This document shows positions 1 to 64,000 of a stretch of DNA of 64,000 bases, piece after piece. The stretch is taken from assembly GCF_000166355.1 (NCBI RefSeq), contig NC_014652.1, positions 62,001 through 126,000 of the forward strand. Reading direction: 5' to 3'. The DNA is from Caldicellulosiruptor hydrothermalis 108 (lineage in GTDB: Bacteria > Bacillota > Thermoanaerobacteria > Caldicellulosiruptorales > Caldicellulosiruptoraceae). The notes under the pieces were generated by a model, which was not told the origin of the DNA, searched no databases, and saw only the letters and a program-made list of their open reading frames with translations. The position numbers were made by a program, and so were the translations under genes. Every line of letters starts with the position of its first letter. Within the stretch, counting starts at the first letter, position 1.

Positions 1-1
1 T

Positions 2-73
2 GGGGCAAGCTCATACCCTTACTGGAAAATAAAAACCCAGAGCGGGGTTGTATATGTTGAGACAATAAAGTAG
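2..73 (+). CDS. yycH: 3' end of YycH-like protein (partial)
   Basis: Only the last 23 codons are in the window, read in frame from base 2 and ending at TAG 71-73. The tail contains PYWKIKTQSG followed by VVYVET, which resembles the C-terminus of YycH, the membrane-anchored regulator of the WalK (YycG) sensor kinase. The assignment rests mostly on position, because the next gene is a YycI-like protein 17 bases downstream and yycH-yycI is the usual order in walRK operons. The fragment is too short to call from sequence alone. Confidence 0.55.
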   Translation, partial: GASSYPYWKIKTQSGVVYVETIK

Positions 74-90
74 TAAAAGGAGACTTGCTC

Positions 91-825
91 GTGAAGATGA
101 ACTGGGCAAAAGCAAAAACAACTGCAATTGTGGTGTTCTTCTTGATATCTGTTTTTCTTGTCATAAAATATCTCAACCTTTTTCCAAAAGAAGAAACTTT
201 GACAGATCAGCAAATAAACATGGCAAAAAGTATACTTTCACAAAATTCTATAAAACTCTCTTGCAGTATTGATAGGAAGATTTATTATGTGTCGAAGCTT
301 GGCGTTGCCATTGAGAGCAAGTATGATAATATTGTGACAAAGCTTTTTGGGAAAAGGGTTGACAGATATCAAAATGAGTTTGAAAGTAGCATCTACCACC
401 TCAAAATCGTAAACCAGACACTTTTTTTGGAGTCCAAATATTATCAAGACCCGTTTGAGCTTTTTGACATAAAAAGGGGCGATTATATAAAAGACTACGA
501 TGGAAGCTTTGTGCAGGTGTACAAGGGCTATCCCATTTTTGATGGAAGGCTAACAGTAAAAGAACAGGGAAGTTCTACCTTGTACATCTTTACAAGAGTC
601 AATCCCAGAAGGTTTGAGATTAAACGAAGCAGAGCAATCTCAGCCTTGGAGGCAATTTTTAACCTTTTGAACCAGCAAAGAGGCATAAAAGAAATTCAAA
701 ATATAAAGTTTGGATTTTATTTGAAAGATTTCAACATCATCCAAGGCCAGGCAATTCCTGTTTGGCGGATTGTTGCAGACGGCAATGTTTATTATATAAA
801 CGGGTTTACGGGGATGTTGGAGTAA
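91..825 (+). CDS. yycI: YycI-like regulator of the WalRK two-component system
   Basis: This is a 244-residue protein with a short cytoplasmic start, one transmembrane segment (about residues 8-27, rich in V, F, I and L) and an extracellular domain. The start MKMNWAKAKT resembles the MDWSKAKT start of YycI, and the C-terminal part has a YycI-like PVWRIVADG strand. YycI binds YycH and WalK at the membrane and restrains the kinase that controls cell-wall metabolism. I chose GTG 91 because AAAGGAGA (76-83) is 7 bases upstream; TTG 85 is too close to that site and ATG 97 is further away. A terminator follows directly, so the wal operon appears to end here rather than continue to a yycJ-type gene. 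Confidence 0.8.
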   Translation: MKMNWAKAKTTAIVVFFLISVFLVIKYLNLFPKEETLTDQQINMAKSILSQNSIKLSCSIDRKIYYVSKLGVAIESKYDNIVTKLFGKRVDRYQNEFESSIYHLKIVNQTLFLESKYYQDPFELFDIKRGDYIKDYDGSFVQVYKGYPIFDGRLTVKEQGSSTLYIFTRVNPRRFEIKRSRAISALEAIFNLLNQQRGIKEIQNIKFGFYLKDFNIIQGQAIPVWRIVADGNVYYINGFTGMLE

Positions 826-854
826 GTAGCTGAGAAGTAGAGAAAATGAGCAGG

Positions 855-896
855 GCAGGGGCTTTATAAACTTTTGAGCCTCTGCCTTTTTGTTTT
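855..896 (+). terminator. Rho-independent terminator after yycI
   Basis: GCAGGGGC (855-862) pairs with GCCTCTGC (878-885), with one G-T wobble, around a 15-base loop, and is followed by a T-rich run. It separates the housekeeping wal operon from the carbohydrate genes that start at 1045. Confidence 0.75.
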
Positions 897-1044
897 TGCT
901 CAAAAATCTTAAATTTAGATACCACTTCTTAAAAAAGCCCTCTTTTTTATAGACTTTGCCCCATTTTATAATAAAATCAGAAAAATAAATTGTAGCTTAT
1001 GTAATATAAAAAATATTACCTTTGCAGAAGGAAGGCGATATGTC

Positions 1045-2001
1045 ATGGAATCAGCTATTTCAGCAAATAAGCAGCGTAGCCGCCAAAGTGGTTTTAGAAG
1101 ATTTTTGCACAAATTAAATGAACAAAAATACCTTCAGGCAATGGCAATACCTGGTGTAATTTGGATGATTATTTTTAACTATATACCAATGTATGGAATA
1201 ATAATTGCATTTAAAGAATACGACATAACTTTGGGGTTTAATAAATCTCCATGGGTAGGTCTAGCTAATTTTAGGGAATTTTTTGCTGATGAAAGATTCT
1301 GGCTGATAATAAAGAATACAGTGGGAATAAGCTTTTTTAAACTTCTTGTTGGATTTCCTCTTCCCATATTGTTTGCAGTGCTTCTAAATGAGCTTGTGTC
1401 AGTTAGGTTCAAAAGAACTGTTCAAACAATATCTTACCTGCCTCATTTTATATCTTGGGTTGTGCTTGGCGGAATACTTATGAACTGGCTATCAGAAACA
1501 GGTCTTATAAATATAATTTTAACAAAAATAGGAATATTAAAGCAGCCTATAGCTTTCTTAGCAGAACCAAAATATTTTTGGGGAATAACAGTTGTATCTG
1601 AAGTTTGGAAGGAACTTGGCTGGAACGCGATAATATACTTAGCTGCAATTGCTGGAATTGACCCCGAACTTTATGAAGCAGCAACTGTCGATGGTGCAGG
1701 AAGGTTTACAAAGATGTTCAAGATAACCATACCGTGTATCTCTGGTACAATTGCTATTATGTTTATTTTAGCAGTAAGTGGGCTTATGAACTCTAACTTT
1801 GACCAGATATTTGTTCTCAGAAATCCGCTTAATGCAGATGCTTCAGATGTAATTGATATTTACGTTTACCGAATGGGAATAGAAGCATTCAGATTTTCGT
1901 ATGCAACTGCAATAGGACTTTTTAAATCGATAATTGCGTTGATATTACTTCTTACTGCAAATGGAGTAACAAAGAAACTTACTGATAAATCATTATTCTA
2001 A
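1045..2001 (+). CDS. ABC sugar transporter permease, LplB type (transporter 1)
   Basis: This is a 318-residue integral membrane permease of the binding-protein-dependent sugar transporter family (MalF-like, LplB/YtcP subgroup). About six hydrophobic helices are visible. The cytoplasmic EAA loop that docks the ATPase reads EAATVDGAG followed by a conserved IP. A short N-terminal tail rich in K, R and Q precedes the first helix, as in LplB proteins. ATG 1045 follows GAAGGAAGG. The gene leads a permease-permease-binding protein operon (1045-4643) with no ATPase gene. The island context suggests import of beta-1,3-gluco-oligosaccharides, because a GH16 glucanase and a phosphorylase follow, but nothing in the permease itself shows the substrate. 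Confidence 0.88.
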   Translation: MESAISANKQRSRQSGFRRFLHKLNEQKYLQAMAIPGVIWMIIFNYIPMYGIIIAFKEYDITLGFNKSPWVGLANFREFFADERFWLIIKNTVGISFFKLLVGFPLPILFAVLLNELVSVRFKRTVQTISYLPHFISWVVLGGILMNWLSETGLINIILTKIGILKQPIAFLAEPKYFWGITVVSEVWKELGWNAIIYLAAIAGIDPELYEAATVDGAGRFTKMFKITIPCISGTIAIMFILAVSGLMNSNFDQIFVLRNPLNADASDVIDIYVYRMGIEAFRFSYATAIGLFKSIIALILLLTANGVTKKLTDKSLF

Positions 2002-2049
2002 ATTTCTGTATACTGCAAACTTGATTTGTGAAAAGAGGTGTAAAAAGAT

Positions 2050-2934
2050 ATGAAAATCAAATCTTCAGTTGGGGATAAGATATTTAACATATTTAATGTA
2101 ACATTAATGCTTATAATATGTTTCTTAACATTATATCCAATTTGGTACATCATAGTATATTCATTTAACGAAGGAAAAGATGCAATGCTTGGCGGTATTT
2201 ACTTTTGGCCGCGCAAGTTTACGCTGGATAACTATAAAACAGTGTTTAGCAATAGCGACATAACAACGGCGTTCATGGTAACAGTGGCACGAACAGTTAT
2301 AACAACCACGCTGCATGTATTTTTCACTGCAATGGTTGCATACGCCTTTTTGAGAAAAGAGCTCATGGGAAGAAAGATTTACATGGCAATGGGAACAATA
2401 ACCCTCTTTTTTGGAGGAGGTCTTATACCATATTTCCTGCTTATTAAAAGTTTGGGACTATACAATACCTTTTGGGTGTATGTAATACCTGGAATGTTCA
2501 ACTTTTATAATCTCATTATATTTCAAGCCTTTTTCAGAGAACTTCCCATTGAACTTGAAGAGTCTGCAAAAATTGATGGTGCAAACGACTTTATAATATT
2601 TACAAGGATAATACTTCCACTATCAACACCAGTTTTAGCAACAATAGCTCTTTTTGTAGGCGTTTATAACTGGAATGACTATTTTATGGGGGTTATATTC
2701 ATTAACAATCCGAAGCTTCAGCCGATACAAACATTTTTGTACAAGGTCATAGCCCAGACAACATCTAATCAGATGCTCGCATACGCACCAGGTGGGATTG
2801 CAACCAGAAATGTAACTTCTCAATCTCTCAAAATGGCTACAATGGTTATTACCACCTTGCCAATTGTGTGTGTCTATCCATTTTTGCAGAAGTATTTCGT
2901 TAAAGGTCTTTTAATTGGTGCTATAAAAGGATAA
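2050..2934 (+). CDS. ABC sugar transporter permease, LplC/YtcP type (transporter 1)
   Basis: This 294-residue MalG-like permease is the partner of the LplB-type protein 48 bases upstream. It has six predicted helices and the EAA loop ESAKIDGAN followed by RIILP. The C-terminus ends in LIGAIKG, the usual end of this subfamily. A GAGGTG ribosome site lies just before the start. It would form the membrane channel as a heterodimer with the 1045-2001 product. Confidence 0.88.
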   Translation: MKIKSSVGDKIFNIFNVTLMLIICFLTLYPIWYIIVYSFNEGKDAMLGGIYFWPRKFTLDNYKTVFSNSDITTAFMVTVARTVITTTLHVFFTAMVAYAFLRKELMGRKIYMAMGTITLFFGGGLIPYFLLIKSLGLYNTFWVYVIPGMFNFYNLIIFQAFFRELPIELEESAKIDGANDFIIFTRIILPLSTPVLATIALFVGVYNWNDYFMGVIFINNPKLQPIQTFLYKVIAQTTSNQMLAYAPGGIATRNVTSQSLKMATMVITTLPIVCVYPFLQKYFVKGLLIGAIKG

Positions 2935-2963
2935 GAAGGTGCAAATAAAACTTATCAGAGGCG

Positions 2964-2988
2964 TTGACTGCACGTTATGTGCAGTTAA
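2964..2988 (+). other. Intercistronic stem-loop upstream of binding-protein gene
   Basis: TTGACTGCAC and GTGCAGTTAA form a 10-pair stem (one G-T wobble) with a 5-base loop. A-rich sequence rather than a U-tract follows, so it is not a standard terminator. It sits between the second permease and the binding protein. With the terminator at 4685 it would bracket the binding-protein message, which suggests processing or stabilisation. Confidence 0.55.
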
Positions 2989-3029
2989 TGAAAAATAAAA
3001 AAAATATACAAAAAGGAGGTATTTTTAGC

Positions 3030-4643
3030 ATGAAAAAGCTCAAATTCAAAAGACTTTTTGCTGTGCTTGTAGTCATTGCGTTTGTTGCAAGCTTAATTCC
3101 ATTTGCGATTGGCAGTGCAGCAAGCTCTGTCAAGCCTGGCTGGAAAGAAGATAGCAAAAAACCAATCACATTTGATTGGTACATCAACTTTTCATGGTTT
3201 GGGACAAAATGGGGTGGAAATGCAGTTTCTGACTACATCACTAAAAAGACGGGCGTGAAGATTAACTTTATAGTCCCTGCAGGAAATGAAAATGAAAAGC
3301 TCAATGTTATGATTGCTTCAAACACACTGCCAGACTTTATAACTCTTGGCTGGTGGGAAGAAGCAGTAAGAAAAATGATATCAGGAAAACTTGTATATGC
3401 TTTGGATGAGCTTGCAAAGAAGTATGACCCGTACTTCTTCACAGTTGCAAACAAACAAAGACTTGGCTGGTATACTCAGCCGGACGGTCATGTTTATGGC
3501 TATCCAAACGCATCTTACACACCAGATGACTTCAAAAATCCAAAGCTCAAAATATATTCAAACCAGACATTCCTTGTAAGAAAAGATATGTACGAGGCTC
3601 TTGGCAAGCCTGACATGAGAAAGCCAGATACATTCTTGAAAGCTTTAGCTGATGCAAAGAAGAAATTCCCAACAGTAAACGGTCAGCCACTTATTCCGAT
3701 TGGATTCCACGAATTTACAGACACAGGCTGCTACTCACTTGAAAGCTATCTGTGGAACTTCTTAGCACTGCCTCGTGAAAAGAATGGAAAACTTTACGAT
3801 ATTGTTACAAATCCAGAATACATCAGATGGCTCAAGACATTTAATGAAGCTTACAGAAGAGGGCTCATTGCAAAGGATGTGTTCATTGACAAGAGAGCGC
3901 AAATGGAAGAAAAGATTGCTCAGGGAAGATACTTTAGCATGATTTATCAGAGAACAGACTTTGTTGCTCAGCAGCAAGAACTCTACAAGAAAAATCCCAA
4001 TATGGTCTATATAGCAGTTGACGGTCCTGCAAACTCAAAACTTGAAAAACCAAAGCTTGCAGGTCCTGGCATCGCGGGATGGACTCTCACCATGATTTCA
4101 AAGAATAACAAAGATCCAAAAAGAGCCATAAGATTTATGAGCTACTGGCTCAGCCCAGAAGGTCAGAAAGATTTCTATCTTGGACCAAAAGGTGTAACAT
4201 GGGATGTAATCAAAGGCAAAGAGCAGTTCAAGCCAGAAGTAGTAAAACTTATGCAGACAGACAGACCAACATTTGACAAGAAATATGGTGCAGAGCTTAC
4301 CTATTGGATGCTTGGCGACTGGCCATATGTATCTCAATGGGACCCTGGCATGCCACCATACCTGCAACAGATGGCTGACTGGACAATTGGCAAAACAGTT
4401 AGCTATGCTCAGTATGATGGACTTGAACCACCAGCTGACAGCCCAGAAGGTATTATTGCAAGAAAGGTTGCTCTCAAGTGGGGGCAGACTCTGCCAAAAC
4501 TTATAATGGCTAAATCAAGCGCAGAGTTTGATAAGATCTTCAATGAATTCCAGAACTACAAGAAACAAGTTGGTTATGACAAGGTACTTGCTTATCAGCA
4601 GAAGAAGTTAGAAGAGAACAAGAAGAAGCTGGGAATTAAATAA
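3030..4643 (+). CDS. Extracellular sugar-binding protein, large Lpl type (transporter 1)
   Basis: This 537-residue solute-binding protein belongs to the large YtcQ/LplA-like group, longer than the usual 420-450 residues. Residues 1-29 form a signal peptide (KKLKFKR, then a hydrophobic stretch, then AIGSAAS) with no lipobox cysteine. The mature part has features typical of binding proteins, such as ENEKLNVMIASNTLPD near the N-terminus. ATG 3030 is chosen because AAAAGGAGGT lies about 10 bases before it; upstream in-frame starts lack such a site and would bury the signal peptide. It is the last gene of its operon, unlike the other four binding proteins here, which come first. The ligand is probably an oligosaccharide from the neighbouring beta-1,3-glucanase, by context only. 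Confidence 0.88.
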   Translation: MKKLKFKRLFAVLVVIAFVASLIPFAIGSAASSVKPGWKEDSKKPITFDWYINFSWFGTKWGGNAVSDYITKKTGVKINFIVPAGNENEKLNVMIASNTLPDFITLGWWEEAVRKMISGKLVYALDELAKKYDPYFFTVANKQRLGWYTQPDGHVYGYPNASYTPDDFKNPKLKIYSNQTFLVRKDMYEALGKPDMRKPDTFLKALADAKKKFPTVNGQPLIPIGFHEFTDTGCYSLESYLWNFLALPREKNGKLYDIVTNPEYIRWLKTFNEAYRRGLIAKDVFIDKRAQMEEKIAQGRYFSMIYQRTDFVAQQQELYKKNPNMVYIAVDGPANSKLEKPKLAGPGIAGWTLTMISKNNKDPKRAIRFMSYWLSPEGQKDFYLGPKGVTWDVIKGKEQFKPEVVKLMQTDRPTFDKKYGAELTYWMLGDWPYVSQWDPGMPPYLQQMADWTIGKTVSYAQYDGLEPPADSPEGIIARKVALKWGQTLPKLIMAKSSAEFDKIFNEFQNYKKQVGYDKVLAYQQKKLEENKKKLGIK

Positions 4644-4684
4644 AGTCTGTTGCTTTGTTACAAAAGAGGAATTTTTCAAGACTC

Positions 4685-4722
4685 AAAAGGCTGATGGTTT
4701 TTCATGCCATCAGCCTTTTTTA
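4685..4722 (+). terminator. Rho-independent terminator of transporter 1 operon
   Basis: GGCTGATGG (4689-4697) and CCATCAGCC (4707-4715) form a perfect 9-pair stem, with flanking A's pairing to the T run that follows. It is a strong canonical terminator. Confidence 0.9.
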
Positions 4723-4744
4723 AAAGCAGGAAGGTATTGTTGTT

Positions 4745-4773
4745 TTGAATGGTCTTATAGGTGCTGGTATAAT
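4745..4773 (+). promoter_or_regulatory. Sigma-A-type promoter of kinase/regulator operon A
   Basis: TTGAAT (4745-4750) and TATAAT (4768-4773) are separated by 17 bases. The -10 box is extended (TGG before TATAAT). It lies 35 bases upstream of the kinase start and just after a terminator, so it should drive 4809-8217. This is the clearest promoter in the window. Confidence 0.65.
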
Positions 4774-4808
4774 GAGAGTATATATTAAAAAGATGAGGAT
4801 GAAATGTA

Positions 4809-6635
4809 ATGGATAGTTCAAAAATAAAACAGCTTGTAAGGAGCATATTTAAATTGAACATTCGTCAAAAGCTCATTTTAACTTATGTTCTCATAGTTGC
4901 ACTGCCGCTTTCAATCCTTCAGGTAAATGCTTTTTACAGGGTAAGGATTATGACAGAAAAAGAGTATATAAACAATGTCAATTTTGAGGTCAGCAAACTC
5001 AAAAATGATATTGTGAAAAATGTAGAGCAGTTCATCAAAGCGACACAGTTTATTTTAAACAACCAGGAATTTATTGAGTTTGTATCCACGTACCAGGAAA
5101 GAAGTATCGACGAGATTTTTTCTTTTAAAGTGAATGTTCTTGACAAGATAGAATATCTTCAGTATGTGAATTTCAATATAAACAGGATAAGATTTTTTAC
5201 AAACAACTATTTTATTCCTGAAATGTGGCCCACATTGTACCAGATAGAGAGGTTAAAAAGTTTTAAATTTACAGATAGATTCTTGTCTGATACAAAACAG
5301 ACATCGCTTTGGAAACTCAACAACACTGATATACTTGGTCCGCCGCTTAACAATGAGGAAAAGGTGGTGTCGCTGTATACAAAGGTTACAGATTCAGTAG
5401 GGAACTTGATTGGCATAATTGAAGTTAACATGAAAGTTGATGAATTTTTTGCGAGCGAACTTTCGCGGGAAAGTGACAATTCGGTTACAATTGTTATTTC
5501 TGACGATGGAGATGTAATTTTCAGTAAACAGACACCTGCTTTTTTAAAAAGACTCAATATTAGTAGTAAAAAGCTTGTTGAAATATTAGAAAAAAAGAGC
5601 ACAGCTAAAAAAGATGAGGGAATTGTTCATTTAAAGATTAACAGAAATTCAGCAGCATTTGTGTACACTCATATTCCTGTCCTGGTTATAAAACTTTACA
5701 AGCTCATTTTATTTGACGAACTTGCACAAAAAATAAATGGAATAACACTTCAGATGCTTGGGCAAGTATTGATTTTAATTATTGCTTCATCGATCCTGAT
5801 TTTTATTTTAATCACTCTGATTCTTAAGAAGCTAAGACAGGTAATTCTCAGCATGAGAGCTGTTGAGAACGGGAACTTTGACGTCTCAATTGACATAAAG
5901 GGTGATGACGAGATTGACGAGCTTGCCCAGCATTTTTTGAACATGGTGGAAAGGCTCAAGATATTGATTGGAGAGATGGTCAGAAGAGAGGTTGCCCAGA
6001 AAGACGCTCAAATAAAGGCTTTGCAGTCCCAAATCAATGCTCATTTTATCTACAATGTACTTGAAAATATCAAGATGATGGCAGAATACAGTGAGAATTA
6101 TGATGTTTCAGACGCGATAACAAAACTTGGCAAGATGATGAGATACAATATGAGCTGGAAGAAGAAATTTGTTACTCTAAAAGAAGAAATAGAGAATATT
6201 CAAAATTATATTTCGCTCATGAACATAAGATATGACAAGGAAATAAAGCTCCTTGTAAATGTAGATAATGAAATTTTAAATATTGAGGTGCCAAAGCTTA
6301 TTTTGCAGCCGATAGTTGAAAATGCAATAAATTATGGAATTGAACCAAAAGGCGAGGGTGGAAGCATTTTTATAGACGGAAGCATAATTGGCAATTACAT
6401 AGTCATTTCAATAATAGATGATGGGCTTGGGATTGAAGAGGAAAAGCTTGTTGCAATTCAAACAGCCCTGGAGAATGATACAGAAGCGGAATGTTATCAT
6501 GGACAAGGAATAGCTCTCAAGAATGTAAACGAAAGGATAAAACTTGCTTATGGAAAGGAATTCGGAATTAAGATAGATAGCAAGTTTGGCGAGTTCACAA
6601 AGGTGACAATAACTTTGCCATACACCAGATTTTAA
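4809..6635 (+). CDS. YesM-family sensor histidine kinase (pair A)
   Basis: This is a 608-residue membrane sensor. One helix lies near residues 19-37, followed by an extracellular dCache-like sensing region to about 310. A second helix (about 315-338) leads to HAMP (about 340-392), a His_kinase box with H412, and a C-terminal ATPase domain with N-box VENAINYG, DDGLGI and GQGIALKNVNERIKLAYG. The phospho-acceptor motif reads QINAHFIYN, whereas the other four kinases here have NPHFLYN or NPHFLFN, so the usual proline is alanine. YesM kinases pair with AraC-type YesN regulators, and one follows 34 bases downstream. It probably senses an oligosaccharide or a loaded binding protein and controls the adjacent transporter and GH16 genes. 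Confidence 0.88.
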   Translation: MDSSKIKQLVRSIFKLNIRQKLILTYVLIVALPLSILQVNAFYRVRIMTEKEYINNVNFEVSKLKNDIVKNVEQFIKATQFILNNQEFIEFVSTYQERSIDEIFSFKVNVLDKIEYLQYVNFNINRIRFFTNNYFIPEMWPTLYQIERLKSFKFTDRFLSDTKQTSLWKLNNTDILGPPLNNEEKVVSLYTKVTDSVGNLIGIIEVNMKVDEFFASELSRESDNSVTIVISDDGDVIFSKQTPAFLKRLNISSKKLVEILEKKSTAKKDEGIVHLKINRNSAAFVYTHIPVLVIKLYKLILFDELAQKINGITLQMLGQVLILIIASSILIFILITLILKKLRQVILSMRAVENGNFDVSIDIKGDDEIDELAQHFLNMVERLKILIGEMVRREVAQKDAQIKALQSQINAHFIYNVLENIKMMAEYSENYDVSDAITKLGKMMRYNMSWKKKFVTLKEEIENIQNYISLMNIRYDKEIKLLVNVDNEILNIEVPKLILQPIVENAINYGIEPKGEGGSIFIDGSIIGNYIVISIIDDGLGIEEEKLVAIQTALENDTEAECYHGQGIALKNVNERIKLAYGKEFGIKIDSKFGEFTKVTITLPYTRF

Positions 6636-6669
6636 CATTTATTCTTATTTTAAAAGAGGCGGGAAGAAT

Positions 6670-8217
6670 ATGAGAAAGGTGTTAATTGTCGATGATGAAA
6701 AGCTTATTCGAAAAGGCATCAGAACAATTTTAGAGAGAAATGTTGCCGATTTAGATGAAATAAAAGAAGCATCAAATGGAAAAGAGGCTCTGGATCTTCT
6801 CTTTTCAGAAAAATTTGACATTTTGATAATAGATATAAGACTTCCCCAGATAGATGGAATATCTGTTTTAAAGAAAATCCAAAATTTGTCTCATAAACCC
6901 AAAATTATCGTAATAAGTGGATATGATGAGTTCAGTTATGCTAAGGAATGCATGCAATATGGAGCAAGGGGATATATTTTAAAACCTGTAGATAAAAAAG
7001 AGCTCATTGAAATTGTAGAAAAGGTCAAAAATGAACTTCAAGAAGAAGAGAATAACTTAAGGCTTATATCCTTGCAAAAAATTATGAGAGCAAAGATGTT
7101 TGAGTCAGAGATAAACAATATCATCTTTTCAGGAATGGATATAGACAGGTTTAAAGAAAGGTTGAAGGATATGGAAATACCAGCAGATGAAAAAGTGATG
7201 GCTGTGTATTTTCTTCTACCCGGAAGTAACCCTGACCAAAACGATTTTTCAGCAGAAGAGGACAAGTTAAAGCTCAGCAAAATATTGCCGGAAGGAAGCC
7301 ATGTCTCTACCATATATAACCAGAGAAAAGACATTTTGATATTTACAAGAACAGCTTTTTGCTATGAGGATATAAAGAAAAGCTATGAGTCTTTGACGGG
7401 CAGGAAAGTTTACATGGGCATTTGTGACTTGCAGGAAAGTTTTGAGAATGTGAAATTACTTTATGAGAGGGCTTATAAAGCAGCATTCTACAGCTTCATT
7501 TTGAGCAAAGATATTGAATTTTGGTCACAGATTTCTTGGCGTGAAAAAGAAAAGCTTTGTCAATCTGACAGGATTGAAAAGTTGAAAGAACTTATCCTTG
7601 CTGGCAAGCAAAAAGATGCAATTAGGTTTTTGGAAAGCATTTTTGATCACCACTTTTTTAACAAATATTCGGCAGATAGCATCTTGGCACTTTCCGAAAA
7701 ACTTTACACACAAATTGTAGACTGGTTTTGTCACCACGTGCCTAAAAAAGTGCTTGACATCCATGAATACCAAGTGCTTGTCAGCATGTTCAATTTTACA
7801 ACCATATCTGACTATGTAAACCACTTCAAAAAGTTTGTTGTTGAGGCAACAGAAATGGTCAGTGCATTGAAGGGAATTTTGAATGTGAAGGACGAAATTG
7901 ATGAGGCTATTAAATTTATAAATCAGAACTATCACAAGGATATAAACATGGCAATGGTGGCAAATCATGTATCGCTAAATTATTATTACTTTTCAAGCAT
8001 CTTTAAAGAAAAGATAGGGATGAGTTTTTTGGACTATTTAAACAAAGTGAGGATTGAAAAAGCCAAGGAACTTCTTGTGAACACCGATTTAAAAGTTTGG
8101 GAGATAGCCGAGAAGGTAGGTTATAAAAATCCCAAACACTTTGCAAGAATATTCAAAGACATTACAGGGCTTACCCCGAATGAATACAGAGATGCTCAAA
8201 AAAGATTGCAAGAATAG
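6670..8217 (+). CDS. YesN-type response regulator, receiver plus AraC HTH (pair A)
   Basis: This is a 515-residue cytoplasmic regulator. A receiver domain (about 1-125) has DD at 8-9, phospho-acceptor D55 in IIDIRLP and K in ILKP. A poorly conserved middle region follows, and an AraC/XylS DNA-binding domain with two helix-turn-helix units occupies about 410-515 (VANHVSLNYYYFSSIFK and VGYKNPKHFARIFK). GAGGCGGGAA precedes ATG 6670. It is co-transcribed with kinase A. Likely targets are the flanking transporter 1 operon and the GH16 gene, inferred from position. Confidence 0.9.
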   Translation: MRKVLIVDDEKLIRKGIRTILERNVADLDEIKEASNGKEALDLLFSEKFDILIIDIRLPQIDGISVLKKIQNLSHKPKIIVISGYDEFSYAKECMQYGARGYILKPVDKKELIEIVEKVKNELQEEENNLRLISLQKIMRAKMFESEINNIIFSGMDIDRFKERLKDMEIPADEKVMAVYFLLPGSNPDQNDFSAEEDKLKLSKILPEGSHVSTIYNQRKDILIFTRTAFCYEDIKKSYESLTGRKVYMGICDLQESFENVKLLYERAYKAAFYSFILSKDIEFWSQISWREKEKLCQSDRIEKLKELILAGKQKDAIRFLESIFDHHFFNKYSADSILALSEKLYTQIVDWFCHHVPKKVLDIHEYQVLVSMFNFTTISDYVNHFKKFVVEATEMVSALKGILNVKDEIDEAIKFINQNYHKDINMAMVANHVSLNYYYFSSIFKEKIGMSFLDYLNKVRIEKAKELLVNTDLKVWEIAEKVGYKNPKHFARIFKDITGLTPNEYRDAQKRLQE

Positions 8218-8381
8218 GAAGCTTATTGTAAAACAATGATAATAACATATGCACGCATCCGATTTTAAAAAAAGACTTAAAAATAGTAACTATAACTAAA
8301 AAATGATGCCTTTTTTTGTTTGTATGATTTTGATAAATCTAAGGTATGAGAATATCAAATTTTTGAGAGGTACGAAGGCGG

Positions 8382-11300
8382 ATGCGAGCAAAAAAGTTTG
8401 TTGCTAATATTTTGTTGTTTGCATTTTTAATTATGAGCATTTTCCCGGGAGGAATAGCAAAAGCCAGCTCAGGTCAAATCTTCAAGGACATTTCCACTAA
8501 TTTTGCAAAGGATGATATAACAAGATTTTATCAGCTTGACCTGATAAACGGGTATCCTGACGGAACTTTTAAACCAGCTAAGAATATCTCTGTTGCAGAA
8601 TTTTGTAAAATCTTGAACAGTTACATGGGATTTGTGCAGGAAGCTCCGCTTGATGTGAGCCTAAGAATTAACCCTCTTACATGGTATTACAGAGAACTTA
8701 AAAAAGCTCAGGCTGCTGGTTACTTGACATTGTTTGTGAAAGAAGGGAAGCTTGATCCAAGCAGGTTTGTAACAAGACAGGAAGTTTTTGCTGCTGTGGC
8801 AGCTGCTTTGAATCTTGATAACCAGAAAGCCGATATTTTAAACAGCTTTTCAGATGCTCAAAAGATTGAACCAAGGTATCTATCGGGTGTGGCAGCACTT
8901 ATCAGTTTTGGATTTGTTAAAGGCTATCCAGATGGGACATTAAAGCCAGAAAAGGGGATAACCAGGGCTGAGATTGTCAAGCTTTTGAGTGGCATAGGAG
9001 CATTAATAGTTACAAAACCGGGGGAATATAGTTTGTCGAAAAATGAAGGATTCATAATAGTAAATAGTAGCGATGTGGAGATAAAAGATGTTTCAATAAA
9101 GGGCAATATATATATAAATCAGAGTGTAAAAGATGGCTCTGTGACTTTGGACAACGTGACTGTTGATGGTGGAAAATTGTTTGTATTTGGCGGTGGCGAA
9201 AACTCTGTCAAGCTTGTGAACACAAAAGTTAAAGAAGTAGTTGTTGATAGTAAGCTTTCAAAGACAAATATTGAACTTTATAAAAACAGCCAAGCTGAGA
9301 ACATAATTGTGTTGTCATCAGCAAAGGTTACACAGGTGTCTGATGAAAGTTCAATCAAGTTTATTACATTAAAACAGAGTGGAAATCAACCTGCAGATGT
9401 TGAAATTAAAGCAAACTGTGAAGCACTTTATGTTTATTCTCCAAACAGCAAGGTAAATATCAAAAATTCTAAAGTAAAAAAACTGGTTGCAACCGACCTT
9501 GCTCAGAACTTTGCACTTTCAATGGTCAGCTCGAAGATTGACAGTGTTGAGTTAAATAGCAATGGGAGCTTAAATATCGATAAAGAGTCAGGTATAGAAA
9601 AACTTGTTGTCAAGGCACTTGCAAAGGATGTGAAGATTAGTTCAAATGGCAAGATAAACGAAGCATCTGTGTATTCAGAAAGTGTTGTGTTAAACGGAAA
9701 GACTTTGTCCAAAGGCGAAAAGGTTGACATAAGTACTGTAGAAAGCAAACAACCTTCATCCTCAACGGCTTTACAGAGCACATTGTTAGCTCAATCTTCA
9801 GGCAGCACTTCTTCCACTACAGGCAGCAGCAGTCAAGGTTCAACAGGTGGAGGGACAAACCAGACAGGAAACAATAACCAGAACCAGCAGGGTGGCAATC
9901 AAACACAGCCGACATGGCAGCTTGTCTGGGAAGATGATTTTAATGGAAACTCAATTGACACGACAAAGTGGAACTTTACAATTGGTGCTGGCGGATATGG
10001 TAACAATGAGCTGCAGTATTACTCTTCAAGACCAGAAAACGCAAGAGTGGAAAACGAAAATCTAATAATTGAAGCAAGAAAAGAAAACTTTGAGGGAAGC
10101 CCATATACATCTGCAAAACTGACAACCCAGGGCAAATTCTCATTCACATATGGCAAAGTTGAGGTCAGAGCAAAACTTCCAGAAGGCCAGGGTGTGTGGC
10201 CGGCTATCTGGATGATGCCGGAGGATATGAATATATATGGTGGGTGGCCTGTTTGCGGTGAAATTGATATAATGGAACTTTTAGGTCATGAGCCAAACAA
10301 GGTTTATGGAACAATTCATTATGGTAATCCTCACACATACCATGGCGGCAATTACACCTTGCCGAACGGTCAAAAGTTTTCTGACGACTTTCATATATTT
10401 GGTCTTGAGTGGGAACCAGGGAAAATCAAATGGTATGTAGATGGGCAGCTTTACTATGAAACAAGCGACTGGTTTTCAAGGTCTTCAAACGAGGCTTTTG
10501 ATTATACCTATCCTGCACCGTTTGACAGAGAATTCTACCTCATACTAAACGTTGCAGTTGGTGGTAACTGGCCAGGGTACCCGCCACAGGATGCAAATTA
10601 CTTCCCGCAGAAAATGGTTGTTGACTGGGTAAGAGTATACAAACCAGCAGGAGTTACCTACTCTGACAATGTAGCAAAGCCACAGGAAAGCATAACCTAT
10701 CCTCAGGATGCAAGACCACCGCTTAGCGATGGGAACCTTATTTATAACGGTAGCTTTGACATCGACAGCCCAGATGTTGATGGCATAGAAGGTGTTGCTA
10801 ACACAGATTACTGGCAGTTTTTGCACCTGCCTGACTTTGGCGGAGACGGCACAATTGAAAATATTGGTGGATCTGTGAAGATAAATATAACAAAGCCAGG
10901 TTCACAAACATATTCTGTCCAGCTAATTCAAAGGCCAATTTGTTTGATAAAAGGCAAGACATACAAATTGACATTTAGAGCAAAGAGCGAAGGTTCAAGG
11001 ACAATTGAGGTCAAGTTTTCAAGTGGCGGTGGAGATAACGGCTCTACCTGGATTGACTATGCTGTAAAGACCTTCAATTTATCTTCTGACTGGCAGGATT
11101 ATTCTTACATCTTCACAATGCAAAGCAGCACATACGCAAAAGCAAGGATTGAATTTAATGTTGGACTAAATAACCTTCCTGTTTATATAGATGATGTGAA
11201 ACTTGTTGAGTACGATGTAAATGACCCAAGCGCAATCAAAGAACCTCTGCCAAACGGCAACCTCATTTACAACGGCACGTTTGACCAGGGCGATGGCAGG

Positions 11301-13580
11301 TTTACAGCATGGGAATTTGTAAAGGAAACTGCAGCAGATGCAACGTATACCATTGGTTCAAAGCCAGAAGAGAGGTATTTCAAGGCTGTTATAGCAAACG
11401 GTGGACAAAACTTTTCGGATATCAAACTTGTTCAGTCTAACATAAAAGTTGGCGCTGGTGAGAATCTCTTGCTTGCATTCTCAGCAAAAGCTTTTGAAAG
11501 TCCAAGACAAATAAAGGTTTATATATCTGACCAGAACTTCAATCCAATTACAGAGGTAAAAGTAGTTTCACTTTCGCTTGACTGGAATGCATACAAATTT
11601 AACTTAAAATCAATTGATAATTTGCCAAGCGACACAAGAGCTAAACTTGTGTTCGAAATTGGATCAAGCAATTCAGACGTTGCAATAGACAATGTCTCAC
11701 TCAAAAAGGTTCTTCCATCAAGCTTTATAGTTGTTCAAGCTGAAGACTTTGGTTCACTTACAAACGCAACAAATAATGGACAGTATGTAGCGTTTTCTCA
11801 AGGTGGAGTAGCAAGCTTTAGCGTCAATATTCCAAAGAGTGGAGAGTACCTTGTATCCTACAAATTGAAAGCTGGGCAAGGGTCAAGCCTCAAGCTTATA
11901 GTAGGAAGCACAGTTTACGATGCAGAAGTTGCTCCAACATCAGGAAACTGGGCAGTTGTATCAGATACAGTTTATCTTGATTCAGGTGAAAATAATATGC
12001 AGCTTTTGGCAGACAATGTTGATTTGGATTACATCGAATTTTCACCGAACTTTATCAAAAACGGAGACTTTTCAAAAGACCTTGACAGCTGGACGTACTG
12101 GATTGGCAATGGTGGATCTGGCGCTGCTGAAGTATCAAGAGGACAGCTGAAAGTTTCAATTACAAACATAGGTCTTGCCTTCTGGAGTATTCAAGTAATT
12201 CAAGGGCCAATGACTCTGGAGAGTGGCAAAACATACAGAATTTCGTTTGACGCAAAGTCAACATCTGCAAGAGATATGTTTATAAAAATAGACGACTCTA
12301 CTTACTATGGTCATCTTGAAAAATACGTGCCACTTACAGATAAGATGAAGAACTATACATTTGACTTTGTAATGGATGCAACAAGAAGCGATATAAGGCT
12401 TGTAATTGGACTTGGAACAATGTCACCTGGTGGCGCAAATCCGCAAACTCAAGCTCATACAGTCACAATTGACAACGTTGCAATAGCCGAAGTTTCAGAA
12501 AACTGCGGATATTTTGAAAGAGAAGTAGCAGAAATCTTGACGGGTGAAGTTCCATCAGAACCACAGCAGTTTGTTGGGGATAAGCTTTTACCTGATGGAA
12601 GCTTTGACACACCAGATACGATAAACAACTGGCACTGGTGGTCAAGTGCGGGTAACAATGTTTCGATGTCCATTGAAAATGGAGAGCTAAAACTTAGCAT
12701 CAGCTCAATTGGCTCAGACCCATGGGACCCGCAGCTTTACAGGGAAGGAATATCTCTTGTAAATGGCAAGAACTATAAGATTTCGTTCAAGGCAAGGGCA
12801 ACTTATCCGCGCAAGATAAATGTTGCAATAGGAAAACCGCTGACATCTGACCCATGGTTCATAGAATACATGCCCAAAAAGACAATAGATATTACAAGTG
12901 AGATGGCACAGTATGAAATCTACTTTGCCATGAACAATCCTACAGACCTTGGGGCAAAACTTGCGATAGAAATTGGAAATGTAGCAGGGTATTCGCAGGT
13001 GCCGTTTGACATCTACTTTGATGATATCCAGATCGAAGTTGTAGATTCAATCCCGCAGGAAACTGCTCCACCCGTGCAGCATACACAGAAGGTTGGAGAC
13101 CAGATCATTCCAGATGGCACATTTGACACAGGTGTAGGTGAGTGGGTATACTGGAGCGGCGACCAGTGGTCAGGTGTATCGGATATGCAGGTGACAGCGG
13201 AAAATGGTAAATTGAAGGTTCATCTGAATTCTGTAGGATGGCAGCCGTACAGTGCTCAGGTTGCAAGAAAGAACCTCACACTTGAAAACGGACTTACCTA
13301 TGAGCTTAAATTCAAAATGAGTGCATCACAGGCTACTAAAATTCAGGTAAACATTGGAAAAGAGCTGTCAACTGACCCGTGGTTCATAGCTTATGCACCA
13401 ACAACTGTATTTGATATCGGAACCCAAGATCAAGAGTATACTCTCAGATTTAAAGTTACACAGCCAACAGATGTAACAAAGGTTGTGTTTGAGTTTGGAC
13501 CTATAAACGGTCAGTACCCTCCTCTTCCACTTGACATATATCTTGATGATGTGACATTGACTGTTGTGAGTGACCAGTAA
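8382..13580 (+). CDS. S-layer-anchored GH16 beta-1,3-glucanase with five CBM4-like domains
   Basis: This is a 1732-residue secreted, cell-surface enzyme. In order it has a signal peptide (1-28, ending IAKA); three SLH domains (about 30-205, with NGYPDGTFKP and KGYPDGTLKP); a beta-helix-like spacer of short repeats (about 215-460); a Ser/Gly/Gln/Asn-rich linker; a GH16 domain (512-753); two CBM4-like domains (about 785-945 and 960-1110); a CBM6/35-like domain (about 1113-1225); and three more CBM4-like domains (about 1223-1370, 1403-1555 and 1576-1732). The GH16 motif EIDIME (627-632) gives nucleophile E627 and acid/base E632. The E-x-D-x-x-E spacing is that of laminarinases, pointing to beta-1,3- or mixed-linkage glucan. 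The CBM4 units start with NLIYNGSFD-like motifs. The SLH domains should bind secondary wall polymer. The next gene is a matching phosphorylase. Confidence 0.92.
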   Translation: MRAKKFVANILLFAFLIMSIFPGGIAKASSGQIFKDISTNFAKDDITRFYQLDLINGYPDGTFKPAKNISVAEFCKILNSYMGFVQEAPLDVSLRINPLTWYYRELKKAQAAGYLTLFVKEGKLDPSRFVTRQEVFAAVAAALNLDNQKADILNSFSDAQKIEPRYLSGVAALISFGFVKGYPDGTLKPEKGITRAEIVKLLSGIGALIVTKPGEYSLSKNEGFIIVNSSDVEIKDVSIKGNIYINQSVKDGSVTLDNVTVDGGKLFVFGGGENSVKLVNTKVKEVVVDSKLSKTNIELYKNSQAENIIVLSSAKVTQVSDESSIKFITLKQSGNQPADVEIKANCEALYVYSPNSKVNIKNSKVKKLVATDLAQNFALSMVSSKIDSVELNSNGSLNIDKESGIEKLVVKALAKDVKISSNGKINEASVYSESVVLNGKTLSKGEKVDISTVESKQPSSSTALQSTLLAQSSGSTSSTTGSSSQGSTGGGTNQTGNNNQNQQGGNQTQPTWQLVWEDDFNGNSIDTTKWNFTIGAGGYGNNELQYYSSRPENARVENENLIIEARKENFEGSPYTSAKLTTQGKFSFTYGKVEVRAKLPEGQGVWPAIWMMPEDMNIYGGWPVCGEIDIMELLGHEPNKVYGTIHYGNPHTYHGGNYTLPNGQKFSDDFHIFGLEWEPGKIKWYVDGQLYYETSDWFSRSSNEAFDYTYPAPFDREFYLILNVAVGGNWPGYPPQDANYFPQKMVVDWVRVYKPAGVTYSDNVAKPQESITYPQDARPPLSDGNLIYNGSFDIDSPDVDGIEGVANTDYWQFLHLPDFGGDGTIENIGGSVKINITKPGSQTYSVQLIQRPICLIKGKTYKLTFRAKSEGSRTIEVKFSSGGGDNGSTWIDYAVKTFNLSSDWQDYSYIFTMQSSTYAKARIEFNVGLNNLPVYIDDVKLVEYDVNDPSAIKEPLPNGNLIYNGTFDQGDGRFTAWEFVKETAADATYTIGSKPEERYFKAVIANGGQNFSDIKLVQSNIKVGAGENLLLAFSAKAFESPRQIKVYISDQNFNPITEVKVVSLSLDWNAYKFNLKSIDNLPSDTRAKLVFEIGSSNSDVAIDNVSLKKVLPSSFIVVQAEDFGSLTNATNNGQYVAFSQGGVASFSVNIPKSGEYLVSYKLKAGQGSSLKLIVGSTVYDAEVAPTSGNWAVVSDTVYLDSGENNMQLLADNVDLDYIEFSPNFIKNGDFSKDLDSWTYWIGNGGSGAAEVSRGQLKVSITNIGLAFWSIQVIQGPMTLESGKTYRISFDAKSTSARDMFIKIDDSTYYGHLEKYVPLTDKMKNYTFDFVMDATRSDIRLVIGLGTMSPGGANPQTQAHTVTIDNVAIAEVSENCGYFEREVAEILTGEVPSEPQQFVGDKLLPDGSFDTPDTINNWHWWSSAGNNVSMSIENGELKLSISSIGSDPWDPQLYREGISLVNGKNYKISFKARATYPRKINVAIGKPLTSDPWFIEYMPKKTIDITSEMAQYEIYFAMNNPTDLGAKLAIEIGNVAGYSQVPFDIYFDDIQIEVVDSIPQETAPPVQHTQKVGDQIIPDGTFDTGVGEWVYWSGDQWSGVSDMQVTAENGKLKVHLNSVGWQPYSAQVARKNLTLENGLTYELKFKMSASQATKIQVNIGKELSTDPWFIAYAPTTVFDIGTQDQEYTLRFKVTQPTDVTKVVFEFGPINGQYPPLPLDIYLDDVTLTVVSDQ

Positions 13581-13617
13581 AAGAATTAAAACCAATGTGA
13601 AACTGTTATTTTGCCAG

Positions 13618-13660
13618 AGGGTTGCAGGGCAAGGTATGGTCTTGCAACCCTGTATTTTAA
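13618..13660 (+). terminator. Hairpin between GH16 and phosphorylase genes (weak terminator or attenuator)
   Basis: AGGGTTGCA (13618-13626) pairs perfectly with TGCAACCCT (13643-13651) around a 16-base loop, followed by a short T-rich stretch (GTATTTTAAATT). The tail is weak, so it may lower rather than stop expression of the next gene, which starts at 13687 behind a strong ribosome site. Confidence 0.55.
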
Positions 13661-13686
13661 ATTAAAAAAAGAAGGGGGCAAAGAAA

Positions 13687-16600
13687 TTGCAGGCAAATCC
13701 AAAGTACTATTATGATGAGAAAACAAACTCATTTTGCATAGAGAATTATCAGCTTTCAAAACCATTTTCAAGTTTTTTGCCCGGGATTGCCGGTATATTT
13801 GGAATTCCTCTTTGGTGCTTTTATGTAAACAGGGGACAGTGCATAGTATCGTTTGGGACAAAGAACAAAGACGGTAGCATTTTAGAATTTTTGCCGGCAG
13901 ACAGGGCTTACAGGCTTGCATCAACACATGGGTTTAGGACTTTTTTGAAACTGAACAAAAACCTCTTTTATGAGCCTTTTCAAACAGAGAATTTACTCAA
14001 TTTTGCAAAAAGCAAGATGTCCATTTTTGCTGACCATCTTGAGATTTGCGAAGAAAATCCAAATATTGGTATCAAGACAGAAGTGAGGTATTACACACTT
14101 CCAAACAAGAATGTGGCTGGGCTTGTGAGAGAGCTGAAGATAATAAATGTATCAGAAAAGCCTATAGATATTGAAGCTTTAGACGGACTTGCATTGATTG
14201 TCCCATATGGAAAGAACGACTTTGCGCTAAAGAATATGAGCAGAACAAGTGAAGCATGGAACTTTGTAGAGAATTTAGACAAAAAAGCTCCGTACTTTAG
14301 ATTTCATTCATCTGCTGAGGACACAACAGAAGTTGTTGAGATAAAAGAGGGCAATTTCTTTGTAAGCTTTGACAATACGCACGGCAGCTTTGAAAGATGC
14401 GATGTAGTAATTGACCCCGAAATTGTTTTTGGAATAAGCTCAGAAATAGTAAAGCCTTATGAGTTTATCTTTTCAGATAGGCTTGGCATATCAAATCAAG
14501 TTTTTGCAAACAAGACATGCTGTGCTTTTGCATATGCAAAGAGGACTTTAAAGCCGCACGAGGCTTTGAAACTCTGCAGTATCATAGGACATGCCAAAAG
14601 TGTTGATGAAGTAAACCACTTTGTTGACAGTATTGACTCAGCTGAGTTTTTTGACAGAGCGTTTGAAGAAAACAAAGGTGTAATCGATGCTATTCTGGCA
14701 AACAATACAATTGTGACCTCAGACAAAAAATTAGATGAGTATGCCAAAATGTGCTATCTTGACAATATCTTGCGCGGCGGTGTGCCTTTCACAATTGAGC
14801 TTGATGACAAAAAGGATGTCATATATCTGTTCTCACGAAAACATGGAGACCTTGAGAGAGATTATAACTTTTTTGAAATTCAAGACACATATTATTCACA
14901 GGGGAATGGCAACTTCAGAGATATCAACCAGAACAGGCGAAATGATATCTTTTTTAATCCAGACGTTTTTGATTTTAATGTATGGTACTTCATGAGTCTC
15001 ATTCAGCTTGACAGCTATAATCCTCTGGTTGTAAAAGGTATAAAGTACAGGCTAAATAGCCTTGATCCTCTGGATAAATATGTGAAAAGCGGGAAAGAAG
15101 AGCTAAAAAAATTTTTCAAAAAGGACTTTTTGCCATATGAGCTTATAAAGTTTTTAGAGAAACAAAATATAGAAATCAATATCTCAAAGGAAGACTTTGT
15201 AAATTGCTGTCTTGTAAATTCGGAGAAGGTAATTGAAGCAGACCCTGGTGAAGGTTATTGGATAGACCATTTTACTTACAACTTTGATTTAATCGAAAAC
15301 TTTGAAAGCATATATCCTGATAAAATGAGGCAGCTGCTTTTGCAAAGGAAGTATTATTACTATGACAATGAACATTATGTAAAACCAAGAAGAGAAAGAA
15401 TAAAGATTATAGATGGGCAAATAAAACAGCACGGTGCATATGCACTTGACAAGGAAAAACAGGAGCTTATAAATTCCCGTGCTGACAAGAAAAGATATGT
15501 AAGAACCTACAGTGGCCTTGGCGATATTTACACAGGCAACCTTATTGAAAAGCTTTTGGTGATACTTCTAAATAGAATGGCAACCTTGGACCCATTTGGT
15601 GTTGGGGTGGAGATGGAGGCATCAAAGCCTGGCTGGAACGATGCACTAAACGGGCTTCCAGGAATTTTTGGTTCGTCTGTGTGCGAGACATCTGAACTTT
15701 TGCGGCTTGTGAGAATGCTGAAAAAGTATTTTGAGGTTTATCTTGAAGATGTCAAGGAAATTGAAGTTTTTGAAGAGCTCTACAGCTTTTTTGTAAAGCT
15801 AAAAAAACTTCTATCTCAGATGCAAGATAGAGAAGATACTCTTTTCTACTGGGATGAAAGTAATAACATAAAAGAAGAGTACAGAGAAAAAACAAGATTT
15901 GGCGTAAGTGGCAATATGGCTTGCATAAGCAGGGAAGAGATGTTGGAGTTTTTAGAGCTGTGCAATGAAAAACTTTCAAAGGCAAAAGAGAAAGCTTTTG
16001 ATGCAGAAAAAGGGTTATTTTACACTTACTTTATAAACCAGCCTGTTGAATATGAGTATGATGCTCAAAAGCAGGAGATTAAGATTAAAAAGTTTTCACA
16101 AAAGAAGGTTGCATTTTTCTTAGAGTCGCAGGTAAGGGCAATGAAGGTGATAGATGATAAAGAACTGAAAAGAAAAATTTACCAAAGCGTAAGAGAAAGT
16201 AGCCTCTTTGATAGAAAACTAAAAATGTACAAAACAAACGAAAGCCTTGCAAATGAGACAAATCAGCTTGGCAGGATAAAAGCATTCACCCCTGGCTGGC
16301 TTGAAAATGAATCCATATTTATGCACATGGAGTATAAATACTTACTGGAGCTTTTAAAAGGTGGACTTTACACAGAGTTTTTTGAGGATTTCAAAATGGT
16401 TTTGCCACCGTATATGGACCCAGCGGTTTATGGAAGATCAATATTTGAAAATTCCTCGTTTATTGCAAGTTCAAGCAACCCTGACAAAAGCGTTCACGGG
16501 ACAGGTTTTGTTGCAAGGCTTTCTGGCACAACAACAGAGTTTTTAAATATGGAGCTAATTATGCTATTTGGTGAAAAAACATTTGAATACAAAAATGGAG

Positions 16601-16920
16601 AGCTAATTTTTAAACTGTCTCCAAAACTGCCGGGCTGGATGTTTACGGAAGAAGAAAGAGAAGTTGAGATTGTGGTAAATGGGAATAAACAAACCATAGT
16701 TATAGGTAAAAACCAGTTGGCAGCAGTTCTTTTTGGCAGAACACTGGTTGTTTATCACAATCCGCAAAAGACTAACACTTATGCCCAAGATGCAAAGGTT
16801 TTAAAGTATATTCTGCATTTTGACGATAAAGTGGTTGAAATTGAGGGTGAAAAAGTGCCAGAGCCATATTCTTATGAAGTCAGAAAAGGAATGTGCAAGA
16901 AAATAGAAGTTCTTTTATAG
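13687..16920 (+). CDS. Cellobiose-phosphorylase-like enzyme, probable GH161 beta-1,3-glucan phosphorylase
   Basis: This is a 1077-residue cytoplasmic protein with no signal peptide, far longer than GH94 cellobiose phosphorylases (about 800) but the size of the GH149 and GH161 beta-1,3-glucan phosphorylases. An N-terminal beta-rich region (with KPFSSFLPGIAG and YVNRGQCIVSFG) precedes an alpha/alpha-barrel. GWNDALNG (around D652) corresponds to the WND motif carrying the catalytic Asp of GH94-like enzymes. The expected reaction is phosphorolysis of beta-1,3-gluco-oligosaccharides to alpha-glucose-1-phosphate. It follows the GH16 glucanase on the same strand, which fits that product. TTG 13687 is chosen because GAAGGGGG lies 8 bases upstream. 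The GH161 choice over GH149 or a divergent GH94 is from memory of the family, not from an alignment. Confidence 0.75.
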   Translation: MQANPKYYYDEKTNSFCIENYQLSKPFSSFLPGIAGIFGIPLWCFYVNRGQCIVSFGTKNKDGSILEFLPADRAYRLASTHGFRTFLKLNKNLFYEPFQTENLLNFAKSKMSIFADHLEICEENPNIGIKTEVRYYTLPNKNVAGLVRELKIINVSEKPIDIEALDGLALIVPYGKNDFALKNMSRTSEAWNFVENLDKKAPYFRFHSSAEDTTEVVEIKEGNFFVSFDNTHGSFERCDVVIDPEIVFGISSEIVKPYEFIFSDRLGISNQVFANKTCCAFAYAKRTLKPHEALKLCSIIGHAKSVDEVNHFVDSIDSAEFFDRAFEENKGVIDAILANNTIVTSDKKLDEYAKMCYLDNILRGGVPFTIELDDKKDVIYLFSRKHGDLERDYNFFEIQDTYYSQGNGNFRDINQNRRNDIFFNPDVFDFNVWYFMSLIQLDSYNPLVVKGIKYRLNSLDPLDKYVKSGKEELKKFFKKDFLPYELIKFLEKQNIEINISKEDFVNCCLVNSEKVIEADPGEGYWIDHFTYNFDLIENFESIYPDKMRQLLLQRKYYYYDNEHYVKPRRERIKIIDGQIKQHGAYALDKEKQELINSRADKKRYVRTYSGLGDIYTGNLIEKLLVILLNRMATLDPFGVGVEMEASKPGWNDALNGLPGIFGSSVCETSELLRLVRMLKKYFEVYLEDVKEIEVFEELYSFFVKLKKLLSQMQDREDTLFYWDESNNIKEEYREKTRFGVSGNMACISREEMLEFLELCNEKLSKAKEKAFDAEKGLFYTYFINQPVEYEYDAQKQEIKIKKFSQKKVAFFLESQVRAMKVIDDKELKRKIYQSVRESSLFDRKLKMYKTNESLANETNQLGRIKAFTPGWLENESIFMHMEYKYLLELLKGGLYTEFFEDFKMVLPPYMDPAVYGRSIFENSSFIASSSNPDKSVHGTGFVARLSGTTTEFLNMELIMLFGEKTFEYKNGELIFKLSPKLPGWMFTEEEREVEIVVNGNKQTIVIGKNQLAAVLFGRTLVVYHNPQKTNTYAQDAKVLKYILHFDDKVVEIEGEKVPEPYSYEVRKGMCKKIEVLL

Positions 16921-16930
16921 CTTCAAAGAA

Positions 16931-16975
16931 GGCTACACTGCCGTCTATTTTTTCAGCGGTAGTGTAGTCTTTTTG
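16931..16975 (+). terminator. Rho-independent terminator after the phosphorylase gene
   Basis: GGCTACACTGCCG (16931-16943) pairs with CGGTAGTGTAGTC (16957-16969), including G-T wobbles, and is followed by TTTTT. It ends the beta-1,3-glucan block; kinase B starts 28 bases later. Confidence 0.85.
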
Positions 16976-17002
16976 ACATTTTATATCAGGAGAGAAAGTA
17001 AA

Positions 17003-18772
17003 ATGATTAAAAAGCTTTTAGAAAAGTGGAACGACATAAAGCTTAAAAACAAGCTTTTAATAGCTTTTGTGATTTTAATGCTTCTTCCCATGTCTTTGAT
17101 ATTTCTTCTATCTTATACTTCTCTGAAAAACTCCACATTGGAAAAATTTACCCTTTACAACCAGGTCCTCTTTGAAAATGCTACTGAAGAGGTTCAAAAT
17201 TTCCTTGATGAGCTAAACAGCATAAAATACGACTTTATCATGGACGATAACCTCATATCAGACATTGGAAAGACTTTTGCAAGATACACTAATCACCAGG
17301 ATTCTTTTCTGTACACCAACATCCTGACAAAGATGAGCCAGTTTATTTCGACAAAAGAAATTATTCAGTCAGTTCAAATTATAAACAAGAGCAAAGAAGT
17401 ATATTTCTTCTCAAAACTCCAGGGTGATGTGCCGTATGAAAGTGATAAGCAAATCAAAGAAGGTTTTTTCAATGAAATAGTAAAGCAAGAAGGAAAGTAT
17501 GTAAATAGTGGTTATGACAAGAGTCGAGATGTGTATGTAGTTGGCTGTGAGCTTTTCTCAAGAGATAAAATCCAGCCGGTTGCTGAGATGATTGTAAGTT
17601 TCAGCTTGGACTTTTTGAAAGATGTAATAGAAAAGTATCATCTGACAGAGGGTGGATTTTATGTTGCCGATAGAAGTTCTAATAAGGTCATATTCAAAAC
17701 AACAGACAAATTTGAAAGTATCATTGAAAAATTGATTTTAAAAGATGAGACTAAGCTTGTTCCAAAGACCATTTTTTTTGAAGAAACTATACCAGATCTT
17801 AATTGGAAAATAATTTACATAGTTTCAGAAAGTTCTCTTCTGAATAACTTTTCGTACACAAAACGGCTTTTGATATTGAGTTTTTCTTTTCTTGCCATTT
17901 TTGCAATTTTGTTTTTAATTTTTATTTCCGAAAATATTACAGCTCCTATAACAAGGCTCATTTACCAGATGAGAAATTTAGAACAGTCAAAGCTTAAAAA
18001 TAACATCAAAATTGCCCGCAAGGATGAAATAGGAGATTTGCTAAACTCATTTTATCAAATGCTAAAGAGAATAGATGAGCTTGTCATAAGGGTGTACGAA
18101 GAAGAGATAGCAAGGAAAAATGCAGAGATAAACCTTTTGTACATGCAGCTAAATCCACACTTTCTGTACAACACATTAGATACCATAAATGCCTTAGCTG
18201 AGCTTGGAAGATGCAAAGACGTTTCAGTGGTTGCTGTGTCACTTGCAAAGTTCTTGAGATCAAATATGGCAATAAATAACTCAACAATTTCTTTGGCAGA
18301 TGAAATCAAGCAGATAGACCACTATCTTACCATTATGAAAATAAGATTTTCTGGAAAGCTCAGCTACAGGATAGTATATAGCCAGGAAGAAGTTTTGAAG
18401 GCAGAAGTTCCTCGGCATTTACTTTTACCGCTTGTAGAAAATTCAGTTGTCCATGGATTTAAAAACAAAAATGGGGATGCAAAAATTTTGATAAGAGCAA
18501 AGAAAATAGAAAACAGGCTCAAGCTTGAGGTGGTTGACAATGGCTGTGGAATAGAACTTGCAAAGATTGAAAAGATAAAAAATGCCTCGAACGATGGTAT
18601 TGGAATTCCAAATATCATAAAGAGACTAAAACTTCTATATAAGGAAGACTTTGATTTTGAAATTAAAAGTAAAGTGGGGGTTTGGACAAAGATTATTATA
18701 CAGCTTCCTTGGGATAAAGTTGTGAAGAAGGAGGAGAAGGAAAATGTGCACTCTTTTGATAGTGGAAGATGA
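17003..18772 (+). CDS. YesM-family sensor histidine kinase (pair B)
   Basis: This is a 589-residue sensor. Its first helix is near residues 18-38 and the extracellular sensing region runs to about 285. A second helix (about 290-313) and HAMP follow, then the His_kinase motif NPHFLYN (H386) and an ATPase domain with VENSVVHGF and VDNGCGIEL. ATG 17003 follows AGGAGAG by 8 bases; an upstream ATG at 16973 overlaps the terminator tail and has no site. The 3' end overlaps the regulator gene by 29 bases, so the two are translationally coupled. It precedes two ABC transporters and the GH65/GH87 genes and probably controls them. Confidence 0.88.
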   Translation: MIKKLLEKWNDIKLKNKLLIAFVILMLLPMSLIFLLSYTSLKNSTLEKFTLYNQVLFENATEEVQNFLDELNSIKYDFIMDDNLISDIGKTFARYTNHQDSFLYTNILTKMSQFISTKEIIQSVQIINKSKEVYFFSKLQGDVPYESDKQIKEGFFNEIVKQEGKYVNSGYDKSRDVYVVGCELFSRDKIQPVAEMIVSFSLDFLKDVIEKYHLTEGGFYVADRSSNKVIFKTTDKFESIIEKLILKDETKLVPKTIFFEETIPDLNWKIIYIVSESSLLNNFSYTKRLLILSFSFLAIFAILFLIFISENITAPITRLIYQMRNLEQSKLKNNIKIARKDEIGDLLNSFYQMLKRIDELVIRVYEEEIARKNAEINLLYMQLNPHFLYNTLDTINALAELGRCKDVSVVAVSLAKFLRSNMAINNSTISLADEIKQIDHYLTIMKIRFSGKLSYRIVYSQEEVLKAEVPRHLLLPLVENSVVHGFKNKNGDAKILIRAKKIENRLKLEVVDNGCGIELAKIEKIKNASNDGIGIPNIIKRLKLLYKEDFDFEIKSKVGVWTKIIIQLPWDKVVKKEEKENVHSFDSGR

Positions 18773-19487
18773 AGAAATCTTGCTTGAAAGGCTTGTAAAA
18801 ACTATAGACTGGGAGAGCATTGGGATTAATAAAGTCATCGGTATTGCTCGTAGCGAAGAGGCTTTAAATGTCCTGATAACAGAAAACGTGGATATAATTC
18901 TGACGGATATCAGGATGCCAATTATGGATGGACTTGATTTAGCAGAGTTTGTACACAGTAGACTAAAACATCCATTGAGTGGTTATAAAGAATTTGAGTA
19001 TGCCCACAGAGCAATTAAACTTGGTGTTGTGGATTATATCTTAAAACCATTTACCAAGGAAGAGGTTTTAGAAACTGTAAAAAAAGCGGTTGAAAAAGTA
19101 GCAGCTGAACAAAGTAGGCAGCAACGTTTAGATTCCTGTGAGAACAAAAACATAATTGATATGGTCTTTGATTTTATTTTTGCAAATTGTTCAAAACAAA
19201 TAAGCCTGAATGATGTAGCGGAGTATGTCCATCTTCACCCTGTGTATCTTAGCAGGCTTTTGAAAAACAAAACTGGAAAAACTTTTAAAGAGATACTCAC
19301 TGAAGTGAGGCTCAAAAAAGCAGAAAAGCTTTTGAAAACTTCCAGCTTAAAGCATTACGAAATTGCTGAGGCAGTTGGATTTTCAGATGCCCAGTATTTC
19401 AGCCAAGTATTCAAAAAAGTATATGGTATGACACCTATTGAGTGGAAGAAGCAAGTTTTGGAAAATAAAGCGAGGTTAAAAATTTAA
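18744..19487 (+). CDS. Short YesN-type response regulator with a shortened receiver (pair B)
   Basis: This 247-residue protein has a receiver (D55 in ILTDIRMP, K in ILKPF) joined directly to an AraC HTH domain (about 145-243), without the long middle region of the 515- and 529-residue relatives here. The receiver reads RLKHPLSGYKEFEYA around residue 78, whereas the others read like KPKIIVISGYDEFSYA. About five to seven residues that should form strand beta-4, just before the conserved Ser/Thr, are missing. The frame stays open, so this is an in-frame deletion rather than a frameshift. The DNA-binding domain looks intact, so the protein may work without normal phosphorylation, or may be impaired. 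Confidence 0.85.
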   Translation: MCTLLIVEDEEILLERLVKTIDWESIGINKVIGIARSEEALNVLITENVDIILTDIRMPIMDGLDLAEFVHSRLKHPLSGYKEFEYAHRAIKLGVVDYILKPFTKEEVLETVKKAVEKVAAEQSRQQRLDSCENKNIIDMVFDFIFANCSKQISLNDVAEYVHLHPVYLSRLLKNKTGKTFKEILTEVRLKKAEKLLKTSSLKHYEIAEAVGFSDAQYFSQVFKKVYGMTPIEWKKQVLENKARLKI

Positions 19488-19578
19488 ACAAAAAAGTTGT
19501 GTTTGTCTATATAGGCTATTGGGCATTTCACACTAAAATTAAAAGTGAAAAACAAAAATAAAGGGAGGTAAATTTTAA

Positions 19579-20883
19579 ATGAAAAAGTGGTTAAAAGTTG
19601 TGGCTTTAGCTATTTTAGTGGTCTTTTCAATTTCAGTTGTTTTAGTCGGTCAAATGGGTGAAAAAAAGGTACAAGGTGCAACAAATGAGCTTACATTCTG
19701 GAGCTGGGTTTCTGACTCTGACACCATAAAACAGGTGTATGAGCAGGCTATCAAAGAGTTTAACTCTACTAACAAGTACGGTGTGAAAATCAAGGCTGTT
19801 TACACTCCAGGTGAGCAGTACAAAACAAAACTTCAAACAGCAATGGCAGCAAACAATCCACCAGATATTCTCAACATGTGGGCAGCTGGTAAGATGAAAC
19901 CATATGTAGATGCAAAAAGGCTTTTCCCAATTAGCGACATCATGAACAAAGACCCACAATGGAAAAACAGGTATGTCAATGGCGTTTTTGACCTGACAAC
20001 TTTTGGCGGCAAAATCTATGGTATTCCTCAGATAAGAGTTGCAACAGTTATATACTACAACAAACAAATCTTCGCAAAATACAAACTCACACCTCCAAAG
20101 ACATGGTCAGAGCTTGTAAATGTTATAAAGGTTTTGACAAAGAACAATGTAATCCCATTCGCACTTGATGCAAGAGACCCGTGGATCTTGGCAATGTATG
20201 CAGAGTATATTGCAAACAGAATAGACCCGGACGCTTACAGAAAAGTTCAAAAAGATCCAAACGCATGGACAGACAAAGCGTTTATTGAGACAGGCAAGAA
20301 GATACAGGAGCTTGTCAAACTTGGTGCTTTCCCAAAAGGTGCAACAAGCTTAGATTATGTTGCAGCAAGAAATCTATTTGACCAAGGAAAAGCTGCGATG
20401 TATGTCATGGGAATATGGGATGTTGGGTATCTGTCAACTCAATCACCAGTCAAGAAATATGTAGGTGCATTCAAATGGCCAGCAATAGAAGGTGGAAAAG
20501 GCAATATAAACAACTTCCTCGCAGGAATTGAACAGGTCATTGCAGTAAGTTCAAACTGCAAGAACAAACAGGCTGCTGCTGCATGGCTAAAACTTTTATC
20601 TGAACAGAGATATGCAAAGGACCTGTTGGCCGAAAAAGCAGGGTATTTCCCGACAGTAAAAGTAAATCCCGACCCAAAGAAAGTTACAGGTCTGTATCTT
20701 GAGGTTTTGAATTTATTAAAGGACCAGAACACAAAAGATTCATTCACATACTATGATGTTATGTTTGGACCGATAATTGGCGATGGATTTAACAACACAA
20801 TACAGTCCATTTATCTTGGAAAAGACCCTGTTGAAGCATTCAAAAAGCTTGCAGAGATTGCTAAAAAAGAAATGAAAAAATAA
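19579..20883 (+). CDS. Sugar ABC transporter substrate-binding protein (transporter 2)
   Basis: This 434-residue family 1 extracellular binding protein (MalE-like) has a signal peptide at 1-34 (KKWLK, hydrophobic core, VQGA) with no lipobox cysteine. The mature protein starts ATNELTFWSW and contains MAANNPPDILNMW and YYNKQIFAKY, which are typical of oligosaccharide-binding proteins. AAGGGAGGT precedes ATG 19579. It leads the operon 19579-22731 and is followed by a stem-loop before the permeases. Its position next to the GH65 enzymes suggests alpha-glucosidic disaccharides or oligosaccharides, by context. Confidence 0.88.
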   Translation: MKKWLKVVALAILVVFSISVVLVGQMGEKKVQGATNELTFWSWVSDSDTIKQVYEQAIKEFNSTNKYGVKIKAVYTPGEQYKTKLQTAMAANNPPDILNMWAAGKMKPYVDAKRLFPISDIMNKDPQWKNRYVNGVFDLTTFGGKIYGIPQIRVATVIYYNKQIFAKYKLTPPKTWSELVNVIKVLTKNNVIPFALDARDPWILAMYAEYIANRIDPDAYRKVQKDPNAWTDKAFIETGKKIQELVKLGAFPKGATSLDYVAARNLFDQGKAAMYVMGIWDVGYLSTQSPVKKYVGAFKWPAIEGGKGNINNFLAGIEQVIAVSSNCKNKQAAAAWLKLLSEQRYAKDLLAEKAGYFPTVKVNPDPKKVTGLYLEVLNLLKDQNTKDSFTYYDVMFGPIIGDGFNNTIQSIYLGKDPVEAFKKLAEIAKKEMKK

Positions 20884-20890
20884 AAACTTT

Positions 20891-20923
20891 TGAGCCGAAG
20901 GGTAGTATGTGCTCTTCGGCTCA
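20891..20923 (+). other. Intercistronic stem-loop between binding protein and permease (transporter 2)
   Basis: TGAGCCGAAG (20891-20900) and CTTCGGCTCA (20914-20923) form a perfect 10-pair stem with a 13-base loop. No U-tract follows (ATCTAAATA), so it is more likely a partial stop or a 3'-end protector of the binding-protein message than a full terminator. Confidence 0.65.
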
Positions 20924-20982
20924 ATCTAAATATAGCAAGATAAGACAAAAAGCCTAAATAGAAGAATAGAGAGGTGAAAAAA

Positions 20983-21861
20983 TTGGAAAGAGCATTTGGA
21001 AATAAACTTGCTATTGCTATATTCATTGCACCAGCGCTAATACTTTTTACACTGGTTATTCCTCTTCCTATTTTGCATTCATTTTATATGAGCCTTTTTA
21101 AATGGGATATGCTATCTACAATGACTTATGTGGGCTTTGAAAATTATAAAGAGCTGTTTTCTGATGGAATATTTTTATCCTCAATTTGGCACACAATTGA
21201 AATAACAGTACTTTCATTAATTTTTCAGGTCACCTTAGGGCTTTTCCTGGCTCTGTGCATAGTTAACATAATAAAAGGAAGGAAATACTTTCAGAATGCT
21301 TTTTTTATACCTAATATCTTATCAAGTGCTGTAATAGGAATATTGTGGTTTTTTGTGTATAACTATGACTTTGGGCTTATAAATTCAATTTTAAAGAGCA
21401 TTGGCCTTGATTCTTTGCAGCAAGAGTGGCTTTCGCAAAAATATGTTATCCTTGCACTGTCCATCACAACATGCTGGCAGTGGGTAGGATATCATATGAT
21501 TTTGTATATCGCAGCTATTTCAGGAATATCACAGGATATCATTGAAGCAGCTATTGTTGATGGTGCGCAAGGGCTGAAAATGGTCACTAAAATAATAATT
21601 CCTCAAATTCGTCCTGTCTTGAGAGTTTCAATAGTTTTGATTATCACAGGTTCACTGAAGTACTTTGACATGGCATGGATAATGACTGAAGGCGGTCCAG
21701 ATTTTGCTTCTGAGACAATCGCTACATATATCTACAGAACAGCATTTAACAAACTTCAGTATGGTCTTGGCAGTGCAGCGTCAACCTTTTTGTTTGTTGT
21801 AAGTATTTTAGTTACTGTTCTTATAAATAGGTTTGCTGCTAAAAGAGAAGAGGTGTACTAA
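20983..21861 (+). CDS. Sugar ABC transporter permease, MalF-like (transporter 2)
   Basis: This is a 292-residue six-helix permease with the EAA loop EAAIVDGAQ followed by KIIIP. TTG 20983 is chosen because GAGGTG (20971-20976) sits 6 bases before it; the alternative GTG at 20974 lies inside that ribosome site. It pairs with the next permease, 21 bases downstream. Confidence 0.87.
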   Translation: MERAFGNKLAIAIFIAPALILFTLVIPLPILHSFYMSLFKWDMLSTMTYVGFENYKELFSDGIFLSSIWHTIEITVLSLIFQVTLGLFLALCIVNIIKGRKYFQNAFFIPNILSSAVIGILWFFVYNYDFGLINSILKSIGLDSLQQEWLSQKYVILALSITTCWQWVGYHMILYIAAISGISQDIIEAAIVDGAQGLKMVTKIIIPQIRPVLRVSIVLIITGSLKYFDMAWIMTEGGPDFASETIATYIYRTAFNKLQYGLGSAASTFLFVVSILVTVLINRFAAKREEVY

Positions 21862-21882
21862 GTTTTGTGAGGTGGTATGAAA

Positions 21883-22731
21883 ATGTTTGCAAAATACATT
21901 AAACTTTCTCCTGTGGCAAAAGCAATAATATTCGCATTTTTGACCTTTTATTCAATATTGACATTATTTCCATTAATATGGCTTGTGTACAACTCGGTAA
22001 AGACCAACAATGATTTTCTGGCAAATCCTTTCGGTTTGCCGCAATTGTCCAAACTTCAACTTAAAAATTACTATGATGCATGGGTGACTATGGGAATTCA
22101 GAGGTTTACGATAAACAGTCTCATAATCTCTTCTGTAAGTGTAATTTTTTCACTTATTATAAGCTCAATGGCAGCATATGCAATTGAGAGGATGATATGG
22201 AGGTCAAGCCAAAAAGTTTTGAATTACTTTTTAGCCGGCATCATGGTTCCAATACAGATAATATTGATTCCACTTTTTATAAACTTTAAAAAGCTAAACC
22301 TTTTGGACTCACGCATAGGACTTTTGATTCCAACAGTTGCATTTGCCCTGCCAACTTCGATTTTTATTTTAACTGGATTTTACAAAACAATCCCACACGA
22401 ATTAGAAGAAGCAGCTTTGATTGACGGCTGCTCTGTCTACAAGATATTTTACAAGATAATTCTTCCGTTGACGATGCCGGCTTTTGTAACAATTGCAGTC
22501 TTCAATTTCCTTGGCGCATGGAATGACCTTTTGATACCCCTGGTTTTGATACAGACACCAGAACTTATGACACTGCCTGTTGGACTTTTGAATTTTAGGG
22601 GGATGTATGGAGCTGAGCTTACCAAAATGTTTGCTGCAGTTGTAATCTCTGCAATACCAAGCATAATAATTTACTTTGTTTTGCAAGACAAACTTCTAAA
22701 AGGTATGATAGCCGGGGCTGTGAAGGGGTAA
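21883..22731 (+). CDS. Sugar ABC transporter permease, MalG-like (transporter 2)
   Basis: This is a 282-residue six-helix permease with the EAA loop EAALIDGCS followed by KIILP and the usual C-terminus MIAGAVKG. ATG 21883 sits 7 bases after GAGGTGG; ATG 21877 is too close to that site. It is the last gene before a terminator, so transporter 2 is a complete binding protein plus two-permease set without an ATPase. Confidence 0.87.
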   Translation: MFAKYIKLSPVAKAIIFAFLTFYSILTLFPLIWLVYNSVKTNNDFLANPFGLPQLSKLQLKNYYDAWVTMGIQRFTINSLIISSVSVIFSLIISSMAAYAIERMIWRSSQKVLNYFLAGIMVPIQIILIPLFINFKKLNLLDSRIGLLIPTVAFALPTSIFILTGFYKTIPHELEEAALIDGCSVYKIFYKIILPLTMPAFVTIAVFNFLGAWNDLLIPLVLIQTPELMTLPVGLLNFRGMYGAELTKMFAAVVISAIPSIIIYFVLQDKLLKGMIAGAVKG

Positions 22732-22760
22732 AAAGTGGAAATAAGGAGAAACCAAAATTA

Positions 22761-22797
22761 AGGGACTGGCAAATAAAGCAACGACCAGTCCTTTTTT
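22761..22797 (+). terminator. Rho-independent terminator of transporter 2 operon
   Basis: GGACTGG (22763-22769) pairs with CCAGTCC (22785-22791), followed by TTTTTTG. The stem is compact with a good U-tract. Confidence 0.8.
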
Positions 22798-22943
22798 GTT
22801 TGCCATAAAAAACTTTTTGTATCCAATAAATAACAATAATTTTACAAACCTTTTTGCATTTTTACCCACTTTAAAAGAAAGCAGGGGGTACTTATTATAT
22901 AAATTGTCAAATAAAAATAAACCAATTTGAAGGGGGATTTGTG

Positions 22944-24365
22944 ATGAACAGGTTGTTTTACTTAAGGAATTGGCGAATTGTGGGTATTGTGACAGCATTG
23001 ATTTTCTTGGCTGGAATTGTTTTGGGAATTGCCTTGATTTCTTCAAAGCCGGCAAAAGCAGTTGCCTCTCAGACTGTTTCCATCAGAGTTGGTATTTGGC
23101 CACTTGACAATGATGAAGCAGGCAAAAAAGCATGGCAAAAGTATGAGCAAAACTTCAAAAAGAAATATCCAAACATTAAGTTGATTCCTGATCCATATTC
23201 ATATTCGCCAGAAACATTTCTTCCAAAAGCAGAAAGTGGAGACTTGCCGAACATATTTTATACATGGTTTACAGAACCAAGAAAAATAATACCAGCTGGA
23301 TATGCAGCAGATATTACAACATATGCGAAAAAATATGGGTATGACAAAGCAATAAATCCAGATGTTTTAAAGCTTTTGACTTATAATGGGAAAATTTATG
23401 GTATTCCACGTGATGGTTATGCTTTAGGGCTTTACCTCAACATGAACCTTTTCAAAAAGGCTGGCTTAGTTGACAAAAATGGCCTTCCAAAATATCCAAA
23501 AACATGGGATGAACTTAGAAAAACAGCACAAATCATAAAGCAAAAGACAGGAAAAGCAGGCTTTTTCATGCCGAGCAAGGACAATGTAGGTGGCTGGCAC
23601 TTCACAGCTATCGCATGGTCATTTGGCGCAGAATTTGAAAAGAAAGTGGGTAACAAATGGGTACAGGGACTTGATAGCCCAGGTGCGGTTGCAGCATTGC
23701 AGTTCATCAAAGATTTGAAATGGAAATACAATGTACTTTTGCCAAACACACTGCTCAGCTGGGGCGATTGGATCAAGTACTATGGTACAGACCAGGTTGG
23801 AATGGTTTTGGCAGCACCAGACGTTATTAACCTGCCTGTTCAAGATTACAAGATGAGCAAAGATGCGATAGCAATTGTCCCAATTCCAAAGGGACCAAAA
23901 GGACAGTACACATTGATGGGCGGAACAGCAATAATGTTCTCATCAAACAGCACACCTGCACAGATTGATGCATGCTTTAAACTCCTTGAGGTTATAGGCA
24001 TGTCACCTAAGGTTAATAAAGAAACACTTAATGCTATTGAAATAAGCCTCAAAGAAAAAGCAGCTCAAGGCTTACCAGTTGGTCCAAGAGCGCTTCCTGT
24101 TTGGATAAATAAAGAAAGAGTTCAGGCAGAGGACGCTATCTACAAGAAATATACAAATGTCAATATGGCACTTTTCAAACCATACTATGATGAAGCGTTC
24201 AAACACTTGAAACCTGAAGAACCTTACTATACTCAAGATCTTTACAGAATATTAGATGGGTGTATCCAACAAGTTTTGACAAATAAGAATGCTGACCCCA
24301 AGAAGATATTACAAGCAGCAGGCAGAGAATTTCAGACTAAGTTCTTAGATAAAGTAAAAGAATAA
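22944..24365 (+). CDS. Sugar ABC transporter substrate-binding protein (transporter 3)
   Basis: This is a 473-residue MalE-like binding protein. The N-terminus has an unusually long lead-in (MNRLFYLRNWR) before the hydrophobic segment (about 13-34), ending KPAKAVAS with no cysteine; it could be a signal peptide or an uncleaved anchor. Features such as LPNIFYTWF and GKIYGIPRD fit this family. ATG 22944 is preferred over GTG 22941 for spacing from GAAGGGGGA. It is followed by a stem-loop and two permeases, then the GH65 genes. Alpha-1,3-gluco-oligosaccharides are a plausible cargo, by context. Confidence 0.87.
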   Translation: MNRLFYLRNWRIVGIVTALIFLAGIVLGIALISSKPAKAVASQTVSIRVGIWPLDNDEAGKKAWQKYEQNFKKKYPNIKLIPDPYSYSPETFLPKAESGDLPNIFYTWFTEPRKIIPAGYAADITTYAKKYGYDKAINPDVLKLLTYNGKIYGIPRDGYALGLYLNMNLFKKAGLVDKNGLPKYPKTWDELRKTAQIIKQKTGKAGFFMPSKDNVGGWHFTAIAWSFGAEFEKKVGNKWVQGLDSPGAVAALQFIKDLKWKYNVLLPNTLLSWGDWIKYYGTDQVGMVLAAPDVINLPVQDYKMSKDAIAIVPIPKGPKGQYTLMGGTAIMFSSNSTPAQIDACFKLLEVIGMSPKVNKETLNAIEISLKEKAAQGLPVGPRALPVWINKERVQAEDAIYKKYTNVNMALFKPYYDEAFKHLKPEEPYYTQDLYRILDGCIQQVLTNKNADPKKILQAAGREFQTKFLDKVKE

Positions 24366-24386
24366 ACCTACAAAGTAGCTTGAGGT

Positions 24387-24420
24387 TGGGGAGGAAGTGG
24401 TGAAAAACTACTTCCTCCCA
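24387..24420 (+). other. Intercistronic stem-loop between binding protein and permease (transporter 3)
   Basis: GGGAGGAAGT (24389-24398) pairs perfectly with ACTTCCTCCC (24410-24419) around an 11-base loop. The following ATAATTAAA is not a U-tract. It has the same architecture and position as the stem-loops of the other transporters. Confidence 0.65.
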
Positions 24421-24485
24421 TAATTAAATTCTTTGTTAGGGTAGCAAATGTATGTATAAAGCTTTTAAAAAGGTGGGATTGGATT

Positions 24486-25385
24486 GTGAATAAGAAAATG
24501 AGTGGGAAACTATCAAACAGGTTATCCGAAAATATTTCTGGTTGGTTGATTTTAGCACCAAGCATAATTCTTTTTACTTTCTACATTTGGGAGCCAATGA
24601 TCTATAGCTTGGTATTATCTGTACATGAAACAAAGGGATTTAGGATGGAGAGATTTGTTGGTCTCCAAAATTATATTGATGTTTTGAAAGACAACGTTTT
24701 TCATCAAGCTCTAATAAATACATTCTTTTACGTAATCTGGTCACTTATAATAGGGTTTTTAGTACCCATTGTTGTGGCTCTAATAATTAACGAAATGGTA
24801 CATTTGAATTCATTTTTTAGGTTTTCCATATACTTTCCCAATATGGTTCCTGGGGTTGCCGCGCTTGTTCTGTGGGGATTTTTGTTTGACCCGAGCGAAG
24901 GTGGACTTTTGAATGCTATTAGGATAAAGCTAGGTCTTCAGCCTTCTGACTGGCTACAAAATCCCAAACTTACAATTCCTCTTTTAATATTCATCATGAC
25001 GTGGAAAGCCGCAGGTTCAACAGCCCTAATTTATATTGCAAGGCTTCAGGGGATAAATCAGGAGCTGTATGAGGCTGCTTGCATTGATGGGGCAGGGATT
25101 TTTAGAAGAATTGTTCATATTACACTTCCTGAGCTATATTCCACAGCAAGAATGCTTTTAATAATGCAGATAATATTTGTCTTCCAGGTATTGTACGAAC
25201 CACTTGTTTTAACCGGTGGTGGACCAAACAACGCATCGCTGTCGTTGATGCTTTTGAGCTACAACTATGCTTTTGTTGATTTTGTTGCTGGAAAGTCTGC
25301 AACTGTAAGTGTACTGGTTACTTTGATTCTAATGTGTCTCACCTTCATATATATGAAAGCTACAAAAGAAAATAATAATGTTTAA
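24486..25385 (+). CDS. Sugar ABC transporter permease, MalF-like (transporter 3)
   Basis: This is a 299-residue six-helix permease with the EAA loop EAACIDGAG followed by HITLP. GTG 24486 is 8 bases after AGGTGGG. Its 3' end overlaps the next permease by 8 bases, indicating translational coupling. Confidence 0.87.
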   Translation: MNKKMSGKLSNRLSENISGWLILAPSIILFTFYIWEPMIYSLVLSVHETKGFRMERFVGLQNYIDVLKDNVFHQALINTFFYVIWSLIIGFLVPIVVALIINEMVHLNSFFRFSIYFPNMVPGVAALVLWGFLFDPSEGGLLNAIRIKLGLQPSDWLQNPKLTIPLLIFIMTWKAAGSTALIYIARLQGINQELYEAACIDGAGIFRRIVHITLPELYSTARMLLIMQIIFVFQVLYEPLVLTGGGPNNASLSLMLLSYNYAFVDFVAGKSATVSVLVTLILMCLTFIYMKATKENNNV

Positions 25386-26289
25386 AAACCTTGCAAGGGG
25401 GCTCAGAAACTTGAGTAGATTAGATTCAAAAACAAGTGGTATTATAAATTTTTTAGACCTCAGAAAACCAAGTGTAAAAGCACTTTATTATATACTTTTG
25501 TTTATTAGCTGTTGCATTGCATTTGTGTGTTTAGCACCGCCTTTGTGGGTATTTCTATCAAGCTTGAAGAATATAAAAGAATTTGCTCAGGTGCCGCCCA
25601 CAATAATTCCACATACATTTGAACCTCAAAAGATAATAACCACCTGGAAAACTCTCAATTTTACAAAGTACTATATAAACTCCTTCATTTTAGTAGCAGG
25701 AAGTGTGGTGTGTGCAATAGTTTTCAATGGCTTGGCAGGATATGTTATCTCAATCATCAAGCCGCGAGGGTATAGATTTGTATTCAATCTAATTTTATGG
25801 AGTTTGATGATTCCTGCAACCATCAATCTTGTACCTATTTTTAAGAATATAGTTGCGCTTAAACTAAACAACTCATACATTCCACTGTGGCTCAGCTATG
25901 GTGCAAATGCTTTTTATGTGCTGCTATTTAAAAATTTCTTTGATGAGATTCCAAGAGAGATCATTGAAGCTGCTAAAATTGATGGATGCCCTAACTTGAG
26001 ACTGTTTTACAAGATTGTTATGCCACTTAGCGTTCCAATAATAATGGTGGTGACAATATTTTCCATAAATGCTTCATGGTCGGATTTTCTCCTGCCTTAT
26101 ATTGTTCTAAAAAACCGTGAAAGTTATACAGTTATGATAAAGATATATGAAATGTCTTTCGGGAACACATGGATGTCTGCTGATATGAAGATGTTAGCAG
26201 TGCTTTATGCAATATTGCCACCAGTGGTATTGGTAATATTCTTCCAGAAATATCTCACTCAGGGCGTTGTAATTGGAGGATTAAAGTAA
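25378..26289 (+). CDS. Sugar ABC transporter permease, MalG-like (transporter 3)
   Basis: This is a 303-residue permease with a longer N-terminal tail (about 35 residues) before the first helix. Its EAA loop is EAAKIDGCP followed by KIVMP, and it ends GVVIGGLK. ATG 25378 overlaps the previous gene, so coupling rather than a strong ribosome site probably drives translation. The GH65 gene starts 56 bases downstream with no terminator between them, which supports a shared transcript. Confidence 0.87.
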   Translation: MFKNLARGLRNLSRLDSKTSGIINFLDLRKPSVKALYYILLFISCCIAFVCLAPPLWVFLSSLKNIKEFAQVPPTIIPHTFEPQKIITTWKTLNFTKYYINSFILVAGSVVCAIVFNGLAGYVISIIKPRGYRFVFNLILWSLMIPATINLVPIFKNIVALKLNNSYIPLWLSYGANAFYVLLFKNFFDEIPREIIEAAKIDGCPNLRLFYKIVMPLSVPIIMVVTIFSINASWSDFLLPYIVLKNRESYTVMIKIYEMSFGNTWMSADMKMLAVLYAILPPVVLVIFFQKYLTQGVVIGGLK

Positions 26290-26345
26290 TTGATATTTAG
26301 AAATATTTGGACACAAAAATAAAAAATGAATGAGGTGTTGACAGA

Positions 26346-28643
26346 GTGATAAATAAAAAGGGTAGCAGATATGTAAAAGTAGATCCATGGTGCATCATAG
26401 AAGAAAATTTTGACAAATCAAACATGAGGGTTTTAGAATCTCTGTTTACTGTGAGTAACGGTTACATTGGTACAAGAGGCTACTTTGATGAGTTTTACAC
26501 AGGGGATACTCACATCGGCACTTACGTTGCAGGTGTGTTTGAAGAAATATATGAAAAACCTTCGTACAAAGGAGTGCCAAACAGAACCCAGTTTGTTGTC
26601 AACAATGCAAACTGGCTGTACACAAGAATTATTGCAGATGGTGAGGAGCTTGACCTGAACCATTCTAATTTTTCGGAGTACAAAAGAGTGCTTGATCTTA
26701 AAAAAGGTATTTTGACAAGAGAATTTATTTGGCACACCGAAAAAGGGTCAAGTTTTAAGCTCAAGTTTGAAAGATTTATTAGCATGACTAAAAGCAATGT
26801 ATGCTGTCAGAAGATAGAAATCACATCGTTGAATAAAAGTGGTAAGGTAAAAATCATCAGTGGGGTTGATTTTTCTCACAAGCACAGGATATATGACACA
26901 AACTACTGGGAGGGCTTATTTAAATCAAATGAAAATGATTACATCTCTATTGGATGTAAAACAATAAAGACCAACAAAATAAGCATTGCAAACTTTAAAA
27001 TAGAGGCAAACAAGGCATGTGAGCAAGGAATTGTTGAAGGAGAGAAGATCATAGCAAAAGAGATGGTTTTTGATATAGAAGAAAATGAAACCATAGAGAT
27101 TGAAAAGGTTGTTGTTATAAATTCGTTTGATAGATTAAATGAAAATTTGCAGAGCAAAAATGGAAAGCTTTGTCAGTCCGTATTTGGTCAATATAGCTAT
27201 TCAAAGCTGAAACAAGAGCACGAAAGATTCTGGGAGAGGATGTGGGAAGAAGTTGATATTGAAATAGGGCAAGATAGCGAAAATCAGCAGGGTATAAGGT
27301 TCTGCATATTCCAGATGCTGCAAGCATACTCAGGCATGCAACAGGTTGTTGCTGGGATTGGTGCAAAAGGTTTAAGCGGTGAAGTATACAATGGCAATTC
27401 GTTCTGGGACAGTGAAGTTTACTGTCTTCCATTCTACCTATTTACAAACATTGATGCAGCAAAAAAGCTTTTAGAGTTTAGATACTATACCCTGCCCCAG
27501 GCACAACAAAGAGCTAAAGAGCTTGATTTGAAAGGAGCATTTTATCCAATCGCCACAATTGATGGCACAGAGTCATGTACGCTGTGGCAGCATGCGAATT
27601 TGCAGCTTCAGGTAAGTACAGCCGTTGCATATGGACTTTATCACTATTATATTGTCACAAAAGATGAAAAGTTTTTGTTTGAAAAAGGGACAGAGATATT
27701 AATTGAAGTTTGTAGGATGCTGGAGAGTAGGTGTCAACTTGGGCAAAAAGATGGCAAGTATGGCTTTTTTGGAGTAATGGGACCTGATGAGTTTCACATG
27801 ATGGTAAACAACGATTTTTACACAAATTACATGGCAAAAAAGAGTTTAGAGTTTACAATAGAGGTCTTGAAACTACTAAAAGCCAAAGATGAAAAATTAT
27901 ATAATGAAATAACCAGAAAAACAAAACTTGAAAGAAATGAAGTTGAAAGATGGGCTGATATTGCAAAAAATATGAAAATAATTCAAGACCCTCAGAGCAA
28001 GGTGTTTGAACAGCATGAAGGCTATTTTAACCTGCCTCATATTGAACTTTCAACAATTCCCGAAGACCAAATTCCAATATACAAAAATTGGGCCTATGAC
28101 AGGATATTCAGGTATGACATGATAAAACAGCCTGCAGTTTTGCTCTGCATGCTTCTTTATAGCTGTGACTTTTCTTTTGAAGAGAAAAAAGCAAATTATG
28201 ACTATTATGATTTGAGGTGTATTCATGAATCGTCACTGTCTCCTTCAATTCATTCTATTCTGGCATGTGAACTTGGCTATTATGACAAGGCTTATGAGTA
28301 CTTCAGGTATGCCACACGCCTGGACCTTGACAATTACAACAGAAACACTGAAGAAGGACTTCATATAACCTCGCTGGCTGCGGCATGGCTGAACATCGTC
28401 TACGGTTTTGGTGGTATGAGATCTGATACAGCGCCCATAAAGCTTGCTCCAATCATTCCAGATAACTGGAGTTATTATTCTTTCAGAATCAAATATAATG
28501 GAGCGGTATTAAAGATAGTTGTAGACCCACAGTATGTTACTATCAAAAAGCTCAAAGGTGCAGATGTTGAGCTGATGGTTTATGATAAAACCTACACCAT
28601 AACAGAAGATGAGATTAAAATCCCGCTTCAGAAAAGGAGGTAA
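26346..28643 (+). CDS. GH65 alpha-glucoside phosphorylase, probably alpha-1,3-specific (first copy)
   Basis: This is a 765-residue cytoplasmic GH65 enzyme with an N-terminal beta-sandwich (about 1-270), an (alpha/alpha)6 barrel (about 300-690) and a small C-terminal beta domain. The general acid is E482 in VMGPDEFH, followed by YTN. GH65 phosphorylases invert the linkage and release beta-glucose-1-phosphate, and a beta-phosphoglucomutase gene lies two genes downstream. Characterised members cleave maltose, trehalose, kojibiose, nigerose or alpha-1,3-oligoglucan; motif reading cannot choose among them. The GH87 gene in the same block favours nigerose or nigero-oligosaccharides, and kojibiose is the main alternative. 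GTG 26346 follows GAGGTG by 8 bases. Confidence 0.85.
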   Translation: MINKKGSRYVKVDPWCIIEENFDKSNMRVLESLFTVSNGYIGTRGYFDEFYTGDTHIGTYVAGVFEEIYEKPSYKGVPNRTQFVVNNANWLYTRIIADGEELDLNHSNFSEYKRVLDLKKGILTREFIWHTEKGSSFKLKFERFISMTKSNVCCQKIEITSLNKSGKVKIISGVDFSHKHRIYDTNYWEGLFKSNENDYISIGCKTIKTNKISIANFKIEANKACEQGIVEGEKIIAKEMVFDIEENETIEIEKVVVINSFDRLNENLQSKNGKLCQSVFGQYSYSKLKQEHERFWERMWEEVDIEIGQDSENQQGIRFCIFQMLQAYSGMQQVVAGIGAKGLSGEVYNGNSFWDSEVYCLPFYLFTNIDAAKKLLEFRYYTLPQAQQRAKELDLKGAFYPIATIDGTESCTLWQHANLQLQVSTAVAYGLYHYYIVTKDEKFLFEKGTEILIEVCRMLESRCQLGQKDGKYGFFGVMGPDEFHMMVNNDFYTNYMAKKSLEFTIEVLKLLKAKDEKLYNEITRKTKLERNEVERWADIAKNMKIIQDPQSKVFEQHEGYFNLPHIELSTIPEDQIPIYKNWAYDRIFRYDMIKQPAVLLCMLLYSCDFSFEEKKANYDYYDLRCIHESSLSPSIHSILACELGYYDKAYEYFRYATRLDLDNYNRNTEEGLHITSLAAAWLNIVYGFGGMRSDTAPIKLAPIIPDNWSYYSFRIKYNGAVLKIVVDPQYVTIKKLKGADVELMVYDKTYTITEDEIKIPLQKRR

Positions 28644-28645
28644 AT

Positions 28646-30931
28646 TTGATTTTGAGCTGGAGAATTTCAAAAGAGGGGTTTAACCCCTCTTCAATAGAAT
28701 TGGACGGTAGCAGATTTCTAATTGCAAATGGATACATGGGATACAGAGGAACCTTAGAAGAGTTTGGAAAAAATGAGCTTGTTGCGTGCACTGTTGCAGG
28801 TGTTTACGACAGGTATGATGATAAATGGCGAGAGTTAGTAAACGTGCCAAATGGACTTTTTGTAAAAGTGTATTATAACAATACCCTTCTTTCTCCAATG
28901 ACTTTCCAAGATTGTGCTCACACTTATGGTCTTGATTTGAAAGATGCGTATTATTTCAGAAACACAAAGTTTTTTGTTGATAAAGAGAAGTGGATAAGAA
29001 TAAAAACAAAAAGATTTGCAAGCAGCACAGATTACCATCTTTTGTGCTTAGAATATTCTATCACTGCAAATTTTGATTGTGAAATAGGAATAGAAACAGG
29101 AATTGATTGTGATATATGGGAGATAAACGGACCGCATTTTAAAGAGATGTCATTCCAAAATTTAGATGGAATTTATGTGACCCATCTAATAACCAATGAA
29201 GGTAAAAACCTCGTAGTGGCTGAAACAGCTGATCATTTAGATAATTTCATTAATGAGGAATACTTACGCTTATATGTAAGGAAAAGCAAGGTGAAATTGG
29301 CAAGTGATAAAGAGTTTAAGTTCTATAAATACATGTGCGTTACCCACTCACTTGAGTTCGAAAAACCGTTTGATGAAGCAATAAAAAGAATAAATGAGGC
29401 TAAAAACTTGGGTTTTGACTATTTTTTTGAAAAGCACAGAGAAAGATGGCAAGAAAGATGGAGCATATGCGATATCAGTATAGATGGTGATGAAAAGGCA
29501 GCGTTATCTCTTCGATTTTCCATGTATCATCTTCTAAGTATTGCTCCTTATCATTCTGAAAAACTTTCAATCCCTGCACGTGGACTTTCTGGGCAGATGT
29601 ACAAAGGTGCAATATTCTGGGACACAGAAATTTTTATGCTTCCTTTTTTCTCATATACACTTCCAGATGTTGCACGGAATTTAGTAATGTATCGTGTACA
29701 TACCTTGGATGGAGCAAGAAGAAAGGCAAAAGAGTACGGCTTTGAAGGTGCATTTTATGCATGGGAAAGCCAAGAGACTGGTGATGACGCATGTAGTCTT
29801 TTCAACGTCACAGATGTGATTACACAAAGATCCATAAGGACATATTTTCGGGACAAACAAATACACATAAGTGGCGATGTTGTTTATGGATTTTTTACCT
29901 ATTACAATGCAACAGGCGATTTTTCAATCTTCTTAGAAGGTGCAGCAGAAGCTGTATTTGAGTGTGCAAAGTTCTATTACTCTTATGCGTATTATAAACC
30001 ATTAAAAGACAGATTTGAAATTTTAGATGTTACAGGACCTGATGAATACCATGAAAGAGTAAATAACAATGCCTACACTAACAGAATAGCAAAGTTTACC
30101 TTTGAAAAGGCTATATGGTTATATGACATCCTAAAAGAGAAGTATCCAAATATCTTACAAGAAATTGACTCAAAAACATGTATTTCCCAGTATATTGAAA
30201 AAATTAAAGAAGCAGAGCAAAAGATGTTCCTACAAAAGCCAAATGAAGAAGGGATCATTGAGCAGTTTGACGGTTACTTTAAGTTAGAAGACATAGAAGT
30301 TGAAAAGCTAAAAGACAAGATGCTACATCCTTATGAGTACCTTGGCGGTGGAAATGGTTTGGCAACTCAAACTCAGGTGATAAAACAGGCTGATGTAGTT
30401 GTGCTTTTGAATTTATTTGAAAGTGAATATGAAAAAGAAATCTTAAAAGCAAACTGGGAGTACTATAACAGACGCACAGAACATGGCTCTACCCTCAGCT
30501 ACAGCATGTACGGGCTTTTAGCTGCGAAACTTGGTAAGCTAAAAGATGCTTATGAATACTTTTTGAAAACGGCACTGATAGACTTAGAAGGAAATTACAA
30601 GCAGTATGTTGGGAACTTGTACATTGGAGGTACACATCCTGCCGCAAACGGTGGTGCATGGATGGCAGCAGTGTTTGGTTTTGGTGGAATTAGGGTAGAG
30701 GGGACTAAAGTTGAGATAGATCCACATCTTCCCGCACATTGGAAAAGCCTTAGATTTAATTTAATAATTCATGGAAACCTATTTGAGTTTGAGATTTCAA
30801 ATAGCAAAATTCTGATAAAAAGCACCAGGTTAAAGGATTCAAAAAATAGAAGTTACAGAATTGTAGCAAATAAAAGTGAATTTATACATGAAATAGGCCA
30901 GTTGCTTGAAATAAATTTGAAAGGAGAATGA
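28646..30931 (+). CDS. GH65 alpha-glucoside phosphorylase, probably alpha-1,3-specific (second copy)
   Basis: This 761-residue GH65 enzyme is a paralogue of the preceding gene but clearly diverged from it. The general acid is E467 in VTGPDEYHERVNN. A substrate-loop segment near the C-terminus of the barrel reads YIGGTHPAANGGAW, whereas the first copy has LHITSLAAAW, so the two enzymes probably differ in acceptor specificity or chain length. The start is TTG 28646, 5 bases after AGGAGG, and the gene begins 2 bases after the first copy stops, so the pair is one translational unit. A tandem GH65 pair splitting short and long alpha-1,3-gluco-oligosaccharides is a reasonable inference. Confidence 0.85.
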   Translation: MILSWRISKEGFNPSSIELDGSRFLIANGYMGYRGTLEEFGKNELVACTVAGVYDRYDDKWRELVNVPNGLFVKVYYNNTLLSPMTFQDCAHTYGLDLKDAYYFRNTKFFVDKEKWIRIKTKRFASSTDYHLLCLEYSITANFDCEIGIETGIDCDIWEINGPHFKEMSFQNLDGIYVTHLITNEGKNLVVAETADHLDNFINEEYLRLYVRKSKVKLASDKEFKFYKYMCVTHSLEFEKPFDEAIKRINEAKNLGFDYFFEKHRERWQERWSICDISIDGDEKAALSLRFSMYHLLSIAPYHSEKLSIPARGLSGQMYKGAIFWDTEIFMLPFFSYTLPDVARNLVMYRVHTLDGARRKAKEYGFEGAFYAWESQETGDDACSLFNVTDVITQRSIRTYFRDKQIHISGDVVYGFFTYYNATGDFSIFLEGAAEAVFECAKFYYSYAYYKPLKDRFEILDVTGPDEYHERVNNNAYTNRIAKFTFEKAIWLYDILKEKYPNILQEIDSKTCISQYIEKIKEAEQKMFLQKPNEEGIIEQFDGYFKLEDIEVEKLKDKMLHPYEYLGGGNGLATQTQVIKQADVVVLLNLFESEYEKEILKANWEYYNRRTEHGSTLSYSMYGLLAAKLGKLKDAYEYFLKTALIDLEGNYKQYVGNLYIGGTHPAANGGAWMAAVFGFGGIRVEGTKVEIDPHLPAHWKSLRFNLIIHGNLFEFEISNSKILIKSTRLKDSKNRSYRIVANKSEFIHEIGQLLEINLKGE

Positions 30932-30935
30932 AGCA

Positions 30936-31604
30936 TTGGTTCCTATCAAAGTTCTTCTAAAAAGGATAGAAGGTGCAATATTTGACTTGGATGGTGTCAT
31001 CGTAGACACAGCAAAATATCACTATTCTGCGTGGAAAAAGCTTGCGAACATGTTGGGGTTTGAATTTACTGAAAAGGACAATGAAAAGCTCAAAGGTGTT
31101 AGCAGAAAAGAGTCGCTTGAAATACTTCTCAAAATAGGTGGCAAAGAAAATGAGTTTAGTGAAGCCCAAAAAGAAGAATTGATGGATATAAAAAACAGCT
31201 GGTATTTGGAGTATATCAACAAGCTGACAGAAGATGAGATTCTTCCGGGCGCAAAAGAGCTCATATTGACCTTAAAAGAACAAGGCATAAAAACGGGATT
31301 AGCAACAGCAAGCAAAAATGCAATGTTGATACTTGAAAGGCTCAACATAAAAGATTTGTTTGACGCAATTGTTGATGGTACGCAGATATCCCGGGCAAAA
31401 CCTGACCCTGAAATATTCTTAAAGTGCGCTCAAAAACTCAAAATAGACCCACAAAAGTGCGTTGTGTTTGAAGATGCAGCAGCAGGCATAAAAGCAGCAA
31501 AACTGGCTGGAATGTTTGCAGTTGGAGTGGGTTCGTGTGATATGCTGGGAGAAGCTGATATAGTTATTTGCAGCTTAGACCAGTTAATAAAGGAACTCAA
31601 GTAA
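30936..31604 (+). CDS. pgmB: Beta-phosphoglucomutase (HAD family)
   Basis: This is a 222-residue HAD-superfamily enzyme with a four-helix cap. Motif I is FDLDGVIVDT, with nucleophile D17 and D19. Motif II lies in LATAS, motif III at RAKPDPEIF and motif IV at VFEDAAAGIKAA. This is the beta-phosphoglucomutase pattern, which converts beta-glucose-1-phosphate to glucose-6-phosphate. The gene lies 4 bases after the second GH65 gene and starts at TTG 30936 with AAGGAG 9 bases upstream. The link is functionally telling, because GH65 enzymes make beta-glucose-1-phosphate, which the ordinary alpha-mutase cannot use. Confidence 0.9.
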   Translation: MVPIKVLLKRIEGAIFDLDGVIVDTAKYHYSAWKKLANMLGFEFTEKDNEKLKGVSRKESLEILLKIGGKENEFSEAQKEELMDIKNSWYLEYINKLTEDEILPGAKELILTLKEQGIKTGLATASKNAMLILERLNIKDLFDAIVDGTQISRAKPDPEIFLKCAQKLKIDPQKCVVFEDAAAGIKAAKLAGMFAVGVGSCDMLGEADIVICSLDQLIKELK

Positions 31605-31655
31605 CGGCAATAATTATATTAATATAAAAATATTGTAATAAAAGGAGGTTGCAAA

Positions 31656-33650
31656 ATGATAAAAAAGCTATGTAGTTTAATTTTAATTATGGTTTTTCTT
31701 TTTAGTTCTTTTCCAGTTGCATTCGCAGACATCAGAGTAGAGACTCCTTACATGGAATACCAAGGAGATACTTTGAAGTTTTACTCTACAGTTGAAAGCG
31801 ACATATATGGGGAACTTTCTATAGGGGATGAAGTATTAGTTTCGGTTTACGCAATAAAAGAGGATGGCAATAGCATTTTGTTAGGACAAGGGAAAATTGT
31901 TATACTTGATGTGTATCAAGACCAAACGGATGGTAAGGTCTACTACAATGGGTCGAACTACAACTTAATAGAAACCAGCATTCCAGTATCAAGTGCGCTG
32001 CTGACAAATTCCTCTAAAATCAAGTTTTATACAGCGACATTGAATAAAATCACTAATACATCTAATTCATCGTATTCTATTTTTGCACTTCCACCAATCA
32101 TCCTGCCAAATCCTGCATCTGTTGATAAAACAGCTCTTGGAAATGCGGACTTGGAACTGAGCATGTATCTTCCTACATCTGTGCAAATATCAAAAATTGT
32201 TAAAGCAGCTACTCAGACCGAACTTAAAAAGGACATAGATTATGTTGTATCGAATAACAAACTCTATTTTAAAAATACCTATGTCAAAAATTTAAGCTTA
32301 GGTCAAAATGAATTTGAGATATATGACAACTTTGGGAATATAACAATTTTAAAAATAAATGTGACTGAGTCTGCTCACGTTCCATCAAACCAGCAAGGTT
32401 CAACTCCATCTCAGAGTTCTGGCTCAGCAGCAACAAATGCAGGTAGTAATCAACAGGGAAGTTTTCAACAACAGCCCGCAGAAGATAGGTCAAAATTAGA
32501 AAGTCCTATACAACTTTCAGTAGACGAGAATTTAAATACAGCAAATGCCACAGTAGACAAAGATACAATTTCTAAGTTGTTACTTTCACAAAAAGTGGAG
32601 GAGACGAAGAAATTAGTTTTAGATGTCAAAGCACAAGAAAATATAAGCACATATAATATGAACTTGCCAAAAGACACTTTGCAAGTTCTTTCTGACAAGG
32701 TGGAAAGTCTCAAGATTACAACACCAGTATGTAGCTTGGAACTAAATAAGACACTCCTACAAGATATAAAAGACAAAGAAGTTTCTGTCAAAGTGTCTAA
32801 TAAAACAGAGAATATTGCCGAGAGCGTAAAACAAATTTTGGGTCAAAAACCAATAGTTTCAGTTCAAATCACTGCAGGGGATGCAAAATTAGAAAGCTTG
32901 GGCAAAAGTGCGGTCAAGCTTGAGATTCCGTACAAGCCATCGGCAATTGAAAAGGAAAATACTCACAAGCTTGTTGGTGTGAGGATTGATGGAGACAATA
33001 TTGTAACTTTAAAGCAAAGCTTTTATTCTGCCCAGGATGGCCATTTCGTAATTTTTACAGATCATTTGAGCGATTTTTCTCTCCTTTACAGGGATGTTAG
33101 CTTTGACGATGCGTTCTATTCATATGCTAAAAAACAAATTGAGTTTTTAGCGACAAGAGATGTTATAAAGGGTGTTGGGAAGAACAAATTTATGCCTAAG
33201 AATAATATCACACGTGCAGATTTTGTTACATTAATTGTAAGAGCATTTGGACTTGAAGCTCGAGTGGACTCTAACTTTGATGATGTCCTTCCATCAGATT
33301 ATTATTATCAAACGGTAGGTATCGCAAAGAAACTTGGCATTGTAAATGGTGTTGGCAACAACAAGTTTGAACCAAAGAAAAATATCACACGTGAAGATGT
33401 AATGTGCATATTGGCAAGAACACTAAAGGTTTTGGGTTTACTGATAACAAATGTTGAACCAGAAAAGGTTTTAGGCAAGTTTAATGATGCTGAGCAAATC
33501 TCAAGTTATGCAAAAGATGCAATCGCACAGCTTGTAAATGCTCAAATTGTAAGTGGTTACAATAACATGCTAAGTCCAAAGAGGAATCTCACAAGGGAAG
33601 AATCTGCTGTGCTTTTGTACAATATCTACCAGAATATTCTCTTGAGGTAA
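31656..33650 (+). CDS. Non-catalytic S-layer-anchored protein with a CBM_X2-like domain
   Basis: This 664-residue exported protein has a signal peptide (1-24, ending VAFA), an N-terminal beta-rich region (about 25-155), and a CBM_X2-like domain (about 155-245; DKTALGNADLELSM, IDYVVSNN and LYFKNTYVKNL follow that pattern). A Ser/Gln/Asn-rich linker (about 245-275) precedes a region common next to S-layer domains (about 285-480), then three SLH domains (about 482-664, with IKGVGKNKFMPK, VNGVGNNKFEPK and SGYNNMLSPK). No glycosidase catalytic domain is visible. AAAGGAGG precedes ATG 31656. It sits between the GH65/pgmB genes and the GH87 gene, so a role in holding alpha-glucan or the enzyme at the cell surface is plausible but unproven. 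Confidence 0.75.
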   Translation: MIKKLCSLILIMVFLFSSFPVAFADIRVETPYMEYQGDTLKFYSTVESDIYGELSIGDEVLVSVYAIKEDGNSILLGQGKIVILDVYQDQTDGKVYYNGSNYNLIETSIPVSSALLTNSSKIKFYTATLNKITNTSNSSYSIFALPPIILPNPASVDKTALGNADLELSMYLPTSVQISKIVKAATQTELKKDIDYVVSNNKLYFKNTYVKNLSLGQNEFEIYDNFGNITILKINVTESAHVPSNQQGSTPSQSSGSAATNAGSNQQGSFQQQPAEDRSKLESPIQLSVDENLNTANATVDKDTISKLLLSQKVEETKKLVLDVKAQENISTYNMNLPKDTLQVLSDKVESLKITTPVCSLELNKTLLQDIKDKEVSVKVSNKTENIAESVKQILGQKPIVSVQITAGDAKLESLGKSAVKLEIPYKPSAIEKENTHKLVGVRIDGDNIVTLKQSFYSAQDGHFVIFTDHLSDFSLLYRDVSFDDAFYSYAKKQIEFLATRDVIKGVGKNKFMPKNNITRADFVTLIVRAFGLEARVDSNFDDVLPSDYYYQTVGIAKKLGIVNGVGNNKFEPKKNITREDVMCILARTLKVLGLLITNVEPEKVLGKFNDAEQISSYAKDAIAQLVNAQIVSGYNNMLSPKRNLTREESAVLLYNIYQNILLR

Positions 33651-33682
33651 ATTTATAAATAAACGGGGAGGGAAAAGATGCT

Positions 33683-36600
33683 ATGAAAAGAAGGCTTGTT
33701 TCAATCATAACCATTCTTATTCAACTACTGAGTTTGATTGCATATGTGCCGGCAGTTCATGCCCAAGGCTTGCCTGATTTGATTGTTACAGATATTACGT
33801 GGCAGCCAGCAAATCCTCAGGCAGGCGACAAGGTACTCTTCAGTGTAACAATCAAAAATGTAGGTGATGCACCAACTCCAAGCGGAGTTGTCCATGGTGT
33901 TGGATTTCACATTGACAATGACTATACACGATTTTGGTGGACTGATAACTTCACAGGGCCCTTGCAACCTGGAGAAGAGAAAACACTGACAGTGACAGGT
34001 GGAATGGGTGGTCCTGATAGAAATCTGCCAACCTGGGATGCTATTGGTGGGCGTCATACCGTATGGGCGTTTGTTGATGATTACGACCCAAATCCAGGTG
34101 ACGATATAACAGGTAGAATAAAAGAGAGCAATGAAGACAACAATGTGTTCGGGAAAGAAATACTTGTTACAGCTTCATCAAGTGGTCCACGAATTGTCAG
34201 AATAAAGAGTGCATGGACAGGCCAGTATGTTTATCAAGCAGGGGATAAACTTGAGTACAGCTATGACATACCTGCAGAAGATGCCCGTTCACAGTGGATA
34301 ATTGAAGAGTTTGAAGGCAGTATCAGAATTAAAAATAGAGCAACGTACAATTATATTCACATTGAAAATTATGATTCAAAGAAATATGTTGAATGCGGCA
34401 ATATAGATGATAGCTGGTACAGCGCACGCTGGGTACTGGAGGAAGCAGGAGGTTCATATAGAATAAAAAGTGCATACAAAAATACACAGTATTTGAATAT
34501 AGAGGGAAATCCTGGTCATGTTGTTTTGAGTGAAGTCTACCCTGAATGGGATTCCGCGAAATGGATTTTGGAAGATGTTGATATTACTCAAGACTATACA
34601 GCACCACTACCTGACTTGGTTATTGAGGATGTATACTGGGAGCCGGCAAATCCTCAAGAAGGCGATGATGTTTTGTTCAAAGTAAAAGTTAAAAATATTG
34701 GCGAGGGTGCTGTCCAACAAGGAGAACAGATTGCAGCAGGTTTTAATGTAGATGGCAAAGCACCATGGTTTTGGACTGATCTTTACACAGGCGGTTTGGC
34801 GGTAGGACAGAGCATTGTCTTGCCAGTTATAGGCGGTACTGAAGGAAAGTATTGGAAAGCAAAGAGCGGAATTCACACTCTTTATTGCAATGTAGACGAT
34901 TATGACCCTGACCCGAATGATGACAAAGTGGGTAGAGTAAAAGAGAGCAATGACAATAACAACTCATTCCACAAGCGACTGCCATATATTCCAAAAGCCC
35001 AACCAAAGGAAGAACCGCTGCCTCTTATATGTGGCGCAGTCTATGTTGGTGGAAAATTGAATGTTGCAAAAGATGTTTACCATAATGATACAAGAGCAGA
35101 AAATAAGGTAAAGCAAATAAGAGAGAAGTTTAATAATCTTAAGAACAACAATAATGTTGATGCTTCGTTATTTGATGAACTGGCTAAATATAAGATTGAA
35201 AAGGTGGTTGTTGGAACTCCAAATCCTGCTAACACCAAGCCAAGCAAATTTGCTATGTATTGGGATGAGAATTACTTATACGCAGTTGTTCGAGTTTATG
35301 ACGCTGCAAAGAGAAAAGATGCACCAGATCCAGGGCAAATATGGAATAATGACAGTGTTGAGATTTATCTTGATATGGACAGAAACAAAGAAGATTCTTA
35401 TACATCAGATGATTTCCAGTACTTCTTTGGCTGGAACTATGAACAGCCAATGGAATTTAAACACAATGCAATTCAAAATGTAAGATTTACTCAACATGAT
35501 TTTGATGATGGTTATGGAATGTTAATCGAGATTCCGTGGACAACACTTGGCGTATCTGCTCAGAAGAACATGGTATTTGGTTTTGATATAGCAATAGATG
35601 ATAACTACGCAAATCAAACCCGCGGGTGCCAATATATTTGGAATTCAAAAGATGACCAGGCATGGCAGTATCCAAATAGGTTTGGTGACTGTCAGCTTGT
35701 TTTGGGCCTGGGAACTCCAAAGCAGCTTCCACCACAACAAAAACAACAAGCTCAAAAACCAGAAGCACCACCATATCAAGTACCAGCTGGCATTGGAGCA
35801 AGCGTGCCATGGATAGAGCTTGAAGCAGAAAGTGCATCAACAAACGGTGATATCATAGGACCATCTTATGAGGTCAATGATGAAGCAAATGAAGCATCCA
35901 ACAGAAGGTTTGTAAGACTTGATCAGGTTGGAGAATATGTAGAGTTTACTGTACCCAGTGAAGTAAATTCAATTGTTGTAAGGTACAGCATCCCTGATAG
36001 CGACGATGGTAAAGGAATTGATGCAACACTTTCGCTTTTTGTAAATGGTCAGTTTAGACAGAAATTGAACCTTACATCAAGATACAGCTGGGTATATGGA
36101 GCATACCCGTGGAGCAACGACCCATCTTTTGGTGCACCAAGGTATTACTTTGATGAAGTGAGAGCATTGATTGGGCAGGTTAACCCAGGAGATAAAATAA
36201 GGTTGCAGGTGGACAGTGGTGATGATTCGCCATACTATGACATTGACCTGATAGACATTGAAAATGTGCCACCACCACTTACAAAACCAGATAATTTCCT
36301 GGACATAAGAGATTTTGGTGCAATACCAAATGATGGAAAGGATGATACAAAAGCTATTTATGATGCAATTTTCGCTGCAAAACAGCAGGGCAAGGGTGTA
36401 TGGATACCTGAGGGCGTGTTTGAAAAATTAGAAGGACCTGTTGTTGACAATGTATACAGTGGTTTTAGCGGCACAGGCTACGTAAAAGGCTTTGATGTAA
36501 TTGGAGCAACAGAGAAACTACTCATAACAGGTATACCATCAGATGGAAATAATACAATGGAAATTCGATACTCAAATGCAACAAACACTAATCAGACACT

Positions 36601-37768
36601 ATCGTTCATAGTAAATGGAAAGAGATATGAAGTTTCACTGCCGCCAACTGGTAGTTGGGATAGTTGGCAGACTGCAACAATTGATGTTGCGCTCAATACC
36701 GAAAGAAACCTGCTTCAGATAATTCATCAATATGAGGATACAGGGAATATTTACCTTGACTATGTAAAAGTGAACACTACCTTGTTCGAAGCAGAAGACG
36801 GGTGGCTGACATGTCCAATATATGTTGATAATGTGACAATTAGAGGAGCCGGCATGTGGTACTCAACAATAAGTGGTCCATACTCGCAATTTGTTCTGAT
36901 GGGCAACAACTGCAAATTCTACGATTTTGCAATATTTGGTGAGACAAATTCAAGAATTGATGAGCTTGACGACAATGCATTCTCAGGCTGGGGAGGAACA
37001 GGATCTGTTCTTGAGAACATTTGGGTTGAACATAAAAAATGTGGATTTTGGGTTGGAAACTCTAAATACGGCAGAACTGATGGACTTGTTATCAGAAACT
37101 GCAGATTTAGAAACTTAATGGCTGATGGTGTAAATCTTTGTGATGGTACTATTAATTCAATAATTGAAAACTGCCATGCAAGAAATACCGGCGATGATGC
37201 TTTTGCAATTTGGTCTGCAACATACAACCAAAATGTTTGGGCATGTGAAAATAATATTATACGCAATAACACTGTACAACAACCATGGCTTGCACAAGGA
37301 ATAGCAGTGTACGGAGGCAGTAACAATATTGTAGAGAATAACCTAATAATAGATGTCCCAACATCTGCAGGAATATTAATTAGCACTACATTCCCGTGCA
37401 TACCATTTAGCGGAATAACAGAAATAAGAAGAAATAGTATCATAAGAGCTGGTGAGCCAAGTGGTAAATTGGGGGCAATAAGGATAATGTCTGACCAGCA
37501 AGATATATCTGGAATTGCAATAAAGGACCTTGACTTATATGATTGTACAGATGTGGGAATAAGGTTTATGGGCACAAAACAAGCAAATGGAATTGTATTT
37601 GAAAATGTTCGTATTAACTACACTGGTTCATATGGTATATACGCATCAGGTGAGACAAAAGGTACAGTTATATTTAAGAATGTAACAATTGACAATACCG
37701 CACTTGAGAAGGTAATGATAGAGACACCTAATATGAATGTTCAAAAACTTGAAGGTAACAACTGGTAA
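33683..37768 (+). CDS. Secreted multidomain GH87 alpha-1,3-glucanase (mycodextranase family)
   Basis: This 1361-residue protein has a signal peptide (1-27, ending AVHA); a CARDB-like domain (30-163); a beta-trefoil with three repeats marked SQWIIEE, ARWVLEE and AKWILED (about 170-296); a second CARDB (about 309-436); a CBM9-like domain (about 448-675); a CBM35-like domain (about 708-863); and a right-handed beta-helix (about 869-1361). The helix has GH87 hallmarks: VTIRGAGMWYSTI, MADGVNL (D1148) and RNTGDDAFAIW (D1171, D1172), with the 23-residue spacing I recall for the catalytic aspartates of known GH87 enzymes. A further CBM6/35-like unit (about 925-1040) is inserted into the helix domain. 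It should cut alpha-1,3-glucan (or nigeran) outside the cell. It has no SLH domain and follows the SLH protein by 32 bases. Confidence 0.85.
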   Translation: MKRRLVSIITILIQLLSLIAYVPAVHAQGLPDLIVTDITWQPANPQAGDKVLFSVTIKNVGDAPTPSGVVHGVGFHIDNDYTRFWWTDNFTGPLQPGEEKTLTVTGGMGGPDRNLPTWDAIGGRHTVWAFVDDYDPNPGDDITGRIKESNEDNNVFGKEILVTASSSGPRIVRIKSAWTGQYVYQAGDKLEYSYDIPAEDARSQWIIEEFEGSIRIKNRATYNYIHIENYDSKKYVECGNIDDSWYSARWVLEEAGGSYRIKSAYKNTQYLNIEGNPGHVVLSEVYPEWDSAKWILEDVDITQDYTAPLPDLVIEDVYWEPANPQEGDDVLFKVKVKNIGEGAVQQGEQIAAGFNVDGKAPWFWTDLYTGGLAVGQSIVLPVIGGTEGKYWKAKSGIHTLYCNVDDYDPDPNDDKVGRVKESNDNNNSFHKRLPYIPKAQPKEEPLPLICGAVYVGGKLNVAKDVYHNDTRAENKVKQIREKFNNLKNNNNVDASLFDELAKYKIEKVVVGTPNPANTKPSKFAMYWDENYLYAVVRVYDAAKRKDAPDPGQIWNNDSVEIYLDMDRNKEDSYTSDDFQYFFGWNYEQPMEFKHNAIQNVRFTQHDFDDGYGMLIEIPWTTLGVSAQKNMVFGFDIAIDDNYANQTRGCQYIWNSKDDQAWQYPNRFGDCQLVLGLGTPKQLPPQQKQQAQKPEAPPYQVPAGIGASVPWIELEAESASTNGDIIGPSYEVNDEANEASNRRFVRLDQVGEYVEFTVPSEVNSIVVRYSIPDSDDGKGIDATLSLFVNGQFRQKLNLTSRYSWVYGAYPWSNDPSFGAPRYYFDEVRALIGQVNPGDKIRLQVDSGDDSPYYDIDLIDIENVPPPLTKPDNFLDIRDFGAIPNDGKDDTKAIYDAIFAAKQQGKGVWIPEGVFEKLEGPVVDNVYSGFSGTGYVKGFDVIGATEKLLITGIPSDGNNTMEIRYSNATNTNQTLSFIVNGKRYEVSLPPTGSWDSWQTATIDVALNTERNLLQIIHQYEDTGNIYLDYVKVNTTLFEAEDGWLTCPIYVDNVTIRGAGMWYSTISGPYSQFVLMGNNCKFYDFAIFGETNSRIDELDDNAFSGWGGTGSVLENIWVEHKKCGFWVGNSKYGRTDGLVIRNCRFRNLMADGVNLCDGTINSIIENCHARNTGDDAFAIWSATYNQNVWACENNIIRNNTVQQPWLAQGIAVYGGSNNIVENNLIIDVPTSAGILISTTFPCIPFSGITEIRRNSIIRAGEPSGKLGAIRIMSDQQDISGIAIKDLDLYDCTDVGIRFMGTKQANGIVFENVRINYTGSYGIYASGETKGTVIFKNVTIDNTALEKVMIETPNMNVQKLEGNNW

Positions 37769-37778
37769 TTTCTCTTTT

Positions 37779-37817
37779 CCCCCACTTTGCACATAACGCA
37801 AGGTGGGGGTTGTTTTT
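37779..37817 (+). terminator. Rho-independent terminator after the GH87 gene
   Basis: CCCCCACTTTGC (37779-37790) pairs with GCAAGGTGGGGG (37798-37809), with one mismatch or wobble near the loop, followed by TTGTTTTTAT. It closes the alpha-1,3-glucan block. Confidence 0.88.
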
Positions 37818-37857
37818 ATAAGTTTAAACAACAACTAATAATTTGTAAATTTTTATA

Positions 37858-37866
37858 TGATATAAT
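37858..37866 (+). promoter_or_regulatory. Extended -10 promoter element before the truncated sensor
   Basis: TGATATAAT matches an extended -10 box (TGnTATAAT), 33 bases before the GTG start at 37899. No convincing -35 box is at the right distance, as is common for extended -10 promoters. Confidence 0.4.
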
Positions 37867-37898
37867 TAGAAATATAAACTTATCAAGGAGTGTTTTAA

Positions 37899-38906
37899 GT
37901 GTATAAAAGCATAAAATATAGAATCACACTTGTAACATCTATCATATTCATCGGATTTATACTTTTAGTCGCAATGGCTTCGAACTTTATATTTAAAGAT
38001 TTTTTAATGGATTATTACTACCAGCTATTGCAAAAAAATGACCAGAGCATAATCAATAATTATAAAATTTATGTAACGCTCATAGAAGAGTCTGCAAAAC
38101 AGATTGGTACAAATAGTAAAGTGTTTGACCTGTTAAAAAACAATAATACAGAAGGCAATATAACGGAGATTTTAGATGGCATCAAATTATCTAATACAAG
38201 AATATTGGCAGTTATATTGTATGATACAAATGGAAGATATTACACTTCAAGCTATGTTGTAGACTATCCAACATTGAGTGAACTTTTAAAGGATAAAAGA
38301 ATAAAAGAGTTTGTTGCCAATGATAAAAAGCAAAGCTTGTGGTTGATTAGAAATAGAGGGTTAGCCCCGTACTACAATAACACATATTATAAAAGCGCCT
38401 ATGGCGTTGTAAGTTTTATTTCTAAAATATATGATGAAAATAAAAGACTCTGTGGATATCTTGTGATTGATATAGACCCTAAATATTTTTACCAGCGGCA
38501 CTTTGGAGTTTCTGATCATGCTGACATTTCGGTTTATCTTTATGATAAGGATATTGGTCTGCTACCACGCCAGGATGAACAGACTCAAACCCTCTTAAAA
38601 CTTTCCTCTGTTATAAAAAATAGAAAAATAGACACTAACACTTTAAAGAAAGAAAATTCGCTGATAAGAATTGACGATAACACATTACTTGATATAGTCA
38701 GAATTTTTGAGTCGGGATATATTGTCATTTTATATGACATAAGTGAATTTGGCAGGGATATTTTAACTTATACAATTCTGATAGTGATAGTAAGTAGCTT
38801 ATTGATCGGAATGTCGTTTTTATCAAGTACCATTTTAACCCAAACAATATACAAACCATTAATAAATCTGGTTGACAAGATAAGAAAATACAATTATAGT
38901 AGCTGA
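37899..38906 (+). pseudogene. Truncated YesM-like sensor: sensing region without a kinase domain
   Basis: The 335-residue product has a first helix (about 10-30), an extracellular dCache-like region, and a second helix (about 283-308). It then stops at IYKPLINLVDKIRKYN, exactly where HAMP should begin. No HAMP, His_kinase or ATPase domain follows. The stop at 38904-38906 lies 2 bases from the stop of the convergent, complete kinase C, so the missing 3' half was probably lost when the two blocks were joined. It keeps a promoter-like box and ribosome site (CAAGGAG), so a membrane protein may still be made; it could be inert or act as a dominant sensor fragment. GTG start. Confidence 0.75.
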
Positions 38907-38908
38907 CA

Positions 38909-40642
38909 TCATTCACTTTTAGCTTTTATTTTAATCAAAATGGTTGTGCCTTTGTTTTTTTCACTTGAAATAAACAAACCGTATTCTTTACCATATTCGA
39001 TTTTAAGTCTTTCATCGACGTTTTTTAGCCCATAACCGCCTCTGCTGTTTTTGCTTAAATTATCTAATTCCGAAGGATCAAATCCTACTCCATTGTCTGA
39101 AACTTCAATATGTAAATCCTCATTAACTAACATACTTTTTACAACGATGAGTCCTTTTTCTTTCTTAGGCAAGATTCCATGTTTTATGGAGTTTTCCACA
39201 AGCGGCTGTACAGTAAATTTGAGAATCTTCATGTCCATTGTTTCAGGAGCAATTTCAAACTCAATGTCAAACTTATTAGGAAATCTAATCTTTTCGATAG
39301 CAACAAAATTTTTTACAAGCTCTATTTCATCAGATAATCGTATGTACTTTTCACCTCTATGCAAACTTATACGATAGAACTTGGCTAAAGCCATAACAAT
39401 ATTTTCAATTTCAGGCTGTTTTTTAATTTTTGCAATCCATGCTATGGCGTCAAGAGTATTATAAAGAAAATGTGGATTTATTTGTGACTGCAGTGCTGTC
39501 AGTTCAAGCTCTCTTTGTTTTTCCATATCATGATTGATTGTTTCAACTAAGTTACTTATTCGTTTGGTCATTTCTTCAAATGCAAGTTCTAACTCCCATA
39601 TCTCATCATGTAAGTTTTTATATATGTAGGGCTTAACATTTTTTGTTTGACCTATAGAATTAATTCTATTTAATAAAAATCTGATGGGATTGGTCAAAGA
39701 AGAAGCCGCCTTGATTGCTATTATAACACACAATATCAATGTAATGAGTACAAGCCATATTATTACAACGTTGATTTTTGTAAGCTGTTCTTTTAAGTTG
39801 GATAATGGTAGAAGGCTTACAATAAACCATCTACAATTAAGACGTTCAAGATTTTCGCTGGGTCTGCTGATTGCAACAAGAAACTGCCCTTCGTTTATTG
39901 TTCTCAATGAGTAACTAAATTCTTTTTTGGCATCAGAAAGCCAATTTTCAAAGATGATGCTCCCCACATACTTACTTTCAGGATGGCTGATGATTTTGTT
40001 CTGCTGGTCTATAACTAAGGTGGAAACAATATCCGATGACTTGCTTTTGTTACATATCTTAGCAATACTGTTTTCATCAATCAGCATCAGAAGGTAGCCC
40101 AAATACTGACCGGTATAAAAATTATAATATCTTTTTCCAAGAACTATATAATTGTTTCCATTATCTTTTACTACAGGACCCCATACGAATAAGTTTCTTC
40201 TATCTTCTATATGAGAAAGTAACTCTTTTGTGATGAATAAAGAAGGGTTTACCTTGGTGTTAAAGTTAAATACCTCACCTTTCTTGGTTACAATTACAAT
40301 GTCACCAATATAATCATTTATTCCCAAGGTGTTTAAATATGTTGTTAATTTTTTCTCTTTTTCATTGTACGATAAATTGGTATTAGATAAAAGATCATAT
40401 ATATCTTGATTTTGAAGTAGTCTTACCGAAGTAAGATTTATGTTGGTAAGAAGTAAATAGATACCTTCTTGGATATCACTGTGGATGTCCTTGAGGTGCT
40501 TGTAGTAGTATTTTTGGATTATGAACTCACTAAACATACGCGAAAAAGAGATTATAATGAATGTAAAAATCACTATACCCAGCACTAAAAAGAAGGTTAT
40601 TCTACTTTTTAGTTTAAATATTCGCAGAAAGTTAATTTTCAT
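38909..40642 (-). CDS. YesM-family sensor histidine kinase (pair C)
   Basis: This is a 577-residue complete sensor with an N-terminal helix (about 16-36), an extracellular sensing region to about 280, a second helix (about 283-306), HAMP (about 310-362), H391 in NPHFLYN, and an ATPase domain with VENSIKHGI, VSDNGVGF and GYGLKNVDERL. The start overlaps the end of regulator C by 11 bases, so the regulator comes first on the minus strand. AGGTGA precedes ATG 40642. It is divergent from transporter 4 and probably controls it. Confidence 0.88.
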   Translation of the reverse strand: MKINFLRIFKLKSRITFFLVLGIVIFTFIIISFSRMFSEFIIQKYYYKHLKDIHSDIQEGIYLLLTNINLTSVRLLQNQDIYDLLSNTNLSYNEKEKKLTTYLNTLGINDYIGDIVIVTKKGEVFNFNTKVNPSLFITKELLSHIEDRRNLFVWGPVVKDNGNNYIVLGKRYYNFYTGQYLGYLLMLIDENSIAKICNKSKSSDIVSTLVIDQQNKIISHPESKYVGSIIFENWLSDAKKEFSYSLRTINEGQFLVAISRPSENLERLNCRWFIVSLLPLSNLKEQLTKINVVIIWLVLITLILCVIIAIKAASSLTNPIRFLLNRINSIGQTKNVKPYIYKNLHDEIWELELAFEEMTKRISNLVETINHDMEKQRELELTALQSQINPHFLYNTLDAIAWIAKIKKQPEIENIVMALAKFYRISLHRGEKYIRLSDEIELVKNFVAIEKIRFPNKFDIEFEIAPETMDMKILKFTVQPLVENSIKHGILPKKEKGLIVVKSMLVNEDLHIEVSDNGVGFDPSELDNLSKNSRGGYGLKNVDERLKIEYGKEYGLFISSEKNKGTTILIKIKAKSE

Positions 40643-41921
40643 CTTTCAATTCACCTGCAAAAGTATGATAATCTACAAATTCTTTTGGAGTATAACCCGT
40701 ATATTTTTTGAATAGCTGACTAAAATATTTAGCGTCCTGATATCCCACTTTTTCAGCAACCTCGTAGACTTTCAGGTTTGTTGATAAAAGCAATTCCTTT
40801 GCCTTAGAAATTCTGTATTCAACGAGGCAATCATAAAATGTTTTTCCCAGTTCATCTTTGAACAAGTGCATCAAGTGGGAAGTGCTGATGTGAAGTTTAT
40901 TTGCCACTTCGTCAATAGTGATATCCCTGTTATAGTTTTCAACAATCATTTTTAATGCATCTTTGACCTCTTTTCTGATGCCAATTAAGTCCTTATCCCG
41001 TGCACAGCCAATTATATTTAGCTCTGGCAAAGGAGAATAATTTGAAGCAAAGGTAGCTTCTCTATAAGCTTTAGATATATTATCCCATAGGTGTACATCA
41101 CTAATTCCCACTGCCACAGTAAAATTATCATTTTGAAATTTTCTATTAATTTTTTTCATCAAATAACAAAATTCGTTTTTAAGCTGTTCATAGAGAGTAT
41201 CTGTGTCACCATCAAGACCAATTATTATGACAAATTCATCTTCGTCTTTTTCCAGACAAATGCCACCATTTGAAATGCGTGCAAATACATTTTTTAATAT
41301 TTGGCTATTTATGTACTCTTTTAGCATACGTAAATGTTCGTTTGCGGTTAAGGCACTCTTCTCATAATTTGTAATTCTAATAGTTATTACCATTATATTG
41401 TTTGAGTCAATCTTAAAATAAGAGAGAGTTTCTTTAATTAAACGGCTATCAGAAATCTTTCCATATACAATTTCTCTCAGTAAATTAACTTTTAAAGCTG
41501 AAATATTATTCTTAAAGCTATTGTAAGAGTCAATAAAATTTCTTTCGCTTTCTATCTTCTTTATTACCTTTTGGATTGTTTCAATAAGTTCATTGTTATC
41601 GATGGGCTTTAGTATATAATTTGTTGCACCATACTTTATTGCTGCTCTTGCGTACTCAAAATCGTCATATGCACTTATTACTATCAGGTGAGAATTAATT
41701 TCATTTTCTCTCAATTTTTTCATAAATTCTACACCATCTAATATGGGCATTCTAATATCAGTAATGATAATATCAGGATTGAGCGTTTTAGCAAGGTTTA
41801 GAGCATCTTCTCCATTATCGGCTTCTCCAACTATTTCTATTTGATATTTAGCCCAATCAATCGTTTGCTTGAGTCCTTCTTTGACATAGTACTCATCATC
41901 CACAATCATCATTTTGTACAT
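40632..41921 (-). CDS. YesN-type response regulator, receiver plus AraC HTH (pair C)
   Basis: This 429-residue regulator has a receiver (D55 in IITDIRMP, K in ILKPID), a middle region, and an AraC HTH domain (about 325-420; VANKLHISTSHLMHLFK and VGYQDAKYFSQLFK). The gene order is regulator then kinase, the reverse of pairs A, B and E. It is transcribed divergently from the transporter 4 binding-protein gene across a 184-base intergenic region, the natural place for its binding site. Confidence 0.9.
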   Translation of the reverse strand: MYKMMIVDDEYYVKEGLKQTIDWAKYQIEIVGEADNGEDALNLAKTLNPDIIITDIRMPILDGVEFMKKLRENEINSHLIVISAYDDFEYARAAIKYGATNYILKPIDNNELIETIQKVIKKIESERNFIDSYNSFKNNISALKVNLLREIVYGKISDSRLIKETLSYFKIDSNNIMVITIRITNYEKSALTANEHLRMLKEYINSQILKNVFARISNGGICLEKDEDEFVIIIGLDGDTDTLYEQLKNEFCYLMKKINRKFQNDNFTVAVGISDVHLWDNISKAYREATFASNYSPLPELNIIGCARDKDLIGIRKEVKDALKMIVENYNRDITIDEVANKLHISTSHLMHLFKDELGKTFYDCLVEYRISKAKELLLSTNLKVYEVAEKVGYQDAKYFSQLFKKYTGYTPKEFVDYHTFAGELKDEN

Positions 41922-42054
41922 CTTAAATCACCCAATTAATATTTTACCACAAACAATGTGCTGTTTTAATGAAAAGTTGTAAAACGTCCACGTGCCAAAA
42001 AAGTTAAACTCAAAACAAGATATTCAGATTTTAAAAGATGTTTTTTTGATTTAT

Positions 42055-42060
42055 TATAAT
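42055..42060 (+). promoter_or_regulatory. Candidate -10 box of transporter 4 promoter
   Basis: TATAAT lies 46 bases before the GTG start at 42106, in the divergent 41922-42105 region. The -35 at 17 bases is poor (TTAAAA-like), which would fit a promoter that needs an activator such as the adjacent AraC-type regulator. The rest of this region shows no other clear element. Confidence 0.35.
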
Positions 42061-42105
42061 TACAAACAATATACAAAATCAAATTGATAAAAGGAGGTAT
42101 TTTCA

Positions 42106-43386
42106 GTGAAAAATTTTAAAAAGATTTTAGCGCTTGTTGTTGTGATTGTGTTTATGGTAAGTCTAATAGGAATGCTTGACAGCACTGGAGTAGATGCAAA
42201 GACCGCAGAAAAGGTTAAAATCAGAGCAGTGACATATTTCACAGGTGCAGATCCATGGACAAACACATGGAAAGAAGTTATTAAAGACTTTATGAAGAAG
42301 AATCCAAATGTGGAAATTATCGATGAAGCAACTCCTACTACAAATGATGCTATACGAACCAAAATTAAAACAGACTTTGCATCAGGCAACGAACCGGATG
42401 TAACATTCTTCTTTGTAGGTGCAGACGCAGAACCACTACTAAAGTCTGGCAAAGTATTTATCTGGGATAACGAATTAAAGAAAGATACAAAATGGAGCAG
42501 CAACATTTACAAGAGCGCACTTGCATTTACAACTTACAATGGTCCCATCAAAGAATACAAAGGAAAAGTATATGCAATACCAACCATAGGCTTTTATGAA
42601 GGATTATATGTAAATGTCGACTTATTCAAAAAATACAATCTTCCACTTCCAACCGATTGGAATAAGTTTATAAAAGCGGTTAACACATTCAAATCAAAGG
42701 GTATAATTCCAATAGCAGGCTCCATACTTGAATCATATTACTTAATTGAAACATTTATCCTTTCTGCTGGTGGACCACAGGGACGCAATACTCCGTTCCA
42801 TCCAAGCTGGGAAAAAGGATTAAATATAATAAAGGACCTGTATAAGATGGGGGCATTTCCAAAGGATGCACTGACTTTGCAAGATTCTCAGGCACAGGCA
42901 CTGTTTGCAGACAAGAAAGCTGCAATGATGATAAATGGTTCGTGGTGTGTAGGTGGCTTGAAAGACAAGGTTAACACAAAGATAATGCCAGTACCAGTTG
43001 TGCCTGGTGGCAAGGCACATCCGACCGACATAATTGGCGGTTTTGGTTCGGGATGGTATGTGAGCAAAGATTTGAACGCAAAGAAGAATGGTTGGCCAGT
43101 AAAATTTGTAAAGTATATAACATCTCCTGAAGTTGAGGCTAAATTTATTGCAGTTGGCGGTGTTCCAGCAATTAAATGTAAGGTCCCAAATGTTACTCCA
43201 GTTGCGCAAAGCGGTTATGATATGATGGCAAAAGCTAACTCTGTTTCGATGCCAATTGATGCACAGATATTGCCAGAAGCATTTACAAAGATTAGAACGG
43301 ATTTGGCATACGTTGTGACAGGGAAGAAAACCGCAAAGCAGCTTTTGGCTGAAGCTAAGAAGATTCAAGACAGAGTAAAGAAATAA
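42106..43386 (+). CDS. Sugar ABC transporter substrate-binding protein (transporter 4)
   Basis: This 426-residue MalE-like binding protein has a signal peptide at 1-28 (KNFKK, hydrophobic core, GVDA) with no lipobox cysteine. The motif FASGNEPDVTFFF fits the family. GTG 42106 is the start, 7 bases after AAGGAGGT. It heads a set followed by two permeases and a SIS-type deaminase, with chitobiose phosphorylase, mutase and NagA genes further on. N,N'-diacetylchitobiose is therefore the most likely ligand, by context. Confidence 0.88.
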   Translation: MKNFKKILALVVVIVFMVSLIGMLDSTGVDAKTAEKVKIRAVTYFTGADPWTNTWKEVIKDFMKKNPNVEIIDEATPTTNDAIRTKIKTDFASGNEPDVTFFFVGADAEPLLKSGKVFIWDNELKKDTKWSSNIYKSALAFTTYNGPIKEYKGKVYAIPTIGFYEGLYVNVDLFKKYNLPLPTDWNKFIKAVNTFKSKGIIPIAGSILESYYLIETFILSAGGPQGRNTPFHPSWEKGLNIIKDLYKMGAFPKDALTLQDSQAQALFADKKAAMMINGSWCVGGLKDKVNTKIMPVPVVPGGKAHPTDIIGGFGSGWYVSKDLNAKKNGWPVKFVKYITSPEVEAKFIAVGGVPAIKCKVPNVTPVAQSGYDMMAKANSVSMPIDAQILPEAFTKIRTDLAYVVTGKKTAKQLLAEAKKIQDRVKK

Positions 43387-43405
43387 TTGTTAGCAGGCTT
43401 TGAGG

Positions 43406-43436
43406 TAGGGAGATTAGCCAAAGGCTAATCTCCCTA
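43406..43436 (+). other. Intercistronic stem-loop between binding protein and permease (transporter 4)
   Basis: TAGGGAGATTAGCC (43406-43419) and GGCTAATCTCCCTA (43423-43436) form a perfect 14-pair stem with a 3-base loop. ATCGTTAAAA follows, so there is no U-tract. It is the strongest of the five such elements. Confidence 0.7.
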
Positions 43437-43490
43437 ATCGTTAAAAATAACCAAAGAGTACATAAATTTAAATAAGGAGTAGGATAGAAA

Positions 43491-44363
43491 ATGCAGATAC
43501 TGAAAAACAAAAAATATGCAATTTTGCTGTTATTTCCGGCACTAATTTTAGTAGGTGTCTTTATCTACTATCCCTTGTTTGCAACATTTTATTATAGTTT
43601 TTTTGACTGGCGAGATTTTTCTAACTATAAAACCTTTGTGGGACTTGATAACTATAGGCAGATGATAGAGGATTATGCTGTAAGAAAGGCACTTGTAAAC
43701 ACTCTCATTATGATGGTATGTGTAATTGTGTTTCAGGTTGGTATTGCTCTTGTCTTGGCTTTGATAGTAGACAGCATAAAAGCGGGGTATAAGTTTTTCA
43801 GAACAGTTTTCTTTTTCCCTGTTGTAATTTCTGGTACTGCAATAGGACTTATGTTTTACTTGGCATATGGATATGACTATGGACTGCTTAATGCAATTGC
43901 GACTGCTTTTGGAGGGCAAAAAAGGGTTTGGGTTACTGAGAATTCTGCTTTAACAATGGTTTTAATACCAGTAATATGGCAATATGTGGGCTTTTACTTT
44001 GTTATCTTTCTTGCAGCACTTTCAAAAGTTCCACAAGATATATACGAGTCAGCCTTGATTGATGGAATAACAGGGATAAAAAAAGCTGTTTATATAACAA
44101 TTCCGCTTATTTGGGATGTTATTGCGGTTTGTATATCACTTGCAATTGTTGGTACATTTAAGGTATTTGACATAGTGTATGTTATAACTGGTGGTGGTCC
44201 AATGGATGCAAGTCAGGTTTTGGGTACTTATTTATATAAGGTTGCATTTACAGGCCAAAATCAGGGTTATGCTTCTGCAATTGGTGTATTAATAATTGTT
44301 CTTGGTGTGATTTTATCGGCAATCTCTAACAAACTTACAGAAAGAGAAACAATAACCTATTAG
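43491..44363 (+). CDS. Sugar ABC transporter permease, MalF-like (transporter 4)
   Basis: This is a 290-residue six-helix permease with the EAA loop ESALIDGIT followed by ITIP. AAGGAG lies upstream of ATG 43491. It pairs with the next permease, 20 bases downstream. Confidence 0.87.
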   Translation: MQILKNKKYAILLLFPALILVGVFIYYPLFATFYYSFFDWRDFSNYKTFVGLDNYRQMIEDYAVRKALVNTLIMMVCVIVFQVGIALVLALIVDSIKAGYKFFRTVFFFPVVISGTAIGLMFYLAYGYDYGLLNAIATAFGGQKRVWVTENSALTMVLIPVIWQYVGFYFVIFLAALSKVPQDIYESALIDGITGIKKAVYITIPLIWDVIAVCISLAIVGTFKVFDIVYVITGGGPMDASQVLGTYLYKVAFTGQNQGYASAIGVLIIVLGVILSAISNKLTERETITY

Positions 44364-44383
44364 GAATGAAAGGGGCTTATAAA

Positions 44384-45229
44384 ATGAGTGGAATGACTAA
44401 AAAATTCAGCTTTGCTGACGTGATTAAATATCTCATTCTTGTCCTGTGGGCGTGTACAACTATTTTACCACTTTTATGGGTTTTAAATAATTCATTTAAG
44501 GAGAGCAATGAGATTCTTTTAAATCCAATGAAATTACCATCAAAGCTTTCATTTTTCAACTACAGTCAATTAATAAGCTATGGGAACATGAATATATTTA
44601 GAGGATTTCTTAACAGCCTAATTATTTCAGGTAGTGTAGTCTTATTGGTTTTACTTTTTGGCGGTTTTGCCGCATACGTCATTGCAAGATTTGATTTCAA
44701 GTTAACTGGAATTGTTAAGATTTTTTTCACAGGCGCTATGTTGGTGCCAGCATTTTCAATAGTAATCCCATCATTGGTAATATTAAGAAAATTAGGTTTA
44801 AATGGTAGTTACTTAGCACTGATACTGCCCCAGACAGCTGGGCTTTTACCTTTTGCAACTTTGACTTTAGCAGGATTTATGAAAACCTTGCCAGTTGAAC
44901 TTGAAGAGGCAGCTATAATAGATGGTGCTGGTGTTCTTAGAATATTTTTCAGGATAATTGTTCCTTTATCTATTCCAGGTTTAGTGACAGCGGCAATTTT
45001 TGTTTTTCTGTGGTCATACAATGACTTATTTATGTCACTCATATTTATACCTATTCGAGAAAAGCAGCCTATATGTGTACTGCTTTCCCTCGTTTCGAGT
45101 ATTTATGGAACTAACTATGGAGCAATGATGGCAGCATTAATTATTACAGTTTTGCCGGTTATAATCTTATATGTATTCTTGCAGGAATATGTAATCAAGG
45201 GTATGACAGCAGGTGCAATCAAAGGTTGA
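44384..45229 (+). CDS. Sugar ABC transporter permease, MalG-like (transporter 4)
   Basis: This is a 281-residue six-helix permease with the EAA loop EAAIIDGAG followed by RIIVP and the C-terminus GAIKG. ATG 44384 is chosen because AAAGGGG (44369-44375) lies 8 bases upstream; ATG 44366 lies before that site. The deaminase gene follows 64 bases on with no terminator. Confidence 0.87.
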   Translation: MSGMTKKFSFADVIKYLILVLWACTTILPLLWVLNNSFKESNEILLNPMKLPSKLSFFNYSQLISYGNMNIFRGFLNSLIISGSVVLLVLLFGGFAAYVIARFDFKLTGIVKIFFTGAMLVPAFSIVIPSLVILRKLGLNGSYLALILPQTAGLLPFATLTLAGFMKTLPVELEEAAIIDGAGVLRIFFRIIVPLSIPGLVTAAIFVFLWSYNDLFMSLIFIPIREKQPICVLLSLVSSIYGTNYGAMMAALIITVLPVIILYVFLQEYVIKGMTAGAIKG

Positions 45230-45293
45230 TTTTTGGATTGATAGGGTATGATTAAAAAGTTTAAAATAATAGTGTAAGAGAGGGAACATTGCA

Positions 45294-46331
45294 ATGCATA
45301 AGATGCTAAAAGAAATTTATGAACAACCTTCTGTGATGAAGAGATGTTTTGAGAGCAATGTGGAAATTATAAGGCTTATTGCAAGAAATGTTAAAGATAG
45401 AAACATAAACAACATCATATTTGTTGCACGGGGTTCGTCTGACAACGCAGCGACATTTGGAAAATATATAATTGAAATATTATCAGGAATTCCAGCAGGG
45501 CTTGCAGCACCATCAGTTGCATCACTTTATAAAAAGAATCTTCAATTGGAAAAAACCTGTGTGATAGGTGTATCTCAACCTGGGCAATCAGAAGATATTT
45601 GTAGTTTTTTGGATATGGCAAAAGCAAATGGAGCGATGACCATTGCTATAACAAACAATCCGAGTTCTAAATTATCGCTTATTGCAGAGTATAAATTAAA
45701 TATGAATGTTGGGATAGAAGAAGCCGTTGCAGCCACCAAAAGTTTTACTGCAGAAATAGTACTTTTAGAGCTTTTTGCAGCTTTTTTGGCAGAAGACGAT
45801 AAGTTGGTTTTTGACCTATCAAATATTGAAAACATATTTGAAGAAGTACTTGGCAAAGAAGAAATAATTAGGGAAAATATCGAAAGATTTAGATATATGA
45901 ACGAATGCTTTATTCTCGGACGAGGTGTCAGCTTCCCTGTAGCACTTGAATTTGCGCTAAAAATTCAGGAAACAAGTTATGTAAGGGCAAAAGGCTTTTC
46001 AACTTCTGATTTTAGGCATGGCCCTTTGGCAATGATAGATAAAAACATACCTGTGTTTATAATAGCCCCAGTTGATGAGACTATTGAAGATAATATAGAG
46101 ATTGCAGAAAGATTGACCAAAGAAGGGATTGATATAATAACATTTAGTGATTCGGATAAGCTAAATAAGAAAGCTTGTAAATACGTAGAAATAAAAAAGG
46201 ATTTGAATAAATTTATAAAACCTTTGTTTGTAATACCTCTGATACAGCTTTTTTCATATTATTTGTGTGTGTTAAAAGGAAATAATCCGGATAAACCTCG
46301 ACATTTAAGTAAGGTGACCATTACAAAATAA
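45294..46331 (+). CDS. SIS-domain sugar isomerase, probable glucosamine-6-phosphate deaminase (NagB-II type)
   Basis: This 345-residue cytoplasmic protein has two SIS domains resembling the isomerase half of GlmS but no glutaminase half. Visible motifs are ARGSSDNAATFG, SQPGQSEDI (Pro where Ser is usual), ATKSFTAE, LGRGVSFPVALE and RHGPLAMI. This layout matches NagB-II/AgaS deaminases, which convert glucosamine-6-phosphate to fructose-6-phosphate and ammonia. The position after the transporter and near NagA supports this as the last step of GlcNAc use. AgaS (galactosamine-6-phosphate) is the main alternative. ATG 45294 follows GAGAGGG by 9 bases. Confidence 0.8.
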   Translation: MHKMLKEIYEQPSVMKRCFESNVEIIRLIARNVKDRNINNIIFVARGSSDNAATFGKYIIEILSGIPAGLAAPSVASLYKKNLQLEKTCVIGVSQPGQSEDICSFLDMAKANGAMTIAITNNPSSKLSLIAEYKLNMNVGIEEAVAATKSFTAEIVLLELFAAFLAEDDKLVFDLSNIENIFEEVLGKEEIIRENIERFRYMNECFILGRGVSFPVALEFALKIQETSYVRAKGFSTSDFRHGPLAMIDKNIPVFIIAPVDETIEDNIEIAERLTKEGIDIITFSDSDKLNKKACKYVEIKKDLNKFIKPLFVIPLIQLFSYYLCVLKGNNPDKPRHLSKVTITK

Positions 46332-46333
46332 AC

Positions 46334-46370
46334 GTCCGCCCTTTTCTATTCTCCAAGGGCGGATTTATTA
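46334..46370 (+). terminator. Probable terminator after the deaminase gene
   Basis: TCCGCCCTT (46335-46343) pairs perfectly with AAGGGCGGA (46355-46363), followed by TTTATTAA, a modest U-tract. It ends the transporter 4 operon. Confidence 0.7.
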
Positions 46371-46418
46371 AAACTTGTAAGTTCTAAATGTTTTGAAACA
46401 TCAATAGGAGAGGTAAGC

Positions 46419-47207
46419 ATGAAAAAGGTAGTAATAGTAGATGATGAGGAAATTATAAGAGAAGGTCTTAAGACTTTCGTTAATTGGAAAAAATTAAATT
46501 ATGAGGTTGTAGCTTTAGCTGAGAATGGTACTGAGGGATTGTACATAGTGGAAAAATATAAGCCAGACATTATTATCACTGACATCAGGATGTTTGGCCT
46601 AAATGGACTTGAGATGATAAAAGAGATAAAAAAGAAAAATAAAAAGAGTAAAATTATAATTATCACCGCCTACCGTAACATTGAATATGCACAAGAAGCA
46701 ATTAAACTTGGAGTTTTTAGATTGCTTTTTAAGCCAGCCAAAACTGATGAAATTGAAAAAGCTGTGCAAGAAGCAATTGAGGAGATGGAATATGAAAGAA
46801 TTACTGATGACAAAGAAGCTTTAAGGCAGTGTGTACTGCAGGTTATTAAAAGACAAAAAAACGAGGGAGAAGAAAAACCTTTAAGCTTTATGGCGAGCAA
46901 AATATTAAGCTACCTTTTAGAAAATTACTACAAAGAAATTTCTCTGCAAGAGTTGGCTGAAGAATTTTATATCAGTCACTGGCACCTCAGCAAATTGATC
47001 AAAAAGGAACTAGGTTTGAACTATACTGATTTAATCAATATTATCAGAATTGAACAAGCGAAAAGACTTTTAGCAATTCCACGGTATCGCGTCAATGAAG
47101 TTGGCAGTATGGTTGGATATAACGATAACACTTATTTTTGTAGAGTGTTTAAGAAACTTACAGGAATGTCTCCACAAGAATATAGAAATAAATATTTTGT
47201 AAATTAA
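46419..47207 (+). CDS. Short response regulator, receiver plus AraC HTH (pair D)
   Basis: This 262-residue protein has a receiver (D55 in IITDIRM, followed by F where Pro is usual; T in IIITAYR; K in LLFKPA) joined directly to an AraC HTH domain (about 160-258; LAEEFYISHWHLSKLIK and VGYNDNTYFCRVFK). There is no long middle region. AGGAGAGG precedes ATG 46419. Its partner kinase is the convergent gene at 47243, so the pair cannot share a transcript, unusual for this class. Confidence 0.87.
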   Translation: MKKVVIVDDEEIIREGLKTFVNWKKLNYEVVALAENGTEGLYIVEKYKPDIIITDIRMFGLNGLEMIKEIKKKNKKSKIIIITAYRNIEYAQEAIKLGVFRLLFKPAKTDEIEKAVQEAIEEMEYERITDDKEALRQCVLQVIKRQKNEGEEKPLSFMASKILSYLLENYYKEISLQELAEEFYISHWHLSKLIKKELGLNYTDLINIIRIEQAKRLLAIPRYRVNEVGSMVGYNDNTYFCRVFKKLTGMSPQEYRNKYFVN

Positions 47208-47242
47208 AATTAAACATGATGATTTTTATACCGAGAATATAT

Positions 47243-49021
47243 CTACTTTGAAGCAGGAATTGTCAGTATAATTTCTGTGCCACTGCCAACTGTGCTATTT
47301 AATAAAAGCCTATATTGATTTCCAAACAAAAGTCTAAGACGCCTGTGAACATTTAAAAGACCAATTCCACAACTATCTTTTTCTGAAAAATCAGGTATTT
47401 TATTGAGCTTATTATTAATATGCGCAAGCTTCTCTGGCTCGATACCTTTGCCGTTATCTTTCACTTTTATGATCAGATTGTTATTGTACTCCTGAATTTC
47501 TATTAGAATTGTAGGGTCTTTTATACTAGAGTCAAAGGCATGCTTAATACAATTTTCTATTATTGGCTGCAACGTCATGAATGGGATTTTATAATTTAAC
47601 AAATCATTGCCCTTTATATCTTTTATGAAATTTAGATTTCTGAGATGATTATTCCTCTTACAGACCAAAAATATATAACTATCAATATATTCCAATTCTC
47701 TTTGTAGTGACACTAAAGTTGAGTCTTCACGATTTATGCTGTACTCCAAAAGAGTAGCTAATGCTGTGATCATTTCAGAGATCTCTTCTGCTCCTAAGAA
47801 TTTAGCTTTCCAATTGATAACATCCAGAGTATTGAACAAAAAGTGCGGGTTTATTTGTGCTTGAAGAGCTTTTATTTGTGCATCCTTTGCAATAAGCCGG
47901 GCTTTGTATACTTGGTTGATTAAATGGTTTATCTTTTCGGTCATTCTATTAAACGAAGAGATTAAATAACCAAACTCATCCTTTCTATTCGATTCAATTT
48001 TTATCTGAATTTCTCCATTTTCAACCTTTTTCATGTATTTAATTAGTTGATTGATTGGTGAAGTTATGTCCAAATAAATATAATTAATTAGTAGCAATGA
48101 TAAAAACACAGTAATGATGAAGAGAATGAAAAGCGTTTTAGATACTAAATTTATTTCATTTAATAGGAACTTCTTTGAAAAAAACATATAACATGTCCAA
48201 CCAGAAATAGGCACGTCAGACTTGACAAAATAGTAATTATTTTTGAACTTGCTGCTAAGCTCAAATTTGTGTTGTTTAACAATTAAATCTTCAAGGCCAG
48301 TTAAATTAGTTGAATTTGAAAAATTAACATAAATTAGCTTATCTCGGTATGCAAAAGCAATGGCATCATAGTTTTTTATTTTTAATGTTGTTATGGAGTC
48401 ATACATTTTGTTTAAATTCATCTTAATAATAAGTAATCCAATTTCATCTAGGGTGTTTCTGTCGTATACTATTCTTCCTATGTAAACATCAGAGTAGAAT
48501 TTATTAATTGGCTTTACATATATAATGGGCTTTCCTGCTGTTATTTTAGCTTTCTGGTAAATTGTACAAACATCTAGGCTTTCAAGCTTTTCATTCTCAC
48601 GACTGACATAATAAAGACTATTGTTTACTGAAAAATTGAAAGCTATTAAATTTATATCATTTCTTGACAAAAGCAATGAGTTTAGATATCCTTCAAAATC
48701 TTTTTTAAATATATAATCAAAAAGTTCTGAATCATCATTCCTGTCAATCAATGCCTTATAAAAATTGTATATGGAGTTATCATATAAGACTTCTTGGGTA
48801 AAGTTATATATGTTTTGAGTATAATATTCTATGATACTTGAAATTTGAATTATATTTACTTCTTGAGATTTTAAAAATTTGTCTTTTAATATTTCAGTAT
48901 ATTTAAGATATCCTATATATCCCAGTATAAGAGTTGGTATACAAGTTATAACAACAAGTGCAAGAAGTAATTTAAACTTTATTGATGTCAGACGGAATAG
49001 AGACTTGATGTATTTCATCAT
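47243..49021 (-). CDS. YesM-family sensor histidine kinase (pair D)
   Basis: This is a 592-residue sensor with its first helix at about 14-33, an extracellular region to about 290, a second helix (about 295-317) and HAMP (about 320-372). H393 lies in NPHFLFN, and the ATPase domain has IENCIKHAF and VKDNGKGIE. AAAGGAGA is 9 bases before ATG 49021. It lies downstream of the mutase/chitobiose phosphorylase genes on the same strand but is separated from them by a terminator. Confidence 0.88.
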   Translation of the reverse strand: MMKYIKSLFRLTSIKFKLLLALVVITCIPTLILGYIGYLKYTEILKDKFLKSQEVNIIQISSIIEYYTQNIYNFTQEVLYDNSIYNFYKALIDRNDDSELFDYIFKKDFEGYLNSLLLSRNDINLIAFNFSVNNSLYYVSRENEKLESLDVCTIYQKAKITAGKPIIYVKPINKFYSDVYIGRIVYDRNTLDEIGLLIIKMNLNKMYDSITTLKIKNYDAIAFAYRDKLIYVNFSNSTNLTGLEDLIVKQHKFELSSKFKNNYYFVKSDVPISGWTCYMFFSKKFLLNEINLVSKTLFILFIITVFLSLLLINYIYLDITSPINQLIKYMKKVENGEIQIKIESNRKDEFGYLISSFNRMTEKINHLINQVYKARLIAKDAQIKALQAQINPHFLFNTLDVINWKAKFLGAEEISEMITALATLLEYSINREDSTLVSLQRELEYIDSYIFLVCKRNNHLRNLNFIKDIKGNDLLNYKIPFMTLQPIIENCIKHAFDSSIKDPTILIEIQEYNNNLIIKVKDNGKGIEPEKLAHINNKLNKIPDFSEKDSCGIGLLNVHRRLRLLFGNQYRLLLNSTVGSGTEIILTIPASK

Positions 49022-49075
49022 TGCATATATCTCCTTTACTGAACTGATGTTTATATTTTAATTTTAACATGGAAG

Positions 49076-49137
49076 AAAAAAATGAGGTATTCTCGTTGAG
49101 AATTATTGATAACCCCAAAGAATACCTCATTTTTTAT
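49076..49137 (-). terminator. Terminator of the phosphorylase-mutase operon
   Basis: AATGAGGTATTC (49081-49092) and GAATACCTCATT (49120-49131) are a perfect 12-base inverted repeat. Reading the minus strand, the stem is followed by a U-run (the A's at 49076-49082). The loop is long (27 bases). It lies between the mutase stop and the start of kinase D, so it separates the two units. Confidence 0.7.
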
Positions 49138-49149
49138 TTGTGATAAATC

Positions 49150-50565
49150 TTATCTGAGATTCAAAAACTCAGCAAATATCCTACACACTTCTTGTGCCTG
49201 TTCTTTATCATCCATTTCGCTATATATTCTAAGAAGGGGTTCTGTTCCAGAAAATCTTGCCAATACCCAACCACCATTTTTAAAGTATACTTTTACACCG
49301 TCAATATAGCTAACATTAGAGATTTCAAAAGGAAAATCAGGAAGATGCTTTTTGTCAAAAAGTATTTCCCAGATTTTTTCTTTTTCTTCAGGCTCAAGAG
49401 AAAAATCGTTTTCTTCCATATACAGTACCCCATATATTCGTTGTATTTCTTCAAGAATTTCAGACAGTTTCCTACCAGTTTTACAGATAAGTTCTACTAA
49501 CAAAGTAGCGGCAAAGATACCATCTTTTCCTTTTATGTGGCCTTTGATTGTTAGACCTCCACTGCTCTCTCCACCTATTATCGCGCCGGTCTCTTCCATT
49601 TTAGCGCTTATATACTTAAAACCAACTGGTACTTCGTAGCATTTTTCCCCAAACGAACTTGCAATTCTGTCAAGCAAGTGTGTAGTAGCTAAGTTGCGCA
49701 CAGCTGGACCTTTCCACCCTTTATACTTTAGGAAATAATAGTAAAGCAAGACTAAGATATCATTTGGGTGAATAAAATTGCCTTTTTCATCTACTATACC
49801 TACTCTGTCAGCATCGCCATCTGTTCCAATTCCTAAATCGTATCCTTTTTCAACAACTAAATGTTTTAAACGATAAAGTGTAGAAGTTGTGGGCGATGGC
49901 AGTCTTCCGCCAAATAGGGTGTCGTGCCTTTCGTGGATAGTATCTACATCACATCTTGCAGTAATTAATATTGTTTGCAGAGAAGTCCGTGATACTCCAT
50001 ACATTGGGTCAAGAAGTATCCGTAGTTTTCGCTTTTTTATTGCTTCAATATCAACCATACTAAGGATGGCGTCTATATAATCGTCAAATGGGTCAATTAT
50101 CTCAATAAAGCCATTATCAATAGCCTTTTCAAATTTAAGACGTTTTATAGAATCACTTGGCAAACTATTTGCTATTGCTTCAATTTCAGAAGTTACCTCC
50201 AATGGCGCATCTCTTCCTTCTTCTATAAACAGTTTTATACCATTGTAATCTGCAGGATTATGACTTGCAGTTACTGTCGCACCAAATTTTGTATTGAGCT
50301 TTTTAACTGTGAACATTACAAGGGGTGTGGGAGCAACTTTGTTAATAAAGAAAATCTTTATACCATTTGCAGAGAGCACTTCAGAAAACCACCGAGCAGC
50401 TTTATCAGAAAGAAAACGGCGATCGTATCCAAGTACAATTCCATCTGAATCAATACCTTTTTCTTTCATATAAATGCTAACTGCCTGAGCTACCTTTTGA
50501 ATGTTCTCCTTTGTAAAATCATCGCCTATGATGGCACGCCATCCGCCTGTCCCAAACTTAATCAT
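49150..50565 (-). CDS. Alpha-D-phosphohexomutase, probable GlcNAc-1-phosphate mutase
   Basis: This is a 471-residue four-domain phosphoglucomutase/phosphomannomutase family enzyme. The phosphoserine is S101 in TASHNPADYNG, the metal loop is GTDGDADRVG, the sugar loop is GGESSGGL, and the phosphate-binding segment near the C-terminus is RFSGTEPLLRI. ATG 50565 sits behind AGGAGG; the upstream TTG at 50583 overlaps that site. It lies 39 bases after the chitobiose phosphorylase gene on the same strand. That enzyme makes GlcNAc-1-phosphate, so the likely job is conversion to GlcNAc-6-phosphate for NagA. Family motifs alone would also allow glucose-1-phosphate as substrate. Confidence 0.85.
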   Translation of the reverse strand: MIKFGTGGWRAIIGDDFTKENIQKVAQAVSIYMKEKGIDSDGIVLGYDRRFLSDKAARWFSEVLSANGIKIFFINKVAPTPLVMFTVKKLNTKFGATVTASHNPADYNGIKLFIEEGRDAPLEVTSEIEAIANSLPSDSIKRLKFEKAIDNGFIEIIDPFDDYIDAILSMVDIEAIKKRKLRILLDPMYGVSRTSLQTILITARCDVDTIHERHDTLFGGRLPSPTTSTLYRLKHLVVEKGYDLGIGTDGDADRVGIVDEKGNFIHPNDILVLLYYYFLKYKGWKGPAVRNLATTHLLDRIASSFGEKCYEVPVGFKYISAKMEETGAIIGGESSGGLTIKGHIKGKDGIFAATLLVELICKTGRKLSEILEEIQRIYGVLYMEENDFSLEPEEKEKIWEILFDKKHLPDFPFEISNVSYIDGVKVYFKNGGWVLARFSGTEPLLRIYSEMDDKEQAQEVCRIFAEFLNLR

Positions 50566-50604
50566 GAAATTTTTCCTCCTCAAATCAGTATTGTAAATTA
50601 ACTT

Positions 50605-53004
50605 TTACCCCATTACTACAATAACTTCATTGATACTACCCTTGGGCTGAACAGAAACAAAATTTTTTTCAAGATCTTTACCATTTAGCGTAATATTCTT
50701 TACTCCTTTTTCCACTCTATTTGGATTATGGACTGTAATCTTATATGTTGCTCCTCTGAATTTTCTAATTACCTCAAATTTGTCCCAATTGCTTGGTATA
50801 CATGGGTCAATAACAAGACCGTCGAAGGTTGGTCTTATACCCAGAATCCAATGTGTGACTGCATGATAAGCCCATCCAGCTGTTCCAGTAAGCCAAGGAT
50901 GTCTTGCTTTGCCAAAAGATTTGTGATATTTTCCATAAACGAATTGACAATAGCTGTATGGTTCTGATTCACGGATTTCAATGATGTCGTTTTGATTGTA
51001 AGGAAGGAGCGCATTATAAAGCTCCATTGCTCTTGAGCCCCGTCCAAGCTTGCATTCGGCAACCCATGCCCATGTATTTGCATGGCTAAAAATTGCCCCA
51101 TTTTCTTTAATTCCTTTATAAACTCTTGTTACAAAACCAATCTCATCATTTGGTTTTGAGTATGGAGGATGTAAAAGGTGCAGACCATATTTAGAAAAAA
51201 GATATTCATATACAGCATCCATTGCTGATATTCCACGCTCATAGTCTGCAACACCAGATACTACTGCCCATGCATTTGATTCTAAATAAATTTTTCCTTC
51301 TTCACATTCATTGCTTCCAATTTTTAAGCCATTTGCTGTTATTCCGCGTAAATACCATCTACCATCCCATAGCACATCATTGCAAACTTTTTTAATATTT
51401 TCTGCTAAGGCCGAATATTTTTCAACATCTTCTCTTTTTCCAAGATATCTGGCAATTTCAATGAAAGATTGCAAAGCCCAGTAATGAAGCATAGAGACCA
51501 TTGCACTTTCACCATCGCCAAGGTTTAGGCAGTCGTTCCAATCAGCTCTCAATCCCTTGGCTATTCCATGCGGGCCTACATGTTTTGCTGTAAAGTCAAT
51601 AATTCGTTTCATGTGTTCATAAACCGAGGCTTGGCCTTTATCAGCAAAAGGAATTATCATATCAAGAAATTCAATTTCACCAGTTTCTTTTATATATTCA
51701 CTTATTGTGGGAATAAGCCACAACGCATCGTCTGAGCAGGCATCTTCAATTCCATGGATTATACTATCTTTTTTGGGTTTGGGCACTATGGTGGGAGATT
51801 TGAATTTTGGTTTTGGCGTATCATCCTCTTCAAACCACTCAGGCTCAAATAGATGCAGTCCATACCCTTCACTTGTCTGAGCTTTTAATAGCTCAATAAT
51901 TCTTTGTTTGCATTTTTGAGGATTAGTATGCGGAATTGACATTGCATCTTGAGCAGTGTCTCTATATCCAAGACCTGTCCTTCCACCAACTTCTATAAAA
52001 GATGCAAACCTTGACCATACAACACATGTTTCTGCTTGATATAAATTCCAAATGTTTATCATTGTATTCAAGCCCTCATGAGGTGTTGTGCACTGAAAAA
52101 CAGAAAGTTTATCATCCCAGTATTTTTTGAGTTCATAAAAGCTATTGTCGACATTTTCAAACTTACTATATTTTTCTTTGATTTCTCTACCTTTATTTCT
52201 ATCTCCCACGCCCAGCATGAAGATAAATCTTTTTTCTTCACCAGGTTCTAATATAAATCTCTTGTGCAGAGAAGCACAGTGGTTTCCAGTAAGATCCTCA
52301 CTGTTTGAACACATACCTTTTTCAACAGCAATTGGGTTTGTTTCTGTTCTGTAATTGCCTATGAAAATATCTCTTACACAATCAAAACTATCTGGTTCAA
52401 AGTTAGAAGCGAAGAAGTGGTACATATCGGGTATATAGAAAAAGTCGTATTCTATAATACCGTCTTTGTAGCTTGAACCACTTGCATAAAGACTCATTTG
52501 AAGATTTTGATTGTCAATTTCTATATGATGATATGAAAACTCAGCATAAGTAAAAATACTCAGTTTTCTTCTGCTAATTCCTGTATTTTTTACTCTAACA
52601 TCCCAAATCTCAACTGCATCATCAAGAGGTATAAAAAGCCACTGCTCAGCATGAATATTGTTGTAATCGCAGATGAACTTAGAATAGGAAAGACCATGTC
52701 GGCAAACATATTTAGCAATGCTCAAACTTTTTCCTACTGGTTGCCATGAAATACTCCAATAATCTCCTGTCTCATCATCTCTTAAGTAAACATAGTGACC
52801 AGGTCTGTCAAGAGGTACACCATTTTGTCTAAATCTTGTTATTCTGTGGTATTGAGGTGTTTTATAAAAGCTATAGCCACCTGCATTATGTGAGATTACT
52901 GTACACATATCTTTAACACCCAAATAGTTTGTCCAGGAAACAGGGATATCAGGACGCTCGATTACGTATTCTCTATTTTGGTTGTCAAAGTAACCGTATC
53001 TCAT
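50605..53004 (-). CDS. chbP: GH94 N,N'-diacetylchitobiose phosphorylase
   Basis: This is a 799-residue cytoplasmic GH94 enzyme. It phosphorolyses (GlcNAc)2 to GlcNAc-1-phosphate and GlcNAc. The N-terminus MRYGYFDNQNREYV, the segments WTNYLG and VISHNAGGYSFY, and the stretches RFASFIEVGGRTGLGYRD and GLRADWNDCLNLGDGE match the Vibrio chitobiose phosphorylase as I remember it much better than cellobiose phosphorylase. The latter has SRSASYFESGIGRGMGFRD at the equivalent place. The catalytic Asp is D491 in DWND. ATG 53004 is chosen because AAAGGGGG precedes it; an in-frame extension to 53088 has no site. The mutase, NagA and deaminase genes nearby complete the pathway. Confidence 0.9.
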   Translation of the reverse strand: MRYGYFDNQNREYVIERPDIPVSWTNYLGVKDMCTVISHNAGGYSFYKTPQYHRITRFRQNGVPLDRPGHYVYLRDDETGDYWSISWQPVGKSLSIAKYVCRHGLSYSKFICDYNNIHAEQWLFIPLDDAVEIWDVRVKNTGISRRKLSIFTYAEFSYHHIEIDNQNLQMSLYASGSSYKDGIIEYDFFYIPDMYHFFASNFEPDSFDCVRDIFIGNYRTETNPIAVEKGMCSNSEDLTGNHCASLHKRFILEPGEEKRFIFMLGVGDRNKGREIKEKYSKFENVDNSFYELKKYWDDKLSVFQCTTPHEGLNTMINIWNLYQAETCVVWSRFASFIEVGGRTGLGYRDTAQDAMSIPHTNPQKCKQRIIELLKAQTSEGYGLHLFEPEWFEEDDTPKPKFKSPTIVPKPKKDSIIHGIEDACSDDALWLIPTISEYIKETGEIEFLDMIIPFADKGQASVYEHMKRIIDFTAKHVGPHGIAKGLRADWNDCLNLGDGESAMVSMLHYWALQSFIEIARYLGKREDVEKYSALAENIKKVCNDVLWDGRWYLRGITANGLKIGSNECEEGKIYLESNAWAVVSGVADYERGISAMDAVYEYLFSKYGLHLLHPPYSKPNDEIGFVTRVYKGIKENGAIFSHANTWAWVAECKLGRGSRAMELYNALLPYNQNDIIEIRESEPYSYCQFVYGKYHKSFGKARHPWLTGTAGWAYHAVTHWILGIRPTFDGLVIDPCIPSNWDKFEVIRKFRGATYKITVHNPNRVEKGVKNITLNGKDLEKNFVSVQPKGSINEVIVVMG

Positions 53005-53254
53005 AAATTGTTTTCCCCCTTTAATTTTAAGGTTGACATTTTTATGTCTTCTATCAGAATAATAGCATTTAAACATATTTGAAATCAAACAGAAAAATCA
53101 AAAAATATCAATATAAAACAGTTAAATGCACTAAATAACAAGAAAATTAAATAAATAGCAATATAATTAAGTAAAATTAAAATTGTAAAAATTATATGCA
53201 TAATTTAAAATATAATTTAGTGTTACTTTACTTTGTACAAGAAGGGAGATTTTT
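53005..53254. other. Very AT-rich divergent intergenic region
   Basis: These 250 bases separate the divergent chbP and GNAT genes and are almost all A and T. Several TATAAT-like strings occur (for example 53211-53216), but none has a -35 box at a normal distance, so I do not assign one promoter. Both operons must start from here, so a regulator site is expected; I see no clear palindrome. Confidence 0.5.
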
Positions 53255-54223
53255 ATGGAATTTAGAACCTTAAAAGAATCAGAACTTGAAAAATGGTTTT
53301 ACCACTGTGCAAGTGTTTTTGGAGAAAATCGAAATTTAGATTTTTGGCTTGATTATTTTAAAAGACATTATTTCAATGACCCTTTCAGAGATATTAACAG
53401 CATTTTTGTTGCAGCAGACGGCAGCAGCATAGCAAGTACAGTAAGATTATTTTACAGAAAGATATACTTTCATGGTAAAGAAATAACTGTTGGTGGAATA
53501 GGAGAGGTCAGTACAAAACCTCAGTACAGAGGAATGGGGCTTGCATCAAAGTTACTTCGCATGGCAATAGATACAATGAGAGAGAAAAAGCTTTCTATTT
53601 CTATTCTTTTTGCGTCACTTCATAATTTTTATGGCAAACTTGGCTATAAAGTATTGACGAGGGAATTTTGTTTACTTGACAGAAATATCTTTCGTAAATA
53701 TTATGAATCTAAAGTTGCTCAGGCAAGAGAAGTAAAAGAAATAAAATTATCAGACAATGATATTGAAATTATGGATGAGATCTACAAGGTTTATTCGGCT
53801 AATTTTAATGGTCCTGTTGTTAGAAACAGAGAATATTGGCTTAACTGGGTTAAATTTGAGCCTAAAACAAGCTTGGGATATTTTATTGATGGCAGATTGG
53901 CTGCATATTTGTTTTATAGAAAAAATGGCAAAGAAGTAATTATACTGGAATATGGCTGCTTTGACTCATCAAACAAAGAGATACCTTTGATAGAGTTTAT
54001 AAAATTTATTATAAACAATGAAAATGCAGAAGCAATTAAATATCCAAAGGCAATTGGCCTTGAGCTTACTGGGTGTACTGAGTTTAAAGACAATAGTTTG
54101 ATGTTAAATCTTATTACTCCTTTCAAGCTGGAAGGCTTACTTGTCGATTCAACTGAAAGACTGATAAGTATCCTGACAAGAGAGCCAGATAAATTTCTGT
54201 TTTGGGGCACTGATAATTTTTAA
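53255..54223 (+). CDS. GNAT-family N-acetyltransferase of unknown substrate
   Basis: This 322-residue protein has an N-terminal GNAT fold (about 1-150) with the acetyl-CoA loop VSTKPQYRGMGLASKLL and a strand ASLHNFYGKLGYK. A less conserved C-terminal half (about 165-320) resembles the two-domain GNATs related to Eis. GAAGGGAG precedes ATG 53255. It leads a short operon with GH20 and NagA, so an amino-sugar or a peptide-linked amine is a possible substrate. I do not recognise a close characterised relative, and the function remains open. Confidence 0.75.
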   Translation: MEFRTLKESELEKWFYHCASVFGENRNLDFWLDYFKRHYFNDPFRDINSIFVAADGSSIASTVRLFYRKIYFHGKEITVGGIGEVSTKPQYRGMGLASKLLRMAIDTMREKKLSISILFASLHNFYGKLGYKVLTREFCLLDRNIFRKYYESKVAQAREVKEIKLSDNDIEIMDEIYKVYSANFNGPVVRNREYWLNWVKFEPKTSLGYFIDGRLAAYLFYRKNGKEVIILEYGCFDSSNKEIPLIEFIKFIINNENAEAIKYPKAIGLELTGCTEFKDNSLMLNLITPFKLEGLLVDSTERLISILTREPDKFLFWGTDNF

Positions 54224-54263
54224 CAAGGCATAAAAATTGCTTGCAGAAGGGAGATATCAAAAA

Positions 54264-55907
54264 ATGTTTAAAATTGTTCCAAAGCCTAAAAAACTTGATT
54301 TCACAGGGAAATGGTTTGACTTTGATGGTTTTGAAAACTTTCCAGATTTCATTTCAAGGGAGTTTTCAATACCAAAAGGCTCATGGAAGATAGAGATTGT
54401 CGAAAGACCTGGAACAGGTATTTCAATAGAGGACAAAAAAGTAAAGGTCTGGGGAAATGTTAATGTTGCTTATGCCACCTTAGTTCAGCTCTTAATTCAA
54501 AGAAAAGATGCACTGCCGCAAGTCACAGTAGAAGAAGAATTTAGATTTTCTTTTAGAGGCTTTCATCTTGATATTGCAAGGGGCGGAGTGCCCAGTTTTT
54601 CAACTTTTAAAAACATATTGAGATGGCTATTTTTGCTCAAATATAACTACTTTGCAATATACTTTGAAGACCTTTTTCTATGGGAAAAACATCCTAAGAT
54701 AGGTGCAGGTAGAGGAAGATTAACAAAAGAGGAGTTAAAAGAAATTATAGAGTACGGCAAAAATCTTGGAATAGAAGTATTTCCATCCTTAGAGTTAACA
54801 GGTCATATGGAGAATATTTTATCAATTCCAGAGTACTCCAAATACAGTGAATGGTATTTGCCAAGAGAAGGATGCCTTGACTTGTCGAATGAAGAAGCAA
54901 AAAAATTCGCTTATGAACTTTTAGAAGAAGTATTAGAGTTTTTCCCATCTAAGTACGTTCACATCGGCGGGGATGAGACATGGGCACTCGGCAGAGGAAA
55001 AAGCTTGGAAAAGAATTGGATATTTGAAGGGCCAAAGCTATACGAAGAACATCATAAGAACATGATAGATATTGTAGAAAAGTATGGTAAGATACCTATC
55101 ATGTGGGGAGATATGCTAACAGGCATGTTTCTCAAGCCAAATGAAAAACAGGTATGGGGAAAACTTTTGCAAAGCGATATATGGCAAAGGGTAATTTTAG
55201 CCAACTGGGATTATGCAGCAATGCCTAAAGAACATTTTATAAACAGAATTGAAAGCTTTGGAGATAAATACCAATCAAATCAGATAGTGTGTCCGGGTTT
55301 TTCTAATTGGGACAGGTTTTATCCTGATTTTGAAGTAGCAATTGAGAACATAAAAAATTTTATTGATGCAGCAAAGACAAAAGGTTTTCAAGGCTTTTTG
55401 GTGACAGCCTGGGGCGATGATGGTGAGGAGTGTTTGTTTAGTTTTTTATATCCATTGCTCATTGCTACCATTGAGCTTGCTGAAGGTGATGGAAAGTGGG
55501 AAGAAAGTTTTATTATTCTTTCTGGTGAAAGTGAGAAACTACTTGATGTACGAAAAGTCTTTGGTACGTCGAAAATTGCAAATAATATAAAAGGTCTGTT
55601 GTATGGAAACAAAGAGGTTGTGCAAATGGGGACTTCTGAGGAACAAGGGTTAAAAAGATATTTTGAAGAAGCTTTGCAAAAGGTTATTGGGGTAAATCTT
55701 CCTGAAGATTTAGCATTTATCCGGCAGGCTATAAGAGTAGCGATAAAAAGGCTTGAGAATACTGTGACAGCAGCTGATTTAATTGAGCTTGGAAGTTATT
55801 ACTGCAGGCTGTGGCGTAAAGAGAGGAAAAAGGAAGGGCTTGATAGGATTGTTGAAAGGTTTTGGGCAGCAGCTGGCAAAGTTAGCTTAGAATTGGAAGA
55901 AAGTTAA
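54264..55907 (+). CDS. Cytoplasmic GH20 beta-N-acetylhexosaminidase-like enzyme
   Basis: This 547-residue protein has a small N-terminal GH20b-like domain (about 1-95) and a TIM barrel (about 100-400). The catalytic Asp-Glu pair is D237-E238 in HIGGDE, with the usual upstream FHLDIARGG and SLELTGH segments. A C-terminal helical part of about 140 residues follows. There is no signal peptide, so it should act inside the cell on imported N-acetylglucosamine oligosaccharides or glycosides. ATG 54264 is chosen because AGAAGGGAG is 9 bases upstream; a TTG at 54237 lies before that site. It lies between the GNAT and NagA genes. Confidence 0.85.
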   Translation: MFKIVPKPKKLDFTGKWFDFDGFENFPDFISREFSIPKGSWKIEIVERPGTGISIEDKKVKVWGNVNVAYATLVQLLIQRKDALPQVTVEEEFRFSFRGFHLDIARGGVPSFSTFKNILRWLFLLKYNYFAIYFEDLFLWEKHPKIGAGRGRLTKEELKEIIEYGKNLGIEVFPSLELTGHMENILSIPEYSKYSEWYLPREGCLDLSNEEAKKFAYELLEEVLEFFPSKYVHIGGDETWALGRGKSLEKNWIFEGPKLYEEHHKNMIDIVEKYGKIPIMWGDMLTGMFLKPNEKQVWGKLLQSDIWQRVILANWDYAAMPKEHFINRIESFGDKYQSNQIVCPGFSNWDRFYPDFEVAIENIKNFIDAAKTKGFQGFLVTAWGDDGEECLFSFLYPLLIATIELAEGDGKWEESFIILSGESEKLLDVRKVFGTSKIANNIKGLLYGNKEVVQMGTSEEQGLKRYFEEALQKVIGVNLPEDLAFIRQAIRVAIKRLENTVTAADLIELGSYYCRLWRKERKKEGLDRIVERFWAAAGKVSLELEES

Positions 55908-55932
55908 AAATATATTTTGAGGTGTTTTAAAA

Positions 55933-57078
55933 ATGAGAAAAAAGTTTTTGGTCAAAAAGATTTTCAATGGGCATTCTTTTATCGAAGACAATGTTTTGGT
56001 TGTAGAAGATGGAATAATTCTGGGAACGCAAGAAGGAATTGATACTGGAAAAGATGAGATTATAGACAGAAGAGATTTTATTTTATCACCTGGATTTGTT
56101 GACAAACACACACATGGTATTGGTGGAGTTGATTTTTTTGATACTACAGAGAATGATTTAAAAACAATCCAAAACTACTATTTTAAACATGGTGTTACAA
56201 CTATTGTACCTACAATTGTGTCAGCTCCGTTTGAAAACATATTTAAGCTTACAAAAGCTATTAAAGAAGCAAAGAAAGACCCAAATTTTAAGCTAAACAT
56301 CCCTGGAATATTCTTAGAAGGGCCATTTATAAACCCTGCAAAGAAAGGTGCACATGATGAGAGATTTTTGCAAAGGCCGACAGCTGAAAAGTTAGAAGAG
56401 CTGAGTTCTAATTGTGAAGAAAAAATTATTGATATTGCGCTTGCTCCAGAACTACTTGAAAATCCCAATGAATTTATTTCAAAGGCAGCAGAAAGAGGTA
56501 TTAACATTTCGCTTGGACACACAGAAAGCAGCTTTGAGCAGGCAGCACAAGCACATATGCTTGGTGCCAAAAGTATTGTTCACCTTTTTAACGCAATGCC
56601 ACAGCTACATCACAGGCAGAATTCTATTACCACATATGCGCTTTTGAGCAGCATCAAAGTGGAGTTAATTTGCGATTTTATTCACCTGTCTCCTGAGATT
56701 ATAAAGCTTACTTACAAGCTAAAAGGTCCTGAGAGTATTATAATAATTAGTGATTCTATTTCTGCAACAGACCTTTCTGATGGTGAGTATAGTTTAGGGG
56801 CCTTAGATGTAAAAGTTGAAAATGGAATTTGTAAATTAGCTGATGGTACCATCGCTGGCAGCACCTTGACAATTGATAAGGCAGTAAAGAACTTAATAAA
56901 AATTGGAATTAGATTAGAAGATGCACTGCAGGCAGCAACTTACAATCCATCAAGACTTCTTTCTCTTGAGTGCGGCAGGGTAAAAGAGGGCTTTAGGGCA
57001 GATTTTGTATTGATGGATGAGGATTTAAATATAAAAGAGGTATATATTGGGGGAGAGCTTGTGTATAAGGCACAATAA
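55933..57078 (+). CDS. nagA: N-acetylglucosamine-6-phosphate deacetylase
   Basis: This is a 381-residue amidohydrolase-superfamily enzyme that removes acetate from GlcNAc-6-phosphate to give glucosamine-6-phosphate. Visible motifs are DKHTHGIGG (metal ligands H59 and H61), FLEGPF, SLGHTES, HLFNAMPQLHHR and IISDSISATDL, where the Asp is catalytic. GAGGTG lies 8 bases before ATG 55933. The product feeds the SIS-type deaminase at 45294. It converges with regulator E, only 5 bases apart. Confidence 0.93.
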   Translation: MRKKFLVKKIFNGHSFIEDNVLVVEDGIILGTQEGIDTGKDEIIDRRDFILSPGFVDKHTHGIGGVDFFDTTENDLKTIQNYYFKHGVTTIVPTIVSAPFENIFKLTKAIKEAKKDPNFKLNIPGIFLEGPFINPAKKGAHDERFLQRPTAEKLEELSSNCEEKIIDIALAPELLENPNEFISKAAERGINISLGHTESSFEQAAQAHMLGAKSIVHLFNAMPQLHHRQNSITTYALLSSIKVELICDFIHLSPEIIKLTYKLKGPESIIIISDSISATDLSDGEYSLGALDVKVENGICKLADGTIAGSTLTIDKAVKNLIKIGIRLEDALQAATYNPSRLLSLECGRVKEGFRADFVLMDEDLNIKEVYIGGELVYKAQ

Positions 57079-57083
57079 ATTTT

Positions 57084-58673
57084 TCAAAGCAAGCTTTCCC
57101 TATATTGCGTTGGTGTAAGCCCAGTATACTTTTTGAAAACTTGAGAAAAATACTTCTCATCAGAAAAACCAACCATATTTGCAACCTGATATGTCTTTAA
57201 ATTTTGATTTTTCAAAAGTTCTTGGGCTTTTTGAATTCTAATTTTGTGCAGGTAATCAATGAAATTAATCTTCAGTTCCCGTTTAAATAGAATGCTCAAA
57301 TACGCAGGTGTTACATATACCTCTTTTGCAACACTTTCTAATGTGATGTTCTTGTTATAGTTTTTTTCAATGAAGTTAATGGCTGCTTTGACGATTAGAT
57401 TTTTGTTTTCGCTCTGCTCAATTCTATCCACTACTGCATTTAAAAAACTGAGTAGCGATGCTTTGAGCAGCTCTTTTTTTTCAGTTTTCAAAATGTTTTC
57501 AAAAACCTTGCTATTTACTACGTCATTTAAATCAATGCATTTTTCATGGCAGACTTTAATTATACTGCCCAGTAGCGCCAAAACGGCCGACTTTATAAAC
57601 CATTTGTTGAATGTATTAATGGCATACAATGAATTTATAAAGTTTTCAACTTTATCTTTAATAGTATCTTTCTGGCATAGCAAGAGGCTATTTATTATTG
57701 CTTTTTCCTCATCGATTGGGTAAAGCAGGGTATTTTTGTTAAGGCAAATATCATCATAGTATAATATGTCAATATCATCTGCAAAGAATTTGAGCTCTAA
57801 GGCATTTAATGCTTGTTCATAAGAGGAGTTAATTTTTTCAATTTTATCAATCCACCTGCTAACTCCAAAGTAAAGTTTCAGTCCAAGTTTTTCATCAACA
57901 ATTTTTTTGACTTTTGTAAGAATATCATCCATCATTTCTCTATCAAATTCAAAATCAGAATTGATTAATATAACTATTTCATTTCTGCCTCTGAAAACTT
58001 CTGCTCTAAAGTCTTCTAATTCTTCTTGAATTAAATTCACGCACGCAAGAGTGTACGCTTCTTGTTTTACAGGAGAAGAAGGGTAAGTATCAGATGCATT
58101 TTCAATATCAAATTTGGCAAGAACTACGCAATATTTTCCAGATGAAAGCTTTATATTGTACCTTTCAAATAGTTTTTCTATTTCTTCTTTACTGCGGATG
58201 CCAAATATAACCTCATTTAAGATTCTCTCTTTTAAAATTGGCAAAGTTTCATTGTAATATTCTATGAATCTGTTTATCAGGGCTTCTTTTTCCCTTTCTT
58301 TTTCAAGAACGTTTTTGGCCTTCAGCACTGCATCTAAGACTTCTTTCGGTCTGCAGGGCTTTAGCAAATAATTCAGGCTCCTTAGCTCAAGTGCTTTTTG
58401 GGCAAAGTAAAAGTCATCATACCCGCTTAAGATTATACTTTCAAATATATACCCTTCTTTTTTGGCATTTTCAATTACTTGAAGTCCATCTAACTTAGGC
58501 ATTTTGATATCTATCAAAACAATGTCAGGGCAAAGCATTCTAATTTTCTCAAGTGCCTCTTCACCGTTTGTTGCACATCCAACAATCTTAATTCCATTGT
58601 TTTCCCAATCAACAAGAGTTGAAATACCTTCAATTACCTCTGGCTCATCATCAGCAATAAGTAACTTTGTCAC
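57084..58673 (-). CDS. YesN-type response regulator, receiver plus AraC HTH (pair E)
   Basis: This 529-residue regulator has a receiver (D55 in LIDIKMP, S in IILSGYDDF, K in LLKPC), a long middle region, and an AraC HTH domain (about 425-525; VAKEVYVTPAYLSILFK and VGFSDEKYFSQVFK). GTG 58673 is chosen because AGGAG lies 9 bases upstream, whereas ATG 58682 touches that site. With this start the phospho-acceptor is D55, as in the other four regulators here. It follows kinase E by 37 bases. Confidence 0.87.
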   Translation of the reverse strand: MTKLLIADDEPEVIEGISTLVDWENNGIKIVGCATNGEEALEKIRMLCPDIVLIDIKMPKLDGLQVIENAKKEGYIFESIILSGYDDFYFAQKALELRSLNYLLKPCRPKEVLDAVLKAKNVLEKEREKEALINRFIEYYNETLPILKERILNEVIFGIRSKEEIEKLFERYNIKLSSGKYCVVLAKFDIENASDTYPSSPVKQEAYTLACVNLIQEELEDFRAEVFRGRNEIVILINSDFEFDREMMDDILTKVKKIVDEKLGLKLYFGVSRWIDKIEKINSSYEQALNALELKFFADDIDILYYDDICLNKNTLLYPIDEEKAIINSLLLCQKDTIKDKVENFINSLYAINTFNKWFIKSAVLALLGSIIKVCHEKCIDLNDVVNSKVFENILKTEKKELLKASLLSFLNAVVDRIEQSENKNLIVKAAINFIEKNYNKNITLESVAKEVYVTPAYLSILFKRELKINFIDYLHKIRIQKAQELLKNQNLKTYQVANMVGFSDEKYFSQVFKKYTGLTPTQYRESLL

Positions 58674-58710
58674 CCTTTTCATCTCCTTTTTTTACAAAAT
58701 ATTCTTACAA

Positions 58711-60501
58711 TCAACTTTCTACTGAAATATAATCTATAGGAAGTATCAATTTTACTTCTGTACCTTGTCCTGGCTGGCTTTGTATATTCAATTTGAAGTG
58801 TGTTTCATAGTAAAGTTTTAATCTTTCGTTGACATTTTTGATAGCATATCCAAAAGTAGCTTCCTTTCCTGATTCTAAAAGGTCTTTGATTCTATCGAGC
58901 TGCATTTTCGACATTCCAATTCCATTGTCTTTGATGGTAAAGCATAAATTTTCGCCTTCTTTTTCACCTGTTATTTGAATAAAAGTTGGGGTTGTTGAAT
59001 TTTCCATACCGTGAACGATGGCATTTTCAACAAACGGCTGTAGAATCAGTTTTGGTATATAATGGTCTAATATCTCAGGGTCAATTTCAATTGAATACTG
59101 AAGTTTATTTTTATATCTTTTGCTCTGCAAGAAAAGATAATGTTCAATTAGTTCTTTCTCACCCTTTACCTGAATGAACTCACTTCCCCTGTTTAAGGTA
59201 AGTCTAAAAAGCCTTGAAAGAGAATATATCATTTCGCTTATTTCGCTATCATGGGATTTTTCGGCCTTCCAGAATATAGTATCCAAAGTATTATAAAGAA
59301 AATGAGGATTTATCTGAGCTTCAAGTGCTTTCAGCTCTGCTTCTTTTTTGTGAATTTCCAATTTTAGCACTTTGTTTATCAGCTGATTTATTTTTTCCAC
59401 CATGTTGTTGTATTCACAAACAAGTATTGCAATTTCATCACTTGCATGCGGGTCAATATTTACCTGCTCTCGAAAGTTGCCCTGTCGCACCTTTTTCATA
59501 GAACTTACCAGCTTTTGGAGAGGTGCTGTGAGCATGGAGGAGAAATACATGGAGATTATAAAAGCAAAGATCAAACAGAGTATAAGTACCCTAATATATA
59601 GAAGGACAAACGAATTTCTAATAGCATTTATGGCATTTTCTAACGAAACAATGCTCACAAGCCGCCAGTTTGAGGTCGGGATGTAACTTGATGTTATTAA
59701 AAGTTTTGATGAATTGGCAGTAATTATTTCATTTTCTCTACTTAGGATGTTTTCATTCAAAAGCTTCTGGGCAAATGTAGCTGTAAACTGTGGTGTTGTG
59801 CTCTCAAGAGAAATAATTCTGTTGTTGCTGTCAGCTATAAAAAAGCATGCTTCTTTTTCCTTTAAATCTTCCATATAGATTTTTTCAATGGTTGGTATGT
59901 TTATACATATTATAAGCACTCCTGCAGGCTCGTATGTATTGAAGTCTAAAAGAAGCCTTGCCATGGCAATCTTAGGGTAATTGTTTTTTGCAATTAGAGT
60001 GAAAGGCAAGCTGTTTAGACTCAGCCATATAGGTGCACCTTTGTTTTTTATAATCTGTTTAAAAAAATCTGTAGATTTTAGTTCATAAAAATCAGCAACT
60101 CCAGTGCTATTGTCATTTGAAAAGTAATATTTATCACCTTGAAAAGAGTAGAGCATAATAAAACTTATATAATCTTTGGAAGCAAGAAGGCTTGCCAGTG
60201 GTTCTAAGGAATATTTGGTAAAATCAGGGCGCGGGCTGATAAAGTTTTGCACTCTTTGATCTAAAAACAAAAATGATGAAAGTTCATTTACATCTCTTTG
60301 AAGAAAATCTATGCTGGCAGCAATTCTTTTTGTGTCTCTTAAAAGTAGATTTCCGACCTCTTCTTTTAGCTGGTTTGTTGAAATGGTATATGAAAATAAA
60401 GCCAGCACCAAGGAGGTTACCACTATTATACTGTAGAAGAGAATGAGTATCTTGTATTTTATGCTCAGACGTAAAAAATAATTTTTGAGCTTTAAAAGCA
60501 T
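58711..60501 (-). CDS. YesM-family sensor histidine kinase (pair E)
   Basis: This is a 596-residue sensor with its first helix at about 17-37, an extracellular region to about 275, a second helix (about 280-303), HAMP (about 305-358), H400 in NPHFLYN and an ATPase domain with VENAIVHGM and IKDNGIGM. ATG 60501 is chosen because AAGAAGGTG lies about 10 bases upstream; the longer frame to 60549 has no site. It is divergent from transporter 5, its likely target. Confidence 0.88.
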   Translation of the reverse strand: MLLKLKNYFLRLSIKYKILILFYSIIVVTSLVLALFSYTISTNQLKEEVGNLLLRDTKRIAASIDFLQRDVNELSSFLFLDQRVQNFISPRPDFTKYSLEPLASLLASKDYISFIMLYSFQGDKYYFSNDNSTGVADFYELKSTDFFKQIIKNKGAPIWLSLNSLPFTLIAKNNYPKIAMARLLLDFNTYEPAGVLIICINIPTIEKIYMEDLKEKEACFFIADSNNRIISLESTTPQFTATFAQKLLNENILSRENEIITANSSKLLITSSYIPTSNWRLVSIVSLENAINAIRNSFVLLYIRVLILCLIFAFIISMYFSSMLTAPLQKLVSSMKKVRQGNFREQVNIDPHASDEIAILVCEYNNMVEKINQLINKVLKLEIHKKEAELKALEAQINPHFLYNTLDTIFWKAEKSHDSEISEMIYSLSRLFRLTLNRGSEFIQVKGEKELIEHYLFLQSKRYKNKLQYSIEIDPEILDHYIPKLILQPFVENAIVHGMENSTTPTFIQITGEKEGENLCFTIKDNGIGMSKMQLDRIKDLLESGKEATFGYAIKNVNERLKLYYETHFKLNIQSQPGQGTEVKLILPIDYISVES

Positions 60502-60824
60502 TTTACCAAAACACCTTCTTTTGAAGCTCACTTTTATTCTACAGGTCAAAGTATATTATACAACTTCATATATAAAATTCACAAGATATTCTTTTTTAGA
60601 AATACATCTTGCCATCAATCATCATAATTTTAATAACAATTAATAACTTGCATGCTCAAAATATCCATAAAAAATGCAAACCAAATTTAAAAATTGTCAC
60701 CTTAAAATTGTGAAAGTATGCTGATATAATTTAACCAAGACAGAATCAATTCTACCTTTGATTTTGGGGCGCCCCAAGAAAGCTTTTGAAAAACTTAAAA
60801 AACAAAAAAGGGAGGAAAAAAAGG
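60502..60824. other. Divergent intergenic region between kinase E and transporter 5
   Basis: These 323 AT-rich bases hold no convincing gene. The only clear element is an extended -10 box at 60722-60730, listed separately. GGGGCGCCCC at 60765-60774 is a short GC-rich palindrome between that promoter and the ribosome site, which stands out in this AT-rich stretch and could be an operator or a leader hairpin. Confidence 0.5.
60722..60730 (+). promoter_or_regulatory. Extended -10 promoter element of transporter 5
   Basis: TGATATAAT is an extended -10 box about 95 bases before ATG 60825. TTGTCA at 60694 is too far upstream (25 bases) to be a normal -35 box. The long leader includes the GC palindrome at 60765. 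Confidence 0.45.
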
Positions 60825-62147
60825 ATGTCAAAGAAAGCTTTAAAAGTGGTTGTTTCAGTCATGCTTATCGCAGCACTGATTGTAAGCGTATTTGGACTTG
60901 TCCAAGGGAATCTGACAGCCTCAGCATCAACCCAGAAAACAGTAAAAATCAAGTTCCTATCAAATCTGCCAGATAGAACCTCTAACCAGGGCAAACTTGA
61001 ACAGATGCTGATTGACAGCTACATGAAAGCAAATCCAAATGTCAAGATTGAAGTAGAAGCACTTCAGGATGAGCCTTACAAACAAAAATTCAAAGTATAT
61101 GTTGCAACAAATCAAATGCCAGACATCTTCATGGTATGGGGTCAGCCATCGTTCTTCTTACCGGTCATGAAAGCAGGTTATGCAGCAGAGATAAAGCTTG
61201 ACCAAATAAAAGGTTATGGGTTTAAGACATCCTCTCTTAAGGACTTTATGTACAATGGAAAACTCTATGGTCTTCCAAGAAACACAGACTTCATGGTACT
61301 TTACTACAACAAGGGCTTGTTTAACAAGTACAAAGTAAAAGTTCCAACAACATTTAATGAGCTTTTGAATGCAGCAAAAGTATTCAGGAAAAATGGCATT
61401 GCTCCAATTGCAATAAACGGGAAAGATAAGTGGATACTGGCAATTCTGTATCAGGAGCTTGTTGTGAAAGAAAGTGGAGATCAGAAGCTCATCTATGATG
61501 CAATCTCCAAAAAATCGGTTAGCAAGAACCAGATTCTTTTGAAAGCAGCAAAAGACCTTGTAAATCTTGTAAATGTAGGCGGATTCCAGGACGCATTTGT
61601 TGCGGCAGACTACGGTGCAGCAAACAATCTGTTTGCTCAGGAAAAAGCAGCAATGTATTATATGGGTTCATGGGAAGTAGGAATGGCAGCAAATCCAAAC
61701 TTCTCTGAGTCGTTCAAGAAAAATGTGGACGCAACATACTTCCCAATAATTTCTGGTGGCAAGGGCAAAAAGACAGACATTTTAGCATGGCATGGCGGTG
61801 GCTATGCAGTTTCTGCAAGCTCAAAGGTTAAGAATGAAGCAATGAAACTTCTTCTTTACATGATGCATCCAACAAGATGGGCAAAGATTGGTTGGCAGCA
61901 GGGACTTGTTGTTCCAGGACAGAACTGGGAGAAGTTTATGACAGGAAAAGAAACAGTTCTTCAGAAAAAGCTAACACAAATATTTAGCAGTGCAACATCT
62001 GTCAGCGGTACAGTATGGCAGGATGCATTTACTCCAAACTTCAAGACAGAGGCAGAAACACTTTGCCAGATGCTTGTTGCAAAAGCCATTACACCCGAAA
62101 AGTTCTTAGCAAAGATAGAAGAGCTTGCAAAGTTAGAGGTTAAGTAG
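60825..62147 (+). CDS. Sugar ABC transporter substrate-binding protein (transporter 5)
   Basis: This 440-residue MalE-like binding protein has a signal peptide at 1-34 (SKKALK, hydrophobic core, LTASAS) with no lipobox cysteine. Motifs such as TNQMPDIFMVWG, KLYGLPRN and LYYNKGLFNKY fit the family. ATG 60825 lies 10 bases after GGGAGG; an upstream TTG frame has no site. No glycosidase gene accompanies transporter 5 in the window, so the ligand cannot be guessed beyond an oligosaccharide. Confidence 0.88.
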   Translation: MSKKALKVVVSVMLIAALIVSVFGLVQGNLTASASTQKTVKIKFLSNLPDRTSNQGKLEQMLIDSYMKANPNVKIEVEALQDEPYKQKFKVYVATNQMPDIFMVWGQPSFFLPVMKAGYAAEIKLDQIKGYGFKTSSLKDFMYNGKLYGLPRNTDFMVLYYNKGLFNKYKVKVPTTFNELLNAAKVFRKNGIAPIAINGKDKWILAILYQELVVKESGDQKLIYDAISKKSVSKNQILLKAAKDLVNLVNVGGFQDAFVAADYGAANNLFAQEKAAMYYMGSWEVGMAANPNFSESFKKNVDATYFPIISGGKGKKTDILAWHGGGYAVSASSKVKNEAMKLLLYMMHPTRWAKIGWQQGLVVPGQNWEKFMTGKETVLQKKLTQIFSSATSVSGTVWQDAFTPNFKTEAETLCQMLVAKAITPEKFLAKIEELAKLEVK

Positions 62148-62163
62148 TTTAAAAATTAAATCA

Positions 62164-62203
62164 CCTGCTCCCAGGATATCAAAAAGAATGTCTTGGGAGC
62201 AGG
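62164..62203 (+). other. Intercistronic stem-loop between binding protein and permease (transporter 5)
   Basis: CCTGCTCCCA (62164-62173) and TGGGAGCAGG (62194-62203) form a perfect 10-pair stem with a 20-base loop. AATTTTATT follows, a weak U-tract at best, and the ribosome site of the permease comes 13 bases later. Confidence 0.65.
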
Positions 62204-62228
62204 AATTTTATTCACAAGGAGTGACAGT

Positions 62229-63116
62229 ATGCACAAAGTTTTGTCAGACAAAAGGACCATTTTGTTGCTGGTTTTGCCGGGACTATTGATATATACATTT
62301 GCAATTCTGTTTCCAATTATACTCAGTGTATATCTTGGAATGACAGACTGGTCAGGAATTGGTCGGCCAAATTTTATAGGACTTGAAAACTTCAAAAAGA
62401 TAATTTTTACAGACACAACTTTTTGGAAGTCACTCAGAAATGCTATACTTCTTGCTCTGGCATATGTATTTGTTCAGCACCCGATAGCCCTTGCGTTTGC
62501 CATATTCATTGATAAAGTTGGAGGAAGAGCTGAAAAAGTTTTCAGAACAATATTTTTCATACCCTGTGTGATACCAGTTGTTGTAACATCACGTATGTGG
62601 GTAAGTTTGTATGACCCTCAATATGGGCTTATAAACAAGATACTTGACTTTTTACACTTGGGATTTTTGAAACAGCAGTGGTTGGGGGATACCAAAACAG
62701 CTTTAATATCAGTCATTATAATCTGTATGTGGCAGGGTTTTGGCTGGGCACTTTTGATTTACTACGCGGGTCTAAAAGGCATACCAGAAGAACTTTATGA
62801 GGCGGCAAGAATTGATGGTGCAACAGGTGTTAAGCTTTATACAAAGATTACTGTGCCACTGCTTCAGCCAGTTATCAAAGTTAATTTTACAATAGCCATT
62901 ATATATGCTTTAAAACAAATGGAAACAGTTTATTTAACGACAAACGGTGGTCCCGGCGATGCAAGCCAGTTTTTGGCAAACTACCTGTATATCAGAGCAT
63001 TTAACTCATACCAGTATGGATACGCAAATGCAATTTCAGTGCTATTTGTTATAGCATGTTTGGCTGTCAATGTTCTTTTCCAGAAGATATTTAAATCAGA
63101 AAATTATGAGTTTTAA
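62229..63116 (+). CDS. Sugar ABC transporter permease, MalF-like (transporter 5)
   Basis: This is a 295-residue six-helix permease with the EAA loop EAARIDGAT followed by KITVP. ATG 62229 follows AAGGAG by 7 bases; the frame is open further upstream, but there it overlaps the stem-loop and has no ribosome site. Confidence 0.87.
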   Translation: MHKVLSDKRTILLLVLPGLLIYTFAILFPIILSVYLGMTDWSGIGRPNFIGLENFKKIIFTDTTFWKSLRNAILLALAYVFVQHPIALAFAIFIDKVGGRAEKVFRTIFFIPCVIPVVVTSRMWVSLYDPQYGLINKILDFLHLGFLKQQWLGDTKTALISVIIICMWQGFGWALLIYYAGLKGIPEELYEAARIDGATGVKLYTKITVPLLQPVIKVNFTIAIIYALKQMETVYLTTNGGPGDASQFLANYLYIRAFNSYQYGYANAISVLFVIACLAVNVLFQKIFKSENYEF

Positions 63117-63137
63117 CAAGACATGGGAGGTTTTGAC

Positions 63138-63980
63138 GTGGCAAGGGAAAGTAGTTTCAACAAAAAAAGCAGAGCTGTGCTTCTTGTTGTGCTGGGACTA
63201 TTCTCAATTGGACAGCTGTTTCCACTTGTTTGGCTGATTGACTTTTCGCTTTGTAAAAGTGGAGATGTATATGGCGCAAATATACTCAAAATTCCCAATC
63301 CCCCACAGTTTATAAATTATTATCTTGCATGGAGAGATGGAAAAATTCCGCAATATTTTATCAATAGTGTAATTGTAAATGTGACGTCTGTTCTGCTTGT
63401 TGTTCTGTTTTCGCTGATGATGGGGTATGCATTTGTAAGGATGGAGTGGAAGTGGAGCAATAAAGTTTTAACATATGTTTTGCTGGGACTCATGATACCA
63501 ATTCATGCAACACTTCTGCCAAACTTTGTTATTTTCAGACAGCTTAAGATGCTGGATTCATATTTTGCTCTGATAATTCCATACGTTGCATTTTCGCTGC
63601 CACAGGCAGTGTTCTTGATGACGGGGTTTATAGGAAGTATTCCACGAGCTTTAGAAGAGTCAGCAATTATAGATGGCTGCGGTATATTTAGAATACTGTT
63701 TCAGATTATTCTGCCTCTTTCAAAGCCTGCTATTGTAACCGTAACTGTCACTACATTTTTGAATACATGGAATGAATTTATTATGGCAGCAACATACCTG
63801 ACATCCGACAAGTTCAGAACCCTACCATTTTCAGTCTACAACTTTGCAGGTCAGTATGCATCTAACTATGCAGTTCAGTTTGCTGTAATGACAATAGTAG
63901 CTCTTCCATCACTGATAGTATATATTGCCCTGAACGAACAGGTTACAAAAGGGGTTACCCTGGGTGCTGTGAAGGGGTAA
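63138..63980 (+). CDS. Sugar ABC transporter permease, MalG-like (transporter 5)
   Basis: This is a 280-residue six-helix permease with the EAA loop ESAIIDGCG followed by QIILP and the usual C-terminus GAVKG. GTG 63138 is chosen because GGGAGG lies 7 bases before it; ATG 63123 lies upstream of that ribosome site. The gene ends 20 bases before the window does, so any enzyme that would reveal the substrate lies beyond. Confidence 0.87.
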   Translation: MARESSFNKKSRAVLLVVLGLFSIGQLFPLVWLIDFSLCKSGDVYGANILKIPNPPQFINYYLAWRDGKIPQYFINSVIVNVTSVLLVVLFSLMMGYAFVRMEWKWSNKVLTYVLLGLMIPIHATLLPNFVIFRQLKMLDSYFALIIPYVAFSLPQAVFLMTGFIGSIPRALEESAIIDGCGIFRILFQIILPLSKPAIVTVTVTTFLNTWNEFIMAATYLTSDKFRTLPFSVYNFAGQYASNYAVQFAVMTIVALPSLIVYIALNEQVTKGVTLGAVKG

Positions 63981-64000
63981 AAGTTAAGCACTTGGGGCTA

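Follow-up and report, generated by a model that had tools for sequence, protein, structure and literature searches.

A predicted phosphorolytic unit for alpha-1,3-glucan utilisation in Caldicellulosiruptor hydrothermalis 108

The region 22941-41921 of the window, which is the whole 64,000-nucleotide stretch of Caldicellulosiruptor hydrothermalis 108 DNA analysed here (contig NC_014652.1, positions 62,001 to 126,000), very likely forms a unit for the utilisation of alpha-1,3-glucan by phosphorolysis. In the proposed route, a secreted GH87 enzyme would cut alpha-1,3-glucan into short nigero-oligosaccharides, with an SLH protein as a possible anchor for the glucan on the cell surface, and the oligosaccharides would be taken up by an importer of predicted specificity, composed of the binding protein SBP2, its permeases and an ATPase encoded elsewhere. 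Inside the cell, a first GH65 enzyme (GH65 A) would phosphorolyse chains of at least three units, releasing beta-glucose-1-phosphate and leaving nigerose; a second (GH65 B), whose substrate is predicted, would split nigerose with phosphate; and beta-phosphoglucomutase (bPGM) would convert beta-glucose-1-phosphate to glucose-6-phosphate, the expression of the set being under the putative control of a histidine kinase, a response regulator and a dCache receptor (HK2, RR2 and cacheX). A kinase is required in addition for the final glucose of every chain.

The core of this route, from GH87 through import and GH65 phosphorolysis to bPGM, had been proposed in a first-pass annotation of the same DNA, and it is supported by catalytic residues, a specificity motif, gene neighbourhoods across phyla, fusion proteins and the published assay of an enzyme that is almost certainly GH65 A. 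We regard the route as very probably real; the novelty first claimed for it is mostly not borne out. That annotation had also described the chain as closed, which is slightly too strong given the predicted substrate of GH65 B and the kinase required for the last glucose.

Gene content and limits of the unit

The genome is a single contig of 2,770,676 bp, with 35.5% GC in its first 126 kb. Domains were identified with Pfam and NCBIfam, and the extent of the unit follows from these searches together with synteny among congeners and across lineages (Table 1). The open reading frames place the secreted GH87, the importers, the two tandem GH65 genes, bPGM and the SLH gene on the plus strand where they had first been described, and domain scores above cut-off confirm the GH87, GH65 and bPGM assignments, as three SLH repeats do that of the SLH protein. 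From GH65 A through GH65 B, bPGM and the SLH gene to GH87, the intergenic gaps are 2, 4, 51 and 32 bp.

Table 1. Features of the alpha-1,3-glucan unit and its upstream border (window coordinates)
Feature	Position	Strand	Evidence
Hairpin and T-run between beta-1,3-glucan and alpha-1,3-glucan units	22760-22797	+	-13.4 kcal/mol, z -2.4, then TTTTTT
SBP2, extracellular sugar-binding protein of the alpha-glucan importer	22941-24365	+	SBP_bac_8, 83 bits
Importer permeases (two)	24486-25385; 25378-26289	+	BPD_transp_1, 50 and 54 bits
GH65 A, alpha-1,3-oligoglucan phosphorylase (almost certainly)	26346-28643	+	Three GH65 domains above cut-off; motif FAIT-A; clade A
GH65 B, predicted nigerose phosphorylase	28646-30931	+	Three GH65 domains above cut-off; motif EEQSYG; clade B
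bPGM	30936-31604	+	TIGR01990 equivalog, 251 bits (cut-off 189.4)
SLH surface protein with CBM_X2-like module	31656-33650	+	Three SLH repeats; CBM_X2 24.8 bits, below its cut-off
GH87, predicted secreted multidomain alpha-1,3-glucanase	33683-37768	+	CatAgl_D1, CatAgl_D2; catalytic Asp trio
Terminator-like hairpin 3' of GH87	37779-37809	+	12 pairs and T-rich tail; -22.8 kcal/mol, z -6.2
cacheX, two-TM dCache receptor without kinase	37899-38906	+	dCache_1, 43.9 bits, just below cut-off 45
HK2, YesM-type sensor histidine kinase	38909-40642	-	His_kinase, 94 bits
RR2, AraC-type response regulator	40632-41921	-	Response_reg 98 bits, HTH_18 78 bits

The unit had initially been placed at 19579-37768 and credited with both ABC importers. 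The genes in between stand, yet both ends move: the start lies at 22941, and the unit extends past 37768 into a regulatory trio that ends at 41921. A single operon running from 19579, with both importers devoted to alpha-1,3-glucan, would account for the shared strand of all these genes and the narrow spaces between them, but we give it only a slim chance. The segment 13687-22731, which holds a GH161 gene, a kinase, a regulator, the binding protein SBP1 and two permeases, is found whole in four congeners and partially in two more, all of which are without 22814-31604 and every other alpha-glucan gene. This synteny with the upstream GH161 genes assigns the importer at 19579-22731 to a beta-1,3-glucan unit, and its membership in the alpha-glucan unit was rejected on that ground. 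The SBP2 importer keeps its place: SBP2 and its permeases adjoin the GH65 pair in many phyla among the fetched loci, a position in which SBP1 was not found in other phyla. The two importers are further separated by the hairpin and T-run at 22760-22797, and an accessory block begins at the permease stop, 22731.

This block measures 30.5 kb (about 22.73-53.23 kb; 22731-53249) and is present in 3 of 12 congeners, namely G000, G004 and G010. In another congener, G001, position 22731 is followed by 223 bp and then by position 53249, a near-empty site. No transposase was seen by Pfam within the block. The copy in G010 is missing the SLH and GH87 genes between 31638 and 37855 and retains the GH65 pair.

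Each importer consists of a binding protein and two permeases, with no ATPase gene beside it. A genome search found a single TOBE_2 (MsmK/UgpC-type) ATPase elsewhere, which is the likely partner of both. Between SBP2 and the first permease there is a strong hairpin without a T-run (24389-24419; -24.5 kcal/mol, z -6.1), which possibly sets the ratio of binding protein to permease.

Enzymes of the route

The GH87 protein begins with a signal-peptide-like sequence and carries both catalytic domains of its family, CatAgl_D1 (PF22815, 168 bits) and CatAgl_D2 (PF22816, 102 bits; cut-off 27). Its best PDB matches are the alpha-1,3-glucanases 5zru and 7c7d. The first of these is Agl-KA from Bacillus circulans, whose catalytic Asp trio is D1067, D1090 and D1091 and whose main products are tetra- and disaccharides (PMC6814745); residues D1148, D1171 and D1172 of the window protein align to this trio, and the two enzymes share the same catalytic unit, a galactose-binding-like domain with a beta-helix. 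The module order here is two CARDB, a CBM9, catalytic D1, an inserted CBM35/6-like module and catalytic D2, so that, in comparison with Agl-KA, the insert in the catalytic region and the N-terminal CARDB and CBM9 modules are additions. The protein is predicted to hydrolyse alpha-1,3-glucan to short nigero-oligosaccharides. Two further GH87 proteins are encoded in the same genome (L113, 9011-11545 and 14100-18986; about 2.483-2.493 Mb), one of them with three SLH repeats, and a chemoreceptor gene lies between the two.

The SLH protein encoded upstream of GH87 may have a role in holding the glucan at the cell surface. Its residues 262-660 correspond to a module widespread among surface proteins, and its N-terminal part matches G004 only. 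The AlphaFold model of this protein had a mean pLDDT of 35 and was set aside.

For GH65 A, the residues at CsKP positions 64, 392, 394, 402, 416 and 585 are F, A, I, T, a gap and A. This FAIT-A motif fits the FAITQA of ChGP, an enzyme of C. hydrothermalis, with position 416 falling in an alignment gap (a loop). De Beul and others expressed ChGP, having predicted its function from FAITQA, and showed that it elongates nigerose and other disaccharides into alpha-1,3-oligoglucans (PMC8537180); a second paper gives its locus tag as Calhy_0070 (PMC8950772). Among the four GH65 genes of the genome, FAIT-A occurs only in GH65 A, the others having EEQSYG, EEAPWE and ARIA-H, and counting the genes roughly puts GH65 A at about number 72, to be set against locus tag 0070. 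Thus, GH65 A is almost certainly ChGP (Calhy_0070, ADQ05832.1), and hence already assayed as an alpha-1,3-oligoglucan phosphorylase, an identification drawn from motif, organism and gene ordinal rather than from a letter-by-letter comparison. Activity on nigero-oligosaccharides is published for ChGP (PMC8537180). As for the phosphate site (Lys, two Ser and His, as defined in PMC8626586), GH65 A has, together with the catalytic Glu, the residues K/E/S/S/H, which are kept in all 53 clade-A sequences.

GH65 B carries the motif EEQSYG, which is not among the motifs printed in PMC8537180, and the residues R/E/S/T/H at the phosphate site and catalytic Glu. Its relatives form a well-supported clade B in which EEQ[TS]Y is found in nearly all of 61 sequences, Arg replaces Lys at the phosphate site, as in the phosphorylase 4KTP, and 6 of the 61 have Thr instead of the second Ser. 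A tree of part of the sequences makes clade B sister to the 2-O-alpha-glucosylglycerol phosphorylase 4KTP and clade A sister to maltose phosphorylase; a recent tandem duplication as the origin of the pair was therefore rejected, A and B being two old, separate clades.

The substrate of GH65 B is predicted from the following considerations. Since the acceptors of ChGP are disaccharides, phosphorolysis by this enzyme should leave nigerose, and a nigerose-splitting partner would be needed. Fusion proteins with bPGM as the N-terminal part and GH65 B behind it are encoded by three genomes belonging to a single clostridial family (L158 12641-15697, L172 and L173; 995-1103 aa), which indicates beta-glucose-1-phosphate as the product of GH65 B. 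A comparable pair exists in Lachnoclostridium phytofermentans, where Cphy_3313/Cphy_3314 are a nigerose phosphorylase and an alpha-1,3-oligoglucan phosphorylase (Nihira 2014, as summarised in PMC8950772), two neighbouring GH65 enzymes of which one serves longer chains and one the disaccharide, as proposed here; the likeness is drawn from the description of that pair, and the summary documents no GH87 beside it. By this analogy, GH65 B is most likely the nigerose-splitting partner. A search of the open-access literature found no assay of GH65 B and no recorded substrate for the clade with the motif EEQ[TS]Y.

GH65 B could instead cleave another alpha-glucoside (kojibiose, glucosylglycerol or a disaccharide from branch points) and share the operon through a natural polymer of mixed linkage. 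We consider this unlikely. In its favour, GH65 B has the W391/E392 pair of kojibiose phosphorylases, and its sister group and nearest solved relative is the glucosylglycerol enzyme 4KTP. Against it, the motif resembles neither, agreeing with the kojibiose motif EEAPxx at the first two positions only and with EIGPHP, as read for 4KTP, at the first only; a separate kojibiose-type enzyme (EEAPWE) is encoded in the genome; and clade B is the constant partner of the oligoglucan phosphorylase clade, with GH87 a recurrent neighbour.

It is harder still to credit that the two GH65 enzymes are devoted to a soluble sugar such as maltose or trehalose, with GH87 as an incidental neighbour, a reading that is already largely refuted. 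The sister position of maltose phosphorylase to clade A and the retention of the pair without GH87 in G010 would suit it, but it is opposed by the ChGP assay (PMC8537180), by the presence of GH87 in nine independent loci and in none of the controls described below, and by the motifs. Those of maltose (KV[MF]NES) and trehalose (TRIGPP) phosphorylases are absent from both enzymes, which have FAIT-A and EEQSYG; maltose and trehalose phosphorylase were accordingly rejected as candidates.

Recurrence of the phosphorylase pair in other phyla

A search of named genomes with GH65 B as the query gave 80 loci, 51 of clade B and 29 with other GH65 types, the latter serving as a control. A clade-A gene was adjacent in 37 of the 51 clade-B loci and in 0 of 29 controls, and bPGM in 33/51 and 18/29. 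By profile search, GH87 was present in the fetched stretch of 9/51 and 0/29, respectively (Fisher p = 0.013, which is only indicative, many loci being MAGs, some close relatives and some incomplete); most clade-B loci fetched were without it, many of these being incomplete. The pattern is nevertheless plain. Among the sources of the loci are Clostridium, Anaerolineales, Spirochaetes, Actinomycetota and Acholeplasmataceae. The GH65 pair with bPGM is thus an old cassette common to several phyla, a recurrence beyond what chance would give.

To the first-pass annotation, the combination of such a GH65 pair with GH87 and an SLH protein in a thermophile had looked new. GH87 accompanies the pair in Anaerolineales and Spirochaetes, in an Actinomycetota MAG and in clostridia, and a single stretch from another clostridial family (L155) combines kinase, regulator, SBP2, GH65 A, permeases, GH65 B and GH87, so that the pairing with GH87 is not new. 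Moreover, a putative GH87 lies near the nigerose phosphorylase Cphy1874 of L. phytofermentans (Nihira 2012, as reported in PMC9061262), where a GH65 phosphorylase, an ABC importer and GH87 were proposed for alpha-1,3-glucan, as here. In contrast with the window, that locus has a single GH65, together with a GH31 alpha-1,3-glucosidase and LacI regulators, and the account does not mention an SLH protein. The open-access literature searched held no paper describing the present locus; the passages available from the ChGP papers (PMC8537180, PMC8950772) concern the enzyme alone, and it is the locus that is described here.

Regulatory trio and neighbouring fungal-wall genes

The genes for cacheX, HK2 and RR2 (37899-41921) form a trio that also flanks the cassette in several further clostridial lineages, with its convergent arrangement unchanged; HK2 finds its best match among kinases flanking the cassette elsewhere, and RR2 recurs with it. 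The receptor cacheX, which crosses the membrane twice and has a dCache domain, stops where the HAMP region begins and therefore carries no kinase; its relatives are equally short (313-336 aa). When 399 genomes from the phylum were scanned with a profile of the family, 6 gave a match, in every case beside the same kinase, in the cassette, or both, and the GH65 pair was present in five of the six, the exception being G397. Four of these matches are congeners or profile members, which leaves G380 and G397 as independent support. A strict tie of cacheX to alpha-glucan was rejected because in G397 (L193) importer, kinase, regulator and cacheX occur without GH65, beside a GH28-like protein. The family is rare, and its neighbours are always an importer and a kinase of the same types. 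Taken together, HK2 and RR2 with the kinase-less cacheX probably control expression of the unit.

Upstream of the alpha-glucan genes lies a beta-1,3-glucan unit (8382-22731), with an SLH-GH16 protein bearing five CBM4_9 modules (at 8382), a GH161 phosphorylase (at 13687; 763 bits to PDB 9qqk), a two-component system and its own importer. A chitin route is found at 45294-53088 and 54237-57078: the accessory block contains a GH94 chitobiose phosphorylase, which matches 1v7v with 1187 bits, together with a GlmM-like mutase and a NagB-II-like SIS protein, and conserved GH20 and NagA genes adjoin this set. The window therefore has phosphorolytic routes for beta-1,3-glucan, alpha-1,3-glucan and chitin, all three of them polymers of the fungal wall, and its gene content points to a possible specialisation on fungal walls. 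We put forward only tentatively the fuller picture of three such routes side by side (SLH-GH16 with GH161; GH87 with the GH65 pair; chitobiose phosphorylase with GH20 and NagA), in which the latter two phosphorylase sets would be gained and lost together in one 30.5-kb block and the alpha-glucan sensor would be split between a YesM-type kinase and a conserved, kinase-less dCache partner.

The unit presents the phosphorolytic pathway for alpha-1,3-glucan in a complete, testable form from a thermophile; thermostable enzymes of this set would be useful for work on the polymer. The unit also flags the clade with the motif EEQ[TS]Y as a widespread GH65 clade for substrate studies. It suggests, too, that this genus, which has been studied for plant biomass, has the means to feed on the walls of fungi.
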